Source: a virus. From it: DNA of 64,000 nucleotides. The stretch spans positions 1-64,000 of the IMG/VR virus record IMGVR_UViG_3300025928_000007; one strand, given 5' to 3'. The number at the start of each line of letters is the position of its first letter. Positions within the stretch are counted from its first letter, which is position 1. Below the pieces are notes generated by a model. It saw only the letters and a list, made by a program, of their open reading frames with translations, did not search any database and was not told the DNA's origin. The translations under genes and the position numbers were made by a program. Shown here one piece after another: positions 1 to 64,000 of this stretch.

Positions 1-15
1 GCAAGCGGCTCCTCG

Positions 16-40
16 GACGATCAGGACGTTGCTGATCGTT
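16..40. other. stem-loop at left edge
   Basis: GACGATCAG (16-24) pairs with CTGATCGTT (32-40) around a 7-nt loop, with one G-T pair at the base. It sits just 3' of the first minus-strand tRNA (Ser). It may be a processing or termination structure; there is no U-tract. Confidence 0.4.
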
Positions 41-52
41 CTCAGGGCTTCG

Positions 53-137
53 AGGAAGCGGAGGGAGTCGAACCCTCTGAGGCCGCCAAGCCCCTACGGT
101 TTTCAAGACCGCTGCACACTCCGAGGTTAGCGCTTCC
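53..137 (-). tRNA. tRNA-Ser(UGA)
   Basis: On the minus strand the acceptor GGAAGCG pairs with CGCTTCC. The anticodon loop CTTGAAA is closed by a CGGT/ACCG stem and places TGA at the anticodon. A long variable arm, as in class II tRNAs, precedes a T-arm with loop TTCGACT. Discriminator T; CCA is not encoded. Confidence 0.9.
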
Positions 138-214
138 ATCGTGCGTCTTGACCGCCCACGCACACGTACGGCCCTGTTACACCGCACCACCACCAGATAT
201 TCAACATGTTTCTG

Positions 215-302
215 CGGAAAGAGTGGGATTCGAACCCACGGACACCGATGGCGTCGGCGGATTAGCAATCCGCTCCCGTGCAACCACTCCGGGCCACCTT
301 CC
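215..302 (-). tRNA. tRNA-Ser(GCU)
   Basis: The anticodon arm GCGGA-TTGCTAA-TCCGC gives anticodon GCT. A long variable arm and a T-arm GTGGG/CCCAC with loop TTCGAAT are present. The acceptor has one G-U pair and one mismatch at the inner end. Together with the preceding tRNA, UCA and AGC/AGU serine codons are covered. Confidence 0.88.
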
Positions 303-383
303 CATGATGATCCAGCGGGGTAAGCATGCGTCAGCCCATCCGTAACCGGATACCGTGAGCGCGGCGTGGATCATTCGCGATGT

Positions 384-456
384 ACGGGCGTACTGGACTC
401 AAACCAGGAGTGCCGGTTAACAGACGCACCCGCCATGTGGAACATGGTCTTGCCCG
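384..456 (-). tRNA. tRNA-Asn(GUU)-like, degenerate
   Basis: The loop CTGTTAA would read as anticodon GTT. A T-arm (CTGG/CCAG, loop TTTGAGT) and five acceptor pairs (CGGGC with GCCCG) are visible. The anticodon stem pairs poorly, the D-arm lacks the usual GG, and the two inner acceptor pairs fail. It may be a decayed or highly divergent gene. Confidence 0.5.
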
Positions 457-463
457 CACTTCG

Positions 464-547
464 TAGTCCCCGTGGGATTCGAACCCACAATCCCTTCCGG
501 GCACTGGTTTCTAAGACCAGCACGTATGCCAATTCCGCCAGGGGACC
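464..547 (-). tRNA. tRNA-Leu(UAG)
   Basis: The anticodon arm CTGGT-CTTAGAA-ACCAG gives anticodon TAG. A class II variable arm, a T-arm GTGGG/CCCAC, the acceptor GGTCCCC/GGGGACT and discriminator A are all present. At 84 nt it has the normal leucine tRNA size. Confidence 0.9.
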
Positions 548-568
548 ATGATGGGTGTTCCTTGTTTT

Positions 569-643
569 GCGAGGGGGCAGGGATCGAACCTGCGGCTATC
601 CGGATAAGCTTCCTATGTCATCCCCAAGCCAGAACACCCTTCG
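569..643 (-). tRNA. tRNA-like gene, isotype not assigned
   Basis: A clear T-arm (GCAGG/CCTGC, loop TTCGATC) and an acceptor stem with one mismatch (CGAAGGG/CCCCTCG) span 75 nt. It abuts the Gly tRNA at 644 with no spacer. The anticodon region does not form a 5-bp stem with a 7-nt loop; the best stem is 6 bp (GGATGA/TTATCC) around a 10-nt loop. No anticodon can be assigned with confidence. Confidence 0.5.
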
Positions 644-716
644 AGCATACGACCGGATTTGAACCGGCGGCCTCCACCTTGGCAAGGTGGCGCGCAACCA
701 ACCGCGCTCCGTATGC
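644..716 (-). tRNA. tRNA-Gly(GCC)
   Basis: The perfect acceptor GCATACG/CGTATGC, the anticodon arm CCACC-TTGCCAA-GGTGG (anticodon GCC) and a T-arm with loop TTCAAAT form a canonical cloverleaf. It directly abuts its neighbours, suggesting a polycistronic precursor cut at acceptor ends. Confidence 0.93.
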
Positions 717-786
717 ATGTGACGGACCTTTCACTGGACCGCTTTCGCGCCAGCGGGGATAGGCATTGCGATCCGCCGAAACCCCG

Positions 787-805
787 AATCGCCTCGACGG
801 CGATT
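787..805. other. perfect 7-bp hairpin in tRNA spacer
   Basis: AATCGCC (787-793) and GGCGATT (799-805) flank the 5-nt loop TCGAC. It lies in the 200-nt spacer between the Gly and Gln tRNAs, immediately before the larger inverted-repeat element at 812-890. Confidence 0.5.
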
Positions 806-811
806 AGCTTC

Positions 812-890
812 GGTCAGATCGCACGAGGCGTGGCCCTGGCCGCTGCGGCGTGGACTCATCCCCAGAGTGCGTGTCTCGAACGATCTGACC
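812..890. other. inverted-repeat-bounded structured element (possible ncRNA)
   Basis: GGTCAGATCG (812-821) and CGATCTGACC (881-890) are perfect 10-bp arms. Just inside, CGAG and CTCG pair again after a 2-nt internal loop. On the minus strand the interior can form small hairpins (ACTC/GAGT with a 7-nt loop; GCCGC/GCGGC). This closing stem is not a 7-bp tRNA acceptor, and there is no T-arm. No known RNA family was recognised. Confidence 0.4.
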
Positions 891-916
891 TGATGCCGCT
901 AGCAAGGCAGCATTTG

Positions 917-989
917 CTCTCGGAGTTGGACTCGAACCAACGTGCGCTGGGGTCAAGGCCCAGCCTGGATGCCTGACAACCATCCGAGA
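917..989 (-). tRNA. tRNA-Gln(UUG)
   Basis: The perfect acceptor TCTCGGA/TCCGAGA, the T-arm GTTGG/CCAAC with loop TTCGAGT, and the anticodon stem CTGGG/CCCAG with loop CCTTGAC place TTG at positions 34-36. The conserved U33 is C and the D-stem pairs weakly, so the isotype is called by position only. Confidence 0.68.
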
Positions 990-1063
990 ACGTGCTAACT
1001 TCCAACAAACTGCCTATTTTCGTTGTAGGTTAGCATGTTACCTGCAACGAACGTTGTACCTAG

Positions 1064-1136
1064 AGCCGCCCGTGGGATTTGAACCCACAACCTCCGCCCT
1101 ACCAAGGCGGCGCTCTACCAGATGAGCTTGGGAGGC
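1064..1136 (-). tRNA. tRNA-Thr(GGU)
   Basis: The anticodon arm CCGCC-TTGGTAG-GGCGG gives anticodon GGT. The D-arm GCTC/GAGC and T-arm GTGGG/CCCAC are standard. The acceptor GCCTCCC/GGGCGGC has one mismatch. It is one of three threonine tRNAs in the array. Confidence 0.9.
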
Positions 1137-1213
1137 AGGGACGGTGAGGGACTCGTGCGAACCCATAGGTCTCGTCCCGGGAAGCTCCGAATAGGATTCA
1201 ACCCTCACCATCG

Positions 1214-1287
1214 AGCCCCCCATCGGATTCGAACCGATCACCCCCGCTTTACAAGAGCGGTGCTCTAGCCGACTGAGCTAGAGGGGC
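1214..1287 (-). tRNA. tRNA-Thr(UGU)
   Basis: The anticodon arm CCGCT-CTTGTAA-AGCGG gives anticodon TGT. The acceptor GCCCCTC/GGGGGGC, D-arm GCTC/GAGC and T-loop TTCGAAT form a complete cloverleaf. Confidence 0.92.
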
Positions 1288-1359
1288 TGGGGCCGAGTTC
1301 CTTTCACCTGGACCGCGACAAGGGCCGCACTTGGTATCGACACCAGGCATGAGTTTTCG

Positions 1360-2124
1360 TTACTGCCAGACCCGGACCCAGTTGACCTCCATGGTGGCCG
1401 GTGCAATCACGTTCGAGCCGTTGGTCGTGTAGTCGATGATCGGGAACATCCTCGCGGACGTGATGCCCGTGGTGATCTTGCCAACCAGCTTGCCGTCGTA
1501 GTAGTAGCGAACGACACCGTTTTCCCAGTCCGAGCCGAATCGGTGCCAGCCCGAGAAGTTACCCGGGGCGCAGTCACCAGGACCGCCAGCGGGTGAGTGG
1601 AAGTGCCAGCAGGCGTCACCATCCAGCCCTTCCATCGTGTCATTCTCACCCGTGGTGGGCCAGGTGCCATTCCCATCACTCCAGAACGCTGGCCAGTTGG
1701 CGACGTGGCTGCCGTTGGCTGGCAGGAAGGCGTCGAACTCGATAGCGCCGAAGGCGTAGTCGAACTTACCAGCGGCCGAGAGGATCGCACCCGTGTAGGG
1801 GAATGTGCCCTTCGGGGTGGTGATGGTCTTGTGGGTCAGTGACAGGTGAGCGTCACCACCGGAGAGTGTGATCGCGTTCGGGCTGTAGCCAGCCTTTTCC
1901 TCGGAGTTGACCGGCCCGGTGTTACCGGTACCGAACCAGCCGGGAGACCACTTGCTGGTGTTGAGCGTGGAGCCACCGAAGCCGTCGCTGAACTTCATCG
2001 TCCAGGAACAGGATGTTGACCAGCTTGGCTGGGGCGTGGAGCAGGTAGCGGCCTGTGCCGATGCCGGTGACAGGATCGCCAGGAATGGGAGCGCCATCAG
2101 CAGCGCGGTAGCGAGCCGCCTCAT
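1360..2124 (-). CDS. secreted GH16-family glycoside hydrolase
   Basis: This 254-residue protein starts with a Sec signal peptide (basic MRR, hydrophobic core to about residue 20, Ala-rich cleavage region near residues 22-26). A single beta-glucanase-like domain fills the rest. The GH16 catalytic signature ExDxxE is present as E160, D162 and E165, in a Trp- and Gly-rich context. By family, GH16 retaining enzymes cut beta-1,3/1,4-glucans or galactans; the substrate here is unknown. The start overlaps the stop of the small gene at 2121-2312 (ATGA), so the two are probably translationally coupled. It sits inside the tRNA array on the same strand. Secretion by a signal peptide, rather than as a virion part, is unusual for a phage glycosidase. 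Confidence 0.85.
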   Translation of the reverse strand: MRRLATALLMALPFLAILSPASAQAATCSTPQPSWSTSCSWTMKFSDGFGGSTLNTSKWSPGWFGTGNTGPVNSEEKAGYSPNAITLSGGDAHLSLTHKTITTPKGTFPYTGAILSAAGKFDYAFGAIEFDAFLPANGSHVANWPAFWSDGNGTWPTTGENDTMEGLDGDACWHFHSPAGGPGDCAPGNFSGWHRFGSDWENGVVRYYYDGKLVGKITTGITSARMFPIIDYTTNGSNVIAPATMEVNWVRVWQ

Positions 2125-2312
2125 GAGCTACCACCCGAATGGCGGCCACAGGTGCCGGTCTTCTCGCCACCCTTGCCGTCCGACTCCACCCGGCGCGACT
2201 GCGCCAGGCCAATCCTCTCGTCCACGTTCTCACCCTTGACGGTCATGAACGGGACACCACAGCCGCGCTCGTCGCAGCGGAGGATGTGGATTTCATTTCG
2301 GCGTGTCCTCAT
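2121..2312 (-). CDS. small zinc-finger-like protein
   Basis: This 63-residue gene has a very strong ribosome site (AAAGGAGG, 5 nt before ATG). It has Cys residues in an RCDExGCG arrangement near residues 13-18 and another Cys near the C-terminus, as in small metal-binding phage proteins. Its TGA overlaps the ATG of the GH16 gene downstream. Function unknown. Confidence 0.6.
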   Translation of the reverse strand: MRTRRNEIHILRCDERGCGVPFMTVKGENVDERIGLAQSRRVESDGKGGEKTGTCGRHSGGSS

Positions 2313-2326
2313 GACGCCTCCTTTCG

Positions 2327-2400
2327 AGCCTCCCACCGGGATCGAACCGGTACCCTCCCGCTTACGAAACGGGCGCTCTGCCGAACTGAGCTTGGGGGGC
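2327..2400 (-). tRNA. tRNA-Thr(CGU)
   Basis: The anticodon arm CCCGT-TTCGTAA-GCGGG gives anticodon CGT. The D-arm GCTC/GAGC, T-arm ACCGG/CCGGT and acceptor GCCCCCC/GGGAGGC are all present. It completes a set of three threonine anticodons (GGU, UGU, CGU). Confidence 0.9.
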
Positions 2401-2472
2401 ATCGCCAGGTGCCTGCACCAGCAGGGAATCGGACCCAGCACCTGGCTGACGAGCGAGCGCTTCACTCGTTTG

Positions 2473-2547
2473 TAGGCGACCCCGGACTTGAACCGGGAAG
2501 CACAAGGTTTTGAACCGAGTAGGTATGCCAATTCCCATCAGCCGCCC
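2473..2547 (-). tRNA. tRNA-Leu(CAA)-like
   Basis: The acceptor GGGCGGC/GTCGCCT (with wobble), the T-arm CCCGG/CCGGG with loop TTCAAGT and the loop TTCAAAA (anticodon CAA) are clear. Two anticodon-stem positions mismatch, and the variable loop is only 5 nt, unlike a normal leucine tRNA. Isotype by anticodon only. Confidence 0.62.
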
Positions 2548-2916
2548 ATGTGGCCAGCTTGACGAAACTAGCCGTTTCGCCGGGCACCCACCCGATTAGG
2601 GCGCTGACCTGCCCAGGACTAGCCGGTCGGGTTTATCGCTTAGCGCTAGTCCATGCTTATGGGAGAGCCGACGATAGACGCCATGGAAGCGCAAGGGCCA
2701 GTTTGGGCTTCCCGTGCCGCGAACGGTAGCTGGGTACCAGATCGCGCCGTTTAGGCTAGCCTGTCCAGAGAGTCGGCTCTCCGCTACCCGCCAGGCTAAG
2801 GCGGTGTCTTCTCAGCTATTAGCTCCGCAGCAGCCGGGTACGGAGGTATTGCAATATGCCCATACCGAGTTGGTCACGGACCCTGACCACTGGTGTCCCA
2901 CGGTTTGGCTGCCATA
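2548..2916. other. gene-free structured spacer in the tRNA array
   Basis: No convincing coding region or tRNA was found here. It holds nested inverted repeats: GGACTAGC/GCTAGTCC (2616-2623, 2645-2652), an 11-bp pair at 2662-2672 and 2772-2782, and TGGTCA/TGACCA (2869-2874, 2882-2887, approximate). It may encode structured RNA or carry remnants of former tRNA genes. Confidence 0.5.
2662..2782. other. 121-nt element bounded by perfect 11-bp inverted repeats
   Basis: GGAGAGCCGAC (2662-2672) and GTCGGCTCTCC (2772-2782) are perfect complements. The interior contains further pairable blocks, including GGAAGC with GCTTCC. The architecture resembles the shorter element at 812-890: long closing stem, several internal hairpins, between tRNA genes. 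No family was recognised. Confidence 0.42.
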
Positions 2917-2991
2917 GTACCCTGCCAGGGACTTGAACCCGTGTTCCCCGGGGTAAGAGCCCGGTGCATAGCCGTACATGCTCGCAAGGTA
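2917..2991 (-). tRNA. tRNA-Lys(CUU)
   Basis: The anticodon arm CCGGG-CTCTTAC-CCCGG gives anticodon CTT. The acceptor TACCTTG/CAGGGTA and a T-loop TTCAAGT are present. Cloverleaf complete by eye. Confidence 0.88.
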
Positions 2992-3072
2992 TGTTGTTGC
3001 CCGTAACGGTGGCCTCGGTCTGCCCCCGCTGCCCCCATGCCCACTGGATGACCGCATCCTCAGCATGGCGAG

Positions 3073-3096
3073 TCCTGGCCGGTAGCGCAGCCAGGA
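3073..3096. other. 7-bp hairpin between tRNAs
   Basis: TCCTGGC (3073-3079) pairs with GCCAGGA (3090-3096) around a 10-nt loop, in the spacer between the Lys and Gly(UCC) tRNAs. Confidence 0.4.
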
Positions 3097-3122
3097 TTGA
3101 TCATAAGGGGTGGCTTACTTCG

Positions 3123-3194
3123 AGCATCCGGCCGGGGTCGAACCGGCATTGACTTGCTTGGAAGGCAAGCGCATATCCGCTCTGCCACGGATGC
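3123..3194 (-). tRNA. tRNA-Gly(UCC)
   Basis: The anticodon arm CTTGC-CTTCCAA-GCAAG gives anticodon TCC. The acceptor GCATCCG/CGGATGC is perfect and the T-loop is TTCGACC. It complements the Gly(GCC) tRNA upstream. Confidence 0.92.
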
Positions 3195-3284
3195 ATGTGC
3201 CGAATGGGATTACTCCCATCGGGCGCTTCACCAGCTTCTCTCAGGGACCGCTCGCGAGTTACGGTACCGGTGCTGCCCTTTGCG

Positions 3285-3356
3285 TGCGACCCGTTGGTAT
3301 CGAACCAACCTCCCCGGCTTTTCAGACCGGCGCTAATCCGTCTCAGCTAGAGTCAC
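3285..3356 (-). tRNA. tRNA-Phe(GAA)
   Basis: The anticodon arm CCGGT-CTGAAAA-GCCGG gives anticodon GAA. The acceptor GTGACTC/GGGTCGC uses several G-U pairs. The T-arm GTTGG/CCAAC and discriminator A are present. Confidence 0.9.
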
Positions 3357-3360
3357 AGGG

Positions 3361-3394
3361 CGATGAGCCCGGTCGTGAGATTCCGGGCTCATCG
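3361..3394. terminator. strong 12-bp hairpin between tRNA blocks
   Basis: CGATGAGCCCGG (3361-3372) and CCGGGCTCATCG (3383-3394) form a perfect GC-rich stem around a 10-nt loop. There is no T-run on either side, so it could be a terminator, a processing signal or an operator. It lies immediately upstream of the Phe tRNA on the minus strand. Confidence 0.45.
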
Positions 3395-3555
3395 CGATAG
3401 TAGGGATTCTTCTTTGGTGCTCTATTCTGCCATCTTTCAGGCGCTAACAAACAGGACTGCGACGTAACGCTTTTGTGCCCAACTTCAGGCCGAGGCGTTC
3501 ATAGCGACCTCCTCTGGGATACCTGTTGTTAGTCCCGGCTTCAATACCGGGCTCG

Positions 3556-3623
3556 TCTGGGAAGCTGGATTCGAACCAGCGCTCTCCTGACTCCAGATCA
3601 GGCGGGATGACCAAGCTTCCCCA
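3556..3623 (-). tRNA. tRNA-Pro(UGG)-like with truncated D-arm
   Basis: The anticodon arm CCTGA-TCTGGAG-TCAGG places TGG at the anticodon, and the T-arm GCTGG/CCAGC has loop TTCGAAT. The whole gene is only about 68 nt because the D-arm region is shortened. U33 is C and the outer acceptor pairs are weak. It is probably a defective or highly divergent tRNA. Confidence 0.5.
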
Positions 3624-3763
3624 TACCCAGATGCGAGACGGTTTGCTTTGTATCCCCTTGCCGTCCCTCAATGGTGTTATGGGTGTTTGACGGTTTCCCA
3701 GCTACCGTGGCGGGCTCAACCGCCATCGCCTACTTCCCAAGGCCAGTGCTCCCAGGAACCACG

Positions 3764-3853
3764 TCCTGGTGAGTGGGACGAACACTCCAAGCACATCCAG
3801 CCTGGTTTTTAGCGAGCTTCCGGGGCTGCTCTAGACCGCTGAGCTATGGAACC
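3764..3853 (-). pseudogene. tRNA-like remnant with D- and T-arms
   Basis: On the minus strand a textbook D-arm (GCTC-AGCGGTCTA-GAGC, 3828-3844) follows a 5' acceptor-like GGTTCCA plus TA. A T-arm-like hairpin (GAGTG-TTCGTCC-CACTC, 3771-3787) lies further on. The expected 3' acceptor partner is missing. The anticodon position is replaced by AGCC/GGCT around a loop of about 21 nt. It could be a decayed tRNA or one carrying an insertion. Confidence 0.4.
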
Positions 3854-3861
3854 TACCTGGT

Positions 3862-3944
3862 AAGCCCCAGAGGGATTCGAACCCCCGTCTTCCCCTGCTT
3901 ACGCGAGCCCAGGCGTAGTCTCAGGAACCCCTTGCGGGCAGACT
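3862..3944 (-). pseudogene. tRNA-like remnant (T-arm and 3' end only)
   Basis: A good T-arm (GGGGG/CCCTC, loop TTCGAAT, 3870-3886) is followed by a 3' acceptor-like TGGGGCT. No matching 5' acceptor is evident, and the presumed anticodon hairpin (CCTG/CAGG) has an oversized loop. The boundary at 3944 is a guess based on TGCCCGC. Possibly a decayed class II tRNA. Confidence 0.35.
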
Positions 3945-3967
3945 AATTACTGTCCTGGTGCTCGCAG

Positions 3968-4042
3968 TCTGGATGGATGGATTTGAACCACCGACCTCGC
4001 GCTTCCGGAGCGCTTACTCTGACCAAACTGAGCTACATCCAG
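3968..4042 (-). tRNA. tRNA-Pro(CGG)
   Basis: The perfect acceptor CTGGATG/CATCCAG, D-arm GCTC/GAGT and T-loop TTCAAAT are present. Counting along the fold places loop TCCGGAA in the anticodon arm, giving anticodon CGG. U33 is replaced by C, and an alternative 9-nt loop would read CCG (Arg), so the isotype is not certain. Confidence 0.72.
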
Positions 4043-4287
4043 ATGTGGGGAAGCTCTCCAATTTAAGCTATGGCCCGCGAACTGTCGCAACCTCGTCAGA
4101 CCAGCGGGTATCGACTCCCGCATCTCTCCCCCGCTTACGCCCACCGGCCGTCACCGCCAGGTGTCTCGGGTATCTCCCGAGGATCATTGGTGGGCAAGTA
4201 TGTGGTCGGGATTTTCCTCCCCGGACTCCTTGTGAGACCCGGCCCTTCCGGCCTTCTTTTTGTGGGGCCGAAGCCCCGTCGAACCAG

Positions 4288-4361
4288 TGGACCACGTCGG
4301 ATTTGAACCGACACCTTCCTGCTTGCAAGGCAGACGCTCTACCAGTTGATGCTAGCGGCCC
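4288..4361 (-). tRNA. tRNA-Ala(UGC)
   Basis: The anticodon loop CTTGCAA with stem CTGC/GCAG gives anticodon TGC. The acceptor GGGCCGC/GTGGTCC pairs fully with G-U wobbles. The T-arm GTCGG/CCGAC and discriminator A are present. Confidence 0.88.
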
Positions 4362-4380
4362 ATGCGGCATGAGGCACACC

Positions 4381-4743
4381 ACAGTGTCGTTGAAGCCGCG
4401 TTATACACGCGGACCCTCAAGCCGTTTGCGACAGTAGCTGCCCTCGCGACCGAAGCCGCCTGGCGTCACCCTGCCGCCGTACCGATCAGGTCCGTTGCCG
4501 GTCTTGGTCGCCCTGGCTACCACCGAAGCGGACTGAAGCTCCAGAACTAGGCCGGTCGGCCTGATCAATGACCTCTATTCACGAATCAAAGCGCTGGCAC
4601 GTACACCGCCTCGCCGCTAGGTTCAGTTCCCCCGTCGCCGGGGGCTTCGGGACCGGCTGCCCAGTCCCTCAGCGGTGGTGCTCTACGAGCTTAGCATCTG
4701 TGGCTGACGGTTGTCAACCCCTGATCTACCAGGCTCGATGCAG
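4381..4743. other. gene-free spacer with hairpins
   Basis: No gene was recognised between the Ala and His tRNAs. Two GC-rich hairpins are visible: AGGCC/GGCCT around GGTC (4549-4562), and CCCCCG/CGGGGG around TCGC (4629-4644). The rest shows nothing supportable. Confidence 0.5.
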
Positions 4744-4818
4744 GGTGTGTGACGGGGTTCGAACCCGCGAGAACCAGGCTCACAACCTGGCCCCTGATGC
4801 CACCCGGGCTCACGCACC
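4744..4818 (-). tRNA. tRNA-His(GUG)
   Basis: The anticodon arm CCAGG-TTGTGAG-CCTGG gives anticodon GTG. The acceptor is extended to eight pairs by an encoded G at -1 opposite C73 (GGTGCGTG/CACACACC), the hallmark of bacterial tRNA-His. One acceptor mismatch. This is the first gene of the array in the direction of transcription. Confidence 0.92.
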
Positions 4819-4883
4819 ATGCCCGCAGGCTGTGACCTGCGGCGATTCAGTTGTAGGACCACTATAGCATGTGGTGCTGACGT

Positions 4884-5069
4884 TCACAAGTCCAGGCCGC
4901 CCCAGCAGCTTCCCGCGCCGGGGGCGGGCAGGCACAGGCGGTAGGAGCAGCCATCGCAGAAGTCGTGGAAGTGACCACCGCCCAGGTCATGGGTCCGGAT
5001 GATCCCCAGCGGGCAGAACTGGCACTTGTCCTCTACCGGGTCAACCGGGAGTATCGCCGGGGCCGCCAT
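4884..5069 (-). CDS. small cysteine-rich protein
   Basis: This 61-residue protein carries a CxxC pair (CQFC) and further Cys and His residues (HFHDFCDGC), a plausible zinc-binding fold. ATG at 5069 is chosen because GGAGG lies 9 nt upstream; a longer frame starting at 5111 lacks this. It overlaps the end of the 59-residue gene upstream. Function unknown. Confidence 0.6.
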   Translation of the reverse strand: MAAPAILPVDPVEDKCQFCPLGIIRTHDLGGGHFHDFCDGCSYRLCLPAPGAGSCWGGLDL

Positions 5070-5220
5070 GGATCTGCACCTCCACCTCATCGGGCACGAG
5101 AGTCGTGCCATCGGCTAGCCGGATCACCACGCCCGCGCTGGGGTGGACCTCCGACTCGATGATGGCCCGGCGGACGAAGTCCGTCTCCTCAGCCTCGACG
5201 GTCTGGATGATGATCCGCAT
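5041..5220 (-). CDS. small acidic hypothetical protein
   Basis: This 59-residue frame begins MRIIIQTVEAEE and ends GDTPG. Its ATG overlaps the stop of the secreted-protein gene (TGATG), and its 3' end overlaps the next small gene by 29 nt. These are typical of a coupled phage operon. No family was recognised. Confidence 0.6.
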   Translation of the reverse strand: MRIIIQTVEAEETDFVRRAIIESEVHPSAGVVIRLADGTTLVPDEVEVQIHGGPGDTPG

Positions 5221-5840
5221 CAGCCCACGTCACATGCTGAGGAACTGATCGTCCTCGACCATGCGCATGGCGGCAGGTTCCCGCCGTTGTCCGTCGCCAG
5301 GGAGTCCATCGCGGCGGCGAAGGCGTCATAGCTGGCCTGCTGCTTGCTGGTCATCGCGTGGACGTTGCCGTTGGTCTCGCACTGGTTCGGGTTCTGGTCA
5401 TAGCCCGGGTTGATGACGGTGCAGAAGTCCTGGCCATGACCGATGCCAACCCAGAACGCCTGGAAGTTCTGCGGTGGGTTGCTGGTCGCGTTCGGCACGA
5501 TGGTGGCGGCCTCTACCCAGTCAAGGCCGTCAGCCGGGTGCTTGTCCCAGTTATATGAGTTGAGGTTGTGCGACCAGTACAGCGCACCACCCGACACCGA
5601 CTGGTTGATGCACTCGTAGGCCACATGGGTGGACAACTGCACGCCGTGGTAGTCGAAACAGCCCTTGAGGCTGGGCAGGGAGTTCGCCTGTGCCCGGGTC
5701 AGGGTCTGGCTGGCCATCGCCTGCTGGACTGTCTGGCCATGTGCCGATGGTGCGAACATGGACTGGGCTGATGCGGCGATGACCATGATAGCCGCGAGGG
5801 CAAGAAGGAACTGTAGCGGGTGCCTGACTGCCTTGTGCAT
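5220..5840 (-). CDS. secreted protein of unknown function
   Basis: This 206-residue protein has an N-terminal signal peptide: basic residues, a hydrophobic stretch around residues 10-25, then an Ala-rich cleavage region ending near AHGQ. The mature part has six or so cysteines, which could form disulfides outside the cell, and is rich in Asn, Gln and aromatics. The gene lies 3 nt after the membrane-protein gene at 5844-6542. It is one of several exported products in this window. No family was recognised. Confidence 0.65.
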   Translation of the reverse strand: MHKAVRHPLQFLLALAAIMVIAASAQSMFAPSAHGQTVQQAMASQTLTRAQANSLPSLKGCFDYHGVQLSTHVAYECINQSVSGGALYWSHNLNSYNWDKHPADGLDWVEAATIVPNATSNPPQNFQAFWVGIGHGQDFCTVINPGYDQNPNQCETNGNVHAMTSKQQASYDAFAAAMDSLATDNGGNLPPCAWSRTISSSACDVG

Positions 5841-5843
5841 TGT

Positions 5844-6542
5844 CTACTCCGTGGATCTCTCGCTGATGCCAAATGGCTTGGACTGCATCGTGGCCATTAT
5901 ACCCTTGGCCGCTTCGAACACCCTCAGGCGATCCTCTCGCAACTCCGTCTCGCGTGGGCCGGGCGGGTTTCCCGCACGGCGGGCTGGGCTATGGGTATAG
6001 CCTTCAATCTGCCTATCGAGGCTGGCGAGTCTCCCGAGCAGTTTCTCGATGCGCTGCTGGAGGACGACCTCGGCGGCCCTGGCGAGCATTTCCCGGTTTG
6101 CGGCACGGACCATACCGATGCCCTCGACGTAATACGAGACGCGCGGATCACCAAAGGTGCGGATTTCTTCGATGCGTGGTGGGTCGCCCAGGATCATAGG
6201 TGGGACCTGAGCCTGTGCGAGATAGCGCTTGCGGATTTCGTTGATTGTCTGCTGAGTCGCCGGGGCAGGAACGGTGATGATCTGCGGGCGGTCCTCGGGG
6301 AACGCCATATAGTGCTCCTGCTGTGCCTGGTCCTCGGCCTTAAGGATCAGGTCCAGGACCGGGACACCGGCCCAGTTGTCCGCGTAGCGGTATAGCTGTG
6401 CGTGCGGGTTGCCGGGTGGTGTGACCACGCGAACCGACATCGCCCGAATCGCCTGGCGAGCCCGGACCACCCTCAGCCAGGCCCAGCCGGTGGCGTACAG
6501 GAAGATGATCAGAGGGATGAAAATCCGGAAGTATTCGACCAT
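5844..6542 (-). CDS. membrane-anchored hypothetical protein
   Basis: This 232-residue protein has one strong transmembrane segment at residues 6-23 followed by a basic patch. The C-terminal half is charged and probably helical (IEKLLGRLASLDRQIEG), suggesting a coiled coil. It is the first gene of the leftward operon reading out of the AT-rich control region. Its ribosome site is GGTGAGG just before the ATG. No family was recognised. Confidence 0.6.
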   Translation of the reverse strand: MVEYFRIFIPLIIFLYATGWAWLRVVRARQAIRAMSVRVVTPPGNPHAQLYRYADNWAGVPVLDLILKAEDQAQQEHYMAFPEDRPQIITVPAPATQQTINEIRKRYLAQAQVPPMILGDPPRIEEIRTFGDPRVSYYVEGIGMVRAANREMLARAAEVVLQQRIEKLLGRLASLDRQIEGYTHSPARRAGNPPGPRETELREDRLRVFEAAKGIMATMQSKPFGISERSTE

Positions 6543-6601
6543 GGCCTCACCCTATCAACCGGGACCGGCGGGTACCTCAGCACCGGTATGCTACCCTTGC
6601 C

Positions 6602-6637
6602 TGTGCCGGGGCACAGTAGTTAATGATCATGAACTAC
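6602..6637. promoter_or_regulatory. two adjacent palindromes (operator-like)
   Basis: TGTGCCGGGGCACA (6602-6615) is a perfect 6-bp palindrome with a 2-nt centre. Directly next to it, AGTAGTT and AACTACT (6615-6638, approximate) flank the self-complementary ATGATCAT. The latter contains GATCATGAAC, the same 10-mer found in the 25-bp palindrome at 6701. Confidence 0.5.
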
Positions 6638-6648
6638 TAGCCCTATAG

Positions 6649-6677
6649 AAGAAAAACCGGCTCCGCCGGTTTTTCTT
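6649..6677. terminator. bidirectional intrinsic terminator
   Basis: AAGAAAAACCGGC and GCCGGTTTTTCTT are perfect 13-bp arms around TCC. A GC stem flanked by A-runs and T-runs works as a rho-independent terminator on both strands. Its place inside a divergent promoter region, upstream of both operons, is unexpected and suggests attenuation or a short RNA. Confidence 0.8.
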
Positions 6678-6700
6678 AAGAACTTCTATTACTCTTAAAC

Positions 6701-6725
6701 GGATCATGAACAGAGTTCATGATCC
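6701..6725. promoter_or_regulatory. 25-bp palindromic operator candidate
   Basis: GGATCATGAAC and GTTCATGATCC form perfect 11-bp arms around AGA. A dyad of this size and spacing suits a dimeric helix-turn-helix regulator. The half-site GATCATGAAC recurs at 6625-6634. No regulator gene was identified next to it. Confidence 0.6.
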
Positions 6726-6900
6726 TCAAAGAACTCTATAGCTCTTGTTCTTTATAAGTATAACACCCACCGTTCTATAACCAACGGTTCTCTCTCTTAG
6801 AACCGGTCCTCGGGCTATCGCCCTCGTCCCGGCCCCTATGCTAGACTAGCTTCGAGACGGTGGCGATCAGCCACCACCGAGGCACGAGAGGCGAGCCACC

Positions 6901-7056
6901 ATGGCCAAGGACCCCAAGCCCACGACGCTGACCAACGTCCACGTCAACGTCACCAACCTCCGCAACACGAAGGGGTCGGGCAAGGCGACCCAGATCCAGC
7001 GATCCGGTGCCACCGGCACGGGCGAGGTAACACCAAGGAAGGCGAGGCGCGCATGA
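6901..7056 (+). CDS. small basic protein
   Basis: This 51-residue protein is Thr/Lys/Asn-rich and basic at the C-terminus. It starts after GAGAGGCGAGCCACC and its TGA overlaps the ATG of the lectin-like gene (ATGA). It is the first gene of the rightward operon. Function unknown. Confidence 0.6.
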   Translation: MAKDPKPTTLTNVHVNVTNLRNTKGSGKATQIQRSGATGTGEVTPRKARRA

Positions 7057-8468
7057 GGAAGATCGTTCTAACCATTCTGATGGGCGTGGGACTGCTCACT
7101 GGAATCGGCATGCAGGCGGCACCGGCATTTGCGGGCACCGCCGCACACCACGCACCGCACGCCACAACCCGCGTGGCTCCGCCACTCCCGGCCGCTCAGA
7201 CGGCCTCGTGCACACAGGGGCACCTCGACTACGGCGTCGGCAGTGTGACCATCAGTGCCGACTGGGAACCACCGGGTTCCTGTGGCTGGCATGTCCGCAC
7301 GTGCTCGCTGGACTCGACCAACACCTCCCGGTGTGGCGGGTTCGTCAAGGCGACCGAACTGGTCACCACCAGCCCGCAGGCGAATGGCACCATGGCCGAT
7401 GGATGGCTTCAGCAGTACCTCGACAGCACACACCCGCAGCGCTGGTGCTGGGATGTGCTGGGGCAGGTATCCACCTCATGGCACAAGTGCAGCGGCAAGG
7501 GGTTCGGCCCTCCGGTGCACACCACCGCCGCTGGCATGACGCTCCAGCCAGCCGGGCACACGACCGTCGATGGCAAGCGCGTGTCCTGGTTCCACATCTG
7601 CCTGACGCACTCCAACGGAAGTCACTGCATCACCGCCAATGGCGTCGGCCGTGACCTGTCACTCGCCGCTGGCAGCGGCAACAAGTGGCAGGCCATTCCT
7701 GAGCGCTCAGACGGCAGAATCGCCTGGCAGAATGGCAGTGGCAACTGCATGACGGTTGACGGTTCCACTGGTGGCGTGCAGGCTGCGGGCAGCGGGTGTG
7801 CGGACGTTACGTCGGAGGAGTGGTTTGTGGGCGGGAGTGGCAATCTCACCTTCAACAACGTCGGCACCCAGAACTACATGGGCACCAATGGTGACGCCGC
7901 CGGGAAGCTGGTGTACGCCCACCCGGCACACACCGGGTTCTTCCGTGGGTGGACAACCTTCTCCTGCTGCCTGAAGACCACGGCGGCACACACCACCGGC
8001 AAGGCAGCGGGTATCACACTCGATGCCTTCACCGCACGCCGTGTGCCTCAGTCGGGCCACCTGAAGGAGTCCTTCGGCGCGGGTTACTACGTCGGCACGC
8101 CATCGCTCAACTACGGCTCAGGCGTCAGCGAGGAGTTCGGCGGACGGCAGATGACCTTCTTCCCCGATGGCAACTACTGCGCACCGGACGGGAACTGCTA
8201 CACGCGCGGAGTGCTCGACTTCACCAGCGGCGCGAACAACTGCGCACAGGCCAGCGGGACCTCAGTCCTGGTAGCCGAGTGCTCTGGCGTTCCCGGCATC
8301 GAGTGGGCCGAGAAGATCGTCAGCGGCCATATCCACTTCATCAACGACAACGAGTCCTCGGCTGCGGGTGCGGACATCTTCATGGGTGGCCTACAATGCG
8401 GCTGCCCGCTGACGATGGGCCGGGCGGGTGTGCCGTCAGGCGTCCTGCAAGCCTGGGACTTCCTGTAA
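7053..8468 (+). CDS. secreted ricin-B-lectin-like protein
   Basis: This 471-residue protein has a signal peptide (MRK, hydrophobic residues 4-20, cleavage near AFA-GT). The mature region is Gly/Ser/Cys-rich. A segment near residues 224-265 contains GNCMTVDG, QAAGSGC and EEW, resembling one repeat of the ricin-type beta-trefoil, which usually binds carbohydrate. The remainder shows many paired cysteines consistent with export. It is coupled to the 51-residue gene upstream. The lectin reading is an inference from one repeat; overall function unknown. Confidence 0.6.
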   Translation: MRKIVLTILMGVGLLTGIGMQAAPAFAGTAAHHAPHATTRVAPPLPAAQTASCTQGHLDYGVGSVTISADWEPPGSCGWHVRTCSLDSTNTSRCGGFVKATELVTTSPQANGTMADGWLQQYLDSTHPQRWCWDVLGQVSTSWHKCSGKGFGPPVHTTAAGMTLQPAGHTTVDGKRVSWFHICLTHSNGSHCITANGVGRDLSLAAGSGNKWQAIPERSDGRIAWQNGSGNCMTVDGSTGGVQAAGSGCADVTSEEWFVGGSGNLTFNNVGTQNYMGTNGDAAGKLVYAHPAHTGFFRGWTTFSCCLKTTAAHTTGKAAGITLDAFTARRVPQSGHLKESFGAGYYVGTPSLNYGSGVSEEFGGRQMTFFPDGNYCAPDGNCYTRGVLDFTSGANNCAQASGTSVLVAECSGVPGIEWAEKIVSGHIHFINDNESSAAGADIFMGGLQCGCPLTMGRAGVPSGVLQAWDFL

Positions 8469-8513
8469 GCCGGGAGTAGCTTCGAGGTAAGCAAACCCTA
8501 ACCATCTAGCCAG

Positions 8514-8542
8514 TTGTGGCCCTCCGCTCGATCCTGTAGCGT
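8514..8542 (+). promoter_or_regulatory. sigma-70-like promoter
   Basis: TTGTGG (8514-8519), a 17-nt spacer and TAGCGT (8537-8542) lie 30 nt before the start of the 81-residue gene. The spacing is ideal but both boxes are imperfect. Confidence 0.5.
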
Positions 8543-8571
8543 GGGGGCCACAACGTTCTGGAGGAACAGAC

Positions 8572-8817
8572 ATGAAAACATTCGAGCAGTACGTGGAGGC
8601 GGCGGAAGCCGAGGCCACGCACTCCGGACATGCCGACGCCGGGCGGATCTACGCAGAGCTTGCCAAGGCGATGGCCCTGCGCATGTCCGCCGCGACCGCC
8701 ACCATCGTGGAGCAGCGGGACACCGAGCGGCTCCGCATCCAGGATGCCCAGGCAGCCCGCCAGGCGTCGGGCAGGCGGCGCACGATACCACCACCATGGG
8801 AAGCGGGGCACATCTGA
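8572..8817 (+). CDS. small hypothetical protein
   Basis: This 81-residue Ala/Glu/Arg-rich protein is probably helical throughout. Its start follows GGAGGAACAGAC. It heads a three-gene run of small proteins leading to rIIA. No family was recognised. Confidence 0.6.
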   Translation: MKTFEQYVEAAEAEATHSGHADAGRIYAELAKAMALRMSAATATIVEQRDTERLRIQDAQAARQASGRRRTIPPPWEAGHI

Positions 8818-8818
8818 C

Positions 8819-9082
8819 ATGAACGACGCCGAACGCGAGGCACTGGCCCGCATCGAGCGCAAGCTGGACTGGCTGCACCGGTACCTGACCACCCGTATCG
8901 CCAAGCCCGGTGACAGTCTCCCCGCCTGGTCCGAGACCGAGCACCCGCGCACCTGTGGCTTCCAGTGCCAGGGCTGCGGGCTGACCATCGCCCACGGCCC
9001 TGCGTGCGAGTCCATCGTGGCGGTCCACAAGAACTTGCACGGCCTCGTGATCAACCTGGCCACCGGGCGGGAGTGCGGCTGA
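8819..9082 (+). CDS. small zinc-finger-like protein
   Basis: This 87-residue protein has an N-terminal helix (ERKLDWLHRYL) followed by a Cys-rich segment, CGFQCQGCG, with later Cys residues. The ATG is 2 nt after the preceding stop. It may bind zinc; function unknown. Confidence 0.6.
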   Translation: MNDAEREALARIERKLDWLHRYLTTRIAKPGDSLPAWSETEHPRTCGFQCQGCGLTIAHGPACESIVAVHKNLHGLVINLATGRECG

Positions 9083-9083
9083 C

Positions 9084-9347
9084 ATGATGACCCCACAGCA
9101 GGAACTGATCCTCGGCGCGGAGCGCGAGGCACTGATGGACAACGACCCCGAGGGAGCGGTCACCGCCTACGAGACGATCCGTCATGCTGCCATCGAGGCG
9201 GGGTTCTGCCCCATGTGCGGTTACCCGCTCATCAACCGTTCGTGCTACAACCCGAAGTTCTGCGCGATAGAGGGCCGTGGCGTGTACTGGACACCGAACG
9301 GTGATGCGCTCATACTGCCCACGCCGCTCGCGCCAGACAAGCCCTGA
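9084..9347 (+). CDS. small zinc-finger-like protein
   Basis: This 87-residue protein contains a CPMCG pair and two more cysteines (SCYNPKFC), a likely zinc ribbon. It starts with two Met codons 2 nt after the preceding stop. Function unknown. Confidence 0.6.
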   Translation: MMTPQQELILGAEREALMDNDPEGAVTAYETIRHAAIEAGFCPMCGYPLINRSCYNPKFCAIEGRGVYWTPNGDALILPTPLAPDKP

Positions 9348-9356
9348 CCTGCACGT

Positions 9357-9386
9357 TTGACGACTGTCGTACCCATCCTGTAAGCT
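9357..9386 (+). promoter_or_regulatory. promoter of the rIIA-like gene
   Basis: TTGACG (9357-9362), an 18-nt spacer and TAAGCT (9381-9386). The same box pair occurs at 25459 and 31636, so this looks like a shared phage promoter class. Confidence 0.7.
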
Positions 9387-9417
9387 CGTCTCAACTTCAC
9401 CGGACAAGGAGCATCAC

Positions 9418-11499
9418 GTGAAGCAGAGCAAGGTCAGCGTCACCGCCATCAGCAACATGACTGGCGCGAAGGTGATGGGCTTCGACCCCCATGGGACCGC
9501 CCACATCTTGTCGATCCTGAACAACATGTACTCCGACCCCGGCCTGGCCGTCGTGCGGGAGTACGCCGCCAACGCACGCGACTCGCATGTGGAGGCTGGC
9601 AACACCGACCCGATCCTGATCACCAGCCCGTCCTACCTGAACCCGATCCTCGTGGTGCAGGACTTCGGCACCGGCCTCAGTCCCGATGAGGTCGAGAACG
9701 TCTTTGCCGTCTACGGCACATCCACCAAGCGTGGTGTCGAAGGCCAGATCGGCTACTTCGGCATCGGCTCGAAGTCCGCCTTCACCATCGGCTCCCAGTT
9801 CACCGTGACCGCCGTCAAGGACGGCGTCATGTCCGTCGCGCTGTTCGCGCTGGACAACGATGGGAACCCGACCGTGAACATCGTCAGCGAGACCGGCACC
9901 GACGAGCCGGATGGTGTCAAGGTCGAGGTAGCGGTCAGTGATGTGGACAACGTCACGAACGCCATCGAGCGCCTGTTCGCCACCTGGCCACAGGGCTCCG
10001 TCCTGGTGGATGGTGTCGAGCCAACCTCGATCTGGGACGATGTGGAGGAACTGGCCGAGGGCGTGCACCTGGGCTGGCGGCCTGCCGCCCACACCAGCGA
10101 TGGCTTCGTGGTCATCATGGGCGGCGTGGCCTACTCCCTGCCGACCTCCGTGGTCGAGACCCTGGACTACCGCCAGAAGACCATTGTCAACAATGTGCGC
10201 GCCAGCTACGCCAAGGTGTACCTGACCGTGCCCCTCGGCGCGGTGGACCTCACCCCGTCGCGTGAAGACCTGCGCGTCACCCCGATGACCACGGCCACGC
10301 TGAATGACATGGTGGACCGTTTCCACAACGCCCTGACACCGTGGATCACGAAGCAGATTTCGGACGCACCGACCCTGATCGCGGCAATCATCGCGGCCGA
10401 CGACCTGCGCCGGAAGCTGCCGAACCGGATGTTGTCGGCCGGGCAGGGTCCGACCTGGCATGGCAAGCCGCTGCCGTCGAGCACGGTGAAGATTCCGGCC
10501 GAATGGTTCCACCTGGCCCGGCGTGGCTACTCATCACCAATGAACGCCCGCCGTGAGAGGACTGACTTCGAACTAGTCGCATCCCACACGATGAGGCAGG
10601 CGCTGTTCGTGACCGGCGTTCCGGAGCGCCGGGTCCGTACCGTCCAGCTAGCGGCGAAGGAGTACATGCTGGCTCACAAGGACAAGGACGACCCGGAGTA
10701 CACGAACCGGGTTGTGGCCCTGACCCAGCCCGATGCCGCCTATGCCCGGGAATGGTTCACCCTGTCGGACCCGCTGATCCGGACGATGGACTATGACACC
10801 TTCGCGAAGTTCCGCCCGCTGCGTGCACCTGGCTCCCACCGTGCCGAGATCAAGTATGAGGTGCACGGCTCGAACCTGCGCCAGGCGATGACGGTGCCGG
10901 AAATCAACGCACACACCGGCAACATCTACTACCTGACCCACTACGAGCGCCCGAACTACACACCGGGCAGCCCGTTCGTGGCGCACGTGGTCGGTAACGG
11001 GCTGCTGATCGTCCTGTCCTCCACCCAGAAGGTCGAGCCCCTGCTCAAGCGGGTGCCCCGCGCGGCCAGCCTGGTGGTCCAGGCACGGGCCGAGGCTGAC
11101 CGCATCCTGAACAGTGTCACCCCGGCTGACCTGGATGCGCTGGACGCGGCTAGCTTCCTGCGCAGCATCGACCAGGGCGTCTGGAACTTCCTGGCGGCGA
11201 ACGAGACGGACATCACCCACCAGGCCGTGCTGGATGCGCTGGACATGTTCACCCGCGCTCGCGTGCTGGAGCGTGGCGACCAGTCCCGCGTGGGACTCAT
11301 CCAGGCCGCCCTGCGCATCACGCAGCGTAACGCCTCCACCCTCGGCACGTCCACGCTCAACCGGGCCAGCATCGATGTAGTCCTCAACGGCCTGCCCCTG
11401 CTGAGCCGGTACTTCGACCGCGACTGGCTGCGCAGCCCGCTGGGCAACCAGCACGTCATCGCCTACGTCAACATGGTCGGCCAGTCGGCCACCGACTAG
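9418..11499 (+). CDS. rIIA: rIIA-like GHKL ATPase
   Basis: This 693-residue protein has an N-terminal Bergerat (GHKL) ATP-binding fold. The N-box is VREYAANARD at residues 46-55, DFGTGL near residues 82-87 is the G1 motif, and GYFGIGSKSAF near 112-122 is the lid region. This arrangement and length match T4 rIIA homologues, membrane-associated proteins that affect lysis timing and overcome Rex-type exclusion. The rIIB homologue lies immediately downstream. GTG start preceded by AAGGAG. The role in this host is inferred. Confidence 0.82.
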   Translation: MKQSKVSVTAISNMTGAKVMGFDPHGTAHILSILNNMYSDPGLAVVREYAANARDSHVEAGNTDPILITSPSYLNPILVVQDFGTGLSPDEVENVFAVYGTSTKRGVEGQIGYFGIGSKSAFTIGSQFTVTAVKDGVMSVALFALDNDGNPTVNIVSETGTDEPDGVKVEVAVSDVDNVTNAIERLFATWPQGSVLVDGVEPTSIWDDVEELAEGVHLGWRPAAHTSDGFVVIMGGVAYSLPTSVVETLDYRQKTIVNNVRASYAKVYLTVPLGAVDLTPSREDLRVTPMTTATLNDMVDRFHNALTPWITKQISDAPTLIAAIIAADDLRRKLPNRMLSAGQGPTWHGKPLPSSTVKIPAEWFHLARRGYSSPMNARRERTDFELVASHTMRQALFVTGVPERRVRTVQLAAKEYMLAHKDKDDPEYTNRVVALTQPDAAYAREWFTLSDPLIRTMDYDTFAKFRPLRAPGSHRAEIKYEVHGSNLRQAMTVPEINAHTGNIYYLTHYERPNYTPGSPFVAHVVGNGLLIVLSSTQKVEPLLKRVPRAASLVVQARAEADRILNSVTPADLDALDAASFLRSIDQGVWNFLAANETDITHQAVLDALDMFTRARVLERGDQSRVGLIQAALRITQRNASTLGTSTLNRASIDVVLNGLPLLSRYFDRDWLRSPLGNQHVIAYVNMVGQSATD

Positions 11500-11517
11500 A
11501 CTTCTGTCAGACCCCCG

Positions 11518-11533
11518 TGGTACTGTGGTACCA
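11518..11533. promoter_or_regulatory. palindrome upstream of rIIB-like gene
   Basis: TGGTAC and GTACCA flank TGTG, 23 nt before the rIIB start. A related palindrome occurs at 34832-34849. It could be an operator for a dimeric regulator. Confidence 0.45.
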
Positions 11534-11555
11534 AACAACAGGAAGGATCGAGGAC

Positions 11556-12461
11556 ATGCTTCAGATCATGTTCAGCTTCACCCAGGCCGAGAACGGCTCC
11601 CAGACCCTCGTACTGCTGGGCTCGCTGGGACCGCGCCTGATCCCCGAGTCGCACGCCAACTTCAACGTCATCAAGGACGCCCTGCTTCAGGTCAGTGGGC
11701 TCACTCACCTCACCGAGGCCGAGGTCTACGAACTGGCCGATGCGGCGACCACGGTCACCGCAACCCTCCAGCGCCTGTCGGAGCGTGTGACCATCCGTGG
11801 CAACACGATCTTCTTCGATGGTGACGCGATGAACTCGCGCCTGACCCGTCACATCATCGCGATGGTCCGCGAGGGCGACTCGAACTACGAGGGCTTCGTC
11901 CAGTTCCTGGAGAACATCCAGTTGAACCCGTCCGAGGCCAGCCGGGTGGCGCTGTTCGAGTTCCTTGAGCGGAACGACCTGGTGATCACCTCCGATGGCC
12001 AGTTCATCGGCTACAAGGGTGTCGGTGCTGACGGTAAGTCCATCACGGCGGGCCGCGAGGACGTGACCGTGACCCTGGCGGACGGCACCGTCGAGGTCCA
12101 CAAGGGCCACATCCCGTACCCGGTCGGTGCGACCGTCGAAATGGCCCGCAGCCAGGTGGACCCCGACCGGGCCAGCGCCTGCTCCGTGGGTCTCCATGTC
12201 GGTACCTTCGACTATTCGGGCGGCTGGGCGACCGGCAACGGCAAGCGCCTGACCGTCGCGGTGAACCCCCGCGATGTGGTGGCCGTGCCGTCCGACTCCG
12301 GTGGCCAGAAGCTCCGCGCGCACCGGCTGACGGTGCTGGAGGTCAACGAGACCGGCCAGTACACCGGTACCAGCTACGCCTTCGAGCCCGATGAGGGTAC
12401 GGAGGACGACTGGGACACCGAGGTCGAGTGGGACTCCGACAACGAGTACGGCTCGTTCTGA
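11556..12461 (+). CDS. rIIB: rIIB-like protein
   Basis: This 301-residue protein follows rIIA directly. Its central region (LENIQLNPSEASRVALFEFL, then DGQFIGYKGV) and a later block with ACSVGLHVG are typical of T4 rIIB-like proteins. The C-terminus is strongly acidic. ATG at 11556 is chosen because GGAAGGATCGAGGAC precedes it; an in-frame upstream start at 11517 lacks such a site. It is expected to act together with rIIA. Confidence 0.82.
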   Translation: MLQIMFSFTQAENGSQTLVLLGSLGPRLIPESHANFNVIKDALLQVSGLTHLTEAEVYELADAATTVTATLQRLSERVTIRGNTIFFDGDAMNSRLTRHIIAMVREGDSNYEGFVQFLENIQLNPSEASRVALFEFLERNDLVITSDGQFIGYKGVGADGKSITAGREDVTVTLADGTVEVHKGHIPYPVGATVEMARSQVDPDRASACSVGLHVGTFDYSGGWATGNGKRLTVAVNPRDVVAVPSDSGGQKLRAHRLTVLEVNETGQYTGTSYAFEPDEGTEDDWDTEVEWDSDNEYGSF

Positions 12462-12516
12462 CCAGTGGCACCGGGGAGCGGCCAGAGTGTCGCCCCCCGG
12501 TGCTAAACTGGCACTA

Positions 12517-12531
12517 CCAACACAGAGAGGC
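12517..12531 (+). promoter_or_regulatory. shared 5' leader element containing RBS
   Basis: CCAACACAGAGAGGC here is identical to 14362-14376. Both sit just before a start codon, downstream of a TAAACT or TAGACT -10-like box. The GAGAGG part serves as the ribosome site. Confidence 0.5.
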
Positions 12532-12536
12532 ACGAC

Positions 12537-12812
12537 ATGATCGGGACACACCGCAGGGGCTACAAGATCATCGCAGCCCTGCCGGTCAACGGCAACAGCG
12601 AGGGCCACATGATCGTCGTGGGCCAGTCGCTCCCCCAACTCAAGGGCCGCCATCAGGCCACGTTCGTGACATGGTTCACGGATGGCCAGGGCGTACTCGA
12701 CTCGCCGGTCCACTACAGCGCGCATGACATCAGCGTCGGCACGCTGCGGAACATGGCCATCGGCAACATGATCAGGCGGGCGGGTCACACCCTCTCGCCC
12801 CTGAACGCCTAG
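12537..12812 (+). CDS. hypothetical protein
   Basis: This 91-residue protein has mixed alpha/beta character (YKIIAALPVNG, HMIVVGQSL, ATFVTWFTDG). It follows the shared leader and starts 5 nt after GAGAGGCACG. No family was recognised. Confidence 0.6.
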   Translation: MIGTHRRGYKIIAALPVNGNSEGHMIVVGQSLPQLKGRHQATFVTWFTDGQGVLDSPVHYSAHDISVGTLRNMAIGNMIRRAGHTLSPLNA

Positions 12813-12883
12813 CCATGGAAGACGTAGAGGGCATCCCCGATGATGTCCTGTTCCCCGTACTACCCGCACTCAGGAGGCGCAAG

Positions 12884-13303
12884 ATGACCACCACCGCATT
12901 CTCACGGACCTTCGTCGGCCAGGGCGACCTGGTAGCGGTCGAGGTTCTCGGGCTCCCGAACTCATCCACCGACCCTGTGTTCACCTACCGGGCACACGCT
13001 GACCTCGGCGTGGGTGACCTAGTGCTCGTGGAAGCACCCGCCTGGTCCGTCCGTGTGACCAAGCACACGCAGCTTCCCGGCTTCGTCCTTGGCCCCGCCG
13101 ACCTGGCTACGGTGGCGGATCTGGACCCCAGCCAGATCAAGATGACGCTGGCACTCCCGGGTACTCCCGAGGCCGTGTCCTACCTGAACGGCCACGCAGC
13201 CGCTACCATCGCCACCTGGGATGCCCAGGCCACCGCACTTGAGGGTGCGGCGGGCCACATCCGTGAGGCGATAGCGCTGCTTGAGCAGGCATCGAAGCGC
13301 TGA
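12884..13303 (+). CDS. hypothetical protein with beta-barrel-like N-terminus
   Basis: This 139-residue protein has alternating hydrophobic strands (GDLVAVEVLG, GDLVLVEAPAW) and a helical C-terminus. The start at 12884 has a strong AGGAGG 7 nt upstream. The frame is open from 12815 but no ribosome site is seen there. Function unknown. Confidence 0.6.
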   Translation: MTTTAFSRTFVGQGDLVAVEVLGLPNSSTDPVFTYRAHADLGVGDLVLVEAPAWSVRVTKHTQLPGFVLGPADLATVADLDPSQIKMTLALPGTPEAVSYLNGHAAATIATWDAQATALEGAAGHIREAIALLEQASKR

Positions 13304-13304
13304 C

Positions 13305-13544
13305 ATGGCTGACCTGGACGCACTGAGGGCGGAGGCGATGGGTTTGGCCCGTGGCCTGACCGACAAGGCTGCTCTCGGAACTCTCACCCTCCGTGAGGGG
13401 CACACGGACATCGGCCGTATCGGGGAGATCGTCACCGAAGCCTTCAGTGCTGGCCGCCGCGAGGCTCTCGCCCAGCGCGAGACCGCCCTGGCCAACAGCC
13501 TCCGTTCAATCCTGGACGGCGAAGCCATCGCCTACACGCCATAG
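13305..13544 (+). CDS. small helical hypothetical protein
   Basis: This 79-residue Ala/Arg/Leu-rich protein is probably all helical. Its ATG begins 2 nt after the stop of the previous gene. No family was recognised. Confidence 0.55.
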   Translation: MADLDALRAEAMGLARGLTDKAALGTLTLREGHTDIGRIGEIVTEAFSAGRREALAQRETALANSLRSILDGEAIAYTP

Positions 13545-13552
13545 GAGACGTG

Positions 13553-13936
13553 ATGGAGAATCCGGCTAGCTGGAAGCGCACGGAACTGATCATCGACCGG
13601 GCTATCACCGAGCACCGATACATGACCAGCCGGGGAGCCATCGGCCCGAGCCTCGCTCACCTGATCGCTCAGCGTCTGCGTGCGGCGAGTGCCGTCCATG
13701 ACGATCAGCTACCGGAGGTAGGCTGGGACCGGCTACGTCGGCACCTGGCCGAGACGGAGGAAATGTTCCCGGCGAATGGTGACATCGAGCGATGGGAGAA
13801 CGAGGGTGGAGCAGTCCCACAGTCAGGACGACTACGCGCTGCGCCGCGCCCAGTTCCACCACGCGGTCACGACGGCGGAGCCGAGTCCGGACGATCTCCA
13901 CAAGACCATGCTGATGAACATGACGACCAAGCCTGA
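13553..13936 (+). CDS. hypothetical protein, 3' half doubtful
   Basis: This 127-residue frame starts after AGGAGACGTG. The first 85 or so residues look like real protein (SWKRTELIIDRAITEHRY). The remainder (Pro/Arg/Gly/Asp-rich) looks like a shadow of the overlapping frame at 13806-14048. Either the two genes truly overlap by 131 nt or a frameshift joins them. Confidence 0.45.
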   Translation: MENPASWKRTELIIDRAITEHRYMTSRGAIGPSLAHLIAQRLRAASAVHDDQLPEVGWDRLRRHLAETEEMFPANGDIERWENEGGAVPQSGRLRAAPRPVPPRGHDGGAESGRSPQDHADEHDDQA

Positions 13937-14048
13937 GGTGAACCGCGCCATGCTCGCTTTCACCTGGATGCAGCGCTCACCGGACAAGTGGGCTGGCTGG
14001 CATCCCGAGCGGTGCATGGACGTGGCCGAGCAGATGGGGATGACATGA
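13806..14048 (+). CDS. hypothetical protein overlapping upstream frame
   Basis: This 80-residue frame begins at GTG with GAACGAG just upstream. Its sequence has Trp, His and Met residues in a plausible globular pattern (FTWMQRSPDKWAGWHPERC). It overlaps the upstream frame by 131 nt, and its TGA overlaps the next ATG. An upstream in-frame start at 13776 is possible. Confidence 0.5.
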   Translation: MEQSHSQDDYALRRAQFHHAVTTAEPSPDDLHKTMLMNMTTKPEVNRAMLAFTWMQRSPDKWAGWHPERCMDVAEQMGMT

Positions 14049-14335
14049 CCTGCTCAGTTAGCCTGATGCACGTGGTGCGCTGCCGTGCGAAGATCGCGGG
14101 TGGCTGCCTGGATGGTGACACCACCACCGAGGCATTCGGTGAGGATGTGTCGATCATGAATGACTCCACCTTCGTGATGGACGACGATGGCGGCACCATC
14201 GTCTGTGACGCCTGCCTGGTGCGCCTGACCCCGATCCTCGGCACGCTCACCGCGTCCAATGACGAGATTTCTTCGGCGCTGGCGAAGTTTGTCACGCTTA
14301 GGGATGGACACCGTCAGCCCGATCCCCTAGACTGA
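14045..14335 (+). CDS. small metal-binding-like protein
   Basis: This 96-residue protein has Cys pairs near both ends of its core (CRAKIAGGC and CDAC), suggesting a zinc-binding unit. It is coupled to the upstream gene by ATGA. Function unknown. Confidence 0.6.
   Translation: MTCSVSLMHVVRCRAKIAGGCLDGDTTTEAFGEDVSIMNDSTFVMDDDGGTIVCDACLVRLTPILGTLTASNDEISSALAKFVTLRDGHRQPDPLD
14305..14333 (+). promoter_or_regulatory. promoter before the membrane/lipoprotein pair
   Basis: TGGACA (14305-14310), a 17-nt spacer and TAGACT (14328-14333). The -35 differs by one base from TTGACA. It is followed by a CA-rich leader (14337-14366) and the shared CCAACACAGAGAGGC element. Confidence 0.6.
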
Positions 14336-14380
14336 GTATCAACACAACCAACACAACACCACCAACACAGAGAGGCGAAC

Positions 14381-14833
14381 ATGGAGGACTTCGAGGACGT
14401 GACGCCCACCCGGGCGATCCGTGAAGGATTCCGCTGGTTCCCCGCCGTCGTCATCCTGGGCGTCCTGGCTAGCGCCGTCATCGCGGTGCTGGTGATCGGC
14501 TGGCTGTTCCTGGGCTGGTTCACCGGCCAGCAGGCCGCGAACCGGGACTACTCCATCACGGTCCACAGCCAGGGCTATCAGACCACGCTGATCCAGACGA
14601 TGACCAGCAGGCTCCAGGACATCAGCGACATCGGCGTGACACGATCCGGCGAACCGGCCAACTCCCCGATGCAGGCACCCCAGCGCGCACAGCAGTTGTC
14701 CGCGCTCCGGACGTTCTGCACCGACGCCGCACAACTCACCAGCGGCAACCCCGCCGCATCCCAGTTGTACCCCATCGCGGCAGCCAACTGTCTCGCTGGG
14801 ACCGTCATCCCCAACCCACCGCTCGTGAAGTAG
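14381..14833 (+). CDS. membrane protein
   Basis: This 150-residue protein has one long hydrophobic segment at about residues 21-48 after a charged N-terminus. The C-terminal part is polar and contains two or three cysteines, likely facing outside. It sits in one transcription unit with the lipoprotein gene 13 nt downstream. A joint role at the cell surface is inferred. Confidence 0.6.
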   Translation: MEDFEDVTPTRAIREGFRWFPAVVILGVLASAVIAVLVIGWLFLGWFTGQQAANRDYSITVHSQGYQTTLIQTMTSRLQDISDIGVTRSGEPANSPMQAPQRAQQLSALRTFCTDAAQLTSGNPAASQLYPIAAANCLAGTVIPNPPLVK

Positions 14834-14846
14834 AGAGGCACCACTG

Positions 14847-15533
14847 ATGAGGTACGTCAACAGAAGGTCAATCAGCGCAGGTCTCGGTGTCCTGGCCGCC
14901 GTTGCGTTCATCGCCGGATGTAACAGCGGAAACAACGACACCACCGCCGAGAACGCCCAGGCCACCGCCGGGATCAGGCAGATCCTCCACAATCAGCCCG
15001 TGCCCGTGTTCCCGAGGTCGGACATGCGCGCATCGCTGACAACCGTGGAGGCCGTGCAGGCGCTGGGCGGCCCTACTACGTCCTTCATGATGCCGATGGG
15101 CTCAGGCGGCACGGGGGTTGACCCCATCGATGCCTGCGCATCCGAGGGTTTCCCGATCCCGTTCGGGACCGAACTGTCGAACCCGACCCAGATCAGCAAC
15201 ATCGACACCGCGACCAACAAGGATCTGGGCGGCACCGGTAACGTGATCGACCAGATGGACCCGAACGGGGTCTATGCCGGTGGCAACTCATCCGGCACCT
15301 ACGTCATGTGCGTCACCGCCAGCGGCAAGGCATCCCCGCGCTACTGGGAAGGCCCCGTCGAGACCGTGCCAGGCTCCGCCAACTGGAACACGACGACCCA
15401 CTCCGTGGTCACCTTCGGCCCGCAGAATCTGCCGATCTGCACCCTTGAGGGCAGCGGCAAGGGCGCTCACTACAACTGCACGCTGCCGCCTGGCGCGAAG
15501 CAGAACCGTCACGTTCCCACCATCCACAGCTAG
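14847..15533 (+). CDS. predicted lipoprotein
   Basis: This 228-residue protein has a signal sequence (RR pair, hydrophobic residues 11-23) ending in a lipobox-like AFIAGC, with lipidated Cys at residue 25. The mature region is Thr/Ser/Asn/Gly-rich with several cysteines. Phage lipoproteins often change the host surface and can exclude superinfecting phages; that role is only a suggestion here. No family was recognised. Confidence 0.65.
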   Translation: MRYVNRRSISAGLGVLAAVAFIAGCNSGNNDTTAENAQATAGIRQILHNQPVPVFPRSDMRASLTTVEAVQALGGPTTSFMMPMGSGGTGVDPIDACASEGFPIPFGTELSNPTQISNIDTATNKDLGGTGNVIDQMDPNGVYAGGNSSGTYVMCVTASGKASPRYWEGPVETVPGSANWNTTTHSVVTFGPQNLPICTLEGSGKGAHYNCTLPPGAKQNRHVPTIHS

Positions 15534-15578
15534 TCACACACCAGCCCATCCGGGCACGACAGAAACGAGGCACGTACG

Positions 15579-16019
15579 ATGGCAACCGCCAAGGCAGGAC
15601 CCCGCAAGACCGCCCGCAACGTCACCCTCAAGCTCACCGAGGGCGAGGCAGAGCTTCTGCTCGCACTCACGAGCATGGTGGGCGGACGCCGCTCACACAG
15701 CCCGCGCAAGTACGCGGAGCGCGTGCGTGTGGCCCTCGAAGCCGCCCTCGGCTACAACTACGAGAGCACCGACGCCTACCACCTGGGTCTGGGATCGGTC
15801 GAGTTCTTCGACTACGACAACCACCCGCACATCACCGAGGGCATGCGGCACCGCGCTCTCCTGGAGTCGGCTGGTGTGCAACTGCATGCCGAGTTCGACC
15901 CGAGGTTCGAGGACGTAAGGACTGTCCTCGACCACACCACCGAACTGGTGGAGTTCCTGGAGAGCCTGGCAGCGAGTGTCGGCGGCCAGAACGCCGGGGT
16001 CGTGTACCTGCCTGCCTGA
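15579..16019 (+). CDS. hypothetical protein
   Basis: This 146-residue protein has a basic N-terminus (KAGPRKTARN) then a short helix resembling ribbon-helix-helix-type starts (VTLKLTEGEAELLLAL). It continues with Asp/His/Tyr-rich sequence. The start is preceded by AAACGAGGCACG. DNA binding is possible but unproven. Confidence 0.55.
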   Translation: MATAKAGPRKTARNVTLKLTEGEAELLLALTSMVGGRRSHSPRKYAERVRVALEAALGYNYESTDAYHLGLGSVEFFDYDNHPHITEGMRHRALLESAGVQLHAEFDPRFEDVRTVLDHTTELVEFLESLAASVGGQNAGVVYLPA

Positions 16020-16052
16020 GTCGATCCCGCAACGAAGTACACGGAGGACGCC

Positions 16053-16406
16053 ATGACAACCCCACCTCGACCACCGAGAGGGGAAAGCGATCTGGAACGA
16101 GAGCGCGACGAGCGCGCTACCTGGACGCCGCCCCCGGGTTACGTGGCTCCTGGTGTCCTTGATGGTGTAGCCGACCCGGACGAGCGCGATCCGGTGTTCG
16201 GCTACCCACCAGGGATGCCCTCAGGAAGCCCTGGGATGGACCCTGAGACCCTCGCAGAGCTTACGGGTGTCCTGAGTAACGCCCGCCACGTGTACAGCGC
16301 AGCGCGCGTCTCAGGCTTCTCCGATGACCAGGCGTTCCGGTTCGCACTGCACCACTATGAAATGATGGTCCGGATCAGCATGGAGGCGGCACGTGGACGG
16401 GATTGA
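16053..16406 (+). CDS. hypothetical protein
   Basis: This 117-residue protein has a Pro/Arg/Glu-rich first half, probably disordered, and a helical second half (NARHVYSAARVSGFSDDQAF). Ribosome site GGAGG upstream. No family was recognised. Confidence 0.55.
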   Translation: MTTPPRPPRGESDLERERDERATWTPPPGYVAPGVLDGVADPDERDPVFGYPPGMPSGSPGMDPETLAELTGVLSNARHVYSAARVSGFSDDQAFRFALHHYEMMVRISMEAARGRD

Positions 16407-16581
16407 GTGCCCATGCCAGTCGCGCCTGGAAGCGCTGGAGAAGCGGCTGGCCGCTCTGGAGGAAGGCGCGAAGGGGATTGACCCCTCAGGTACCACCACC
16501 ATGACCACCCAGACCACCTGGAAGCCATCCTTCGGGTTCACGAACGACCTGAAGCTTACCCCACCGGATGTGAGGGCATGA
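16393..16581 (+). CDS. small coiled-coil protein
   Basis: This 62-residue frame begins at GTG overlapping the preceding gene by 14 nt. A Leu/Glu/Arg heptad segment (RLEALEKRLAALEE) predicts a coiled coil. Function unknown. Confidence 0.5.
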   Translation: MDGIECPCQSRLEALEKRLAALEEGAKGIDPSGTTTMTTQTTWKPSFGFTNDLKLTPPDVRA

Positions 16582-16703
16582 CGATGAAGATACCTAGTGT
16601 CACTACCCTGGCCATCAAGCTCGACATGGGCCAGATCGTCAGAGTGCTCCGTGCCACCGCGAAGCACCTGGCGGCACTGGCCGATGACCTGGAGGAAGCA
16701 TGA
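16578..16703 (+). CDS. very small helical protein
   Basis: This 41-residue frame starts in an ATGA overlap with the previous gene and ends in another with the next. It is helical and Ala/Leu-rich at the C-terminus. The overlap pattern supports translation. Confidence 0.5.
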   Translation: MTMKIPSVTTLAIKLDMGQIVRVLRATAKHLAALADDLEEA

Positions 16704-16858
16704 TCGACACACCCTCGACCGGAGCCTGGACTCAGGGCATCCAGCCAAGCGAGAATGTGCTGAGCGTATTGGAGACCCATGACGTGCTGCTCTATGACGA
16801 GCAGATGAGGCCGTTCGCGGTACTCGTTAAGGTTGACCGGTATGTACCCAATAGTTGA
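16700..16858 (+). CDS. very small hypothetical protein
   Basis: This 52-residue frame is coupled to the previous gene by ATGA and overlaps the SLOG gene by 17 nt. It contains a strand-like end (RPFAVLVKVDRYV). Function unknown. Confidence 0.5.
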   Translation: MIDTPSTGAWTQGIQPSENVLSVLETHDVLLYDEQMRPFAVLVKVDRYVPNS

Positions 16859-17366
16859 CCTGAACGACATCATCTGGCCAGCGGACCTGCGCTGGCACCT
16901 GGGTGTCACCGGCACCCGCAAGCGCACCGAGGACGGTCACCACTTCCCAAGCTACGAGCAGACCTGGGCGATGGAGCAAGTAGTCAACCTCGCCGTCTCG
17001 CATGGTGCCTTCTGGGTACATCATGGCGCATGCACCGGATGGGATGAGGCGGTGGCCCGCTATGTGCGCCATGCCTTCCCGGGGCTGATCACCATCGCGC
17101 ACCCGCCGATCAAGGAAGATCACCTGTCCCGGGCTGCCATCGAGGCTAGCCACATTGTCCACGAGCCCAAGGGCTACCATGTCCGCGACCGTGACATCGC
17201 TGAAGCCAGCGCCTTCCTGCTGGGCGGCCCCGCCTTCGCGGAGCACCACCCACGCTCGAAGTATTCGGGTACCTGGATGACAATCCGCATGGGGCAGAAC
17301 CTCCGCGTCCCCGTCTATGCTTGTGATACGGAAGGAAACGTCCACAACGTCACGGAGGCAGCATGA
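16842..17366 (+). CDS. SLOG-domain (Rossmann-like) protein
   Basis: This 174-residue protein shows the layout of SLOG/DprA-like nucleotide-binding proteins: GVTGTRKR near the N-terminus, then FWVHHGACTGWDEAVARYV, then a strand leading to IAHPP, DRDIAEAS and a final RSKYSGTW stretch. SLOG domains bind nucleotides or nucleic-acid ends and appear in DNA processing and antiphage signalling. Here it lies directly before a PD-(D/E)XK nuclease (ATGA overlap), suggesting a DNA metabolism role. TTG at 16833 is an alternative start. Confidence 0.68.
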   Translation: MYPIVDLNDIIWPADLRWHLGVTGTRKRTEDGHHFPSYEQTWAMEQVVNLAVSHGAFWVHHGACTGWDEAVARYVRHAFPGLITIAHPPIKEDHLSRAAIEASHIVHEPKGYHVRDRDIAEASAFLLGGPAFAEHHPRSKYSGTWMTIRMGQNLRVPVYACDTEGNVHNVTEAA

Positions 17367-18148
17367 CAGCGCCCGATATGAGCGTCAGGACCAACGAGGG
17401 CCGGTTCTACCGACGCCCTGGCAGTCAACTCCTGGTGCCCTCGATCACGAACGTGATCGGCATGAAGAACAAGCCCGGGATTCCCTACTGGGGCTACAAG
17501 CAGATCGGCATGTTCGTGGCCGACAACCTGAGTGCGATCAACCTCCTGGATGGTGACAAGCCTGCGATCATCGACCTGGTGAAGGGTGCGCCGCATCGTG
17601 CCACGGACAAGTCGTCTAACCGTGGCGACCTCGTGCATGACTGGATCGCCCAGCGCATCCACTCCAACGGCGAGTCCCCGACCTTCGAGGACATCGCCGC
17701 GAGCGGTGATAAGGGTGCCATCGGCATGTGGGAGGCATTCCTGCGGGTCGAGGAGACCTACAAGATCAGGTGGCTGTTCGCGGAGACCACCATATGGTCG
17801 GACAAGTACGAGTACGCCGGTACCATCGACTGGATGGCTGAGGTCTTGGGTGCCGTCACCCTCGGAGATACCAAGACCGGCAACAACATCTACCCCGAGG
17901 TAGCCATGCAGGTTGCCGCCGCCGCCGAGGCTGACTACGCCTTTGACGACAACGGCAACAAGTTCCAGCTACCCACGCCCGAGCGATTCGCGGCGCTGCA
18001 TCTGCGCCCGACGTTCGGCCGACTGCACCCACTGGAGAACATCGAGGAAGCATTCAAGGCGTTCCTCGGCCTGCGTGCCGTGTTCCAGTGGGACACTGAG
18101 TTCGCAGAGCAGACCGTCCGCTACAGTCCCAAGATCGAAGTGAGGTAA
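17363..18148 (+). CDS. PD-(D/E)XK nuclease (RecB/Cas4-like)
   Basis: This 261-residue protein carries nuclease-superfamily landmarks: a His in RGDLVHDWI (about residues 85-93), AGTIDWMAEV with the first Asp near residue 157, GDTKTG near 168-173 as the D-x-K motif, and a downstream Gln/Ala-rich helix (VAMQVAAAAEA). This matches RecB-family exonucleases common in actinophage replication modules. It probably processes DNA ends. The Cys ligands of an iron-sulfur cluster, as in Cas4, were not seen. Confidence 0.75.
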   Translation: MTAPDMSVRTNEGRFYRRPGSQLLVPSITNVIGMKNKPGIPYWGYKQIGMFVADNLSAINLLDGDKPAIIDLVKGAPHRATDKSSNRGDLVHDWIAQRIHSNGESPTFEDIAASGDKGAIGMWEAFLRVEETYKIRWLFAETTIWSDKYEYAGTIDWMAEVLGAVTLGDTKTGNNIYPEVAMQVAAAAEADYAFDDNGNKFQLPTPERFAALHLRPTFGRLHPLENIEEAFKAFLGLRAVFQWDTEFAEQTVRYSPKIEVR

Positions 18149-18155
18149 CAGAGGC

Positions 18156-18662
18156 ATGCCAGAGTACACAGTAGCCATCAACATCGGTGGTGTCCAGGTA
18201 GGGGTAGTCACCGCGAGCGTGAACGAACTGACGGAGCAGCTTGCGCTCCTGGAGAAGAACCGTGAGAGGATCGCGGAGCAGTTGGGTGTGCAGGACTCAG
18301 CACCGGCCGCCGAGGACATGCCCCAGAACGAGGCTGAGACGGCTCCTAAGCGCGTAGACCCATGGAGTGGTGACCCAGTACCGGATGACACTCCGAGGCG
18401 CTCAGCGGCCCGCTCAGCGCCGTCTAGGGGCACTTCTGGCGGGGGCTCGGGCAGCGCGCAGGGCACTCGCCAGGACACCGACCGGTTCGGCAACCGCTGG
18501 ACCTTCGGCCTGCCGGATGCGCCATCCTGTGAGCACGGTCCTACGGCCCGCGTGAACGGCACGAGCCAGCAGGGCCGGAAGTACACCGCGTTCAAGTGCG
18601 CGCTCGGCGGCCCGGGTGGTGACTGGCGCAACAAGTGTGACTTCTTCCAGTACCCGGATTGA
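18156..18662 (+). CDS. hypothetical protein with C-terminal Cys/His module
   Basis: This 168-residue protein has three parts: an N-terminal helical region (about residues 15-45), a Pro/Ser/Gly-rich linker, and a C-terminal module with CEHG, FKC and NKC, a probable zinc site. Placement between a nuclease and a RecA-like ATPase suggests a DNA-replication accessory. No family was recognised. Confidence 0.58.
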   Translation: MPEYTVAINIGGVQVGVVTASVNELTEQLALLEKNRERIAEQLGVQDSAPAAEDMPQNEAETAPKRVDPWSGDPVPDDTPRRSAARSAPSRGTSGGGSGSAQGTRQDTDRFGNRWTFGLPDAPSCEHGPTARVNGTSQQGRKYTAFKCALGGPGGDWRNKCDFFQYPD

Positions 18663-18741
18663 AGAAAATGTCAGGTGTGCGCGAGAGCGGTGTGTGAGTG
18701 CCGCTCTCGCTCCGCCTAGGAGGACATAATGACGCCCGAGC

Positions 18742-19635
18742 GTGCAAGCATCGAGTTCCAGCTACTTCTGCTGGGACATGGAGCGCAGATTCGTGAGAAC
18801 ACTGGCAAGAGCGGTCAAGCGGGAGCAGTCCACCGGCCTGGTCCTGCCCACGGTCTACCCCAACCTGGAAGCGGCGACGATCCGGCTGAGGACCGGAGTG
18901 GTATCAATGGTCGTGGGCGAGCCCGGGTCATACAAGTCAACATTCGCCCTGAACTACATGATGGGACTGGTGGATCACAAGATCACCGGCCTGTATGTCA
19001 GCGCCGAGGACGACGAGACGATTGTCGCCACACGGGTGGCCGCTCTCACCACCGGAGACCCCACTGAGGTTGTCGCCGCTAGTGTTCGTGAGGGTGGCTA
19101 CGACCATGTCCTGAAGGACATGTCTCAGTATGTGGCCTTCGAGTTCCGCACGCTGAGTATTGAGCAGATCGCGGAACGGCTGCAAGCCTTCCGTACGGCG
19201 CATGGAGCCTTCCCGGGGGTACTCTATATCGACAACCTGATGTCGATGGTGGATGACCCCACCGACTACCACGGCCAGATGGTGTTCCTGCGTGACCTGT
19301 CCCAGATTGCTCAGACTGCTCCGGACCCGATAGCCATCATGGTGCTGCACCACACCCATGAGCACCCGCCCGAGAAGGAGAAGAAAAAGGACGGCCCGGT
19401 GGTTCGGTCACCGAAGCCACCACCACGCTGGGCGATTCATGGCAAGGTCAGCCAGTTCCCGAAGCTTATCCTCAGCATCGACACCATCGACATCCAGGGC
19501 AATACCTGGAAGCACATGGGTGCCGCACCCGTGAAGAACAACTACGGCTTCCAAGACAAGACCGGCCAGTCGTTCGAGGACTTCTGGGTGGTTCCGGAGT
19601 CTGCTAGGATAAGACCAATGAACGAGTCCGCCTAG
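18742..19635 (+). CDS. RecA/DnaB-type AAA ATPase, helicase candidate
   Basis: This 297-residue protein has Walker A GEPGSYKST at residues 59-67 and Walker B GVLYIDNL near 158-165. Motifs such as GLYVSAEDDE and IMVLHHTHEH match the RecA fold of DnaB-like and RepA-like helicases. It probably unwinds DNA with the primase encoded downstream. The start is uncertain: the best ribosome site (AGGAGG, 18726 region) points to an ATG at 18729 in another frame. GTG at 18742 or ATG at 18778 are the in-frame choices. Confidence 0.72.
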   Translation: MQASSSSYFCWDMERRFVRTLARAVKREQSTGLVLPTVYPNLEAATIRLRTGVVSMVVGEPGSYKSTFALNYMMGLVDHKITGLYVSAEDDETIVATRVAALTTGDPTEVVAASVREGGYDHVLKDMSQYVAFEFRTLSIEQIAERLQAFRTAHGAFPGVLYIDNLMSMVDDPTDYHGQMVFLRDLSQIAQTAPDPIAIMVLHHTHEHPPEKEKKKDGPVVRSPKPPPRWAIHGKVSQFPKLILSIDTIDIQGNTWKHMGAAPVKNNYGFQDKTGQSFEDFWVVPESARIRPMNESA

Positions 19636-19657
19636 GGCTCAAGACAAGGAGACGAAA

Positions 19658-20002
19658 ATGCCAGCAACTGCACCGACCGCAGCGGAGAAGAAGACCGCAG
19701 CCGCAGCACCGAAGGTGTCACCAATCGATGAAGCAGCCGATCTCCTCGCGCGGTATGTCGCCTACCGGCGCAAGCAGCTACGCGACCAGCTTGGTGGCAC
19801 GGGCCAGCAGCGCAGCGGGGCCGCCATGATTCAGGCACGCGAGCGCGAGTCCTTCCTGGCGGAGCTTGATGCCTTCGGCCAGTGGCTGGCTGATGGTGCG
19901 CCCTCCGCTGAGAACGTGCTCACACGGGCGGACAGAGAACTCTACCTGGCGATGCGGGAGCGCGGGCTGCCCCTTCCGGAAGGGATCGAGGACCAGCTAT
20001 GA
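19658..20002 (+). CDS. helical hypothetical protein
   Basis: This 114-residue protein starts with a low-complexity Ala/Lys/Thr stretch, followed by amphipathic helices (DLLARYVAYRRKQLRDQL). AAGGAGACG precedes the ATG. No family was recognised. Confidence 0.55.
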   Translation: MPATAPTAAEKKTAAAAPKVSPIDEAADLLARYVAYRRKQLRDQLGGTGQQRSGAAMIQARERESFLAELDAFGQWLADGAPSAENVLTRADRELYLAMRERGLPLPEGIEDQL

Positions 20003-20208
20003 GGTATACGGATGGCGGCGTGACCTACGAGGACGCTCCCGTCGCGCGGGAGCCAGCCAACCCGAACTGCCGCCATTGCAAGACGCGGGAGATCGTCAGC
20101 GACGGCCATGGAGGGTGGGTACATGCCGATGACTACAAGTACCAGTGTGACCCTAACCCTAAGAGTGGACGCAACACAATGGCGGAGCCAGGTCACCGCC
20201 GTGCGTAG
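19999..20208 (+). CDS. small zinc-ribbon-like protein
   Basis: This 69-residue protein has a CRHC pair and a later YQCD. The start is coupled to the previous stop by ATGA. The 3' end overlaps the next gene by 86 nt. Function unknown. Confidence 0.5.
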   Translation: MRYTDGGVTYEDAPVAREPANPNCRHCKTREIVSDGHGGWVHADDYKYQCDPNPKSGRNTMAEPGHRRA

Positions 20209-20419
20209 GAGAATGCTCGTGGGCGAAATGGAGGACGCCATGCGCAGGCTCACGCCGTGCATGGTTGTCGTGGCCAGCGGGTGGCGTGGTCTTCGTCAGC
20301 ACTATATCGACGCCGCCGCAGAGATCATGCTGTTCGTGGAGGCGGGTGACAATGCAGCCGGTCAAGCGGAAGCGCAGGACCCAGGCACAGATGATGGAGG
20401 CACGGCGGAAGGCGCGTAA
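20123..20419 (+). CDS. hypothetical protein overlapping its neighbours
   Basis: This 98-residue protein begins at an ATG preceded by GGAGGGTGGGTAC. The first part (TLTLRVDATQWRSQV) looks like a structured phage protein. The end overlaps the endonuclease VII gene and is low-complexity. Function unknown. Confidence 0.48.
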   Translation: MPMTTSTSVTLTLRVDATQWRSQVTAVRRRMLVGEMEDAMRRLTPCMVVVASGWRGLRQHYIDAAAEIMLFVEAGDNAAGQAEAQDPGTDDGGTAEGA

Positions 20420-20822
20420 CGCCCGCCGTCACCACCTCAAGACTCAGCACCATATGACCCAGGAACAGTACGACGCTCTACTGGCGTTCCAGGGTGGCGT
20501 GTGTGCGATGTGTCACAGGCCGCCGCAGCCGAACAAGAACCTGCATGTGGATCATGACCATGGTCCTGCCAAGCGCGGCGACCCACTGTGTGACCACCCA
20601 CATGAGCAGTCCTGTTCGAACTGCTGGCGAGCCCTGCTGCACCGGCATTGCAACGACGTGCTCAGCCGTGTGAGGGACTCCCAGGAGACACTTCTCAACG
20701 CGGTGGATGTCCTGCGCAACCCGCCCGCGCAAGCCTGGAGAGCCGCCGTGCCAGGTGCTACGATGGTAGTGCTGACGATGGAGGTAGACGATGCCGGAAC
20801 TGGTCAAGCCAGACCTGGCTAG
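20352..20822 (+). CDS. recombination endonuclease VII-like (HNH/treble-clef)
   Basis: This 156-residue protein matches T4 endonuclease VII-type nucleases: a zinc CxxC in GVCAMC, the core LHVDHDHG, a second Cys pair in SCSNCW, and an LLHRHCNDVL segment replacing the usual N-rich end. Such enzymes resolve Holliday junctions and branched DNA before packaging. ATG at 20352 has GGAGGCGGGTGACA before it. The basic N-terminus (PVKRKRRTQ) suits DNA binding. Confidence 0.8.
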   Translation: MQPVKRKRRTQAQMMEARRKARNARRHHLKTQHHMTQEQYDALLAFQGGVCAMCHRPPQPNKNLHVDHDHGPAKRGDPLCDHPHEQSCSNCWRALLHRHCNDVLSRVRDSQETLLNAVDVLRNPPAQAWRAAVPGATMVVLTMEVDDAGTGQARPG

Positions 20823-21141
20823 GATTCTCGAACACTACGGAGCGGACGTAAGCCGTCTATCACGAATAGGATGGTCGAGGCACAAGGTCAGATGTGTGGT
20901 GCATGATGATCACAACCCGTCGATGTCTGTCAACCTGGGAACAGGGAAGGTCCATTGCTGGTCGTGTGATATGTCAGGCGACGGTTACGACATCATCATG
21001 AGGAAGGAAGGACTGGGTTTCAGTGAAGCAAAGCAGTGGGCAGCCGATAACCTTGGAATCGAAGGCACAGAAGTACGCAGCACATCTGATGGGGGAAAGC
21101 CTGGACGATGGGTTCCTCCCTGGGTGGCGCAGAACGATTAG
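20791..21141 (+). CDS. DNA primase, CHC2 zinc-finger part
   Basis: This 116-residue protein holds the CHC2 zinc finger of DnaG-type primases: C35, H38, C56 and C59, with the conserved context NPSMSVN and HCWSC. It lacks the catalytic Toprim domain, which is encoded in the next, overlapping frame. A primase split between two ORFs is known in several actinophages. Confidence 0.8.
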   Translation: MPELVKPDLARILEHYGADVSRLSRIGWSRHKVRCVVHDDHNPSMSVNLGTGKVHCWSCDMSGDGYDIIMRKEGLGFSEAKQWAADNLGIEGTEVRSTSDGGKPGRWVPPWVAQND

Positions 21142-21769
21142 CTACCTGCGCTCGCGCGGCCTGGATGGTGATGAGGGACGGCGTATCGCGCAGAAGTACC
21201 AGCTTGGGTTCGTGAATCCTGCCGAGCCCGCTGACCGTCGCTTCGCGGAAATGCTTGCCATCCCGTATTACACCCAGGCCGGTGTCGTGGACATCAAGTA
21301 CCGCTGCACCCGTGACCATGACTGCAAGGCGTACGCCCGCGAGCACGACCCGTCCCATGCCAAGTACGGCAAGGCCACCGGCAGCGAGACCTGGATTTTC
21401 AACCCGCGCGCCTTCTTCGAGGCTGATGACACACTCGGCGTGGCAGAGGGTGAGATCGACGCCATTGTCGCGACCGAATACCTGGGCATCCCAACTATCG
21501 GAATCCCGGGCGTAGAAGCCTGGACCGCCTATGGCAAGGTGTGGAAGCACCTGATGCGGGAGGACTATGCACGGGTGCTCGTATTCGTGGACGGCGACGA
21601 GCCCAGCCAGAGTCATCCAGAGGGCGCGGGGTATGAGTTTGCCCGTGCCGTAGCGCAGGATGTTGGCCCCGTGACTCATCTGGTAAGATGTCTTCGTGGT
21701 GAGGATGTGGCCTCAATGGTCGCATCAGGCCGTGGTGACATTCTACGAGAGAGGGCTGGGCTGATCTAA
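21023..21769 (+). CDS. DNA primase, Toprim part
   Basis: This 248-residue protein carries the Toprim signature: the acidic motif VAEGEIDAI and a later VFVDGDEP with the catalytic Asp pair. An N-terminal segment (RRIAQKYQLGFV) matches the linker of DnaG-like primases. It starts with GTG and overlaps the CHC2 gene by 119 nt in a different frame. The two products presumably act as one primase. Confidence 0.78.
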   Translation: MKQSSGQPITLESKAQKYAAHLMGESLDDGFLPGWRRTISYLRSRGLDGDEGRRIAQKYQLGFVNPAEPADRRFAEMLAIPYYTQAGVVDIKYRCTRDHDCKAYAREHDPSHAKYGKATGSETWIFNPRAFFEADDTLGVAEGEIDAIVATEYLGIPTIGIPGVEAWTAYGKVWKHLMREDYARVLVFVDGDEPSQSHPEGAGYEFARAVAQDVGPVTHLVRCLRGEDVASMVASGRGDILRERAGLI

Positions 21770-21973
21770 ATGCCTGATAACGGTTGCAGAGAATCCGACT
21801 GGAATAAGTGTGACGCGCACGCGCGGCATGTAAGCGACAGCGGTCATGAGACGGTGGTGACCTGCGACCTGGAACGCCATGCGGCACCCATGGACACGGA
21901 CGCGCAGCACCATGACCCGCACCTCGGGATCAACTGGACCTATGATGACGATGAGGTCCGGTTTGACGACTGA
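21770..21973 (+). CDS. small acidic His/Asp-rich protein
   Basis: This 67-residue frame starts immediately after the Toprim stop. It has many His and Asp residues and three Cys, possibly metal-binding. No clear ribosome site is visible, so translation may be coupled. Function unknown. Confidence 0.45.
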   Translation: MPDNGCRESDWNKCDAHARHVSDSGHETVVTCDLERHAAPMDTDAQHHDPHLGINWTYDDDEVRFDD

Positions 21974-22148
21974 GGACTGGCGTCCGTTCTGCGGGTATGA
22001 GTACCCGGCGTATCTAGTAGCCGGTGACCCGCCCGTCTGTGTGCGCCCGCTGCACGATGTAGTCTTGGAGAAGCATCAGGACGCAGCCGGGTTCACCTGG
22101 TGGCAGACACAGGAAGTTACAGGAGGCAGACGTGACGACGATCATTAA
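21951..22148 (+). CDS. small hypothetical protein
   Basis: This 65-residue protein is aromatic-rich (DWRPFCGYEYPAYLV, FTWWQ), suggesting a compact domain. The start is uncertain among ATGs at 21942-21951. It overlaps both neighbours slightly. Confidence 0.45.
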   Translation: MRSGLTTEDWRPFCGYEYPAYLVAGDPPVCVRPLHDVVLEKHQDAAGFTWWQTQEVTGGRRDDDH

Positions 22149-22362
22149 CGGTGTGCAGATGATGGACCGAGGCGAAATTTGGTCCGTGAAGCGCACCTCA
22201 ACGGATGGTGTGGAGACCGAGGTCGCCTGCCCGGAGGGCGAGGACGAGGCACGGCTGCTACATAGCGCATTCGGTGGCAAGCTCTGGAAGCGTATCATGT
22301 ACGTCACCGAGGGTGAGGAAGTATCGCCCGAGCCAGCAGTGCCCGCTGACGACCTTCTCTGA
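22132..22362 (+). CDS. small hypothetical protein
   Basis: This 76-residue protein starts at GTG with AGGAGG 6 nt upstream. It seems a mixed alpha/beta fold with an acidic end. No family was recognised. Confidence 0.55.
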   Translation: MTTIINGVQMMDRGEIWSVKRTSTDGVETEVACPEGEDEARLLHSAFGGKLWKRIMYVTEGEEVSPEPAVPADDLL

Positions 22363-22369
22363 GGCGGTC

Positions 22370-22783
22370 ATGAAGACGATCCGCCCTGAGTCGGAGTTCT
22401 CGATACTGGTCGAGTTCCCCGCCAGCCCGAGCGGGGTGGTGCCATCCCACGGGATCAAGCTATGGCGAGTGCAGCCGGATGGCACACTGACGGCGATCAC
22501 CACCTGTGGCGGCCTCACCCTCTATGCCAGCGCGGAGTCCGTTGTCTGGGCGGAGCTAGAGCTATATGTGGACGCCTGGGGCCAGCCGATATTCGACGGC
22601 CGACCACTCATAGGCGCGGACCATCAGGTCATCACCGGAATCTTCTCCGCCGACGTAGCGGGGATACGATCCACCACCAGCTATTCACGCGGTTATGCGA
22701 GCGCCCTGATAGATACACATCAGCGGGTGCCCACCACACCGTTCAAGGACACACCGGACAAGGTAATCGAGGCAAAGTCATGA
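22370..22783 (+). CDS. hypothetical protein
   Basis: This 137-residue beta-rich protein contains repeated strand-like segments (SILVEFPASP, LWRVQPDGTL, LYASAESVVW). Its stop overlaps the vWA gene start by ATGA, suggesting they are made together. Confidence 0.55.
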   Translation: MKTIRPESEFSILVEFPASPSGVVPSHGIKLWRVQPDGTLTAITTCGGLTLYASAESVVWAELELYVDAWGQPIFDGRPLIGADHQVITGIFSADVAGIRSTTSYSRGYASALIDTHQRVPTTPFKDTPDKVIEAKS

Positions 22784-23811
22784 GGCAGGACGAGTACACC
22801 CCCAACTACATCAACCACATCGGCTTCGTGGTTGACATGTCACAGTCGATGCTGAAGCACATGGCAGGGCTGGTCGCCGCCGTGGATGCGGAGACGGCCC
22901 GGCTCGCCCGGCGCTCGAAGGAACTTGACCAGGAGACACGGATCACGGTCTACCTGTTCAACTACACGACCACATGCGTGTTCTACGACAAGGACGCGCT
23001 ACGGCTCCCGTCCATCCGGGGCCACTACCACCCAGCCGGTCGCACCGCACTGCGTGACGCCATGGGCCGCGCCATCAACGACATGAAGCAGACCGCCACG
23101 CTCTATGGTGACCATGCCTTCCTGCTCTATGTCTGGACCGATGGCTGGGAGAACGAGTCCCACCTGGTATCTCAGCTTGGCCTGCGCAGCCAGATTCAGG
23201 CACTGCCGGATAACTGGACCATCGCCGGTCTTGGCCCGAATGCCAACTCCGTTCATGAAATGAAGGGTCTCGGAATCCCCGCCGGAAACATTTCGGTCTG
23301 GAACACTCAGGCCGATGATGGTGCGGAGGGCGCGGTCGGCCAGATGTCCACCGCTACGGACAACTTCATGCTCGGCCGGGCGAAGGGCGTGCGTGGCACC
23401 CGGGACCTGTTCAGCACCGGCCCGGAGGCCGTGAACGCCGCCACCATCCGGGGTGCGGGTCTCGGCAGGCTGGCCCGGAGCAGCTACTACGTCTGGGACG
23501 TGCTCGCGGCTAGCGAGATCCGCCCGTTCGTGGAGGCTCATGGTCATACGTACTTCATCGGAAGTTCCTACTACCAGCTAACCCGGCGCGTGAACATCCA
23601 GAAGCGCAAGAAGATCGCTATCCGTGACAAGCGCACGGGCGATGTCTATTCCGGCCAGGAGGCACGCAGCCTACTGGGGCTGCCGGATATGGACGTGACC
23701 GTTACCCCGTCCGACAACCCGGACTACGAAATCTTCGTCCAGTCCACGTCCGTGAACCGCAAGCTGGTGCCGAACACACGGCTGCTCTACATCAAGCAGG
23801 GATCGCTGTGA
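22780..23811 (+). CDS. von Willebrand factor A-domain protein
   Basis: This 343-residue protein begins with a vWA domain. The MIDAS DxSxS motif is D19-M-S21-Q-S23 in FVVDMSQSM, followed by GRTALRDAMG (conserved Thr) and YVWTDGWENES (Asp). vWA domains bind partners through a metal ion. The C-terminal part has a basic stretch (NIQKRKKIAIRDKR) and unknown fold. No MoxR-type ATPase neighbour was seen. A role in a host-interaction or assembly complex is possible. Confidence 0.72.
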   Translation: MRQDEYTPNYINHIGFVVDMSQSMLKHMAGLVAAVDAETARLARRSKELDQETRITVYLFNYTTTCVFYDKDALRLPSIRGHYHPAGRTALRDAMGRAINDMKQTATLYGDHAFLLYVWTDGWENESHLVSQLGLRSQIQALPDNWTIAGLGPNANSVHEMKGLGIPAGNISVWNTQADDGAEGAVGQMSTATDNFMLGRAKGVRGTRDLFSTGPEAVNAATIRGAGLGRLARSSYYVWDVLAASEIRPFVEAHGHTYFIGSSYYQLTRRVNIQKRKKIAIRDKRTGDVYSGQEARSLLGLPDMDVTVTPSDNPDYEIFVQSTSVNRKLVPNTRLLYIKQGSL

Positions 23812-24149
23812 CGTACGAGGTACACCTAGCCGATGACTGGACCTTCGACGGCGTGAAGATTTGGGTGGGTGACCGTAGAGGGCATGATGTCGATGTCCTG
23901 CATTACGGCGGTCAGTTCGCCCTGGAGCGTCAGAGAGTTGACCCAGCCGCCAACGTGGAACCCACCATCATTATCCCGCGCGAAGCCGCCAGAGCACTCC
24001 TAGAGGCGCTCCTGCGGCATTACGACGGTGCCAGTGATCTGCACACTGTGCGGCAAGACCTACTGCATGAGCGGGACCGCAGGGGCAAGCTAGAGGATGC
24101 CATGACGGAGATAGCGGTCGAGCTAGCCACGAGGCGGGTGGTATCATGA
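23808..24149 (+). CDS. hypothetical protein
   Basis: This 113-residue protein starts at GTG overlapping the vWA stop (GTGA). The first half is beta-like (TYEVHLADDWTFDGVKIWV), the second helical. No family was recognised. Confidence 0.55.
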   Translation: MTYEVHLADDWTFDGVKIWVGDRRGHDVDVLHYGGQFALERQRVDPAANVEPTIIIPREAARALLEALLRHYDGASDLHTVRQDLLHERDRRGKLEDAMTEIAVELATRRVVS

Positions 24150-24439
24150 GGGTACTGGTAGTAGATGGCCCATACAAGGGTCAGGTGCTAGACATAATGG
24201 GCACGACCTTTCAGGCGGTCCAGAATAGCCCGATGAGCATGACCAACTACCTTGACTTTCACATGAGTCCCGCTGAGCAGATGGCCGTGAACTTCGATGT
24301 GGTTACCTACCACGTGCATCGGCTCCAGTTCCTGGATGAGACAATCGCAGTCGCGAGCACCGCACCAATCGAGCCGAAGTATGCGGACGTGAAGCGGGCG
24401 ATACTAACCCGTAAGGCAAAGCAAGCAATCATGAAATGA
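24146..24439 (+). CDS. hypothetical protein
   Basis: This 97-residue protein begins MRVLVVDGPYKGQVLDI, resembling the short KOW-like starts seen in several phage proteins. ATGA overlap with the gene before. Function unknown. Confidence 0.55.
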   Translation: MRVLVVDGPYKGQVLDIMGTTFQAVQNSPMSMTNYLDFHMSPAEQMAVNFDVVTYHVHRLQFLDETIAVASTAPIEPKYADVKRAILTRKAKQAIMK

Positions 24440-24445
24440 GGACAT

Positions 24446-24841
24446 GTGGCACGCAGAGACCCAGAGCGAGGGCGTGACCGCCTAGAGCGGCTTATGACCG
24501 CCAAGCTCAAGGAAATCCGGCTTGGTGACCGCACCGTAGCTGAGGCATCCGGCCCGCAGCTTGTTGTCATTGGCGAAGGTCCGCAGCAGCAGTTGAAGCT
24601 CGGCTGGATTCTTTCCGTCTGGCTGGAGCATGAGAAGCTGATTGGCATGCCGCCGATCATCGCGGGCCTGCCGGTCTCGGAGATATACCCGGCTGATGCC
24701 CTGGTGGACATGATCACGGCCAAGCTGCTCGACCAGGCTAGGACCGTCAGGGCACAGGCCGAGAACCCGCAGCCACCGGATGCGGCGGCGATGATGGCAG
24801 CGCTCCAGGCCCAGCAGGGGAATGGCCAAGCCTCGTCATGA
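24446..24841 (+). CDS. hypothetical protein
   Basis: This 131-residue protein starts at GTG. The N-terminus is basic, the middle contains an isolated beta-like stretch (PQLVVIGEGPQQQLKLG), and the C-terminus is Ala/Gln-rich. It overlaps the next gene by 4 nt. Confidence 0.55.
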   Translation: MARRDPERGRDRLERLMTAKLKEIRLGDRTVAEASGPQLVVIGEGPQQQLKLGWILSVWLEHEKLIGMPPIIAGLPVSEIYPADALVDMITAKLLDQARTVRAQAENPQPPDAAAMMAALQAQQGNGQASS

Positions 24842-25170
24842 CCCTCCCATTCGGCCCCGCCAGCAGCAGAACACGCGCACAATGGGCACTGCTGCATGCG
24901 GGGGTCGAGTTCCTTCCGCCGAAGGACCGGCGGATCATCTGGGAGCGTGCTGGGGGCTCGACTATTGAACTCCTGGCCAAGACATATGAATTGACGGAAC
25001 TCGAAGTGGAGCGCTCGATTGGGCGCTCCGCTCGCACATTGGCCACCTGGGAGCGCAATGCCTGTAAGTGGGCAACGAGGTATGTAGCACGGGAACCGAT
25101 GGCACTCGCGCCGGGAGCTTCCCCGGAACGCGAGGGCAGGAACCGTGATGTGGCCGTGGCGGAGACCTAG
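24838..25170 (+). CDS. hypothetical protein, possible helix-turn-helix
   Basis: This 110-residue protein has a central helical segment (IELLAKTYELTELEVERSIG) that resembles a helix-turn-helix region. It is followed by basic residues. DNA binding is inferred only. ATGA overlap at the start. Confidence 0.5.
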   Translation: MTLPFGPASSRTRAQWALLHAGVEFLPPKDRRIIWERAGGSTIELLAKTYELTELEVERSIGRSARTLATWERNACKWATRYVAREPMALAPGASPEREGRNRDVAVAET

Positions 25171-25228
25171 AAAGATGAGGCACCCTAACCCGGGGCCTCC
25201 GCCTCCCCTAATGACACCGGGAGGAAGA

Positions 25229-25462
25229 ATGGGAAAGCTAGCACCCAGCCGGGGCAAGGCAGCGCCCGCCGCTGAGAAGCTTCAGCCACTCAACGAGCAC
25301 TGTGACCGTTGCGGTGTCAGCAAGATCGACGGCGGCAGGATCGCCATGGCCAAGTACGAGATCACGACTGACTCCGGTCCTATCTTCCTCTGTGCGCACC
25401 ACTACTGGCTGCACCGCTTCCATGTGATCAGCCGCCACTACCCGGTGAAGGTCGGGGGTTGA
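25229..25462 (+). CDS. small zinc-binding protein (DUF7455-like)
   Basis: This 77-residue protein has CDRCG near the middle and LCAHHYW at the end. That CxxC...CxHH spacing is typical of small actinobacterial/actinophage DUF7455-type proteins. The start at 25229 is preceded by GGGAGGAAGA. Function unknown. Confidence 0.6.
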   Translation: MGKLAPSRGKAAPAAEKLQPLNEHCDRCGVSKIDGGRIAMAKYEITTDSGPIFLCAHHYWLHRFHVISRHYPVKVGG

Positions 25463-25488
25463 CACCCGTCCGGGCGAGGGTGTAAGCT
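25459..25488 (+). promoter_or_regulatory. strong sigma-70-like promoter
   Basis: A perfect TTGACA (25459-25464), an 18-nt spacer and TAAGCT (25483-25488). It overlaps the end of the upstream gene and lies 7 nt before the 50-residue gene, so its transcript may be nearly leaderless for that gene. Confidence 0.75.
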
Positions 25489-25494
25489 GTCTTC

Positions 25495-25647
25495 ATGCGC
25501 AAGTGGAAGTACGACACCGCACATCCTGGCCGCCGCTGCGGTCACGACTACTGCTCCGCCTGCAAGACCCGGCGCGGTCGTAACCGTGGCAACCGCAACG
25601 CCCGCCGGATGGTGCGCCTTGAGCTACGGAGGCTGACCACCCGATGA
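25495..25647 (+). CDS. very small basic Cys/His protein
   Basis: This 50-residue protein contains CGHDYCSAC followed by an Arg-rich tail, suggesting a nucleic-acid-binding zinc knuckle. It is immediately downstream of the best promoter in the window and coupled by overlap to the next gene. Function unknown. Confidence 0.6.
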   Translation: MRKWKYDTAHPGRRCGHDYCSACKTRRGRNRGNRNARRMVRLELRRLTTR

Positions 25648-25988
25648 AGGCTGACGCACCACGCTGTACCAACCCGAAGTGCAACAAGCCGATGCTGAAC
25701 AAGCGCAGCGATGCCAAGTTCTGCTCACCGGCCTGCCGTGCTGCGGTCAAGGCCGCCGAGAAGGCCGAAACACCTGATCTGTGGATCAGTTCGGCATGCC
25801 GCTACCCGTATCAGCAGCAGGCAGAGATAGCCGATGGTGACCGGTTGCACCGTCATCCCGCTAAGGGCAGGCGTCCCGACTGGTCGGGCTACTGTGTCCT
25901 GCCGGATCGGTGTGGCTGTGACACCGAGGGCTGCCATGGCGTCGGTGAGTTCGCGGAGCCACTGGAGCCCGTGGAGGCGATGGTATGA
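25644..25988 (+). CDS. zinc-finger protein (FCS/MYM-like)
   Basis: This 114-residue protein starts with two Cys pairs (CTNPKC and FCSPAC) like small FCS-type zinc fingers. It ends with another Cys cluster (DRCGCDTEGC). It overlaps the DNA polymerase start by 4 nt and may assist replication. Confidence 0.62.
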   Translation: MKADAPRCTNPKCNKPMLNKRSDAKFCSPACRAAVKAAEKAETPDLWISSACRYPYQQQAEIADGDRLHRHPAKGRRPDWSGYCVLPDRCGCDTEGCHGVGEFAEPLEPVEAMV

Positions 25989-27712
25989 CGCTACCCGGCA
26001 TGGTGGGGTTCGACCTCGAAACGCAGAGCGCGAATGATCTGTGGACAGCCGGTGACGGCTTCATGCGGCTCGCTGGCTATACCAGTGGGGATGATGTGGC
26101 GATCACCACGGACCCGCAGGAACTGATCAAGGTTCTGACGGACGCGGAGTGGATCTACGGCCACAACATCCTCGGCTTCGACCTTCTCGCGCTCGCGCAC
26201 ATATACGGTGCCGACTGGAAGACGCTCAGCGCTAAGTCGCTGGACACGCTGATTCTCGACCGGCTGGACTTCCCGCCGAGGGCGAGAGACACGGGCGGCA
26301 GCGCGGACAAGTATGACCTGGATCATGTGGCGGAACGCCGGGGGCTACCGGGCAAGACCGACAGCCTCGCTGAGCTAGCCAAGCAGCATGGTGGATATGG
26401 GGCTATCCCCGTGGACGATCCCGCATACCGTGCGTACCTGACCGGTGACGTGAACGCCATTCGCCGTCTGATCGATGTCCTGCCTAAGAATCCCTACGCC
26501 CGGCGTGAGCACCAGGTGGCATCCCTGGCTGGGCAGATGACCCTCAACGGTTTCCGGGTTGATCTCCCACTGCTGGCCCGGCGCATAACCGAAGGACAGA
26601 AGCGCAAGGGCCAGGCCCTGCGCATCCTTGCCGATGACTACAACCTTCCCCTGGGCCGGTTCGAATGGTCAGGCCGTGGCAAGGACAAGGAGGAAGTCTG
26701 GCTTGACTTCGACAATCCGCTAGCCGCGCTAGAGGGCCGTCAGTGGCTCATCGAGGTCTACAATGCATACGGCATCGCCAACCCTCCGGTCACGGAGAAG
26801 GGACGCCTGGCCACGTCTGCTGAGGCTCTTGAGGGCCTGGACTCAGACGCTAACCATCCGGACCTGCGCCGCATCATCGCACTGATGCAGATCGTCACGA
26901 CGACCAGGACCGTGTATCAGACCGTGGAGGACCACCTGGCGGGAGACCGTGTTCACCCGAGCGTGAGCATGAGCCAGGCATCCGGCCGGTGGAGCGTCAC
27001 CAACCCGGGCCTGACCGTGTTCGGGAAGCGCGGGGAGCGCTGGCATGAGCGAGAGGTATTCCTGCCCGAGGAGGGCCACGTCATCATCACGTCCGACATG
27101 GCCCAGCTAGATATGCGCGCCGTTGCCGCGCTCAGCCAGGACCCCAACTACATGGCCATGTGTGCACCGGGCAAGGACTTGCACACCGAGATAGCCATAC
27201 AGGTCTTTGGTGATGCGTCCTACCGTCAGGACGCCAAGGCAATTGGTCACGGCTACAACTACGGCCTCGGCGCTAACAAGATGATCGCCAACGGGTTCGA
27301 CCCGGAGAAGGTGGACACCTTCTTCCGGCAGATGCAGCGCTCATACCCAAAGCTGGAGCAGTGGAAGTCTCAGGTTCGCGCCATTGGCTCGGCGGGGCAA
27401 CTGCTGGACAACGGCTTCGGGCGCAGGATGCGATGCGAGCCACAGCGGGCGTATACCCAGGCACCGGCACTCATGGGTCAGGGCGCGGCCACCGATATCA
27501 TGAAGGAAGCGCTTCTCCGCTTGCCGGATGAGTTCCGCCCATACCTGCGGCTGTACGTCCATGACGAGATCGTCATGAGCGTGCCGAAGGAGGATGCGGA
27601 GGAAATCGGCAGGGAAGTGCGCAAGGCGATGACCTTCGACTGGAAGGGCGTCCCGATCCTGTGTGACCAGTCCAAGCCAGGCGCGTCCTGGGGCGAGGTG
27701 AGTGCGAAGTGA
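25985..27712 (+). CDS. polA: family A DNA polymerase (Pol I-like)
   Basis: This 575-residue protein has an N-terminal 3'-5' exonuclease domain (GFDLETQS at about residues 8-15, DEDD family). The C-terminal polymerase domain shows motif A ITSDMAQLDMR near residue 366-376, motif B RQDAKAIGHGYNYG near 415-428 and motif C YVHDEIV near 523-530. No 5'-3' exonuclease domain is present, as usual for phage replicases. It presumably copies the phage genome with the primase and ATPase upstream. Confidence 0.92.
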   Translation: MTLPGMVGFDLETQSANDLWTAGDGFMRLAGYTSGDDVAITTDPQELIKVLTDAEWIYGHNILGFDLLALAHIYGADWKTLSAKSLDTLILDRLDFPPRARDTGGSADKYDLDHVAERRGLPGKTDSLAELAKQHGGYGAIPVDDPAYRAYLTGDVNAIRRLIDVLPKNPYARREHQVASLAGQMTLNGFRVDLPLLARRITEGQKRKGQALRILADDYNLPLGRFEWSGRGKDKEEVWLDFDNPLAALEGRQWLIEVYNAYGIANPPVTEKGRLATSAEALEGLDSDANHPDLRRIIALMQIVTTTRTVYQTVEDHLAGDRVHPSVSMSQASGRWSVTNPGLTVFGKRGERWHEREVFLPEEGHVIITSDMAQLDMRAVAALSQDPNYMAMCAPGKDLHTEIAIQVFGDASYRQDAKAIGHGYNYGLGANKMIANGFDPEKVDTFFRQMQRSYPKLEQWKSQVRAIGSAGQLLDNGFGRRMRCEPQRAYTQAPALMGQGAATDIMKEALLRLPDEFRPYLRLYVHDEIVMSVPKEDAEEIGREVRKAMTFDWKGVPILCDQSKPGASWGEVSAK

Positions 27713-28311
27713 GCGACCTCCTGATAGGGCTTGACCTGGATGGTGTGTGCTACAAGTGGGACGAGACTGCCCGCTACATGCTGCGCCAGAGGATCATGGC
27801 CAAGGGCGCTAATCCACCAGCGGAATTGTTCTTTCCCTCTCAAACCTACAATTCCATCCAGGAGATTGTTAGTCCCGGCGACTGGAAGTGGTTGTGGACC
27901 GGCGCGATCAGCGAGGGGCTGTACCGCTATGGCCATGTGGTCAATGGAGCCATCGAGGGCGTGCGGGAGCTTAACCTCCTGGGCGACGTTGTGGTGATAA
28001 CACACAGGCCCCAGGCTGCCGTCCACGACACCCTCGCATGGCTCACCTTCATGTTCGACAAGGCACCATTGACTGGGGTGGTGATCCAGTCCAATGGCCA
28101 GGGCAAGAGCGCGGTCACGCCAACGCCCGACATCTACATAGACGACATGCCACATGTGGCCAACGACATCCTCCTAAACACGGCAAGCCAGATGGTTCTA
28201 TTCGACCAGCCATGGAACCAGGGATTCGAACCTAGCGCGCGGCTTGTCCGCGCGAAGGGCTGGCGTGACGTGGTAACGGCAGTCGAGTACGCACGAAAGG
28301 GGCACCGATGA
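27709..28311 (+). CDS. HAD-family 5'(3')-deoxyribonucleotidase-like protein
   Basis: This 200-residue protein opens with the HAD nucleophile motif DLDGV (residues 9-13, Asp9 and Asp11). VVITHRP is motif II, and the acidic IDDMP near residue 145 is motif IV. The family dephosphorylates deoxyribonucleoside monophosphates. GTG start in a GTGA overlap with polA places it in the replication operon, suggesting dNMP pool control. Confidence 0.75.
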   Translation: MSDLLIGLDLDGVCYKWDETARYMLRQRIMAKGANPPAELFFPSQTYNSIQEIVSPGDWKWLWTGAISEGLYRYGHVVNGAIEGVRELNLLGDVVVITHRPQAAVHDTLAWLTFMFDKAPLTGVVIQSNGQGKSAVTPTPDIYIDDMPHVANDILLNTASQMVLFDQPWNQGFEPSARLVRAKGWRDVVTAVEYARKGHR

Positions 28312-28706
28312 GGCAATTCGAGGGCGGGGCAACCCGCGATAACGACACGGACAAGCTGGACTACGAGGGCTTTCTGTCTCCTGTAGTGCTGGAGCGCTAC
28401 GCGCGCTACATGCACAAGAACCGTCAGACCGCCGATGGCCTGCGGGACTCCGACAACTGGCAGGACGGCATCCCGAAGTCCGTCTACATCAAGTCCGCCT
28501 GGCGGCACTTCATGGACCTGTGGCTGCACCACCGTGGCCAGGGCCACAAGGCTCGCGAGAACCTCGAAGATGCGCTCTGTGGCGTGCTGTTCAACGTGAT
28601 GGGCTACCTGTTCGAGGTATTGCGGGAGCCAGAGGTTCAGCCACCGAAGGACATGGGCTGGATGATGCGTTACCTGCACCGCCGCTATGGGCCACCGGAG
28701 GGGTAA
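28308..28706 (+). CDS. dATP/dGTP diphosphohydrolase-like protein
   Basis: This 132-residue protein has the hallmark start GATRDNDTDKLDYEGFL and a helical core with YIKSAWRHFMDLWLHH and EDALCGVLFNVMGYL. These match the MazG-like dATP/dGTP diphosphohydrolase family (N-terminal domain type) found in many phages. Relatives include MazZ of Z-genome phages, but no PurZ homologue is in this window. It likely hydrolyses purine dNTPs. Coupled by ATGA to the HAD gene. Confidence 0.72.
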   Translation: MRQFEGGATRDNDTDKLDYEGFLSPVVLERYARYMHKNRQTADGLRDSDNWQDGIPKSVYIKSAWRHFMDLWLHHRGQGHKARENLEDALCGVLFNVMGYLFEVLREPEVQPPKDMGWMMRYLHRRYGPPEG

Positions 28707-29026
28707 TGTCGCCGGATAACGAATCACCAGGCCATGACTGGAACATGCCGCATGACGTTCGCAAGATCGAGGCGCACACCGATGGATGCCCGCCGAACTG
28801 CCCCTACCGGCGCTGGGTGGAAGCACAGCCGCAGCCGGTACCGGTGACGCGCCCGGGTGAGTACATCTACCGGGTGACCCTGAAGTACGCACCCCGGAAG
28901 GTGCGGGTTGGCGGTTCTCGCCAGCTAGCAGCGCTCAAGGGTGCTCACCGTATTCATGGTGGCATCGAGAAGGTGGAACGGGTTAGGGTGGAGGACTGGG
29001 AAGATGTCACTAGCCAGCACGTGTAG
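28706..29026 (+). CDS. hypothetical protein
   Basis: This 106-residue protein starts in a TAATG overlap. It has a Cys pair CPPNC in its first third and a basic, beta-like second half (YRVTLKYAPRKVRVGG). Possibly nucleic-acid-binding. No family was recognised. Confidence 0.55.
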   Translation: MSPDNESPGHDWNMPHDVRKIEAHTDGCPPNCPYRRWVEAQPQPVPVTRPGEYIYRVTLKYAPRKVRVGGSRQLAALKGAHRIHGGIEKVERVRVEDWEDVTSQHV

Positions 29027-29192
29027 ACGCATCTGGCGCGCACGCTGCCGTGTGGGACTGCGCCGTCACTGGTACGGGCTGGTGATCGACAAGGCACGGC
29101 TCCTGTCCGTGGATCTGCGAACCATGTCCTGGATGGGCGAAATCGAGGCATCACATCGAGCCTGCATGTATTGCGGGAAGCCCGCAAAGTGA
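29004..29192 (+). CDS. small basic protein with CxxC
   Basis: This 62-residue protein is Arg-rich at the N-terminus and ends with CMYCGKPAK. The ATG is preceded by GGAGGACTGGGAAG and overlaps the previous gene by 23 nt. Confidence 0.5.
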   Translation: MSLASTCRRIWRARCRVGLRRHWYGLVIDKARLLSVDLRTMSWMGEIEASHRACMYCGKPAK

Positions 29193-29261
29193 TCACACGG
29201 CCATGCGGCTGCCAGTGGCGGCTATTCGAGATTCATAAGACAGACGTGTTTGGCGATGTGC

Positions 29262-29267
29262 TAAGCT
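29262..29267 (+). promoter_or_regulatory. possible -10 box upstream of RNR
   Basis: GCTAAGCT matches the -10 element of the other promoters, 74 nt before the RNR start. A good TTGACA is not found at the right distance, so this is weak. Confidence 0.35.
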
Positions 29268-29340
29268 GGTTGTCATTCCGGCAGATCACATGGTGTAACA
29301 ATCATCGATACATGGAACTGTGGAGACGGAGAAGGATTAC

Positions 29341-31419
29341 ATGAAGGACTGGGCGGCAATCAGGGCAGCACAAAACGAGGCACGAGAGAGGGATGACGAG
29401 TTTTCGTTTCTGAGCTTCAGGTTGCCGGATCGGTTCCTCGATTCCTACCGCACCCAGCAACCCGACTGGGGCTACCCTATCGGCGCGGGCAACACCCTTG
29501 GCGAGTGGGTCTGGCTGACCCGCTACAGTCGCCTGAAGGCTGACGGCACCAAGGAACGGTTCTGGGAGGGTCTGCGCCGGGTGATCGAAGGTATGTACTC
29601 GATCCAGAAGGATCACGCCCTGCGCCATCGTCTCCCATGGAATGAGTGGACCGCACAGAAGTCCGCCGAGGAAGCCTATGCACGCGCATTCGCGGGCAAG
29701 TGGTCACCACCGGGCCGTGGCTTCTGGATGATGGGCACCGAGTTCGTCAACGGGCGCAATGATTCGAGCGCGTTGCAGAACTGCGCCTTCTTGTCCACCG
29801 CCCACATTGCCGAGGACAGCGATCTTCCGTCCGCCCCGTTCACCAAGCTGATGAACATGTCCATGCTCGGCATCGGCGTAGGCTTCGACGTGCTCGGCGC
29901 TGGCAAGGTAGAGCTTCACGATCCCAAGCCGCATGCGGGGCGGTCCTGGAAGATCGAGGACAGCCGTGAGGGCTGGTGTTCGTCGGTGGACCGTCTCCTG
30001 ATGAGCTTCTTCGAGCCGAACCGTATCCTGCCTGACTTCGACTACTCAGCGATCCGCAGAGCCGGTAGCCCGATCAGGGGGTTCGGGGGTACCAGTGCTG
30101 GCCCAAAGCCGCTTAGGAGGCTGCACAGCCAGCTACAGAGGCTACTGAGCGGGCGTGCCGGGCAGACACTGTCCAGCACCGACATCGTGGACATCATGAA
30201 CTTGATCGGCAAGTGCGTCATCGCCGCGAACGTGCGCAGCAGCGCCGAAATCGCACTGGGCTATGCGGACGATCAGGCATTCCTGGACCTGAAGAACTGG
30301 GAAGTCAACCCGGAGCGCATGGGACCGAACGGCTGGGGCTATACGTCGAACAACTCCGTCATTGCCCGCCCGGGTGAGGATTTGAGCCACCTGGCGGGGC
30401 TAATGGCCGCCAATGGAGAACCCGGAGTTGTCTGGCTGGATGTGGCGCGAACACGGGGGCGGCTCGCAGATCCCCCTAACAACAAGGACCGTCGCGTCAT
30501 GGGCACCAACCCCTGTGGTGAGCAGCCACTGGAGGACAACGAACTCTGCACCCTGGTCGAAACCTACCCGACCCGGTGTGACTCAAAGGCCGACTACCTC
30601 CGGACGCTGAAGTTCGCCTACCTCTATGGCAAGTCCGTCACGCTCCTGATGACCCGGTTCCCTCAGACGAATGAGGTCATGATCCGCAATCGCAGGATCG
30701 GCACGAGTATGACCGGTATCGCATCGTTCGTGGAACAGCATGGGTGGTCCACCCTACGGGAATGGCAGGATGAGGGCTACCGGGTGATCCGTAACTGGGA
30801 CGAGGTCTACTCCGAATGGCTGGGTGTGCGCGAGTCCGTGCGCGTGACCACGGTCAAGCCGAGCGGTACCGTCAGTGTGATGTTCGGCGTTACCCCCGGC
30901 GCTCACTGGCCGACGAATGCGGGTGCTTTCATGAGGACGGTGCGGGAATCCGTGCACAGTCCCATGGTGGATGTGATGCGTATCGCCGGATACAGGGTTG
31001 AACCCAGCGTGTCCAACCCGGAGACGACCATGGTGATCTATCTTCCGGTCGAAGGCCCGGATGTCCGTCCGCAGGCCGATGTCTCGGTCTGGGAGAAGGC
31101 AGCCCTCGCCGCGCACTGCCAGCGGTACTGGTCGGATAATTCGGTTTCAGTCACTCTGACCTTTAACCCAGAAACGGAGTCCAGCCAGATCGGTTCCATC
31201 CTGCGCGCATTCGATGGCCAGCTAAAGAGTGCGTCATTCCTGCCAGCGGTCGAGGGTGTCTATGAGCAGGCTCCGGAGCAGCGGGTGTCCATGGACGAGT
31301 GGGAGGCCGCACGCCGGGATGTGACCCCGATAGCATGGGACCTGCTATATGATAGCGGTATGGCACCCGACGCCGCAGGAGAGAAGTATTGTTCGACCGA
31401 CGTATGTGAGGTGAAGTAG
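29341..31419 (+). CDS. nrdJ: class II (adenosylcobalamin) ribonucleoside-triphosphate reductase
   Basis: This 692-residue protein fits the monomeric B12-dependent RTPR type. N390, C392 and E394 in NPCGEQ give the radical-site loop. C148 in QNCAF and C403 in NELCTLVE are the redox pair, and the tail C684/C689 in CSTDVC reloads reducing equivalents. The Cys spacing equals that of the Lactobacillus enzyme. It makes dNTPs from NTPs without oxygen dependence but needs host cobalamin. ATG at 29341 has GGAGAAGG upstream; GTG at 29320 is an alternative. Confidence 0.9.
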   Translation: MKDWAAIRAAQNEARERDDEFSFLSFRLPDRFLDSYRTQQPDWGYPIGAGNTLGEWVWLTRYSRLKADGTKERFWEGLRRVIEGMYSIQKDHALRHRLPWNEWTAQKSAEEAYARAFAGKWSPPGRGFWMMGTEFVNGRNDSSALQNCAFLSTAHIAEDSDLPSAPFTKLMNMSMLGIGVGFDVLGAGKVELHDPKPHAGRSWKIEDSREGWCSSVDRLLMSFFEPNRILPDFDYSAIRRAGSPIRGFGGTSAGPKPLRRLHSQLQRLLSGRAGQTLSSTDIVDIMNLIGKCVIAANVRSSAEIALGYADDQAFLDLKNWEVNPERMGPNGWGYTSNNSVIARPGEDLSHLAGLMAANGEPGVVWLDVARTRGRLADPPNNKDRRVMGTNPCGEQPLEDNELCTLVETYPTRCDSKADYLRTLKFAYLYGKSVTLLMTRFPQTNEVMIRNRRIGTSMTGIASFVEQHGWSTLREWQDEGYRVIRNWDEVYSEWLGVRESVRVTTVKPSGTVSVMFGVTPGAHWPTNAGAFMRTVRESVHSPMVDVMRIAGYRVEPSVSNPETTMVIYLPVEGPDVRPQADVSVWEKAALAAHCQRYWSDNSVSVTLTFNPETESSQIGSILRAFDGQLKSASFLPAVEGVYEQAPEQRVSMDEWEAARRDVTPIAWDLLYDSGMAPDAAGEKYCSTDVCEVK

Positions 31420-31661
31420 TGCTGACCGCGAGAGAAATAGTGTTCCTGCTAGGCAAGGCTAGCTGGGAGTATGACTGGGATATGGGCATGCACATTCCGT
31501 GCTGCTCGGGCTGGAAGGTTGGCCCCACAGGGAATGTCATTCGCTGTAGCAATGGCCCCCTGAACCAGTCCCAGTTCACGGATGGCCTCTGCGACGAGAG
31601 TCCGCACGTTCACCCAGCCTCCATCACCCCACGGGTTGACGCCCGGTCAAGACAATGCTAA
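31419..31661 (+). CDS. small Cys-containing hypothetical protein
   Basis: This 80-residue frame starts at GTG in a TAGTG overlap with nrdJ. It has CC and later Cys residues and a Trp/Asp-rich middle. Function unknown. Confidence 0.5.
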   Translation: MLTAREIVFLLGKASWEYDWDMGMHIPCCSGWKVGPTGNVIRCSNGPLNQSQFTDGLCDESPHVHPASITPRVDARSRQC

Positions 31662-31664
31662 GCT
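31636..31664 (+). promoter_or_regulatory. promoter of the third TTGAC class
   Basis: TTGACG (31636-31641), a 17-nt spacer and TAAGCT (31659-31664), ahead of the zinc-ribbon gene at 31696. It overlaps the 3' end of the upstream gene. Confidence 0.7.
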
Positions 31665-31695
31665 GCCTCTGACAGCACGACCATGAGAGGATGAC

Positions 31696-31875
31696 ATGAG
31701 CTTCACTACAGGTAACACCGAGTACCGCAAGATTTGTGATCACTGTGGCAACGCCCAGGGGCGCACCCGGGATGACGCTGGCCCCACGATCCAGGCCCAG
31801 TGCAGCAACTGCGGCGGCACGATCACAATGAACCGGATCGGTTCCGGCCCGATCACCGTGCAGGGGCGACTATGA
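31696..31875 (+). CDS. small zinc-ribbon protein
   Basis: This 59-residue protein has two CxxC pairs, CDHC and CSNC, 22 residues apart, forming a typical zinc ribbon. It is the first gene after a good promoter and overlaps the next gene by ATGA. Confidence 0.65.
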   Translation: MSFTTGNTEYRKICDHCGNAQGRTRDDAGPTIQAQCSNCGGTITMNRIGSGPITVQGRL

Positions 31876-32423
31876 CCGGCACGACCAAGAGGATCGATCC
31901 CAACCGCACATGCTCCGAGTGTGGCGGGCCGATCACCGTCAAGAACGAGACGGGTATCTGCACCCGGAACCAGGCATGCCGGTCAGCGCTCCAGCGCAGG
32001 ATGACCGGGGGAGCACAGAACGGGGCGAACAACGGCAGACCGGAAAACAGCAAGTACCTGCTGCCGCCCGCATACGAACTGTGCTGGGGCCAGCTTGACG
32101 AGGTGTGTGATGAGTTCGGCTACGCGCTGGACGAGAACGACAACAAGATCGAGATCATCGATGAGATCGCCATAGACATTGCCGTCCGGGGTGACCGGCG
32201 CGTCGGGCTCACCGAGCGCGAGCGCGTGGAGGTCATCAGGCGCATGATCGCCGGTGCCTGGTCTCCGACCGAAATGGCACACCACTGTGGTACCATCGTT
32301 CCACGGATCGAGCCCATCCTGAGGGCTCTCGGCTACGAGGTCGTGGAGTACAAGGACCAGGGACCGCACCGCAACAAGAGTTCGAAGGCGAAGGCCCTTC
32401 GCAGGATCAAGGAGACTGTCTGA
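31872..32423 (+). CDS. zinc-finger/HTH-like regulatory candidate
   Basis: This 183-residue protein begins with CSECG and CTRNQAC, a small zinc finger. A later segment (LTERERVEVIRRMIAGAWSP then TEMAHHCG) reads like a helix-turn-helix. The C-terminus is basic. A transcription regulator is plausible but unproven. Confidence 0.55.
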   Translation: MTGTTKRIDPNRTCSECGGPITVKNETGICTRNQACRSALQRRMTGGAQNGANNGRPENSKYLLPPAYELCWGQLDEVCDEFGYALDENDNKIEIIDEIAIDIAVRGDRRVGLTERERVEVIRRMIAGAWSPTEMAHHCGTIVPRIEPILRALGYEVVEYKDQGPHRNKSSKAKALRRIKETV

Positions 32424-32614
32424 TGGCTAGCGGAACACGCCAGGGTGCGCACGGGAGCACCAGGCGCAACGGCCTGCCGCGAGTGCACTCGATGGAGGGC
32501 GTGCAGGCGAGGTTCGTCCAGCGCCGCGCCCATGTACCGACGACCGCCGACAAGTTCCGGGGTGGCTTCAAGGTTCCGGGCAGCCGCAACCTGAGGAAGG
32601 TCGGCCGGGGATGA
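32423..32614 (+). CDS. small Arg-rich protein
   Basis: This 63-residue protein is strongly basic (many Arg, Lys and His), suggesting nucleic-acid binding. The ATG overlaps the preceding TGA by one base. Confidence 0.5.
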   Translation: MASGTRQGAHGSTRRNGLPRVHSMEGVQARFVQRRAHVPTTADKFRGGFKVPGSRNLRKVGRG

Positions 32615-32733
32615 GCACGTGGCTGTTCCGGATCATGCTGGACACCGTGCTCGTGTTCATCGCTGTCCTATTCTTCATCGCCATCTACATGATCCTCCGG
32701 ATCAACCCCACCGACGTTTACGCAGGAGGCTGA
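32611..32733 (+). CDS. very small membrane protein
   Basis: This 40-residue protein is almost entirely one transmembrane segment (about residues 5-31). ATGA overlap with the gene before. Function unknown. Confidence 0.55.
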   Translation: MSTWLFRIMLDTVLVFIAVLFFIAIYMILRINPTDVYAGG

Positions 32734-32734
32734 C

Positions 32735-32974
32735 ATGCCTGACCCACAGTACAAGTCGATGATCGAGACCGCGCTACTCAACGTGCTGTATCGCACCCTG
32801 CGGCCCGGCGAGAGGCTGAACACCGGCCACCCGGGGTCCAAGTCACACCGCAAGGCCATGGGCAGCGCCAAGCAGCGCCGCCGTGACCTGCGGATTCGAC
32901 AGAGGTCCGCCCTAGCTGGTAGAGTAGCTACGGTACGAGCACATGACCCAATGATCACGGAGGACGAGGCGTGA
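32735..32974 (+). CDS. small basic hypothetical protein
   Basis: This 79-residue protein has a helical start and a Lys/Arg-rich middle (SHRKAMGSAKQRRRDLRIRQ). AGGAGG lies 7 nt upstream of the ATG. No family was recognised. Confidence 0.55.
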   Translation: MPDPQYKSMIETALLNVLYRTLRPGERLNTGHPGSKSHRKAMGSAKQRRRDLRIRQRSALAGRVATVRAHDPMITEDEA

Positions 32975-33240
32975 AGACCGGCGGCAGGCAGCAGGGCATC
33001 CACAGGCTGCACAAGGGCGACCATGTGTACCAGCGCATGAACCCGCAGCACCGGGGTACGGTCACGAAGATCGACACCCTGAGCTTCACGGTGGCCTATG
33101 ACGGCCCGAGGGTTCTGGGGGAGCGGGTACGCTACACGTACCCGATCAGCCGGATGGATGACTTCCTGGTTGGAACACCTCACCCGGACCTACTGATCTG
33201 GGACAAGGAACTGAGCGAGCCCCGCGATGGCACTGACTGA
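32971..33240 (+). CDS. small beta-rich hypothetical protein
   Basis: This 89-residue protein starts in a GTGA overlap. Segments such as GDHVYQRMNPQHRGTVTKI suggest an SH3- or KOW-like barrel. Function unknown. Confidence 0.52.
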   Translation: MKTGGRQQGIHRLHKGDHVYQRMNPQHRGTVTKIDTLSFTVAYDGPRVLGERVRYTYPISRMDDFLVGTPHPDLLIWDKELSEPRDGTD

Positions 33241-33436
33241 GGAACAGCTTGCGGAGGCGCAGACGGAACTCGCTCGCCGCGAGAAGGAACGTTTCGACCG
33301 GTACAGCCGCGAGTACGCCGAACGCCAGCGGGCAGCAGAGGATGCCTTCTGGGAGCGCATGAAGGCCAAGTACCCTCAGCTTGACAGGGACACCATGTAC
33401 GACATATGGTCGGAAGTAGACGACTTCTTCCACTGA
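33227..33436 (+). CDS. small coiled-coil protein
   Basis: This 69-residue protein is a highly charged helix (Glu/Arg/Ala-rich). It overlaps the gene before by 14 nt and precedes rtcB by 9 nt. Confidence 0.52.
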   Translation: MALTEEQLAEAQTELARREKERFDRYSREYAERQRAAEDAFWERMKAKYPQLDRDTMYDIWSEVDDFFH

Positions 33437-33445
33437 GAGGCAACT

Positions 33446-34615
33446 ATGAAGCAGCTAGCACCCAAGCTCTTTAGCTGGGCATCGATCCTGGACGACCAGA
33501 CCCGAATCCAGGCCGAGCAGCTATCACGCATGCCGTTCATCGACCCCTATGTGGTTCTCGAAGGTGACGCGCACTTCGGAAAGGGTGCGAGCGTTGGCAC
33601 CGTGATCCCGACCAAGGGAGCGATCATCCCGGCTGCGGTTGGTGTTGACATCGGATGCGGCATGATCGCGCACCGGACCCAGTTCTATGGTCACGACCTG
33701 CGTGGCATGGACCTGACAGCATTGCGTGTCACCGTGGAGGACGCGATCCCGTCCTCAGCGGGGCGCTACAACACACACCTGACCACTAGCGCACGCCGCC
33801 GTGTCGAGGAACTTGAGGCTATGCCGGGTGCGCAGGCGGCATACGAGCTAGCGCAGAACTGGCCACTTCAGCTTGGCTCGCTGGGCTCGGGTAACCACTT
33901 CATCGAGGTAACCCTTGACGACCAGGACCGGGTATGGCTGTTCCTGCACTCCGGTTCTCGTGGCGTCGGTAACAAGCTGGCCATGAAGCACATTGGCATC
34001 GCCAAGATGATGATGCGGCATGATGACATCCACCTGGTCAACCCGGACCTGTCCTACCTGACCGAGGGCACGGGCGAGTTCGATGACTACATCACCGATC
34101 TGCTCTGGGCGCAGCACTTCGCACTGCTGAACCGCCAGGAAATGATGCAGCGCCTGACCTATGAGTTTGGGCTGTGGATCGGTGAGCCAGTCCATGTCAG
34201 CCATGCGATTCAGTGCCACCACAACTACACAGAGCGTGTCATCGACGTGGTCAATGGCGGCATGACCTGGCTGTCCCGCAAGGGTGCCATCAACGCGGAG
34301 CGCGGGGTGCTTGGCCTGATCCCGGGCTCCATGGGCGTGGCTAGCTATGTCGTGGAAGGTCTTGGCCATGCGGAAGGCTTGAACTCAGCGCCGCATGGTG
34401 CGGGACGCCTGTACTCTCGCGGCGCGGCGAAGCGCACCTTCACCATGGATGACATGGCGAAGCAGATGGTGGGTGTCGAGTACAAGCACGACAAGTCGCT
34501 CCTGGACGAGATTCCGGGTGCGTACAAGCCGATCACACAGGTGATGGAGGACGCATCAGAGGTGGTGCGCCCGTTGTACGAGCTTCACCCGCTGGTGAAC
34601 GTCAAGGGGATGTGA
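33446..34615 (+). CDS. rtcB: RtcB-type RNA ligase
   Basis: This 389-residue protein shows the RtcB core. GVDIGCGM (about residues 66-73) gives the metal-binding Asp and Cys, LGSGNHFIEV and LHSGSRGVGN follow, and PHGAGR near residues 315-320 holds the guanylated His. RtcB joins 2',3'-cyclic phosphate and 5'-OH RNA ends with GTP and Mn2+. In a phage with a large tRNA array it probably repairs tRNAs cut by host anticodon nucleases. The start is preceded by GAGAGGCAACT. Confidence 0.9.
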   Translation: MKQLAPKLFSWASILDDQTRIQAEQLSRMPFIDPYVVLEGDAHFGKGASVGTVIPTKGAIIPAAVGVDIGCGMIAHRTQFYGHDLRGMDLTALRVTVEDAIPSSAGRYNTHLTTSARRRVEELEAMPGAQAAYELAQNWPLQLGSLGSGNHFIEVTLDDQDRVWLFLHSGSRGVGNKLAMKHIGIAKMMMRHDDIHLVNPDLSYLTEGTGEFDDYITDLLWAQHFALLNRQEMMQRLTYEFGLWIGEPVHVSHAIQCHHNYTERVIDVVNGGMTWLSRKGAINAERGVLGLIPGSMGVASYVVEGLGHAEGLNSAPHGAGRLYSRGAAKRTFTMDDMAKQMVGVEYKHDKSLLDEIPGAYKPITQVMEDASEVVRPLYELHPLVNVKGM

Positions 34616-34616
34616 C

Positions 34617-34868
34617 ATGCAGGACGATAGCCTGGGCGCGAGCCTGCTCGTCTACATCATTGAGCAGCGGTGCCCAGATCCTCCCTGTGTATGGCGCATG
34701 AACGGGGAGTGGTGGAACGAGTGCAGAAGGCTGATAACAGCCGGTGGCCGGGCACTTATTCTGCCACCCCTGCATCCGAGCAGTGAGATCCTCCTCTACG
34801 GCTTTCCTGTGGAGGTAACTAACGAGGCGACGGTACCAGAACTGGTACCACAAGGAGGTACGGCATGA
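34617..34868 (+). CDS. small hypothetical protein
   Basis: This 83-residue protein follows rtcB by 1 nt. It is Trp/Cys/Pro-containing without a recognisable motif. It ends inside a palindrome (34832-34849) before the next gene. Confidence 0.5.
   Translation: MQDDSLGASLLVYIIEQRCPDPPCVWRMNGEWWNECRRLITAGGRALILPPLHPSSEILLYGFPVEVTNEATVPELVPQGGTA
34832..34849. promoter_or_regulatory. 18-bp palindrome, operator candidate
   Basis: GGTACCAG and CTGGTACC flank AA, a perfect palindrome with TGGTAC half-sites like those at 11518-11533. It lies within the end of a gene, 16 nt before the next start. Confidence 0.45.
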
Positions 34869-35125
34869 TTATCCTGGCCCTGCTCGCGCAGGTAGCACTA
34901 CTGGTGCTTCAGTACGGGGCACATGTCATCAACGTGAGTTTGTGGATCGTGCTTCTCCCGGCGATCCTGCTGTCAGTGCTGTGGGTATTCGTGGTTGTAC
35001 TGCTCGGGCACATGGTGTCCGTAGATACCATCAACCCCGTCAGCCCGTCACTCAGTTCCTTCGGGCACCACCGTGAGCGTGAGGCCCGAATCGCCGCGAT
35101 GCGCCGCAGGACGACCTTGCGATGA
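34865..35125 (+). CDS. small membrane protein, two TM segments
   Basis: This 86-residue protein has hydrophobic stretches at about residues 2-20 and 25-50, then a basic cytoplasmic tail. AAGGAGGTACGGC precedes the ATG. It heads a short run of membrane proteins. Confidence 0.58.
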   Translation: MIILALLAQVALLVLQYGAHVINVSLWIVLLPAILLSVLWVFVVVLLGHMVSVDTINPVSPSLSSFGHHREREARIAAMRRRTTLR

Positions 35126-35247
35126 TCTCGTTCATCGCGCAACTGATCACCTTCGGGGTACTTACCCCGTTGGCCATCCTGGCAAGGACACCAAGAGCGG
35201 GAGAAGAATCCGGGGTACGTGATGAAGTGCGACCATGGAACGAATGA
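35122..35247 (+). CDS. very small membrane-associated protein
   Basis: This 41-residue frame has a hydrophobic first half (residues 1-21) and a charged tail. ATGA overlap with the gene before and 26-nt overlap with the next frame. Function unknown. Confidence 0.45.
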   Translation: MISFIAQLITFGVLTPLAILARTPRAGEESGVRDEVRPWNE

Positions 35248-35467
35248 CCGCGTAATCGTTCCAGGCGACCAGCAGCCGGATGGGGTGCAGTTCCCGCGTT
35301 GTGGCGGGTGCTACCACCGCACCGGCTATGCTGGTTCACAGCCGACCTCCACACGGAGGATCGCGATAAGGCATCCGTCCTACGTCTGGACGGAGATCAA
35401 GGGCCGATGGAGAGCGAGGCAGATGATGAAGGAAGCCCGTGAACGGGAAGGAACATGGCCGCTATGA
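35222..35467 (+). CDS. small Cys-containing protein
   Basis: This 81-residue protein has Cys residues in KCDHG and FPRCGGC, a possible zinc site, then a basic helical end. GTG at 35219 is an alternative start. Confidence 0.52.
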   Translation: MKCDHGTNDRVIVPGDQQPDGVQFPRCGGCYHRTGYAGSQPTSTRRIAIRHPSYVWTEIKGRWRARQMMKEAREREGTWPL

Positions 35468-35643
35468 TCATCGAGGTAATAGCCACGATCCTGATCCTCG
35501 TCATCGTGGTTCCTATCGCGGTGCATATGGTGATAGTTCACCACCGCGAGCGGCATCGTGCCCGCATGGTCGCCCGGTTCATGGCCAGCTACTCACCGCC
35601 ACGGCCCGGGTCCGAGCCGATCTACGGCCAGGATGATGACTAG
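35455..35643 (+). CDS. small single-TM protein
   Basis: This 62-residue protein has one transmembrane helix at residues 4-27 and a basic His/Arg patch after it. AAGGAAC precedes the ATG. Function unknown. Confidence 0.55.
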   Translation: MAAMIIEVIATILILVIVVPIAVHMVIVHHRERHRARMVARFMASYSPPRPGSEPIYGQDDD

Positions 35644-35657
35644 ACAAGGAGGAAGTT

Positions 35658-36647
35658 TTGAAGTTCCGACGACTACTGCTACTGCTGCCAGTGCTCGGAT
35701 TCCTGTGGGCGTTCATCCCGCAGGGAGCTAACGCCGGATCAGTACCGAGCCAGGACTTCTGGATCGTCTGCCCTTACACGGGGATCACCGCGACGGTGGA
35801 CCCCATCGTGGACCCGGGCTCAACAACCACGGCCCACTTCCATGACTTCTATGGGAACACGACGATCAACGAGAACTCCACACCGGCCTCACTGCAAGCT
35901 GCGGGGGCTGGTGCCACATCGTGTACCACCGCGACGGACACGGCGGCCTACTGGGCTCCGGAGCTTCTGTTGCAGCCGAACGAGACCCAGACCTATGGCC
36001 CACCGGGCGCTCCATGCACCACGCTGGCGAGCGGGTTGCAGGCATGCCACTATGCCTATATCCGTGCCTACTACAGCAATGGCTCAGTGCCGGTGTCCAA
36101 CCTCCCGTTCGGGATGTCCACCGTGGGTGGCAACTCAGACGCGACCGGAGTGCAGCCGATGTCTCAGGTCACATTCTCCTGCGGCAGTGGCACACCGTTC
36201 GAGACACACCCCTACAGTTGTGCGGGCCACATCAACCTGGCGACCGGCAATGATGGCATCGTCGCCCGCGCGATCATGCCCCGATGCTGGAACGGCCAGG
36301 ACGCCACCAACCGGGCGAACTTCCACTACCCGCCGTGTGCGGCCAGCGATCAGGTGCTGCCGGTGGTCAATGTCCGGTTCCACACCGGGATCGTCTCACC
36401 ATGCCCCGGCTCGACATGTGCGGCTGGCAACACCCAGACGCCCGCATTCGGGTTCCGGAATGCTGATGACTCGCTGAAGCCGTGGTACCAGTTCCATGCC
36501 GACTTCATGAACGGCTGGCAGTATGGCGACAGTGGCACGAGCGACAACATGGGTGGCGTGGATGACCTGGTGCAGGACTGCCTGATCAGCGCGCTTGCCT
36601 GCCCGCCGAACCCGCACACCACGCCGCACAACAACATGCCGACATGA
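35658..36647 (+). CDS. secreted DUF1996-like protein
   Basis: This 329-residue protein starts at TTG after AGGAGGAAGT. It has a signal peptide (KFRR, hydrophobic residues 6-21, ANA cleavage region). The mature part has the DUF1996 pattern: HFHDFYGN with H60 and H62, a central Tyr/Trp-rich region, MPRCW and a late DFMNGW, plus several cysteines. DUF1996 proteins occur in fungi and actinobacteria and have no known activity. It is the last large gene before transcription converges. Confidence 0.75.
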   Translation: MKFRRLLLLLPVLGFLWAFIPQGANAGSVPSQDFWIVCPYTGITATVDPIVDPGSTTTAHFHDFYGNTTINENSTPASLQAAGAGATSCTTATDTAAYWAPELLLQPNETQTYGPPGAPCTTLASGLQACHYAYIRAYYSNGSVPVSNLPFGMSTVGGNSDATGVQPMSQVTFSCGSGTPFETHPYSCAGHINLATGNDGIVARAIMPRCWNGQDATNRANFHYPPCAASDQVLPVVNVRFHTGIVSPCPGSTCAAGNTQTPAFGFRNADDSLKPWYQFHADFMNGWQYGDSGTSDNMGGVDDLVQDCLISALACPPNPHTTPHNNMPT

Positions 36648-36856
36648 TGAACCGGTTCCGGAGGTGGCTCCAGCGAGGGCTGACCCCGTTTGGCGATATC
36701 CAGTTGGGCGAGGTCCGATGGCATGGTGACCGGCCCCTCGTGCTGATCTCCGTGAACTACAGCCTGGAACCGCATTCTCCCGCGATGCTGACCCTCACCT
36801 ATGTGGATCAGGTCGATGCGGAGGACCGGGCCACGGAAGGAGTAGTAACAACGTAA
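36644..36856 (+). CDS. small hypothetical protein
   Basis: This 70-residue protein overlaps the DUF1996 stop by ATGA. It is beta-like (IQLGEVRWHG, LVLISVNYSL). It is the last plus-strand gene before the terminator. Function unknown. Confidence 0.5.
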   Translation: MMNRFRRWLQRGLTPFGDIQLGEVRWHGDRPLVLISVNYSLEPHSPAMLTLTYVDQVDAEDRATEGVVTT

Positions 36857-36898
36857 CTAGCGCTCTGCGGCTCTGAGAGCAAATCTGAGCGCATCCTA

Positions 36899-36933
36899 AA
36901 ACGGGCCACCCTGAGATACTGGGGTGGCCCGTT
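36899..36933. terminator. terminator between convergent operons
   Basis: AACGGGCCACCC and GGGTGGCCCGTT are perfect 12-bp arms around a 10-nt loop, in the 84-nt gap between the last plus-strand gene and the last minus-strand gene. An AAA run lies on the left side and TTCG on the right, so it could stop both directions. Confidence 0.72.
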
Positions 36934-36940
36934 CGCTCGT

Positions 36941-37288
36941 CTACGTTGCGCTCAGGGCCGTCCAGACGGTATCTGGGTTGGGAGCGCCGTCGTGGTGGTA
37001 TAGAATCCTTTCTTCGAGCGCCCTTCTCCTGAAATCCGCGCCTCCACCGGAGGCTCGCCTATACCGGTGGAACCATTCGCCACGATAATGGAGCTTCTTG
37101 AACTTTTCGTGTAGCTCCTTTTCTTGTTCCATCCCTCCCCGTAGCACTCCGAAGCAAACTAGCTCATCGGGGTTACCGATCTGTAGGCTGCTGATCCGCT
37201 CCTTTAGGTTATCTCCCATACAGTACCCAATCTTGACATACTTGCCATATTCCCCACGTTCGTCTATGGTGCCCACCAGATAGATCAT
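36941..37288 (-). CDS. GIY-YIG-like protein (T5orf172/MUG113 type)
   Basis: This 115-residue protein starts MIYLVGT and continues with YVKIGYC, followed by ERISSLQIGNPDELV and a helix ending in EWFH. That order matches the T5orf172 branch of GIY-YIG nucleases. ATG at 37288 is chosen because AGGAGA sits 6 nt upstream; a longer frame begins at 37348. It may be a freestanding homing-type nuclease or DNA-binding protein. Confidence 0.7.
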   Translation of the reverse strand: MIYLVGTIDERGEYGKYVKIGYCMGDNLKERISSLQIGNPDELVCFGVLRGGMEQEKELHEKFKKLHYRGEWFHRYRRASGGGADFRRRALEERILYHHDGAPNPDTVWTALSAT

Positions 37289-37304
37289 CGATTCTCCTAA
37301 AAGA

Positions 37305-37338
37305 AGTACCCCCACACGCGGCCACGTATGGGGGTACT
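37305..37338 (-). terminator. hairpin after the lysis genes
   Basis: AGTACCCCCA and TGGGGGTACT form 10-bp arms around a 14-nt loop. It lies between the holin gene and the GIY-YIG gene on the minus strand, followed by TTCTTTT, a short U-rich tract in the RNA. A terminator of the late operon is likely. Confidence 0.62.
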
Positions 37339-37385
37339 GGTTCTTCACCTGTGGCCGCAGGTCTATTTAGTTGTCTAGGAGAATG

Positions 37386-37679
37386 TCAGAGCCCGCGAGC
37401 CCTGTCACCCACTGTCGTGCCCGGCTTCGGCACGATAGCGAGAACCTGCTCGGCCTCGGCCACCCATGCCTCGACCTCCTGGACGGTCGCCTTGTGGGTT
37501 GCGAGGAAGCCACTGGTGAAGTAGCCCAGCGCGCCAACGCCAGCGGTGATGATGGTCGCTACCTCGGGCGGCAGTGCTGAGTGCCATGCCGGGACGAGTG
37601 CGACAAGCAGGGCGGTGATGAGACCACTCAGGCCGCCACCAAGAGTTCCGAGACTTACCTTTCCGCTAATCATGTTCAT
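37386..37679 (-). CDS. holin candidate
   Basis: This 97-residue protein has two hydrophobic segments (about residues 15-30 and 41-60) and a charged C-terminal tail, the usual layout of small phage holins. It follows the lysin candidate by 12 nt at the end of the late operon. Holins form the membrane lesion that frees the endolysin. Confidence 0.68.
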   Translation of the reverse strand: MNMISGKVSLGTLGGGLSGLITALLVALVPAWHSALPPEVATIITAGVGALGYFTSGFLATHKATVQEVEAWVAEAEQVLAIVPKPGTTVGDRARGL

Positions 37680-37691
37680 GATCCTTTCCTG

Positions 37692-38615
37692 TCATGCCGA
37701 CAGCTTTGCTCCCATGGCCGCTACCACATCGGCTGCCAGGGTCGGTGGGAGCCCAGCAAGGACATGCTGGGCGATGGTGTCCGCAGTCTCGCCACTAGCG
37801 GCAAGCTGCGATACAACGGCGGTAGCGACCGCCGCCGGGTCTACCTGATGCGACACTGCGGTCATGATGGTCGCAACATTGCGGGCTACAGCCTGAAGAT
37901 CAGTCTCGGCCGCTAGCGTGGGAATGTTGCGGTCTGCACGCCGCAGCACGCCGTTGATGGTGGCATTCGTGGAGGAGTCCACCACCTGTGCGCCAACCGC
38001 CGCCGCGATCTTGGCGGCGTCTGCATCTGTGATTGCCATATCTCCTGCCTCCCATAGAGGAACTCCGTCCTTGACCCATGACAGGTCGAAGGAACCAGCA
38101 AAGTCGAATTGCGTGGCGACCGCATCGCCCATGGTGATCGGGAAGGCTATCCCCGGAGCCGCGATGAAGGTGCCACCGCTTGTCTTCGGGTTGTTCCAGA
38201 TCGATCCCTGTGATCCGTACTTGGTCGTTGTGTAGCCAGCCGCCGTCAGAATCGCGTTGAACGTGTTCACGTATCCGGTAGCGACCGCTGTCTCCAGATC
38301 GAGAATGCAGCTAACACCCTTCGGCACACCGAGCGCCTTCAGCGTAGACACGCATGCGTTCGCGTCAGCACTCGCGCTAACCTGTGACGGGTTGGACCGT
38401 ACCCAGCATGGCCAGATCAGCGGCGTGCGTGCTGCCGCATCCTTAATCTCCGTACCAGTCCAGACATGAACGGTATCGCCGCCGATGTACGCGAGCGTGA
38501 TAGTCGCGCCATGCAGCGTCACCGTGTTAGCCGGGAATGCCGAGTCGATCATTACCTGATACCCGGTGGGTGTGGCGGAGAAGTTACGGGCGATGAGCCC
38601 TTGGTGCATTGCCAT
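37692..38615 (-). CDS. lysin candidate, DUF1906/GH25-like domain
   Basis: This 307-residue protein has an N-terminal TIM-barrel-like region with TPLIWPCWVRSNPSQ, a strand CILDLETAVATGYV carrying acidic residues (Asp, Glu near 108-110), and QFDFAGSFDLSWV. This resembles DUF1906 glycoside-hydrolase-like domains related to lysozyme folds. The C-terminal third is Ala-rich and helical, perhaps a wall-binding or linker region. Position before the holin makes it the best endolysin candidate here. A tail-associated role is the alternative. Confidence 0.6.
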   Translation of the reverse strand: MAMHQGLIARNFSATPTGYQVMIDSAFPANTVTLHGATITLAYIGGDTVHVWTGTEIKDAAARTPLIWPCWVRSNPSQVSASADANACVSTLKALGVPKGVSCILDLETAVATGYVNTFNAILTAAGYTTTKYGSQGSIWNNPKTSGGTFIAAPGIAFPITMGDAVATQFDFAGSFDLSWVKDGVPLWEAGDMAITDADAAKIAAAVGAQVVDSSTNATINGVLRRADRNIPTLAAETDLQAVARNVATIMTAVSHQVDPAAVATAVVSQLAASGETADTIAQHVLAGLPPTLAADVVAAMGAKLSA

Positions 38616-38643
38616 AACTTACCCTCCCTTCCCATTATACCAT

Positions 38644-39276
38644 TCATGAACCTATGCGGAGCCAGCGGCCGGTGAACTGCATGGACATCCGGCCATTCGT
38701 GTACACGGACGGCTGGCCAGAGTTGTCATTCGGCTCCCAGATTCCTGTGGCGGTCATGAACACCATCACCTGAAGCGTGTCACCCGGGTACATCGGTACG
38801 GGAGTGATAGCAGACATCACACCAACCTGGCAGGCCGAGCCCGAGCCGGTTACACCCGTGGTGGTGCCCCTGAAACCGAACCAGCCCGGTGACTGTGCGG
38901 AGTAGGGTGATGCTGATCCCGCGATCCACTTGAACGCCGTGCTGTATCCCAGGCGTGCAGCCGTGTTCTGGACCTGGGTGCATGCCTCGACATGGTAGGT
39001 GCCCTGTGTCACAATCGTAGCGCTCGGCCAGGTGGTACCTGCGGTCTGCACACTGTCGCTGTCGAAGATGTTCGTGTCATAGGTGACGGGAGTCCAGGTA
39101 TTGGCCGTGATGGAGCCACTGACCGTGTGCGCGATGAACTTCCAGGTTGGCCGTGTGTTGTGGTTGATCAGAAATGAGGCCGCATAGCTGAGTTCGTTCA
39201 GGTCAGTAATGGCTGGTGCACCCTGAGACAACCCCAGGGGCAGCGTGGGAACGATGTTGCCTGCGCCATCAGCCAT
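38644..39276 (-). CDS. minor tail protein
   Basis: This 210-residue beta-rich protein is Ser/Thr/Gly-rich, with segments like GTYHVEACTQVQ and GDTLQVMVFM that resemble C1q/TNF-like jelly-roll receptor-binding domains. It has the same length as the next gene upstream and a similar block order, so the two are probably paralogues. Confidence 0.6.
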   Translation of the reverse strand: MADGAGNIVPTLPLGLSQGAPAITDLNELSYAASFLINHNTRPTWKFIAHTVSGSITANTWTPVTYDTNIFDSDSVQTAGTTWPSATIVTQGTYHVEACTQVQNTAARLGYSTAFKWIAGSASPYSAQSPGWFGFRGTTTGVTGSGSACQVGVMSAITPVPMYPGDTLQVMVFMTATGIWEPNDNSGQPSVYTNGRMSMQFTGRWLRIGS

Positions 39277-39908
39277 CAGATACTCACCAACTCTAGCTCG
39301 AAGTAGGACCCGGCCGTACTGCTGCCGGTAGGCCCTGTGATACCCGTGCTCGCTCCCGCGCTGTCGGCCTGGATGAAGACCTCAAGGTAGTCGCCCTGGT
39401 ACAGGTAGAACGGCCAGTCGCCGCCGCCCGTGGCCCAGCCGAAGTTGCCCGCGTTCAGGTCACTGTAGCCGCCCCAGTAGTTACCGGAGGCCACACCCGT
39501 GCCCACCGGGTTGTTCGCACCAGACGTAGACGCCACGCAACTGTTGAACGACTTGCCCACGGTGCCACAGTTGATGCCATAGCGCACTGAGTACCAGCCG
39601 GGGGTCTGGACCGTCAAACGTGTCGGGTGCGCGATCACCCACATCCCGTCAGGGTCGAAGATGCGGCCGGTGAAGGAGACCGCCACGAAGGTCGTCGTGA
39701 TCGCCTGGCCACCCGTGGTATCGCTGACCTTCACAATCGGCTTGTTGAGTGCGAAGCTCGCGGCGTTCACCAGCGCTTGCAGGTCCGCTAGCTGCACCAC
39801 ATACCCGGCTGGCAAACTGGGCAGCACAGGAATGGCCATGCCCGTGCCTGCCGTACCCGGAAACAGGAGACTGCCGGGAAATGTTCCTCCGCCTGGGACA
39901 GCACTCAT
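39276..39908 (-). CDS. minor tail protein, paralogue of neighbour
   Basis: This 210-residue protein shares the helical LxxLxxLVNAASF start and the strands PGWYSVRYGIN and GDYLEVFIQAD with the neighbouring protein. ATG at 39908 overlaps the upstream stop (TAATGAG). A longer open frame to 40337 has an atypical composition and was not used. Confidence 0.6.
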   Translation of the reverse strand: MSAVPGGGTFPGSLLFPGTAGTGMAIPVLPSLPAGYVVQLADLQALVNAASFALNKPIVKVSDTTGGQAITTTFVAVSFTGRIFDPDGMWVIAHPTRLTVQTPGWYSVRYGINCGTVGKSFNSCVASTSGANNPVGTGVASGNYWGGYSDLNAGNFGWATGGGDWPFYLYQGDYLEVFIQADSAGASTGITGPTGSSTAGSYFELELVSI

Positions 39909-40573
39909 TACCAGATCGCTCCCCAGTAGGTCTGTGATGTCTGGGTGATGCTGCCAGGCGTGATAGATGCGGGGATCGAGTTCTGGCCCGTGAGAATTGA
40001 GCCGTACTTCGAGTTGGCGGCGGTCAGCTTGCCATTGGCGAAGCTGGCGGATAGGTTGGTGGTACGGGCAAAGGACGGCCCGGTCGTGCCGTTGAACACG
40101 ATAGTGATCCAGCAGAATGGTGGCTGAATGGTGAATGGCCCGCCCGTGAGGGTCATGTCGATGACGCCTGTCGCACCGCCCCATGCGCTGGTCTGGTCGG
40201 CGGTAGTGGCGATCTTGGTGCCCGTGGAGTCGATCAGCCCGGCGAAGTTCTGGGCTGTGGTCAGTGTGACGCCCGCCGTCACCAGGTAGCTGCGAATGGT
40301 CGTCACAGATACCGGCACCGCTACCGGCACCTTCCACAGGAATGCGACACCAGCGTTTGGAATGGCCACACCAGCGATACCTGCGGGCAGAATATGCGGG
40401 TCGTACGTCCAGCCCGCATATCCCTGCGCGGCGGGACCGTTAGCATTGATCCCCTGGATGGCGTTCATGCCCGTGTCGTAGTTCGTCAGGGACGCCGCCG
40501 TGATCGGTGTTGCCGTGGACGGGCTATCCGCCCAGCCGGTGCCATAGAACGGGTTGAAATAGGTGTTGCTCAT
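39908..40573 (-). CDS. minor tail protein
   Basis: This 221-residue protein has a short start with Asn/Thr/Pro-rich segments and a beta-sandwich-like rest. It overlaps the 2288-residue tail protein by 4 nt. A fibre or receptor-binding role is inferred from its place. Confidence 0.58.
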   Translation of the reverse strand: MSNTYFNPFYGTGWADSPSTATPITAASLTNYDTGMNAIQGINANGPAAQGYAGWTYDPHILPAGIAGVAIPNAGVAFLWKVPVAVPVSVTTIRSYLVTAGVTLTTAQNFAGLIDSTGTKIATTADQTSAWGGATGVIDMTLTGGPFTIQPPFCWITIVFNGTTGPSFARTTNLSASFANGKLTAANSKYGSILTGQNSIPASITPGSITQTSQTYWGAIW

Positions 40574-43500
40574 GCCGTGTTCACCACCAGGGTCCAGGCA
40601 CCTGGGCCACCCTTCCAGGTTCCGTAGTAGTCGAGGTTGGTCGTCGTGCTGTCACCCAGCACGAGGGCGGTAGCCCCTCCTGTAACGAATGGTGTAATCA
40701 TCGATGTCGGGATCGAGAATGTCAGGTTCTGCCGTGGGTTGAACTTCTGATGGATCACATCAAGGGTGTCCGTTGAGGAGTCAGGCTGGTACGAGGATGC
40801 GCCAGGGGTCTGCGTGGTGTAGCCAAGCATCAGCTTCGTGCCGGTGTTGTACCAACTCGTCAGGTTCGAGCAGTGCAGTGTCGCGGACTTGATCGTCTTG
40901 CCGGTAAGCTGGCTGGCGATGAAGGCGGCATTGAACTTGACCTGTGCCGTCTGCGAGCCCTCCGAGTCCTGCGTGCCCTTCACGCCCTGGAAGCAGTCCA
41001 GGTCCGTGTTACGGCGGGCATATGGAGAGAAGCCCTTCTTGCCCTGGTATGAGTATGTGTGCGTGTTGTTGAACGTGAACGTGTTCGGTGCCGGAACCGG
41101 GTTCAGGTTGACCGTACCACCGAATGCCAGTGAGGAGTTGATCTCCGTGCGGTCATCCTTGGTGGCCAGCCCCACGAAGCGGATCGACATATGGGAGCCG
41201 ACGCTGCCCGTAGAGGTCCCACGGGATGATGTGTAGTTGTGCTCGCCACACAGCGCTACCATGTCACCGATACCCAGGTACACGCGGTGAACCGCATTCG
41301 ATACCGGGGTCATGCTGTTGCCATTCCAGCGGGTCTGTTCCCCCACCGGGCAGATATAGCGGCCAATGTTCAGTGGTGTGCCGAGGCCCGCGCCGAGTGC
41401 CTGCGCGGCACCCTGTGCGATAGCGATCCACCCCATGCCAGTATAACCCGCCTGAGCAGTCGTCAGTGACCACACCAGGGACGCACTGATCTCATAGAAG
41501 CCGGGAACGGTGCACACATACCAGTTCGGGTATCCCGGGATCAGGCCCATACCGCCCGTGGTATCGACATGAATCACGTCCCAGTTCATCGCCGGGTTCG
41601 CCAGCGCACCCGTGCCAAAGCTCTGTGTCTGGCTCGTCGCGGAGACAATACACATCGGTGGCTGGAGGACAAGCCGCAGCGACTCGTTGATGCCACGCAT
41701 GTCCTGCGCGCCGACGAAGAAGTTTCCGCTGCCGCTCGGGTTGTTCATGCCGATGGAGAACACAGGCGGCCAGTATGGCGGTCCCGCGTCGTGTGACACA
41801 TCCTTGCCATCGGCCTGCGGCGTTGAGACATCGGCCTGGCTGATACCAATCCTGGTCGTCTCACCCAGCACACCGTAGACCGGATCACCCGGAATCCAGG
41901 CTCGCTGCGCCTCAGCCGGTGACACATAGAACTGGAGGGTCCAGCTATTCTCCGTCTTGGTCTCGGTGATGCCCTCGATGAACCACTCCGTTGACCCGGT
42001 ATCGCTCGGGAATGGCACCGGCAATACCTGGGTCGTATCCGGCGCGATCAGGTCATCGATCTCTAGGCCGTAGAAGAAGCTCACACCCAGTGGGACCGTG
42101 ACCGGGTTACCCTGGGGGTCGAGCGTGGTGATCGTCCAGGTTGGGTCAAGGGTCATGAGGTCAATCGTCAGCGAGGCCGGGAACAGCCATGGGTCACTGC
42201 GGGAGTTCGAGTTCCATGCGGCGACATCGATCAGGTTTGGGTCAGGCCAGAATGACAGCGACGGAATGCCAAGCTGTGCATACGCCCGGGACCAGGTGAT
42301 CAGCGGCAAAGACACCGGAGAGCTTACCGGGTTCGAGGCATAGATGCCATACTGCTCCTGGGAGGCGGTGTTGATGAAGCCGGTCTGGATGTTGGCGGAG
42401 TTCACCGCATCCGTGGGCTGCTGAACATCGCCCGTGTTGGTGCTCAGGCTTGCGCCCTGCTGGCCACTGGCACCCGTGGTCGCCGTTCCTGCCACTCCCA
42501 TCTCATTGCACATGAACTGGTCGATGACGGCGAAGTTCAGGTCGGGGCTGTATGAGCCCGGCGGCAGGACGAGGTCCGGAGGCCCATGCCCCATTCTCCA
42601 GTCCCTGGTATGGAAGTTCACCGCGCCGCTGGAATCGGTGTAGACGAATCCCTGCTCCGCCTGCGCGATCATCTGCATCGCGGTTAGTGCATTCGTGCCC
42701 GTGATGTCCATGTACTCCATCAGGGTCAGGCCGACGTGGTTCGCGGACAGGTTCGACCAGAACGCGGGCAGGTTCGCATAGGACGATACCTGGGCAAGGG
42801 TGTCGTCAGCGGTCTGTTCCCACATCCCGTACTGGCCAAGCTGGGTGTGCAGTAGAATGGTCTGGGGTGCTAGCGCCTGTGGGTATACCGACACCAACTG
42901 GATGCCACCGAAGTGTGCGCCCGCACCGCCATAGGCAGCACCCACGGCGATGGTGTCGAAGACCTGGCCCTGCACCAGGTTGACCTGGCCCAGCAGGACA
43001 CCATCCAGATAGACCTGCACAAGCCCAGGACCGGTCTTGCCCAGCACGTTGAGCACAAGATGATGCGGAATGCGAACGGTGTCAGCCGGTAGCGGGATAG
43101 ACGCGGAACTAAGCGCCGCTGGCGCGGAGGCGCTCGGCCAGTTCAGCCCTAGGAATGCCGGTGGCTGGTTGTAGTTCGCTACTTCGTACTTCAGCGCGCC
43201 CGCATTCAGGAACACACCGGAGACAAGCGTGGCCTTCTGGCGGGAGGAGCCGAGGCTTAGCTGGATGTATGGCCCGTAGTTGGCGCTCATGTGCTGGCCA
43301 ATGTATGGGTCCATGGTGAACCAGCACTCGAAGGCATAACTCACGGCTGGGTTGTTGGTCGCCAGAGTCTGCGGAAGTTCAGCCTGCAAATAGTACCCGT
43401 TGTTGCCGATGAACTGATTCTGGCTGGACTGCGCCGTGGTCACCGGGGTCAGGTAGATGCCGCCCAGCGGTGTTGTGAATGGACCGACCGTGTTCGAGTC

Positions 43501-46500
43501 CAGCCCGCGAATCGGGCTCGCTGGCTGGTTGACCCCCGGGGTCCAGAACTCACTGCCATCTGGGGCGTTAACCCTCACCGCGTTGGCAAGAGTTTCAACG
43601 CCTCCGCTGGTGTCCTGCCAGGCAATCGTAGCCACGTTAGTAGAGTCCGTGTCCACCAGCCGCATGGGCGGCCCGTTCGATCCGGCTGTCTCTGCGGCGG
43701 CCCCGAATGCTCCCGCACCCGCGACTCCAGTTCCTCCAGTATTGCCGGGGTCGTCAAGGGTCCAGTGCCAGGTAGGGCTGTCAGCAAGTACCTGTTCCTT
43801 CGTCCAGCAGAATAGCGGGTCCTGGCGGTTGAGCGCGGCCAGCACGTCCGATACCTGAATCCCGGCGGTGCTGGTGTTGCCTGTCGCGTCGTATGTGTAG
43901 TCGATCTGGCTGATGGAACCGTCGAACCGGGTGGTCCAGTCCCCATTCTCGTCCGCGATGTTGATCTGCACCCGCTGCTGAAGTGACACAACGCCACCGG
44001 TGGCTGCCGGGATGCTGATGTTCGACATCCGTGTCCAGCTTCCCTGGTCATTCTGCAACACAAAGGATGCGGAACCCGGCTGAACCTGGCTGAATGCGTC
44101 CTGCCGCCCACGGGTGTAGTTGATACCTACATCCATGCGGACGAATGCGGACACGTCCATAAACAGCGACCCGGCCCCGCCGCCCTGCACGTATGTCGGC
44201 AGTACCCAGTCGATGAGCACCTGGGTGTCCGCCTGTGCCAGATAGGCCAGGTCGAAGTAGAACGACTGGCCGAAGGACGCACTGAACACGGTCGGCACGA
44301 TAGCCGCGAAGGCCGCGCCCTGTGGCGCTACCGTCGCGAAGTTGAGCGGTGTCCAGCCACCCGCGACCGTGCTGGTCACGCCACCCTGTGCCACGTCGGC
44401 AATTAGCACCTGGTTCGAGTCATACCAGGCGATCCCCATATCAGCGATGAGTCCCTGGTTGGAATGCAGGAACCCGGACATGATGTAGTTCTTACCGCCC
44501 TGGACCGGGTACAGCCCGCTGATGATCTGCGAGTCACCAGCGGACAGTGTGGACCACATTGTGGAGTTGGTGCCATCCACTGAGAAGTCAGTGCTGAGCG
44601 CTGGCTGGCTCGCGTTGGCGAATGGCTGCCAGGTGTAGGTGCCACCGGCCTCGCCATCCGAGTCCTGACGGGACAGCAGGTTGTTAGGAAGGGCCGTAGG
44701 AAGCGCTGGGCCGCCCGTAGGGCCACCGCCACCGCCGCCCCCACCTCCGGATGGGGCAATCGACTGTGTGACGTTCAGCGTGCCCTGGAGCCCCAGCCCG
44801 TCAGTGACGATCAAGGTCCAGCTATAGGTACCCGCCACGATAGGCGTACCGCTCAGCACGCCAGAACTGGACAGCGTCAGCCCCGGTGGAAGGCCACCGG
44901 TCTCGCTCCATACCAGGGTGCCTGACCCGCCCGTGGCGGTCGCGGTGAATGAGAATCCCTGGCCCACGGTTCCATTGCCCGGTCCCGCGACAATGATCGG
45001 CACGTTCTGCTTGTGGGTGACGACGCCTACTGACCATGACGTAGATGCGGCGATGGTCGCATTCGGCGTGTCACTGGCGGTGGAGGTAACCGCCTTGAAT
45101 CCTGCCTTCAGCATCGGCCCAGCCGCACCCGCCTGCACGCCCGTACTCGCTGCGGACAGGCCATCCCCAAGGGTTGGCTGGCCACCCGCTGGCAGGTCGG
45201 TGAAGAAGGCAATAATGTGCTCGGTAGGCTGGGCAAGGGTACCCGTTGCCACGCTGGGATTCGTGCCCGTCGTGCCCGTGGCACCAACCGCCTTGTCCGC
45301 CGGGCTCTGCACGTTCTTGTCACCGATGACAATAGCGGCCTTGCGGCTTGCGGTACCGGAGTAGGCCACGTTGATGGTACCCGGAACGGACGGGGTAAGC
45401 TGCGTGTAGAGCGCCTGCAAGTACGGGATTCTCCAGTCACCCGGCAGGATGCAGTTGCCGTTCATGCCGTGATAACTGGAGTACCACATCACGTCGGAGT
45501 TGGCGAAGCCATCCTGGAGGTGCTGTGCCATCATGTCGGTGACGTACTGGATGTACGGGATGAACAGCGCGTCCGTCAGAGTCGCACCCGAGTTCCAGAC
45601 CGCCTGGCCCAGTTCACCGAACCCGAACGGCTTCCCGTTGGTGTCCGCCAGGTTGCGCAGAGGTGCCACAGGGTCCAGGTTGGTCGTCCCACCCTTGGTC
45701 TGCACATTCCAGACCGAGCCGTAATAGTCAACCACGATCTCATCGACAAAGGCATTACCGGGGTAGGCGGTCAGCCAGCGGGACTTCTGTGACCCCGCCG
45801 CGTCAAGAACAACGGGAACGCCGAGGTTATGTGCGGTCGAGTAATAGTTCTGGTAGCACTTGATGAAGTCCGCGTCCGAGAGGGTTCCGTATTCCTGGTG
45901 GAAGACAACCTTCAGGATGGCACCCGGCGGCATGTTGTTCCTCCAGAAGAACAGCATGTTGTGCAGGGCGGTAGCGTCGGTGCCTAGCGGATCGGGCTTG
46001 ACGTTCACCCATATGCCGGTTCCGAGCGCCACAAGTGGGGCCAGAGTCTGGCTGTTGCTTGAGGTGAAGGAAGTCGGGAACACGCCCGGGTTGTTGTAGA
46101 CCTTCTGCATACCCGTCGGTCCCGTAGCGAACGCGCCCGTGAAGCCATTGACCTGGAGAATGGAGTCCATGGTGGAACCCGAGCCAAGCTCTGTGACGGC
46201 ACCAATAGCGCCGGTCATTCCGGTAGAGCTTCCGGTACCCCCGATAGCGGCACCCCCCGGAGACGCCGCGAGCTTGAAGTTCATACTCGTGGCGTAGTTC
46301 GGGTTCTGTACCACGTAGTAGTCGGTGTTCAGCGAGAACCCGCCGGGCACGCCGCTAGCTCCCGCGACTGTTAGCTGAAGCTTCGTGCCGTTTGGGAATC
46401 CATGGCGAATGCCCGGGTTCGGCCCGTTGAGGGTGAACACACATCCGGTGCTCGCATTGTTGGCCGCATCACAGGTAAACTCGTACGAACGGTAGTCGGT

Positions 46501-47436
46501 GGTGGAACCTACCTTACCGGCCTTGGCGTTTGTTCCGGTGGATGACAATGGCAGTGAGCCGTACGACTCGTAGACATACAACTGGTCGCCCGTATTGACA
46601 ACCTCCGACACCTTCAGCGCGTAGTCGTTACCCACCGTGTCGGTAACGCCCGTGACGGAACCGGACTCCGCGACCACACCCACACTCAGTGTGTCGTCCT
46701 GCGCCGTGTCGGTGGTAACCGGAACGGCCAGGGAGTTGGTGCCCGACGCGGCCGAGACCTGGCCCACCAGGTACAGGCCCGATGGCGGTGGCGCAGCCGG
46801 AATCTTGTAGGAAGTCATCAGGATGACGTTCTTGACGGAGGTCGTCCAGTTGGCCGTGACCGTCGATGACGCGGCCGACGAAACCTGCTTGTAGGCAACG
46901 GACACCCAGGGGTTACCGGCCTGACGGGCGGAACCAATCTGCGTGAACCCGGTAGCCCATGTCGGGCCGGTGGTCTGGTTACCGATAACGACCACCGCGA
47001 TCAGGATTTCGCTAGCCTGAGCCAGGCCACCCGTGGTGATAGAGGCCGTAGTTCCGGTCGCCGCCGCGACGGGCGTTGGCGCAACATCATGCCCCGCCGT
47101 TACGCCCGGGATACCTGTGGCCACCGCCGCCTTGACTCCGGTACCGTTGAAGGTCAGCGTGATGGTGTCACCGATATTCAGGCCCAGTGTCGCACCTGTT
47201 GTTTCCCATTCGGTGCCGACAACCTGGGTGACATCGGAGTTGATCACCGCATAGGTGTTACCCTTGGAGTCCGTGATACCGGTTACGGTCTGGGCCAGTG
47301 AGGATGTGTTAGCGGCAATGTGAATCTGGTCGCCCGCAGTCGTGGCGAGACCACCAGACGAGCCGACGGTAATCACAAGAGTGCTGCTGACGCCGGTCGC
47401 CTGCTGGTTGATTCCGATCAGATACGGGTTTGCCAT
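40570..47436 (-). CDS. giant multidomain tail protein
   Basis: This 2288-residue protein lies right after the tape measure. Parts seen in order: beta-rich N-terminal repeats (residues about 1-430); a TIM-barrel-like glycosidase segment (about 440-690) with HQEYG near 512 and GELG near 605 as possible catalytic acids; an Ig-like putative-Ig (He_PIG) domain (about 812-890); a 9-Gly run near 897; a region with RMDVGINYTRGRQDAF typical of tail-hub proteins; a LamG/concanavalin-like region (about 1365-1500); and a C-terminal fibre part. It probably forms the tail tip and binds or cuts host-surface polysaccharide. Confidence 0.75.
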   Translation of the reverse strand: MANPYLIGINQQATGVSSTLVITVGSSGGLATTAGDQIHIAANTSSLAQTVTGITDSKGNTYAVINSDVTQVVGTEWETTGATLGLNIGDTITLTFNGTGVKAAVATGIPGVTAGHDVAPTPVAAATGTTASITTGGLAQASEILIAVVVIGNQTTGPTWATGFTQIGSARQAGNPWVSVAYKQVSSAASSTVTANWTTSVKNVILMTSYKIPAAPPPSGLYLVGQVSAASGTNSLAVPVTTDTAQDDTLSVGVVAESGSVTGVTDTVGNDYALKVSEVVNTGDQLYVYESYGSLPLSSTGTNAKAGKVGSTTDYRSYEFTCDAANNASTGCVFTLNGPNPGIRHGFPNGTKLQLTVAGASGVPGGFSLNTDYYVVQNPNYATSMNFKLAASPGGAAIGGTGSSTGMTGAIGAVTELGSGSTMDSILQVNGFTGAFATGPTGMQKVYNNPGVFPTSFTSSNSQTLAPLVALGTGIWVNVKPDPLGTDATALHNMLFFWRNNMPPGAILKVVFHQEYGTLSDADFIKCYQNYYSTAHNLGVPVVLDAAGSQKSRWLTAYPGNAFVDEIVVDYYGSVWNVQTKGGTTNLDPVAPLRNLADTNGKPFGFGELGQAVWNSGATLTDALFIPYIQYVTDMMAQHLQDGFANSDVMWYSSYHGMNGNCILPGDWRIPYLQALYTQLTPSVPGTINVAYSGTASRKAAIVIGDKNVQSPADKAVGATGTTGTNPSVATGTLAQPTEHIIAFFTDLPAGGQPTLGDGLSAASTGVQAGAAGPMLKAGFKAVTSTASDTPNATIAASTSWSVGVVTHKQNVPIIVAGPGNGTVGQGFSFTATATGGSGTLVWSETGGLPPGLTLSSSGVLSGTPIVAGTYSWTLIVTDGLGLQGTLNVTQSIAPSGGGGGGGGGPTGGPALPTALPNNLLSRQDSDGEAGGTYTWQPFANASQPALSTDFSVDGTNSTMWSTLSAGDSQIISGLYPVQGGKNYIMSGFLHSNQGLIADMGIAWYDSNQVLIADVAQGGVTSTVAGGWTPLNFATVAPQGAAFAAIVPTVFSASFGQSFYFDLAYLAQADTQVLIDWVLPTYVQGGGAGSLFMDVSAFVRMDVGINYTRGRQDAFSQVQPGSASFVLQNDQGSWTRMSNISIPAATGGVVSLQQRVQINIADENGDWTTRFDGSISQIDYTYDATGNTSTAGIQVSDVLAALNRQDPLFCWTKEQVLADSPTWHWTLDDPGNTGGTGVAGAGAFGAAAETAGSNGPPMRLVDTDSTNVATIAWQDTSGGVETLANAVRVNAPDGSEFWTPGVNQPASPIRGLDSNTVGPFTTPLGGIYLTPVTTAQSSQNQFIGNNGYYLQAELPQTLATNNPAVSYAFECWFTMDPYIGQHMSANYGPYIQLSLGSSRQKATLVSGVFLNAGALKYEVANYNQPPAFLGLNWPSASAPAALSSASIPLPADTVRIPHHLVLNVLGKTGPGLVQVYLDGVLLGQVNLVQGQVFDTIAVGAAYGGAGAHFGGIQLVSVYPQALAPQTILLHTQLGQYGMWEQTADDTLAQVSSYANLPAFWSNLSANHVGLTLMEYMDITGTNALTAMQMIAQAEQGFVYTDSSGAVNFHTRDWRMGHGPPDLVLPPGSYSPDLNFAVIDQFMCNEMGVAGTATTGASGQQGASLSTNTGDVQQPTDAVNSANIQTGFINTASQEQYGIYASNPVSSPVSLPLITWSRAYAQLGIPSLSFWPDPNLIDVAAWNSNSRSDPWLFPASLTIDLMTLDPTWTITTLDPQGNPVTVPLGVSFFYGLEIDDLIAPDTTQVLPVPFPSDTGSTEWFIEGITETKTENSWTLQFYVSPAEAQRAWIPGDPVYGVLGETTRIGISQADVSTPQADGKDVSHDAGPPYWPPVFSIGMNNPSGSGNFFVGAQDMRGINESLRLVLQPPMCIVSATSQTQSFGTGALANPAMNWDVIHVDTTGGMGLIPGYPNWYVCTVPGFYEISASLVWSLTTAQAGYTGMGWIAIAQGAAQALGAGLGTPLNIGRYICPVGEQTRWNGNSMTPVSNAVHRVYLGIGDMVALCGEHNYTSSRGTSTGSVGSHMSIRFVGLATKDDRTEINSSLAFGGTVNLNPVPAPNTFTFNNTHTYSYQGKKGFSPYARRNTDLDCFQGVKGTQDSEGSQTAQVKFNAAFIASQLTGKTIKSATLHCSNLTSWYNTGTKLMLGYTTQTPGASSYQPDSSTDTLDVIHQKFNPRQNLTFSIPTSMITPFVTGGATALVLGDSTTTNLDYYGTWKGGPGAWTLVVNTA

Positions 47437-47437
47437 G

Positions 47438-50400
47438 TCATCCTATTCCTAGGGCCGCATTACCATGCCGCTGCTTGTACTTCCGCAGGTTCTGCACGAT
47501 CCTGCGGGCGGCACCATCCGGGTCACTGTCTCCCTGGACGGTGATGTAGTACACGTCGCCGCCTCCGCCACCACGGCCTCCTCCCAGTGGCCGCACGTTC
47601 ACTACCTCCGGTACGTCACCGACACCGATGAGGGTCGGGGTGTTGAACACGCCATTCTTCAGGCCGCCGCCATACCAACTCACGGCCCTTTCATGATTGG
47701 CCGCGTTGACCGGGTTCCCATACACGTCACGGATATACCCGAACATCCAGCCAAGCTGCGCTCCCGCATGGGAGCCGCCCGCCGCCTGTGCGGCGAATGG
47801 CATCTTCGTCGGTGGCAGTGCCTGAGGAATGCCGTATGCACCGCTGGTTGGATTCCGGGCGAAGCGGTTGAACCCTGCCTCGCGCATTTCCAGGTAGACG
47901 AAGGATGGCCACATGGATGCTGGCCATGGGAACATCGACCTGGCAAGGCGCTCATTGGCAGCCGCATCGCCACCCAGGGCGTTCGAGCCACCGAACATTG
48001 ACGACTGCGCCGCAGAGATAGCCGACTTCGTGGCGGACTGCATCGCCTTGACCATGGCGGTCGTGAAGACTGCCTGGAAGTCGTAGTCATAGTTCTGGCT
48101 AGACTGGCCAGAGATAACGCCGAGGTCTCCCTGCCTGATAATACCACCCGCCGCGAACCCAGGAATCAGGCCGCGCAAATGGTCTACCGCACCCGCGTTA
48201 ACAAGCCTGGTCGGGACGACAAGCTCACCCTTGGACGCGCGCAGCAGAACATCATCGGCCGTGGGCGTAGTGCCGGTGTTGATATACGCACCCCGGGCCG
48301 CTGGCCGAAGATGGAACAGCCCGGTGTTCGACGGGTTGGACTTGTTGCCACCGAAGATACCACCCTGACCGCTGATGGTGAAGCTGCCGACACCCTTCTC
48401 AACAATGGAGATAGCGCGGCTCAGCGGGATGTGCAGAATCTTTGAGATCAGCGCGGCCATGTCGCCCGTGGACTGGTGTGCACGAGTACCGGTCTCGATG
48501 ATGCTCTTGATAAGGGCATCGGCCTTGGTCTTGGCCTCGACGCTGTTTCGGCCATACTGAGCGATGGCGGTACCATACGCCTTCGCCTTCGCCGTTACGC
48601 CGAAGTAGGCCATTTCCGCCATCTGGATATCACGAATCAGCGTGTTCGCGATATAGGTGCCCTGCGCCTCCATGGCACCACTCAGCAATGCCTCCTGCGT
48701 GGTGGCCTGGTTGGTGATAGCCTTCACCTTGGCGGTGGCGTCATGCGTGTTGCCCAGCCACTTCACCAGGTTCTTCATGGCGATAGGACCCTTGTAGCCT
48801 GCCTGCTCCGCTAGCCCGATAAGCTGGGCGGTGGCTTCCTGGCTGCCGCGTGCGTAGCGCAGTAGCGGTGCGATGGAGTCCTTGACGCCCGTGGTGAACA
48901 GGTTGGAACTGATACCCGCCGTGCGCCAGGTAGCGATCAGGTTCGACGTGTTGCCAATCTGCTCGGTGAACGCCTGGTTCAGCGCGATATCAGACTTGGT
49001 CAGGCCGTCAATGGCTGCATGTGAGAAGGTGAAGGCATCCTTCAGCCCGCCAATACTGGTACGGACGGTCACCGCGTTCTTGCCCGTAGCGGCCATGTCC
49101 GTCTTCAGGGTTTGCAAGCCCTGCGCGGTGGTGTCAAAGGCCGACTGGGTGCCGGTCATGTCCGAGGTGAACTGCTGCCATGCCTGGTTCAGCTTCTGCA
49201 TGGCGGTGTAGTTGTCCTGGACGAACCGGTCCAGCACCGACAGGTCGTTGCCCAGGGTGCCGCCGGTCTGGCCCATGGCCTTGTAGCCGCGAATGGTCGA
49301 GTTAATCTGGGTCGTGATGATGGCCCAGCCCTCGGCGGACTTGTCCTGCATCTCCTGCTCGGTGATACCGGCCGCATTCACCAGCGCCATCGCGTTCTTC
49401 TGGCCACCGTATGCCTTCGCCAGGCCGTTCATGCGGCCCGTGGTGAACTGAAGCTCCTGGTCGAATCGCGTGTACTGGCCCTGTGCGTCCTGTACCGCCT
49501 GTGCCTGCTCCCGGTATGCCGCGCTGACGACCTTGGTCTGGATGCCCGTGTGCAGGTTGACCTCAGTGGTGTACTTCTGGGTATCCGCCAGCTTACGCTG
49601 TGCCTGGGTCAGCCTAATGGCGGACTGCTGGACAGCCTCGTTCAGCCTGGTGATGCCCTGGCCCACCGTGGCGGAGTTGTCGATGTTCTTCTGTAGGACA
49701 TCGCCCCACTTCTGGGCGGCGGTCTCACTGCGGCTCAGCCAGACGACCAGCGCCGCGAGACCACCGATAGCGGCACCGACCCACAGTAGGGGGTTGACCG
49801 CGCTGATGGCCTCCATGACACCCGCGAATGCGAATGCCGCACCCTCGGCCAGGCCAAACTCGATGACGATCTGACCCAGCGTGAACAGGAAGATGCCGAT
49901 GTTCTTGATGGCCATTCCAAGTGCGGTGTTACCCAGGAAGATAATGGCCTTGCCCAGCGCCCATGCGACGGTCGCTCCCAGGCCAGCCCAGACGAAGAAC
50001 CCATGCACAGCCAGGCCCAGGCCAATGAACGGCTCGGCCACGCGAGAGACATACTCAGCCAGCTTCAGGAAGGCTGTGCCGAAGGTCAGCAGGTACTCAG
50101 CATAGCCCGGCACCACATGCAGAATGTTGCCGATTATGCCGAACAGGCTGGCGAAGCCATCGGTGATCTTCGCAAGGTCAGGAATGGCGTTCGACATGAA
50201 CTGGCCGAAGCCCTTGCCAGCGGTCAGTGCGACGGTCATGCGTGCGCCCAACTGCGTCAGCACGGTCGCCGCGCCCTTGGCCAGTGTCGCGAACAGCCCG
50301 GTGCGGTCGTTCATCACGGTCAGGGCGTCACCGAATAGCTGGTACACCGCAGGCTGGACGGCCTTGTGCAGTTGCTCAAGGTGCCCGGTCATCGGCGGAA

Positions 50401-51160
50401 TGGTCTTGCCGGTCGCGTCCATGACCGTGTGCAGGTTGGTCATATGGCGAACGACCGCTACCACGGCATCAGAGGCCGCGATACCGAATGCGGTCGCCGC
50501 TACCGTCGCGGGAATCCAGACAGCCAGGACTTCGATAATGGCGTCAGCCAGCAAGTGCAGGCCACCGATGGTGGCTAGCCCACCGAACAGTGCCACCTTG
50601 CCAGTGAACAGGCTCAGCCAGCCCCAGCCCTGACCGCGCGTGAACATCTTCCCGACGCGGTTTCCGGTGGTCTCGACTTCCTTGGCGGTGCTGGTCAGCC
50701 CGCTGCGGACCCGGCTGAATCCGGTTACCAGTTCGCCCAGGCGTGCATTCGTGGTATCCGTCTGCTGCCGCAACGTAACCAGGTCATGGCTGAGCATGTC
50801 GAAGTTGTTGTGCAGGGTCCGGATCATGGCCGCCAGGCCCGCACCACCGGAACCGATGTTCAGATCAACCGGGTTCTGCTTGACGAAGGCGCGGATCGCC
50901 GCCAGTTCCGTCTTGATCTTCGCGAGGGCCTCGGTAAGTCCTTCGATATTGAACTTCAGCGGTATGTCGGTCTTGAACTTCGACAGCGCAGTCAGGTCGG
51001 CCTTGACCTTGGTGACGGATGCCTTGTCCAGGTCCACGCCGACGTGCACCATGACGCGGCGCTTCTCAAGCTTGTCCGCCTCCTCATTGACAACCTTCAT
51101 CTTGGCAAGAGCATCCTTGCTCTCACCAAGAATCCGGAGTGTCACTGAGCGGATCGGCAC
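47438..51160 (-). CDS. tape measure protein with C-terminal transglycosylase domain
   Basis: This 1240-residue protein sets tail length. The N-terminus is charged and coiled (ESKDALAKMKVVNEEADKL), the middle has several hydrophobic stretches (about residues 190-260 and 370-480), and the C-terminal 170 residues contain an SLT-like region with REAGFNRFARNP and GAYGIPQALP, common in actinophage tape measures. GTG start 3 nt after the stop of the frameshifted chaperone. The SLT part may open peptidoglycan during DNA entry. Confidence 0.9.
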   Translation of the reverse strand: MPIRSVTLRILGESKDALAKMKVVNEEADKLEKRRVMVHVGVDLDKASVTKVKADLTALSKFKTDIPLKFNIEGLTEALAKIKTELAAIRAFVKQNPVDLNIGSGGAGLAAMIRTLHNNFDMLSHDLVTLRQQTDTTNARLGELVTGFSRVRSGLTSTAKEVETTGNRVGKMFTRGQGWGWLSLFTGKVALFGGLATIGGLHLLADAIIEVLAVWIPATVAATAFGIAASDAVVAVVRHMTNLHTVMDATGKTIPPMTGHLEQLHKAVQPAVYQLFGDALTVMNDRTGLFATLAKGAATVLTQLGARMTVALTAGKGFGQFMSNAIPDLAKITDGFASLFGIIGNILHVVPGYAEYLLTFGTAFLKLAEYVSRVAEPFIGLGLAVHGFFVWAGLGATVAWALGKAIIFLGNTALGMAIKNIGIFLFTLGQIVIEFGLAEGAAFAFAGVMEAISAVNPLLWVGAAIGGLAALVVWLSRSETAAQKWGDVLQKNIDNSATVGQGITRLNEAVQQSAIRLTQAQRKLADTQKYTTEVNLHTGIQTKVVSAAYREQAQAVQDAQGQYTRFDQELQFTTGRMNGLAKAYGGQKNAMALVNAAGITEQEMQDKSAEGWAIITTQINSTIRGYKAMGQTGGTLGNDLSVLDRFVQDNYTAMQKLNQAWQQFTSDMTGTQSAFDTTAQGLQTLKTDMAATGKNAVTVRTSIGGLKDAFTFSHAAIDGLTKSDIALNQAFTEQIGNTSNLIATWRTAGISSNLFTTGVKDSIAPLLRYARGSQEATAQLIGLAEQAGYKGPIAMKNLVKWLGNTHDATAKVKAITNQATTQEALLSGAMEAQGTYIANTLIRDIQMAEMAYFGVTAKAKAYGTAIAQYGRNSVEAKTKADALIKSIIETGTRAHQSTGDMAALISKILHIPLSRAISIVEKGVGSFTISGQGGIFGGNKSNPSNTGLFHLRPAARGAYINTGTTPTADDVLLRASKGELVVPTRLVNAGAVDHLRGLIPGFAAGGIIRQGDLGVISGQSSQNYDYDFQAVFTTAMVKAMQSATKSAISAAQSSMFGGSNALGGDAAANERLARSMFPWPASMWPSFVYLEMREAGFNRFARNPTSGAYGIPQALPPTKMPFAAQAAGGSHAGAQLGWMFGYIRDVYGNPVNAANHERAVSWYGGGLKNGVFNTPTLIGVGDVPEVVNVRPLGGGRGGGGGDVYYITVQGDSDPDGAARRIVQNLRKYKQRHGNAALGIG

Positions 51161-51163
51161 GGC

Positions 51164-51666
51164 TTATCCCTTCGGGCTGTTCTGCTTTGCGGCGGCCTCA
51201 ACGTACAAAACCATCTGCGCAAAGTCGGTCATGCGCAGATGGTCTATGCACGGTGGCGGACAATGGCAGTAGTGTGCGAGGTCACCAAGGTAACGCCGAC
51301 GCAACTCGATGGGACTACCTCCGTACAGCCTCACCGTATTCGGATCATGTCCGCGCCTTATTCGTCTTTTGGGCCGCCCGCCGCTTCCTTCTCGGCAGTC
51401 TCGGCGGCTTCCTTCGCTACGGCTTCCTGGACCGCATTAGTGAACTTAACGATCTTGAAGTTCACATCCTCGATCTGGATCTTCGGGTCATCCTGGGTGA
51501 CGATCATCCAGTAGATCGCACGCAGGGCGTCCGGATTACCATCGATCAGGCCCTGGTCCAGCGCGAGCAGTGTCAGCCCGAGTCTCTTGTAGATGACCGT
51601 GGCCTGCTCAAGGGTCAGTTCCTCAAGATCGAAGTTCAGTTCCTTGCCCTCGAAGCAAATCTTCAT
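51164..51666 (-). CDS. tail assembly chaperone, -1 frameshift product (gpGT-like)
   Basis: Reading complement(51367..51666) then re-reading base 51367 and continuing to 51164 gives 167 residues. The extension beyond the slip is 67 codons with no stop, ending in TAA 3 nt before the tape measure start. It contains plausible protein (ELRRRYLGDLAHYCHC, MTDFAQMVLYVEA). In lambda and many siphophages this fusion loads the tape measure protein. See the slippery site at 51367-51373. Confidence 0.82.
51358..51666 (-). CDS. tail assembly chaperone, short form (gpG-like)
   Basis: This 102-residue acidic protein (LDLEELTLEQATVIYKRLG near the start, Glu/Ala-rich end) lies between the head-tail genes and the tape measure, as gpG does. 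It terminates at TAA 7 nt after the slip site unless a -1 shift occurs. Confidence 0.82.
   Translation of the reverse strand: MKICFEGKELNFDLEELTLEQATVIYKRLGLTLLALDQGLIDGNPDALRAIYWMIVTQDDPKIQIEDVNFKIVKFTNAVQEAVAKEAAETAEKEAAGGPKDE
51367..51373 (-). promoter_or_regulatory. programmed -1 frameshift slippery site
   Basis: The RNA reads C-CCA-AAA in the chaperone frame, a textbook X-XXY-YYZ heptamer (CCCAAAA). It is 9 nt upstream of the zero-frame stop. Slipping back one base opens the 67-codon extension. Confidence 0.85.
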
Positions 51667-51683
51667 GCCTCTTGCCTCCTGTG

Positions 51684-52112
51684 TTACCTGTAGCCAGACT
51701 CTCTGGCCCAGACTGCGATTGCGATATCCGCATACCTCTCGCAGGCGTCCTGTCCTGCCTGCTCTGCGGCTTCCTCAAGGAAGGGGAAGAATGGCTGGTC
51801 ATACCAGTTCAGCCATCCATCCGTTCCTGGTGGCCCATGCGCGAACAGGGGGTGACGTGCGCCCTTGGTCTCGAACATGTAGGCGTTGGGTGCCTGCTGG
51901 CCGCCGGGACCGCCCGCGCTCACGTATGCGATGGTTCTGGCCTCCGAGAATCCCGCCGTCAGGTAGGACTGGATTGACGGTGGAATCTTCTTCGAGCCGA
52001 TATAGGGCCGGGTAGAGTTCGGCCGCGCCCGCACGATCTCCTTCGCCTTGCGGGCGATGACTCCAGCGGCGGCCCGCAACCCCATCCGGTCACCCTGGAT
52101 GGAGATACCCAT
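51684..52112 (-). CDS. head-tail connector/tail completion protein (HK97 gp10-like)
   Basis: This 142-residue protein has a basic N-terminal helix (AAGVIARKAKEIVRARP) and a later PFFPFLEEAAEQAGQDACERYADIA end, similar to gp10-like or minor tail proteins. It is placed just upstream of the chaperones. Family assignment tentative. Confidence 0.55.
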   Translation of the reverse strand: MGISIQGDRMGLRAAAGVIARKAKEIVRARPNSTRPYIGSKKIPPSIQSYLTAGFSEARTIAYVSAGGPGGQQAPNAYMFETKGARHPLFAHGPPGTDGWLNWYDQPFFPFLEEAAEQAGQDACERYADIAIAVWARESGYR

Positions 52113-52489
52113 CAGGTCACTGCACCTGGCAGGAAGTAGGTGCCAGCAGTGCTGCCGGTGTAGACGGACAGCGTGAAGTTCACCAGCCCGTTCGTGTCGT
52201 TATATACAGACGGCTGGAATGGACCGAACAGGTAGACGCCGCTGGATGTCAGTGCACCCGAGGTGAATAGCGGAGTGCCGATCAGGCTGCCAAGGACACC
52301 GCGTTCGAACAGGAAGCTGATCGTCGGGGTGATCGCTCCTAGTACGAGCCGCAGCAGGATCGCGCCATTGTTCGGGAAGGTCACGCCACCACCAGCGGCG
52401 ATGGATGTCGGCTCCGACGCCGGTAGCTGGGTAGGCGACGTAAAGCTGGTGGTGATGTTCGCTGTTGCTGCTGGCAGGGCGACGGCCAT
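52112..52489 (-). CDS. hypothetical virion protein
   Basis: This 125-residue protein is beta-rich with many Thr, Ser and Pro. It lies between the major tail protein and the gp10-like gene, so it is probably structural. No family was recognised. Confidence 0.55.
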   Translation of the reverse strand: MAVALPAATANITTSFTSPTQLPASEPTSIAAGGGVTFPNNGAILLRLVLGAITPTISFLFERGVLGSLIGTPLFTSGALTSSGVYLFGPFQPSVYNDTNGLVNFTLSVYTGSTAGTYFLPGAVT

Positions 52490-52504
52490 TTCTTACTCCT
52501 GGGG

Positions 52505-53581
52505 TCAGATTGTGTCGAGCGTCTGGTAGGTGATCTGAATCTGCGGGTTGGTCTCGTCGTCTAGGCCGGTGAAGCCGACGCTCTGGGTCACCAGCGCGGG
52601 ACCGCCAGCCTTAGGAGACTCACCGTCCAGCTTGATGTTCGGGATGATGATGTCGAGCAGTTCCGGAGCACCACCAGAGGTACCCACGGTAGGACCGGTG
52701 AACTTCAGTTCCAGCGCCAGTGAGGTGTCGCCAGCGAAGGCGTTGTACATCGTCGCGGCGGCCAGCCATTCCGCCGTGAAGGTTCCGGTGATCTGGCGGA
52801 AGCCGTTCTCGATGGGCTCCGCCGCGAAGCCTCCACCACCCAGGAAGTACCGGGTGTCATCGAAGGCGACCGTGTGCTTGATGCTCGCGTCCTTGATGTT
52901 CGCCAGGGTGGTCGCACCGGACAGGGATACCACACCGGAGGCCAGCGTCGGTGTACCCGTTAGCAGGTTCGCCTCACGGAAGTGGAAGATGTCCATGCCG
53001 GGGGTGACCGTGAAGGTGGCCAGTGCGGGCACGGAGCCGTTCAGCGGGTCGGAGTTACCCGCGCCGCCAAGCTCGTTCCTGCCGTCAATGGTCAGGTCAA
53101 GCTCAGCCAGCGCGCCAGAGGCGACGTTGATCGTCCATTCAGAAATCTTGCACCCGACGTATGTGAATGGCATGACGGTGCCATCGGTGGTCGGGATGCC
53201 CTTCTGGAAGGTCAGCGAGTGACCACCAAGGTTACCCGGCTGGTGAATGGCCTTCTGGACCGTGGTGGTGCCGATCTGGGTCAGGGTCGCGTTCGACTGG
53301 CCATAGGAGCCCAGCATGGCGAACAGGAGCTTGTTCAGCCTGCGAGTCTGGAGGTCCATCGTGATGCCGCCACCGGCATCATAGTTCGTCAGAACTCGAC
53401 GCCCGGCACGGTCGTACAGGCCACCACCATGAAGGCCCTGGCCCTGTACCGTGGTCTTGGACAGAGCGAGCGTCTCCGACTTGAACTCCAGCGGCAGTGC
53501 TGAAGCAAGCGACGGCGCTACCCCATATGTCGTCTCGTCTGTGTAGACAAGCTGGGAGGCGATGCCTGAGCCGATAGCCAT
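52505..53581 (-). CDS. major tail protein
   Basis: This 358-residue protein has the usual start for large siphophage tail-tube proteins (SQLVYTDETTYGVAP, then PLEFKSETLALSKTTVQGQ). The body is beta-rich, ending with NPQIQITYQTLDTI. Gene order (after connectors, before chaperones) supports tail-tube subunit. Confidence 0.82.
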   Translation of the reverse strand: MAIGSGIASQLVYTDETTYGVAPSLASALPLEFKSETLALSKTTVQGQGLHGGGLYDRAGRRVLTNYDAGGGITMDLQTRRLNKLLFAMLGSYGQSNATLTQIGTTTVQKAIHQPGNLGGHSLTFQKGIPTTDGTVMPFTYVGCKISEWTINVASGALAELDLTIDGRNELGGAGNSDPLNGSVPALATFTVTPGMDIFHFREANLLTGTPTLASGVVSLSGATTLANIKDASIKHTVAFDDTRYFLGGGGFAAEPIENGFRQITGTFTAEWLAAATMYNAFAGDTSLALELKFTGPTVGTSGGAPELLDIIIPNIKLDGESPKAGGPALVTQSVGFTGLDDETNPQIQITYQTLDTI

Positions 53582-53583
53582 GG

Positions 53584-53865
53584 TCAGCCCTTACCCTTCC
53601 TTGTGGTCTTCGTGGTCTTCGCGGGCACTTCGTCATCCACGAAGTCATGTTCCGGCAGCGCCACAGGTTCGTCTTCCTTATCGGCTGGCGGCTCCGCTAG
53701 CCCCCTTGCCTCATCCGATACTGTAGGCAGCGTGAAATCGCTTACGCGGTTACCGTCCTCATCCACCTCAGCGAAGTAGAGCGGAGAGAACTCGACACCA
53801 TCGGGCACCACTACGATCTCGCCCTTCTTATGAAGGCCGAAATCCTGTAGATGTACCAGTCTCAT
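53584..53865 (-). CDS. hypothetical protein
   Basis: This 93-residue protein has a small beta-like start (VHLQDFGLHKKGEIVVVP) and a disordered Lys/Thr/Pro/Glu-rich end. It is placed between the tail terminator candidate and the major tail protein. Function unknown. Confidence 0.55.
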   Translation of the reverse strand: MRLVHLQDFGLHKKGEIVVVPDGVEFSPLYFAEVDEDGNRVSDFTLPTVSDEARGLAEPPADKEDEPVALPEHDFVDDEVPAKTTKTTRKGKG

Positions 53866-53873
53866 GTCGCTCC

Positions 53874-54359
53874 TTAGAACTTGGTGTCAACGCGCTGTGC
53901 GCCATGAATCTTGAAATCGATGGTGCCCACCGATCCGCCGCCGGTACCACTGCCGCCTGTGGTGGTGTCAGGCACGAACTCGTAGTCGGTCAGGTATGCC
54001 CACCGAACCGGGCCGGTATTGTCGCCTGGGTTAGCCGGTGGCACCGCGAGTGTGTAGTTGTTGGCAATCGCCTCGGTGAGGATGTTGAATGCGGCTAGGG
54101 CCTCAGTCTCGCGGGCATCGAAGTCGATATCTCCCTGCCAGCTTGAGACACAGCAACTGATGTCCCATTCTTCCTCGACCCGGTATGCCGGGCTGAGTTC
54201 CGCTGACGACTGCAATGCGGTCCAGCCGTATATCTGCACCGTCAGCGGGGCTGAGAACACGCCCATGCGCTTGCCGTACCAGAAGAAGGTGTCATCCGGA
54301 AGCAGCGGCTGCCAGATGGTGAGCAGGTTCTTCCGGGCCTGTACGACCTGAATGCTCAT
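53874..54359 (-). CDS. tail terminator/head-tail joining candidate
   Basis: This 161-residue protein lies just before the major tail gene, where tail terminators usually are. It has Trp/Tyr-rich strands (FFWYGKRMGVFSAP) and a central helix (ETEALAAFNILTEAI) as in such proteins. Assignment by position and size. Confidence 0.55.
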   Translation of the reverse strand: MSIQVVQARKNLLTIWQPLLPDDTFFWYGKRMGVFSAPLTVQIYGWTALQSSAELSPAYRVEEEWDISCCVSSWQGDIDFDARETEALAAFNILTEAIANNYTLAVPPANPGDNTGPVRWAYLTDYEFVPDTTTGGSGTGGGSVGTIDFKIHGAQRVDTKF

Positions 54360-54374
54360 GCCTCGTCCTTACTG

Positions 54375-54728
54375 TCAGAACTGCGCTGGCCACTGGGTCT
54401 TTAGCTGGTCCTGGACCGTGGTACCGCCGTACAGTTCTGGTGACTGGTTGTGGCCGGTTACGGTGATGGACAGCGAGCCGGATGTGGTGGTGCCTGCGGT
54501 GTCGGTAATGCTCAGGGTGAAGGTGAACTTACCCGTCGCTGTTGGCGTGCCCGATAGCCGCAGCTTGTCGGAGGCACTCACGGTGATCCCCGGCGGCAGC
54601 GCACCCGTAGCCACGGTGGTGGCGGTAATAGCCGTAGCATTACCCGTAGTGGCGATACCCGCCTCGTATGCCTCGTTGACGCGGCCGGTCGGGAACTTGG
54701 TGGTCTGGATGACGATGTCTGCTGCCAC
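54375..54728 (-). CDS. single Ig-like (putative-Ig) domain protein A
   Basis: This 117-residue protein is one Ig-like domain of the He_PIG type: GALPPGITVSASDKLRLSG, TPTATGKFTFTLSITDTAG. It is a tandem paralogue of the next gene. Ig-like proteins on capsids or tails usually bind surfaces weakly and reversibly. Confidence 0.72.
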   Translation of the reverse strand: MAADIVIQTTKFPTGRVNEAYEAGIATTGNATAITATTVATGALPPGITVSASDKLRLSGTPTATGKFTFTLSITDTAGTTTSGSLSITVTGHNQSPELYGGTTVQDQLKTQWPAQF

Positions 54729-54741
54729 TGGTTAACTCCTG

Positions 54742-55089
54742 TCAGAACTCAGTCGGCCACTGCACCTGAAGCTGGGTCAGCAACGGCGCGGCGCGGACCA
54801 CGGACGGCCCCGGCTGGTTGTGGATGGTGATCTGGTAGGACGGTGATACCACCGCACCCGCCGTGTCGGTCAGTGACAGCGTGAAGGTGAACACTCCCGC
54901 CGTGGTGGGACGCCCCGTGATCCTGATGTGATCAGTGGCGTTCACTACAAGACCGGCGGGAAGCGCACCCGTGTTCACCGTGCCGACTGTCACCGCCGTG
55001 GCGGCCAGTGATAGCGCGAGCCCGGCCTCATAGGGCACGTTAACGAAGCCGTCCGGAAGAAGAACGGTCTTGTAGACGATGTCAGCCAT
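54742..55089 (-). CDS. single Ig-like (putative-Ig) domain protein B
   Basis: This 115-residue protein parallels its neighbour over its full length (both start with DIV, share GALPAG/GALPPG and TFTLSLTDTAG, and end with QWP followed by F). The two genes arose by duplication and then diverged. A decoration role is inferred. Confidence 0.72.
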   Translation of the reverse strand: MADIVYKTVLLPDGFVNVPYEAGLALSLAATAVTVGTVNTGALPAGLVVNATDHIRITGRPTTAGVFTFTLSLTDTAGAVVSPSYQITIHNQPGPSVVRAAPLLTQLQVQWPTEF

Positions 55090-55112
55090 TGATCAATCCT
55101 TCGGCGTAGTGG

Positions 55113-55358
55113 TCAAGCCTCGTCGCGGACGGAGCCCGGCCAGAGTCGTTCGATTGCCAGTTCGGCGTCGAAGTGCTCGCTGCCCGGATCGGCAGTCCTT
55201 AGCTCGCGCTGGCGGCTCTCATGTGCCCTCTCCAGGCGCTCCTTCAGTTCGTCGCGCTCCTTGCGGAGTGCGGCGGTGTCATCGGTCTTCGCAGCGGCCG
55301 GTGCTGCGGGTGCCTTCGCCTTCGCAGCGGCCGGTGCGCGCTCTGGGGTCTCGGTCAT
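55113..55358 (-). CDS. small Ala/Lys-rich coiled-coil protein
   Basis: This 81-residue protein has an Ala/Lys/Pro tail at its start and a charged helix (RKERDELKERLERAHESRQR). It overlaps the preceding gene by 4 nt. It may be a small structural or scaffold-linked protein. Confidence 0.52.
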   Translation of the reverse strand: MTETPERAPAAAKAKAPAAPAAAKTDDTAALRKERDELKERLERAHESRQRELRTADPGSEHFDAELAIERLWPGSVRDEA

Positions 55359-55570
55359 GACTCGTCTCCCATTCCAGCCGGGCTGTCTAGGCCATGCGCC
55401 CGGCGAATCTTCTCGTGATGCTCCACGTCCATGTACTCGCCACGCTCAATGGCGGCGAGCTTCGCCTCGGCCGCCGCTATGACGGGATGACGCGGGACGC
55501 TGTTCGCCTGGAACTCGTCAGCCTCGCGCTGCTCGGCGCTCCTGGTGTCCGGTGCTTCCTTGTCAGCCAT
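55355..55570 (-). CDS. small hypothetical protein
   Basis: This 71-residue protein is Glu/Ala/His-rich and helical in the middle (AAAEAKLAAIERGEYMD). It is coupled to the next gene by ATGA. Function unknown. Confidence 0.52.
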   Translation of the reverse strand: MADKEAPDTRSAEQREADEFQANSVPRHPVIAAAEAKLAAIERGEYMDVEHHEKIRRAHGLDSPAGMGDES

Positions 55571-55583
55571 TGCTGTCCTTCCT

Positions 55584-56228
55584 TTATCCGATGATCGGGG
55601 CCGCGCGATACGGCTTGATCATTTCGAGAATCCTGTACGGGACTCCGTAGGTGGGCATTACGACGCCCGCCGCCGGTCCTGAACGGGCCATGTCCTGGTC
55701 AATCGCCGCATAGCCATACTGTGAGGTCTGCTGGGCTGAGCGCTGCATCGCACCCTGCCACCATTCAGCGATCAACTCAAGCTCGGCAAGCTGAATGATC
55801 GGCGGGACCGGGTTCCTGCCTGCGGTGTAGACCACCCTAATGTTCCCTGTGCCAGGAACGAAGGGGACTACCACATTGCCGGAACTTCGCCGGGTGATGT
55901 AGCCATCCTGCTCGGACTCAATCGAGTAGGCGTACTGGCTGCTCACGACCGGGCTATTCGCCTGGACATAGTCCAGTTCGAATGTGGCGAACCCCCAGCC
56001 TTCCTCGATTGACTCGATGGAAATGATCGGGGTGTTCCAGAGGAAGATCGAGGTCTCTCCGCCGTCATAGCTCTCATCAAACAACTGCGGGACATTGTTG
56101 CCGGTCTCCCGGCGCATGACCTCATCAGCGGCGTCGATGTAAATCTGGAGGTGCAGGTCGTCAGCGGTGTCGGCAGGAGGGTACCTCAGATGTGCTCGCA
56201 CCTGGTCAAGGGTGACGATGTTCGCCAT
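55584..56228 (-). CDS. head-tail connector (gp6-like)
   Basis: This 214-residue protein starts like HK97 gp6-type connectors (VTLDQVRAHLRYPPADTADD, then LQIYIDAADEVMRRETG). Beta strands and a terminal helix follow. It lies directly after the capsid gene, as expected for the ring below the portal. Confidence 0.75.
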   Translation of the reverse strand: MANIVTLDQVRAHLRYPPADTADDLHLQIYIDAADEVMRRETGNNVPQLFDESYDGGETSIFLWNTPIISIESIEEGWGFATFELDYVQANSPVVSSQYAYSIESEQDGYITRRSSGNVVVPFVPGTGNIRVVYTAGRNPVPPIIQLAELELIAEWWQGAMQRSAQQTSQYGYAAIDQDMARSGPAAGVVMPTYGVPYRILEMIKPYRAAPIIG

Positions 56229-56265
56229 CTGAGGCTCCCAACTGCGCTCCTACGATTAGTGAGAC

Positions 56266-56307
56266 GGGATGGGCGAGGGCGAGGCATTCCACTCGCCCAC
56301 CCCATCC
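56266..56307 (-). terminator. hairpin downstream of the capsid gene
   Basis: GGGATGGGCGAG (56266-56277) pairs with CTCGCCCACCCCATCC (56292-56307, one bulge) in the 82-nt gap after the major capsid gene. There is no U-tract; it may trim or partly terminate the abundant capsid message. Confidence 0.5.
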
Positions 56308-56310
56308 AGA

Positions 56311-57660
56311 TCAAGAGGCCGGTGACTTGTACTCGACCACGGCGCGAAGGTCGTTCGCGCGTGCGTCCATGCGGACGAAGCCAAGGAAGCCAACCTGGAG
56401 GAAGTCCGCATATCGCTCATCGAGACGCATAACGGACGCCTGAGTCACCTGACGCACGACCATGCAGGTCTGGAAGTCACCGAACAGCAATCCGCCGACC
56501 GTGTTCAGGGTCGTGCTGATGTTTCCGGCGTTCTGGTCGATCTTCACCGGGTAACCGTAGACACGGTCATCGGCTCCGACCTGAACGTTCGGGTTCCACA
56601 GCGGGTGACCCTGGGTGTCGGTGATGGAACGAATGTTCCACAGAGTGGTGTCGTTCATCACCCAGGTGCAGCGACCGCTCGCGCGGTATGCCGGGTCCAC
56701 CTTCGCGGTCATCAGGACGATGTCATCCCAGCCAGGCATTCCGGAAGTCAGCTTGTTAGCTGGCGTTGCGGAACCAAGCTTGGTGACGGTGCCACCAGCG
56801 GTCGGCTGGTACAGGCCGCCCTGCGCACCGGACTTGACGCCATAGGCGGTCAGTGCGGTGGTAAGGCCCATCAGGGCTGAGGTGCCGGTGCCGGTGTAAA
56901 GCTCGGACGCGACGAAGCGGCCAATGCTTTCACCGATGCGCTCGCGGACGAAGCCCTCAACATCGAAGGCGGAGTCGTTGATCGCTTCGAGGCCAGCCAG
57001 TGCAACGTTGGACGTGATCGTCCAAGCGTTCATCTGGCCCTGGCCGAAGACGTAATCCTGGAAGCCAAGCTGGCTACCCTGGGCTCCCACGTAGTTACCC
57101 ACGATGGAAGTCGGGTCAACAGTCGGCCACGGCATCGGGTTACCGGTGCTGGTTTCGATGATCTTGGCCAGATCCAGAAGGCCACCGAACTGCTTCAAGG
57201 CAACCTGGAGGTTGTGCCAGAAGCCCTGCGGGACCAGGAACCCAGCGTTGGACGCGCCACCGACCGTGTACAGGGCGTTGGCGTCGTTGGTGGTACGGAT
57301 TTCACCAGCAAGCAGGTTGCGGCGCTCCTCACCACTCAGCGCGGCGACACCACGGCGCAGGTACGCACCGAATGCGCGCTCGTGCTGCTCCTTCTGGGTA
57401 CCCTCGTACTGGTCACGAGAGACGCCCTGAAGATCGGCAGCTTCCTCGCGTGCGTCGTTCAGCTTGTTGAACTGGACGATGCGCTCAAGGTCCTTGTCGA
57501 GCTTGCGCAGTTCCTTCTCGGCGCGGTCGTAGCTCTGCTGCTCCTCACCGGACAGCGAGCCCTCGTCGTTCCAGCGCTCCATCAGGTCGGTCATGTGACC
57601 GTAGACGGTTGCGCGCTGCTCGCGAATCGCCTTCTCGCGAACGGACATTACTCTAGCCAC
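56311..57660 (-). CDS. major capsid protein (HK97 fold)
   Basis: This 449-residue protein has an N-terminal charged, helical delta-like scaffold region (about residues 1-95), then an HK97-type core with GGASNAGFLVPQGFW, NPMPWPTVD, VEGFVRERIGESIGRFV and the final ADFLQVGFLGFVRMDARAND. The prohead protease gene is directly upstream. It starts at GTG with AAAGGAG 6 nt before. Confidence 0.92.
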   Translation of the reverse strand: MARVMSVREKAIREQRATVYGHMTDLMERWNDEGSLSGEEQQSYDRAEKELRKLDKDLERIVQFNKLNDAREEAADLQGVSRDQYEGTQKEQHERAFGAYLRRGVAALSGEERRNLLAGEIRTTNDANALYTVGGASNAGFLVPQGFWHNLQVALKQFGGLLDLAKIIETSTGNPMPWPTVDPTSIVGNYVGAQGSQLGFQDYVFGQGQMNAWTITSNVALAGLEAINDSAFDVEGFVRERIGESIGRFVASELYTGTGTSALMGLTTALTAYGVKSGAQGGLYQPTAGGTVTKLGSATPANKLTSGMPGWDDIVLMTAKVDPAYRASGRCTWVMNDTTLWNIRSITDTQGHPLWNPNVQVGADDRVYGYPVKIDQNAGNISTTLNTVGGLLFGDFQTCMVVRQVTQASVMRLDERYADFLQVGFLGFVRMDARANDLRAVVEYKSPAS

Positions 57661-57802
57661 AGCTAGCTCCTTTGACTCTGTGCCTCATGGATACTGACGG
57701 CCCGAGTGTCTGGAGACGGCTCGTGCTAGATGCCCCTGGACGGCGCTGTGCGTGTCCCTGCGGGGTTAGAACTATGGGGGTAGGGTGATCGTATGCCCTA
57801 CG
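57661..57802. other. 142-nt gap before the capsid gene
   Basis: No gene was recognised. On the minus strand it leads to the strong capsid ribosome site. A separate capsid promoter could lie here, but no clear -35/-10 pair was found. Confidence 0.4.
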
Positions 57803-59452
57803 TCAGGATGCGTCTAGGAGAGCCTTACGGCGGTCCTCCGCGTCCTTCATGCGCTGGCGTGCCTCGGCCAGCGTCAGTCCGGTGAACTCCTCCTCGGCTG
57901 GCGGTTCCTCCGCCGCCCGCTCGGCCGCCTTCATGGCGGTCTCGGTCAGGTAGCCCTGTGCCAGGTCGAGAATCCGGAGTGAGGTTGTGGTCGGTGGCAT
58001 CGACATCGCGAGGGTGTAAATCTCGTCCATGTCGCGCCTCACCTCATCGTTGACAGCGTCCCCGACACCACCAACACCGTTCCAGTGATCCGGCAACATG
58101 TCCGCCACGCCGAAGTCGGTCGCGCGCTGGATGATCTCCAGGCGGGCCTCGGTGTCCGGTGCGGTCTTGATGTCACGGGCCAGGGCGTTGATGTCATCAG
58201 CGCGGGATACACCCCCCGGCAGCACGCCACGGTCGCCAGGCTCCCAGCCTTCGGTCATCTCACGGAAGTCCGCAAGAGCTTCCCAGGCGTCCATGTTCGT
58301 CTCGGCGGCAACCTTCACACCGAACTTCGACAGGGCGGCCTTGATCTTGGACTTGATGGAGGCAAGCTGTGTAGCGGAGTATTCGCCAGCGTTCTTGGCC
58401 TTGCTGATGTAGGACCAGGCGGCCTTTGCGTGCTCCTTGGTGTCAATCGGGTAGCGCTTCTTCTTGTCCGACTGGTAACCCGGGTCAGCATAGGCAACAT
58501 CGCCATATGGTGCCTTCTTGTCATCAGCACGGACCTCGGTGCCACACTGGGCACATGCGCGTGTGCCACTCTGGAGAGCAGCGCCACAAGCGCCACAGTA
58601 TTCGCTGGACGGCTTGTCACTTCTCATGCTCTCTCCGCAGGCGGTGCAGTAGGCGTCGTACTGGCCCGTAGAGCCGCACTCGCCACAGGTGGTTAGGTCG
58701 GTGTAGGTAGCGGCGGCGGCCCGGCCTGATCGGCCATTGGCGTTGGGCGCGGTGAATGCGCCATCCTTGCCTTCGCCAGGAGACTTGTCGCTGGTGTCCG
58801 CAGGATCGTCCTCATCGTCGTCATCGGCCGCAGACTCCTGACCGGCAACATCTGCACCATGCGGTGACATGGCCATTATATCACCGATCTGCATAGAGGC
58901 GAACCGCTCCTGCTCCGGAGACATTCCACGAGCCGCACGGACCTGCTCCTTGGTGGATACCAGGGTGTCAGTGTAGGCCGGGAAGGTGCACACGCTGATC
59001 TCGTGGACCTTCATTTCGAGAATCTCACGGATCTCACCATCCAGTGGCGTGGCGGGCGAGCCATCCTTCATGGTCCACTTCTCGCGGATCACCTCGAATC
59101 CGAATGAACAGCCACCGTAGTTACCAGCCTTGACGTTCTTGCGAACATCATTACCATAGGTGGTGTCCACGATCTGAGCTTCCCAGTCACCACCCTGAGG
59201 ACCGTCCGCCATGGTCAGGCTGCCCGCACTCATGCGGGCCAGTGGCAGACGGGTCTCATGGTTGTCGAGCAGGACGATGTCGCCATCGTTGATCGACTTC
59301 CTGCCCGCGCCACGCCTGATGTGCTCGGTGAACCCATACGGCCCGGAGCCGATCTGAGTCCGCTTACCATATGGCCAGGCCCGGCCATGTAGCTTGCCAT
59401 CGTCGCCCACCGTAGGAGCGGCCCTCTTGATGTAGCGATATTCCATGGCCAT
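57803..59452 (-). CDS. prohead protease with zinc-ribbon extension
   Basis: This 549-residue protein begins with an HK97-type S78 protease domain (about residues 1-180): LLDNHE with His65, GGCSFGF with Ser116 as nucleophile, and MKVHEISVCTFPA near the end. After an acidic linker, three or four CxxC zinc-ribbon units occupy residues about 254-305. A DUF6582-like helical module follows (KKRYPIDTKEHAKAAWSYI), then a long C-terminal tail ending with EARQRMKDAEDRRKALL. Typical prohead proteases are about 200 residues, so the extension is large. Confidence 0.85.
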   Translation of the reverse strand: MAMEYRYIKRAAPTVGDDGKLHGRAWPYGKRTQIGSGPYGFTEHIRRGAGRKSINDGDIVLLDNHETRLPLARMSAGSLTMADGPQGGDWEAQIVDTTYGNDVRKNVKAGNYGGCSFGFEVIREKWTMKDGSPATPLDGEIREILEMKVHEISVCTFPAYTDTLVSTKEQVRAARGMSPEQERFASMQIGDIMAMSPHGADVAGQESAADDDDEDDPADTSDKSPGEGKDGAFTAPNANGRSGRAAAATYTDLTTCGECGSTGQYDAYCTACGESMRSDKPSSEYCGACGAALQSGTRACAQCGTEVRADDKKAPYGDVAYADPGYQSDKKKRYPIDTKEHAKAAWSYISKAKNAGEYSATQLASIKSKIKAALSKFGVKVAAETNMDAWEALADFREMTEGWEPGDRGVLPGGVSRADDINALARDIKTAPDTEARLEIIQRATDFGVADMLPDHWNGVGGVGDAVNDEVRRDMDEIYTLAMSMPPTTTSLRILDLAQGYLTETAMKAAERAAEEPPAEEEFTGLTLAEARQRMKDAEDRRKALLDAS

Positions 59453-60774
59453 TACGAAGGCCCTCCAAACCCGTTAGAGGCGGCGTTAACGGTGCCCGGT
59501 GATGGCAGGCCCTTGTCTCCCGCGCCCATGTTGAGCGCCAGCACTGGCTCGTCCAGACCTGGTAGCGGCACCATGTTCTCCTTGATTCGTGCTTCGTTTC
59601 GTGTCATCCATCCAGCGGCGATGCCCTGGGTGTATGCGGCAAAGCGCTCGGCCATGCTGCCCCTCATCAGGCGGTCTAGGTCGAACTCGCTGTACTGCTT
59701 GCGAATGTTGATAACCTCACGGCTGATCCGCTGCTCCATGCGGCCCGTCCAGCCCGCGACCGTGTAGGATACGAATCCCACGTTCTGGGACTCGATACCC
59801 GCGCCCCAGGATGTTGAGCGCTCTACGTCACCGACCAGGTGCGGCGGAATGCCGAACAGGCGGGCGATCTCGTTGGTCTCCCATCTGCGGGACTCAAGGA
59901 ACTGCAAGGAATCCGGCGGGATCGTCAACTGCTGGAAGTCCGTGCCAGCATCCAAGACGCCGACCTCGGCCGCATTGTCTAGGCCGCCCATCTTCTGGAG
60001 CCACTTGGCGCGGACGGAGTCAGCCTGCTGCTGGTTGGCCAGCGGTGCCTTCACCTTGATGATGCCGGAAAGGATGCTGCCCTTGGCATAGAACTTCGCG
60101 GCCAGCTTGTCACCCGCCATCGCCGTGCCCAGCGTGCGCGCGGCGAACTGGATAGGAGACAGGCCCTGGAGCCCGTCGTATCCGAGGCCCGGGATGTGCA
60201 TGATCTCGTAGTCGGTGTAGATCACCGGGTTCTGCTCAAGCAGGTCGCCCTCATCGGACACGCGCTTGACCTCGAAAAGCTTGGTGCCGACCGGCACACC
60301 CGTACGTGCCGCCTCTCGCGGGTTAACACGGTGGACCTTCACACGGCCGGGGTAGATAGGCTGCAAGTCCACGATCATGTCGGTGGCCGGGTTCCGGATC
60401 TTCCGGACATAGGCATTGCCCCACAGGGCCAGATGAACCACGACAAGCTCCCACAACTCATACTGTGTGTAGACCATCGTGTTGTTCGACTTGTCCAGAA
60501 TCTGCGGGAACTGCTCCACCTTGCCCGGATCGCGGAACGTCCTCAGCGGGCATCCCGCGATGACCGTGGCAAGCAGCCCTACGCAACGGTAGACCGTGGG
60601 AAGGACCATCGCGTTGTCAGGCGTGACCGATTCCCCAGAGTCCGTCTGCGTCAGGGAGTCGAAGATAGACCCAAGACCGACAGAGCTTAGCGGAACAGAT
60701 GGATTCTCGAACGGGTTGATGATGCCCGTTCCGCTAGCACGCCGCTCCACGCCACGAGCGTTGAACAGCGTCAT
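59452..60774 (-). CDS. portal protein
   Basis: This 440-residue protein matches HK97-family portals: early NAMVLPTVYRCVGLLATVIAG, YELWELVVVHLALWGNAYVRKI, and a later FGIPPHLVGDVERSTSWGAGIE. It forms the dodecameric gate at one capsid vertex. Its stop overlaps the protease start. Confidence 0.9.
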   Translation of the reverse strand: MTLFNARGVERRASGTGIINPFENPSVPLSSVGLGSIFDSLTQTDSGESVTPDNAMVLPTVYRCVGLLATVIAGCPLRTFRDPGKVEQFPQILDKSNNTMVYTQYELWELVVVHLALWGNAYVRKIRNPATDMIVDLQPIYPGRVKVHRVNPREAARTGVPVGTKLFEVKRVSDEGDLLEQNPVIYTDYEIMHIPGLGYDGLQGLSPIQFAARTLGTAMAGDKLAAKFYAKGSILSGIIKVKAPLANQQQADSVRAKWLQKMGGLDNAAEVGVLDAGTDFQQLTIPPDSLQFLESRRWETNEIARLFGIPPHLVGDVERSTSWGAGIESQNVGFVSYTVAGWTGRMEQRISREVINIRKQYSEFDLDRLMRGSMAERFAAYTQGIAAGWMTRNEARIKENMVPLPGLDEPVLALNMGAGDKGLPSPGTVNAASNGFGGPS

Positions 60775-60777
60775 AGC

Positions 60778-61020
60778 TTATCCTCTCTGCTGCCTTTCGG
60801 CTACGAGTATGCCGCCCAGTCCCCCGACGATCAGTGCGACCGGGACCGAGAAGTATGAGATTCCGAACAGAACCGAAAAGGCGCAGACGCACTCGAAGAC
60901 CGTGAGGACGGTGTTCCTCTCGGTCGCGATATCGAGGGTGGCCTTGGTGTAGGGCTTGACTCTGTCCCACAGGGTTGCCAGCCGGGTCTTTGCTGGGGCC
61001 ATGAAAGCCAGATTTGGCAT
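60778..61020 (-). CDS. small membrane protein
   Basis: This 80-residue protein has two hydrophobic segments (about residues 37-53 and 57-73) after a basic start. It lies between terminase and portal genes. Function unknown. Confidence 0.55.
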   Translation of the reverse strand: MPNLAFMAPAKTRLATLWDRVKPYTKATLDIATERNTVLTVFECVCAFSVLFGISYFSVPVALIVGGLGGILVAERQQRG

Positions 61021-61031
61021 GTTGCCTCATT

Positions 61032-61088
61032 CGATGATAAGTGCTACGCAATTATCATCGACGGCGGCAGTGCGTAGCTGCTGCCGCC
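61032..61088 (-). terminator. tandem hairpins after the terminase gene
   Basis: Two perfect stems: GGCGGCAG/CTGCCGCC (61063-61070, 61081-61088), and CGATGATAA/TTATCATCG (61032-61040, 61052-61060). The first begins at the base after the terminase stop. No U-run; RNA stability or partial termination is likely. Confidence 0.5.
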
Positions 61089-62648
61089 TTAGTAGACGAA
61101 ACCAATCTGAGACACCGGGGTTTCGTGCTCCTCTCCGGTGTACTCATCCTTCCACTTATAGGTCGGCTCGTCCCAAATCTGCTGAGTGAGCCAGTAGCCC
61201 GCGCGATCCACGGCCATGACCGCAGCCACGGCGAGGTCGATCTTGCGCGGAGACTGCCTGGCATCCTTCATAAGTCGTGCGCCACGGGCGTCAGTCTTTA
61301 GCTGAGCGTTCTCCAGGTGCCGTGCGAGACGCGGGTCACCGTTGTGGCTGATCTTCTGGGTAGTGACCGCCTCGTAGAAGCGCTGTGTCGCTGGACCCAT
61401 CCGGCTGAGGGTCTGCGGATAGGCGACAACCGGGAGTCCTTCTTCCTCCAGTTCTTCGCCTGCATCCAGCCAGAACCATTCGTCCCATGCTATCTCGCGG
61501 ACCTTGTACTTGTGGCAGGCTTGCCGGATCGCGGCCTTCACCGCACCACGTGGAACTCTCCAGTTGTCGTCCTCCGGTGGCTTCTCCCAGAGACCGATCA
61601 CCTCTACCTGTGGCTCCTGTGACACCGTCACCGCTACCAGCGCGGTAGAGTCGCCATTCTTCGACCCGTCAAAGCCGAGAACGACACCCTTGGCTCCGGG
61701 GGTGAATGGTGTCTCAGTACGGCAAGAGTTCCAGCTTCCCTGTGGCAGCCATGCGACAGTCTGTGAGACCCACTGGTTCAGTCTCTTGGTCCGGTACTCG
61801 TTCTCGTGGACCTTCTTCACCACGGAGGAGAAGTCCTCGGTGTCGATCAGGTCACCATAGCCGGGGTTTGCGGCCTCCCAGACGGCGGGATCACGGTGGT
61901 CGCTCTTGGGTGGTGCGCCATACCAGGCCATGAAGAACGTGTCGTCCTCGATCTCGCCCCTGGCGATCTTCTCGCCATACTGGAAACGGCGGTAGCAGAT
62001 CGAGTCGCCACCGGTTTGGTCGGTCCTGACGCCTGCGGTGGTGATGATGATGAGAAGCGGGTCACGGCGAGCACCGAAAGCCTGGACGATAACGTTGTAG
62101 AGTTCGTCGGTGGGTGCGGCATGAAGCTCGTCATAGATGGCGAGGGTAGGGTTCAAACCTTCCTTCGTGAACGCCTCACTGCTAAGCACCTTGTAGATAG
62201 AGCCCGTGTCGAGATACTCGATGGCGTCACGGTAGACCTTGAGCATGCCGCTGAGTTCTTCGTCTAGCTCGACCATGCGCTTCGCGACATTGAACACGAT
62301 GCGGGCCTGGTCCTTGTCGGCGGCCAGGGAGTAGACCTCGGAGCCGTCCGCGCCCATGACTAGGCCATGAAGACCGAAGCTGGAACCCAGCGCCGACTTG
62401 CCGTTCTTCCTCGGGAGGCCAATCAGGGCCTCACGGTGGCGGAGCCTGCCGTCCCATCGCCGGGCATACACACGGCTGGTCAGGTCCCTCTGCCATGGAC
62501 GGGTCTGGATCAGTTCGCCAGCATGGCCGCCCCAGGACTCCTTGGTGATACGGCAGTAGCCCTCGATGAACTCATCGACATATGGCCCATCCCCGCGCTC
62601 GATGTCCTCCTGGGGAACGGGAGTCATCAAAAGGGGAACGGCGGTCAT
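61089..62648 (-). CDS. terL: large terminase subunit
   Basis: This 519-residue protein has the packaging ATPase Walker A LPRKNGKS at residues 78-85, Walker B LAIYDELHA near 168-176 and a coupling motif ITTAG. The RNase H-like nuclease domain starts with LGFDGSKNGDSTALV near residue 320 and has later acidic residues. It cuts and pumps DNA into the prohead. The small terminase was not identified in the window. Confidence 0.9.
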   Translation of the reverse strand: MTAVPLLMTPVPQEDIERGDGPYVDEFIEGYCRITKESWGGHAGELIQTRPWQRDLTSRVYARRWDGRLRHREALIGLPRKNGKSALGSSFGLHGLVMGADGSEVYSLAADKDQARIVFNVAKRMVELDEELSGMLKVYRDAIEYLDTGSIYKVLSSEAFTKEGLNPTLAIYDELHAAPTDELYNVIVQAFGARRDPLLIIITTAGVRTDQTGGDSICYRRFQYGEKIARGEIEDDTFFMAWYGAPPKSDHRDPAVWEAANPGYGDLIDTEDFSSVVKKVHENEYRTKRLNQWVSQTVAWLPQGSWNSCRTETPFTPGAKGVVLGFDGSKNGDSTALVAVTVSQEPQVEVIGLWEKPPEDDNWRVPRGAVKAAIRQACHKYKVREIAWDEWFWLDAGEELEEEGLPVVAYPQTLSRMGPATQRFYEAVTTQKISHNGDPRLARHLENAQLKTDARGARLMKDARQSPRKIDLAVAAVMAVDRAGYWLTQQIWDEPTYKWKDEYTGEEHETPVSQIGFVY

Positions 62649-62683
62649 TAGGCGTCCTCGCTGCTATTATATCATCAAATGGA

Positions 62684-63097
62684 TCAGGACCCGGCGTCAC
62701 TGCCTGAATCGTCGTCGGAAACCGCTCTTTGCGGGTTGGTGTCATACCGGCGAGTCTGTTGCTGGCGAATGCGGACAAGCTCCGTGCTGAGCTTGAAAAC
62801 CTCTAGCTGAAGCTCCTGCGCCATGGTGTTGACGCGGCGCAGTTCTTCCTCTAGCTGGTCGATGGCAGCCTCGTAAATGCGCTTGGCACGGTCGAATGCC
62901 TCATCGTCTATCCGGCGCAGGTAGGCGCTCGGGGTCGCCTCGGACTTGGTAATGTTGCTGGCACGGGTAGACGCGATCCAGATCACGATGGAGATCACGG
63001 TACCGATGATGGCCAGCCCGATACCGAGAACCGTGCCGGGGTCAAGATGGAAACCATCAGCGCTGGGGGTTGCCAGGAGGCTATCAATTATCACCAT
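62684..63097 (-). CDS. TM plus coiled-coil hypothetical protein
   Basis: This 137-residue protein has one transmembrane helix (about residues 21-43) and a long charged coiled coil (ELRRVNTMAQELQLEVFKLS). ATG at 63097 overlaps the upstream gene by 14 nt and has GGGGGAC nearby. It is unlike known terminase partners. Confidence 0.55.
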   Translation of the reverse strand: MVIIDSLLATPSADGFHLDPGTVLGIGLAIIGTVISIVIWIASTRASNITKSEATPSAYLRRIDDEAFDRAKRIYEAAIDQLEEELRRVNTMAQELQLEVFKLSTELVRIRQQQTRRYDTNPQRAVSDDDSGSDAGS

Positions 63098-63503
63098 TGA
63101 AGTCCCCCAGGTTGAACGGACGGTGTTCCGGCCAGTAGGAGACGATAGCGGTAACCCCCGCGAAGGCATACCAAATGACAGCGGCTGCCCATTCCCTCGG
63201 CACGACTGGATGGATCACCCAGCTATACAGGATCATGGACGCCCAGAAAATCTTCAGGGCGACCGCCGAGGTAAAGCCGATACGGTCCAGCCGGGCGAAT
63301 GCCTGGACGAGGCAGACGAGGCCCACGAAGAACCACATAATTCCCCATGTCCGTGCCGGGATAACGGTGTCATACGCCTGGGATATCGGCGTTGGGTCGA
63401 TATACACCGACCACCCAAACAGGGTGTCCAGCAGCGCGAGAAACAGGAGAAAACTACCACGCCTGCCAATACGCCCTATCAGCCTCCGCACGGCGTTAGT
63501 CAT
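63084..63503 (-). CDS. four-TM membrane protein, copy A
   Basis: This 139-residue protein has about four hydrophobic segments. It ends AGVTAIVSYWPEHRPFNLGD, almost the same as copy B next door. ATG at 63503 has GGAGACG upstream. Function unknown. Confidence 0.6.
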   Translation of the reverse strand: MTNAVRRLIGRIGRRGSFLLFLALLDTLFGWSVYIDPTPISQAYDTVIPARTWGIMWFFVGLVCLVQAFARLDRIGFTSAVALKIFWASMILYSWVIHPVVPREWAAAVIWYAFAGVTAIVSYWPEHRPFNLGDFNGDN

Positions 63504-63939
63504 GGTCGTCTCCATCAAAATCTTCTAGCGTGAACGGCCGGTGCTCGGGCCAGTTTGAAACAATGGCTGTTACTCCTGCGAAGGCGAACCACTTGACCGC
63601 CATCGGGAAAGCATTAGGGTTTGTGCCGGTGTAGGCCCAGGAGTAGAACAGGATCAGCGCCCAGGTGGTAATGAGGCCAACCGATGCGGAGAAGGCAATC
63701 CGGTCCTGCTTCGCGAACGACTGGATAGCGCACACGGCTGTCACGGCGGAGAAGATGACCGCCCATACCGAGTGGGCCAGGATGAGGTCTACGCCCGGCC
63801 CGGCGAAGGGTGCCGTGTTGGTCCACAGTTCCCAGGCTTGAACCGCACCAGCGATGGCGAGGAACATCAGGTATGCGCCCCGGCGGCCTACACGGCTGAC
63901 GAGACCTGACTTTATGCGCCCCCGTACGCGCGTGTGCAT
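63496..63939 (-). CDS. four-TM membrane protein, copy B
   Basis: This 147-residue protein parallels copy A throughout (RRGAYLMFLAI vs RRGSFLLFLAL; shared AFAGVTAIVS-WPEHRPF ending). The two genes are a tandem duplication in the early part of the late operon. Overlap of 8 nt between them suggests coupling. Confidence 0.6.
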   Translation of the reverse strand: MHTRVRGRIKSGLVSRVGRRGAYLMFLAIAGAVQAWELWTNTAPFAGPGVDLILAHSVWAVIFSAVTAVCAIQSFAKQDRIAFSASVGLITTWALILFYSWAYTGTNPNAFPMAVKWFAFAGVTAIVSNWPEHRPFTLEDFDGDDHD

Positions 63940-64000
63940 ACCACAGTCACCACACAGGAACCGGTCGGCTCATCCAGCCATTGTCGAGGCCCCAGCGCAT
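63912..64000 (-). CDS. partial CDS entering from the right edge
   Basis: On the minus strand a frame from beyond the window ends at TAA (63912-63914) after residues including RQWLDEPTGSCVVTVVC. It overlaps the four-TM gene by 28 nt. Only the last 28 residues are visible. Identity unknown. Confidence 0.4.
   Translation of the reverse strand, partial: ALGPRQWLDEPTGSCVVTVVCTRAYGGA

Follow-up and report, generated by a model that had tools for sequence, protein, structure and literature searches.

Lipoprotein and single-span membrane protein encoded as a conserved gene pair of tailed phages: a candidate envelope module in a phage with five exported proteins

The phage analyzed here encodes five proteins with export signals, and one of them, a lipoprotein, recurs in other phages directly behind the gene of a small membrane protein. 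Our preferred reading, to which we give slightly less than an even chance, is that the five exported genes are separate acquisitions and that the lipoprotein and its membrane partner form an envelope complex which would most likely serve superinfection exclusion, or else lysis timing. Somewhat more tentatively, we propose that this module of transmembrane (TM) stalk and lipoprotein, unnamed in the open literature searched, may be a widespread envelope device of tailed phages of Gram-positive and Gram-negative hosts, acting in superinfection exclusion or lysis control independently of the envelope type.

The window, i.e., the whole stretch of DNA that was analyzed, comprises bases 1 to 64,000 of a linear IMG/VR virus record of 69,113 bases and has a GC content of approximately 62% throughout. 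Its gene content is that of a tailed, siphovirus-like phage. The genes for terminase, portal, head protease/capsid, minor tail, tape-measure and tail-tip proteins lie on the minus strand from 62.6 to 37.4 kb, and the plus strand carries rIIA, rIIB, DNA polymerase, ribonucleotide reductase and RtcB genes between 9.4 and 34.6 kb. Thirteen tRNA genes were found at 0.2 to 4.8 kb. The host is likely actinobacterial because the C-terminal domain of the tape-measure protein matches Streptomyces phages and the GH16 enzyme has its nearest relatives in Streptacidiphilus and its order. The features discussed are collected in Table 1.

Table 1: Position and assignment of the features of the window.
Feature	Position	Strand	Basis
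Exported GH16 protein, laminarinase-like, 254 aa	1360..2124	-	PDB laminarinases, active site, Streptacidiphilus homologue
Exported protein, 206 aa, 6 Cys in mature part	5220..5840	-	Export rule
Protein with a membrane segment at its N-terminus, gene 3 bp upstream of 5220-5840	5844..6542	-	Sequence
Exported protein, 471 aa	7053..8468	+	Export rule
Single-TM partner, 150 aa, predicted N-in, TM residues ~22-45, first gene of pair	14381..14833	+	Homologues in place, 45/48 loci
Exported lipoprotein, 228 aa, lipobox FIAGC, Cys25, second gene of pair	14847..15533	+	PHROG 24725-like
Exported DUF1996 protein, 329 aa	35658..36647	+	TTG start, AAGGAGGAAG upstream, signal MKFRRLLLLLPVLGFLWAFIPQGANA
Intrinsic terminator, 15 pairs	37305..37338	-	Ends late operon ahead of DUF1996 gene
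Holin-like TM protein, late operon end	37386..37679	-	Sequence only
Probable endolysin or tail-end hydrolase, Rv2525c/DUF1906-like glycoside hydrolase	37692..38615	-	PF08924 E 0.024, weak

Export signals were scored with a rule of our own, not with SignalP, and this one rule was applied to every open reading frame (ORF). All five ORFs for which export had been claimed from the sequence carry a hydrophobic N-terminus with lysine or arginine before it and either a lipobox or an AXA-type site after it. On both strands of the 69-kb record the rule was passed by 21 of the 396 ORFs with a length of 60 aa or more. Besides the five named ORFs, these comprised 14 frames with negative coding scores and two internal starts within the tape-measure and portal genes; a sixth real gene passing the rule was not found among the 396. 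Because approximately 4% of the frames that are not genes also satisfy the rule, the signals of the GH16 enzyme and of the 206- and 471-residue proteins are regarded as resting on single sequences. For the DUF1996 protein and the lipoprotein the signal is conserved in the homologues (12 viral loci and 48 loci, respectively). Export of the five products from the infected cell, as predicted by these signals, is well supported.

The sequence-only reading had also called such a set unusual for a phage. Using the same rule, 12 of 49 genes passed in 30 kb of Vibrio phage AG74 (about eight of them cleavable by eye), two of 48 in phiC31 and four of 96 in a 49-kb stretch of BillNye, all counted from annotated coding sequences, the counts of our own gene caller being unreliable on short or small-gene loci. 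The claim of unusualness could not be upheld against this baseline. Beside the actinophages phiC31 and BillNye, the five of approximately 50 genes observed here are a high number.

The gene of the TM partner was absent from the sequence-only reading. A tblastn search with the lipoprotein identified Vibrio phages of two families, whose gene has a Sec signal and not a lipobox, and two viral contigs with 36–41% identity and lipoboxes. In all of these first-found relatives a small single-TM gene lies directly upstream. A profile search revealed 47 viral loci with GC contents of 27–73% on contigs of up to 328 kb; the carriers also include 21 Vibrio phages. All ORFs within approximately 6 kb of the lipoprotein gene were clustered for 48 loci, a set that includes near-copies (L083/L084) and in which gene calls are approximate in short loci. 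The TM gene was found immediately 5′ of the lipoprotein gene and on the same strand in 45 of the 48 loci, divided over two clusters (34 + 11), and no other family of sense-strand neighbours recurred in more than four. Profile comparison identified the two clusters as one family (probability 96.8, E 2.8e-10) with a common stalk containing an S-Y/F motif.

The lipoprotein family possesses a conserved domain of approximately 150 residues with residues that are invariant across very different hosts. A lipobox is present in 42 of the 48 members and a clear Sec signal without cysteine in four (L090, L099, AG74 and PG11); the other two are unclear. Five sequences had suggested a rule by which the lipobox marks Gram-positive and the Sec signal Gram-negative hosts. 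It was dropped at 48 sequences, where lipoboxes are common at all GC contents. Among bacterial chromosomes, the family was detected in one of 297 actinobacterial genomes. Profile searches with the lipoprotein gave no match in Pfam or the PDB, and a fold search with a medium-confidence model gave none in the PDB or a viral library. PHROG 24725 was matched by the Vibrio members with E-values of 1e-10 to 2e-12 and weakly by the lipoprotein of the window (E 0.0025). For the Vibrio members this PHROG is the same family; its entry assigns no function and does not mention a paired TM gene.

Both genes of the pair occur in the cultured phages AG74 (gp163-164), PG11, Synechococcus phage S-SRM01 and Tenacibaculum phage Gundel_1. 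In S-SRM01 the pair is accompanied by a third gene, annotated as "membrane protease subunit", whose product resembles the end of an SPFH protein as far as can be read from its sequence. The TM gene of Gundel_1 has no annotation, and the annotated start of the PG11 gene misses the signal peptide.

In the window the pair is part of the plus-strand replication arm, and 22 kb separate it from the lysis genes. Across the loci, most of the neighbours that could be identified encode DNA helicases, replication proteins or methyltransferases and not lysis proteins. The locus nearest to lysis genes is that of AG74, where holin and peptidase lie approximately 5 kb upstream of the pair. In some loci terminase or portal genes are found nearby, which weakens our reading of the pair. 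rIIA and rIIB were considered as general functional partners and dropped, since too few loci have rII genes in the vicinity.

The GH16 gene is located within the tRNA array, with tRNA genes on either side. The encoded protein matched laminarinases of the PDB (e.g., 4dfs and 3azx) with an E-value of 2e-11, and the catalytic motif E160-x-D162-x-x-E165 is intact, all three residues being invariant in the alignment. Against PF00722 it scored 17.3 bits, which is below the curated cut-off of 22, and it stayed below the cut-off of PF03935 likewise. Membership in the GH16 family, as proposed from the sequence, is confirmed by motif and homologues, and a corresponding activity is predicted. The closest host protein (54% identity) is an actinobacterial enzyme from Streptacidiphilus. 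The phage copy shares the domain and the catalytic ExDxxE with GH16 laminarinases but differs in its sub-threshold Pfam score and in consisting of a single domain, without the additional N-terminal domain of its host relatives. Related proteins with signal peptides were found in two viral contigs, L038 and L040, and the L040 gene again lies between two tRNA genes. Those of four further contigs (L034-L037) lack signals, and in L035 and L037 they are fused to other N-terminal parts. A single phage clade was not recovered in a tree of the GH16 proteins. Apparently, the gene is a host-type actinobacterial β-glucanase gene that was captured into the tRNA array.

The 206- and 471-residue proteins had no Pfam match and no relatives in phages, viral contigs and 198 actinobacterial genomes; both are probably orphans. 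The 471-residue protein had been labelled lectin-like. This label was rejected, since besides the missing Pfam match PF14200 gave no hit at E 10, where the controls worked, and the two halves of the protein are dissimilar.

The DUF1996 assignment was borne out by PF09362 (E 1.3e-23; 84.7 bits at a cut-off of 27). Both motifs of the family are present, the DPIxxP head at residues 48–53 and the HxDxxxGW tail at residues 280–287, and the same two motifs characterize the family members of fungi (VLP1-3 of Beauveria) and actinobacteria. For 14 fungal DUF1996 proteins no signal peptide was predicted (PMC4738358), whereas the phage protein has one, which is kept in the homologues of all 12 viral loci examined at identities down to 27%. 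The three closest phage copies have an additional QTY..GxPC..CHY stretch in common. Copies with signal peptides are also encoded by two divergent phages, G302 (approximately 57% identity) and G303 (approximately 54%). G302 has otherwise almost nothing in common with the window, and G303 shares only tail, head and few other genes at low identity. A weak PDB match of the DUF1996 protein to a lysozyme chain (E 0.003) disappeared in the profile search, and the idea of a lysozyme-like protein was discarded. The structure model (pLDDT 53) was too poor for a fold search.

None of the five exported genes is part of the structural operon of this phage, as had been stated before; the late operon is closed by the terminator ahead of the DUF1996 gene. 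The DUF1996 gene of G303 is part of the late strand, with tail genes on one side and a holin-like gene on the other; that of G302 is located approximately 3.5 kb past an endolysin-like gene. The protein may be a phage-borne envelope protein that is encoded beside or in the lysis cassette of the nearest phages.

The sequence-only reading had combined the five proteins into one coordinated secretome of glycan-active proteins that would modify the matrix or neighbouring cells. Its export part stands, and the GH16 active site is intact, with signal-bearing relatives in L038 and L040. However, only one of the five is recognisably glycan-active, and the genes are scattered over four places on both strands without a common operon. 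They are also not co-inherited: from the exported set G302 and G303 have only the DUF1996 gene, and the lipoprotein relatives are accompanied only by the TM partner. Moreover, the GH16 relatives of L034-L037 lack signals, two of them being fused to other N-terminal parts, and other phages can be equally rich in exported proteins. We consider a coordinated secretome very improbable. Less improbable, but still unlikely, is a narrower reading in which the GH16 and DUF1996 proteins are late envelope or virion factors that reach glycan layers via Sec and assist entry or release, the other three being unrelated. The neighbourhood of the DUF1996 gene to the holin-like gene in the late strand of G303 and to lysis genes in the window and G302 points in this direction, as do the virion-like GH16 fusions of L035 and L037. 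On the other hand, both genes of the window lie outside the late operon, one beyond the terminator and the other in the tRNA array, and cleavable signals are rare on virion proteins.

For the lipoprotein pair we propose the following function. The first gene encodes a small protein that spans the membrane once near its N-terminus and should expose a stalk to the outside, on which the lipoprotein (in a few phages a soluble exported form) is expected to dock. The resulting complex at the external surface of the cytoplasmic membrane would most likely be made early or midway in infection and would block the entry of a second phage's genome. A block of superinfection had been suggested for the exported proteins in general; it is our best guess for this pair only. 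Two phage lipoproteins, Ltp from TP-J34 and Llp from T5, are active in superinfection exclusion (PMC3952083, PMC9586334). Superinfection exclusion is favoured here because phage lipoproteins at this location perform it, because it needs no particular type of envelope and because it is useful early. As with Ltp and Llp, a phage-encoded lipoprotein would be placed on the host cell envelope (lipobox/export in 42 of 48 members); the near-constant upstream TM partner and the many host phyla are different. This proposal is weakened by the lack of any similarity to the Ltp repeats, to Llp or to any solved protein, by profile or by fold among solved structures. It is further weakened by the residues invariant across hosts, whereas exclusion proteins tend to vary, and by the usual description of Sie lipoproteins as acting solo, without a TM partner.

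Judged from sequence, superinfection exclusion is the most likely function of the pair, followed by lysis timing and, in third place, a spanin. Control of lysis timing, antiholin- or lysis-inhibition-like and linking sensing at the outer face to the holin, appears rather unlikely. It is consistent with an exported protein adjoining a TM protein and with rIIA/rIIB 2 kb upstream of the pair in the window and near it in L099. T4 RI, which offers a comparison, has a cleavable signal peptide (PMC8385771). However, only one locus besides the window has rII genes close to the pair, and rIIA is present in two of 20 records. Still less probable, although slightly more probable than the coordinated secretome, is a spanin-like unit in which a TM/coiled-stalk i-spanin and an o-spanin lipoprotein fuse the membranes at lysis. 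Gene order and topology are those of Rz/Rz1, i.e., a TM protein with an outer stalk followed by a lipoprotein gene. Two high-GC partners weakly matched an Rz-like PHROG (E 0.006 and 0.085), and the +2 residue is not Asp in most lipoproteins of mid- and low-GC phages. Spanin-type lysis is disfavoured because the pair is placed among replication genes and outside lysis cassettes. Furthermore, the plain-Sec members, at least four without a lipid anchor, cannot anchor in an outer membrane, and the pair also occurs in phages of high GC content, which probably infect actinobacteria lacking a Gram-negative outer membrane. The large exported domain of the lipoprotein also sets the pair apart from Rz/Rz1.

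The idea of a single secretome is thus replaced by a testable unit, a two-gene envelope module. This module is common to phages of Vibrio, Synechococcus, Tenacibaculum and probably actinobacteria, and cultured carriers make it testable now. Exported proteins appear to be an ordinary, under-annotated component of phage genomes. Should the pair indeed confer exclusion in hosts of different types, it would be a device of this kind with a very wide distribution, and an obvious one on which to look for phage–phage competition.

Apart from the pair of a single-TM gene and an exported lipoprotein gene, the window contains another pair of membrane and exported protein genes, 3 bp apart. For this second pair no relatives were found when the exported protein was searched in phages, viral contigs and 198 actinobacterial genomes. 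In Synechococcus phage S-SRM01 a third gene comes directly after the lipoprotein pair. It encodes a TM protein that, judged by its sequence, resembles the C-terminal end of SPFH/prohibitin proteins and is annotated as membrane protease subunit. In Tenacibaculum phage Gundel_1 a 127-aa TM gene lies immediately 5' of the lipoprotein gene where the public record has an annotation gap. The annotated start of the Vibrio phage PG11 gene (1974) removes the signal peptide; the real start is probably at 1920.

Vibrio phage AG74 showed an unusually high density of signal-peptide genes in one region, where 12 of 49 CDSs meet our own rule-based export-signal test (approximately 8 cleavable-looking). Viral contigs (L034-L040) carry GH16 genes of one lineage, some copies with a signal peptide, others without, and some fused to other N-terminal domains. 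As in the window, GH16 of contig L040 is flanked by tRNA genes.

Features of the window, its record and the compared phages
Feature	Location	Remark
Exported protein	window 5220-5840	second pair
Membrane protein	window 5844-6542	second pair
rIIA/rIIB	window 9418-12461	
449-aa protein	window 22462-23811	phrog_26613, without functional label
RtcB tRNA ligase	window 33446-34615	
13 tRNA genes	window 214-4817	
2288-aa protein	window 40570-47436	tail region
HerA/VirB4-like ATPase	L002:7570-9387 (record 66570-68387)	beyond window
S-SRM01 locus	L102:5423-6635	
Gundel_1 TM gene	L103:5579-5962	
PG11 gene	L052:1920-2462	
AG74 region	L104 (AG74 85948-116508)	

The membrane-anchored ATPase shares 33% identity with its counterpart in the divergent relative G303. 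The tail-region protein gave zero matches in Pfam and PHROG. The rIIA/rIIB pair is carried here by a high-GC phage and is also annotated in Streptomyces phage BillNye. The RtcB tRNA ligase together with the tRNA genes suggests that cleaved tRNAs are repaired.
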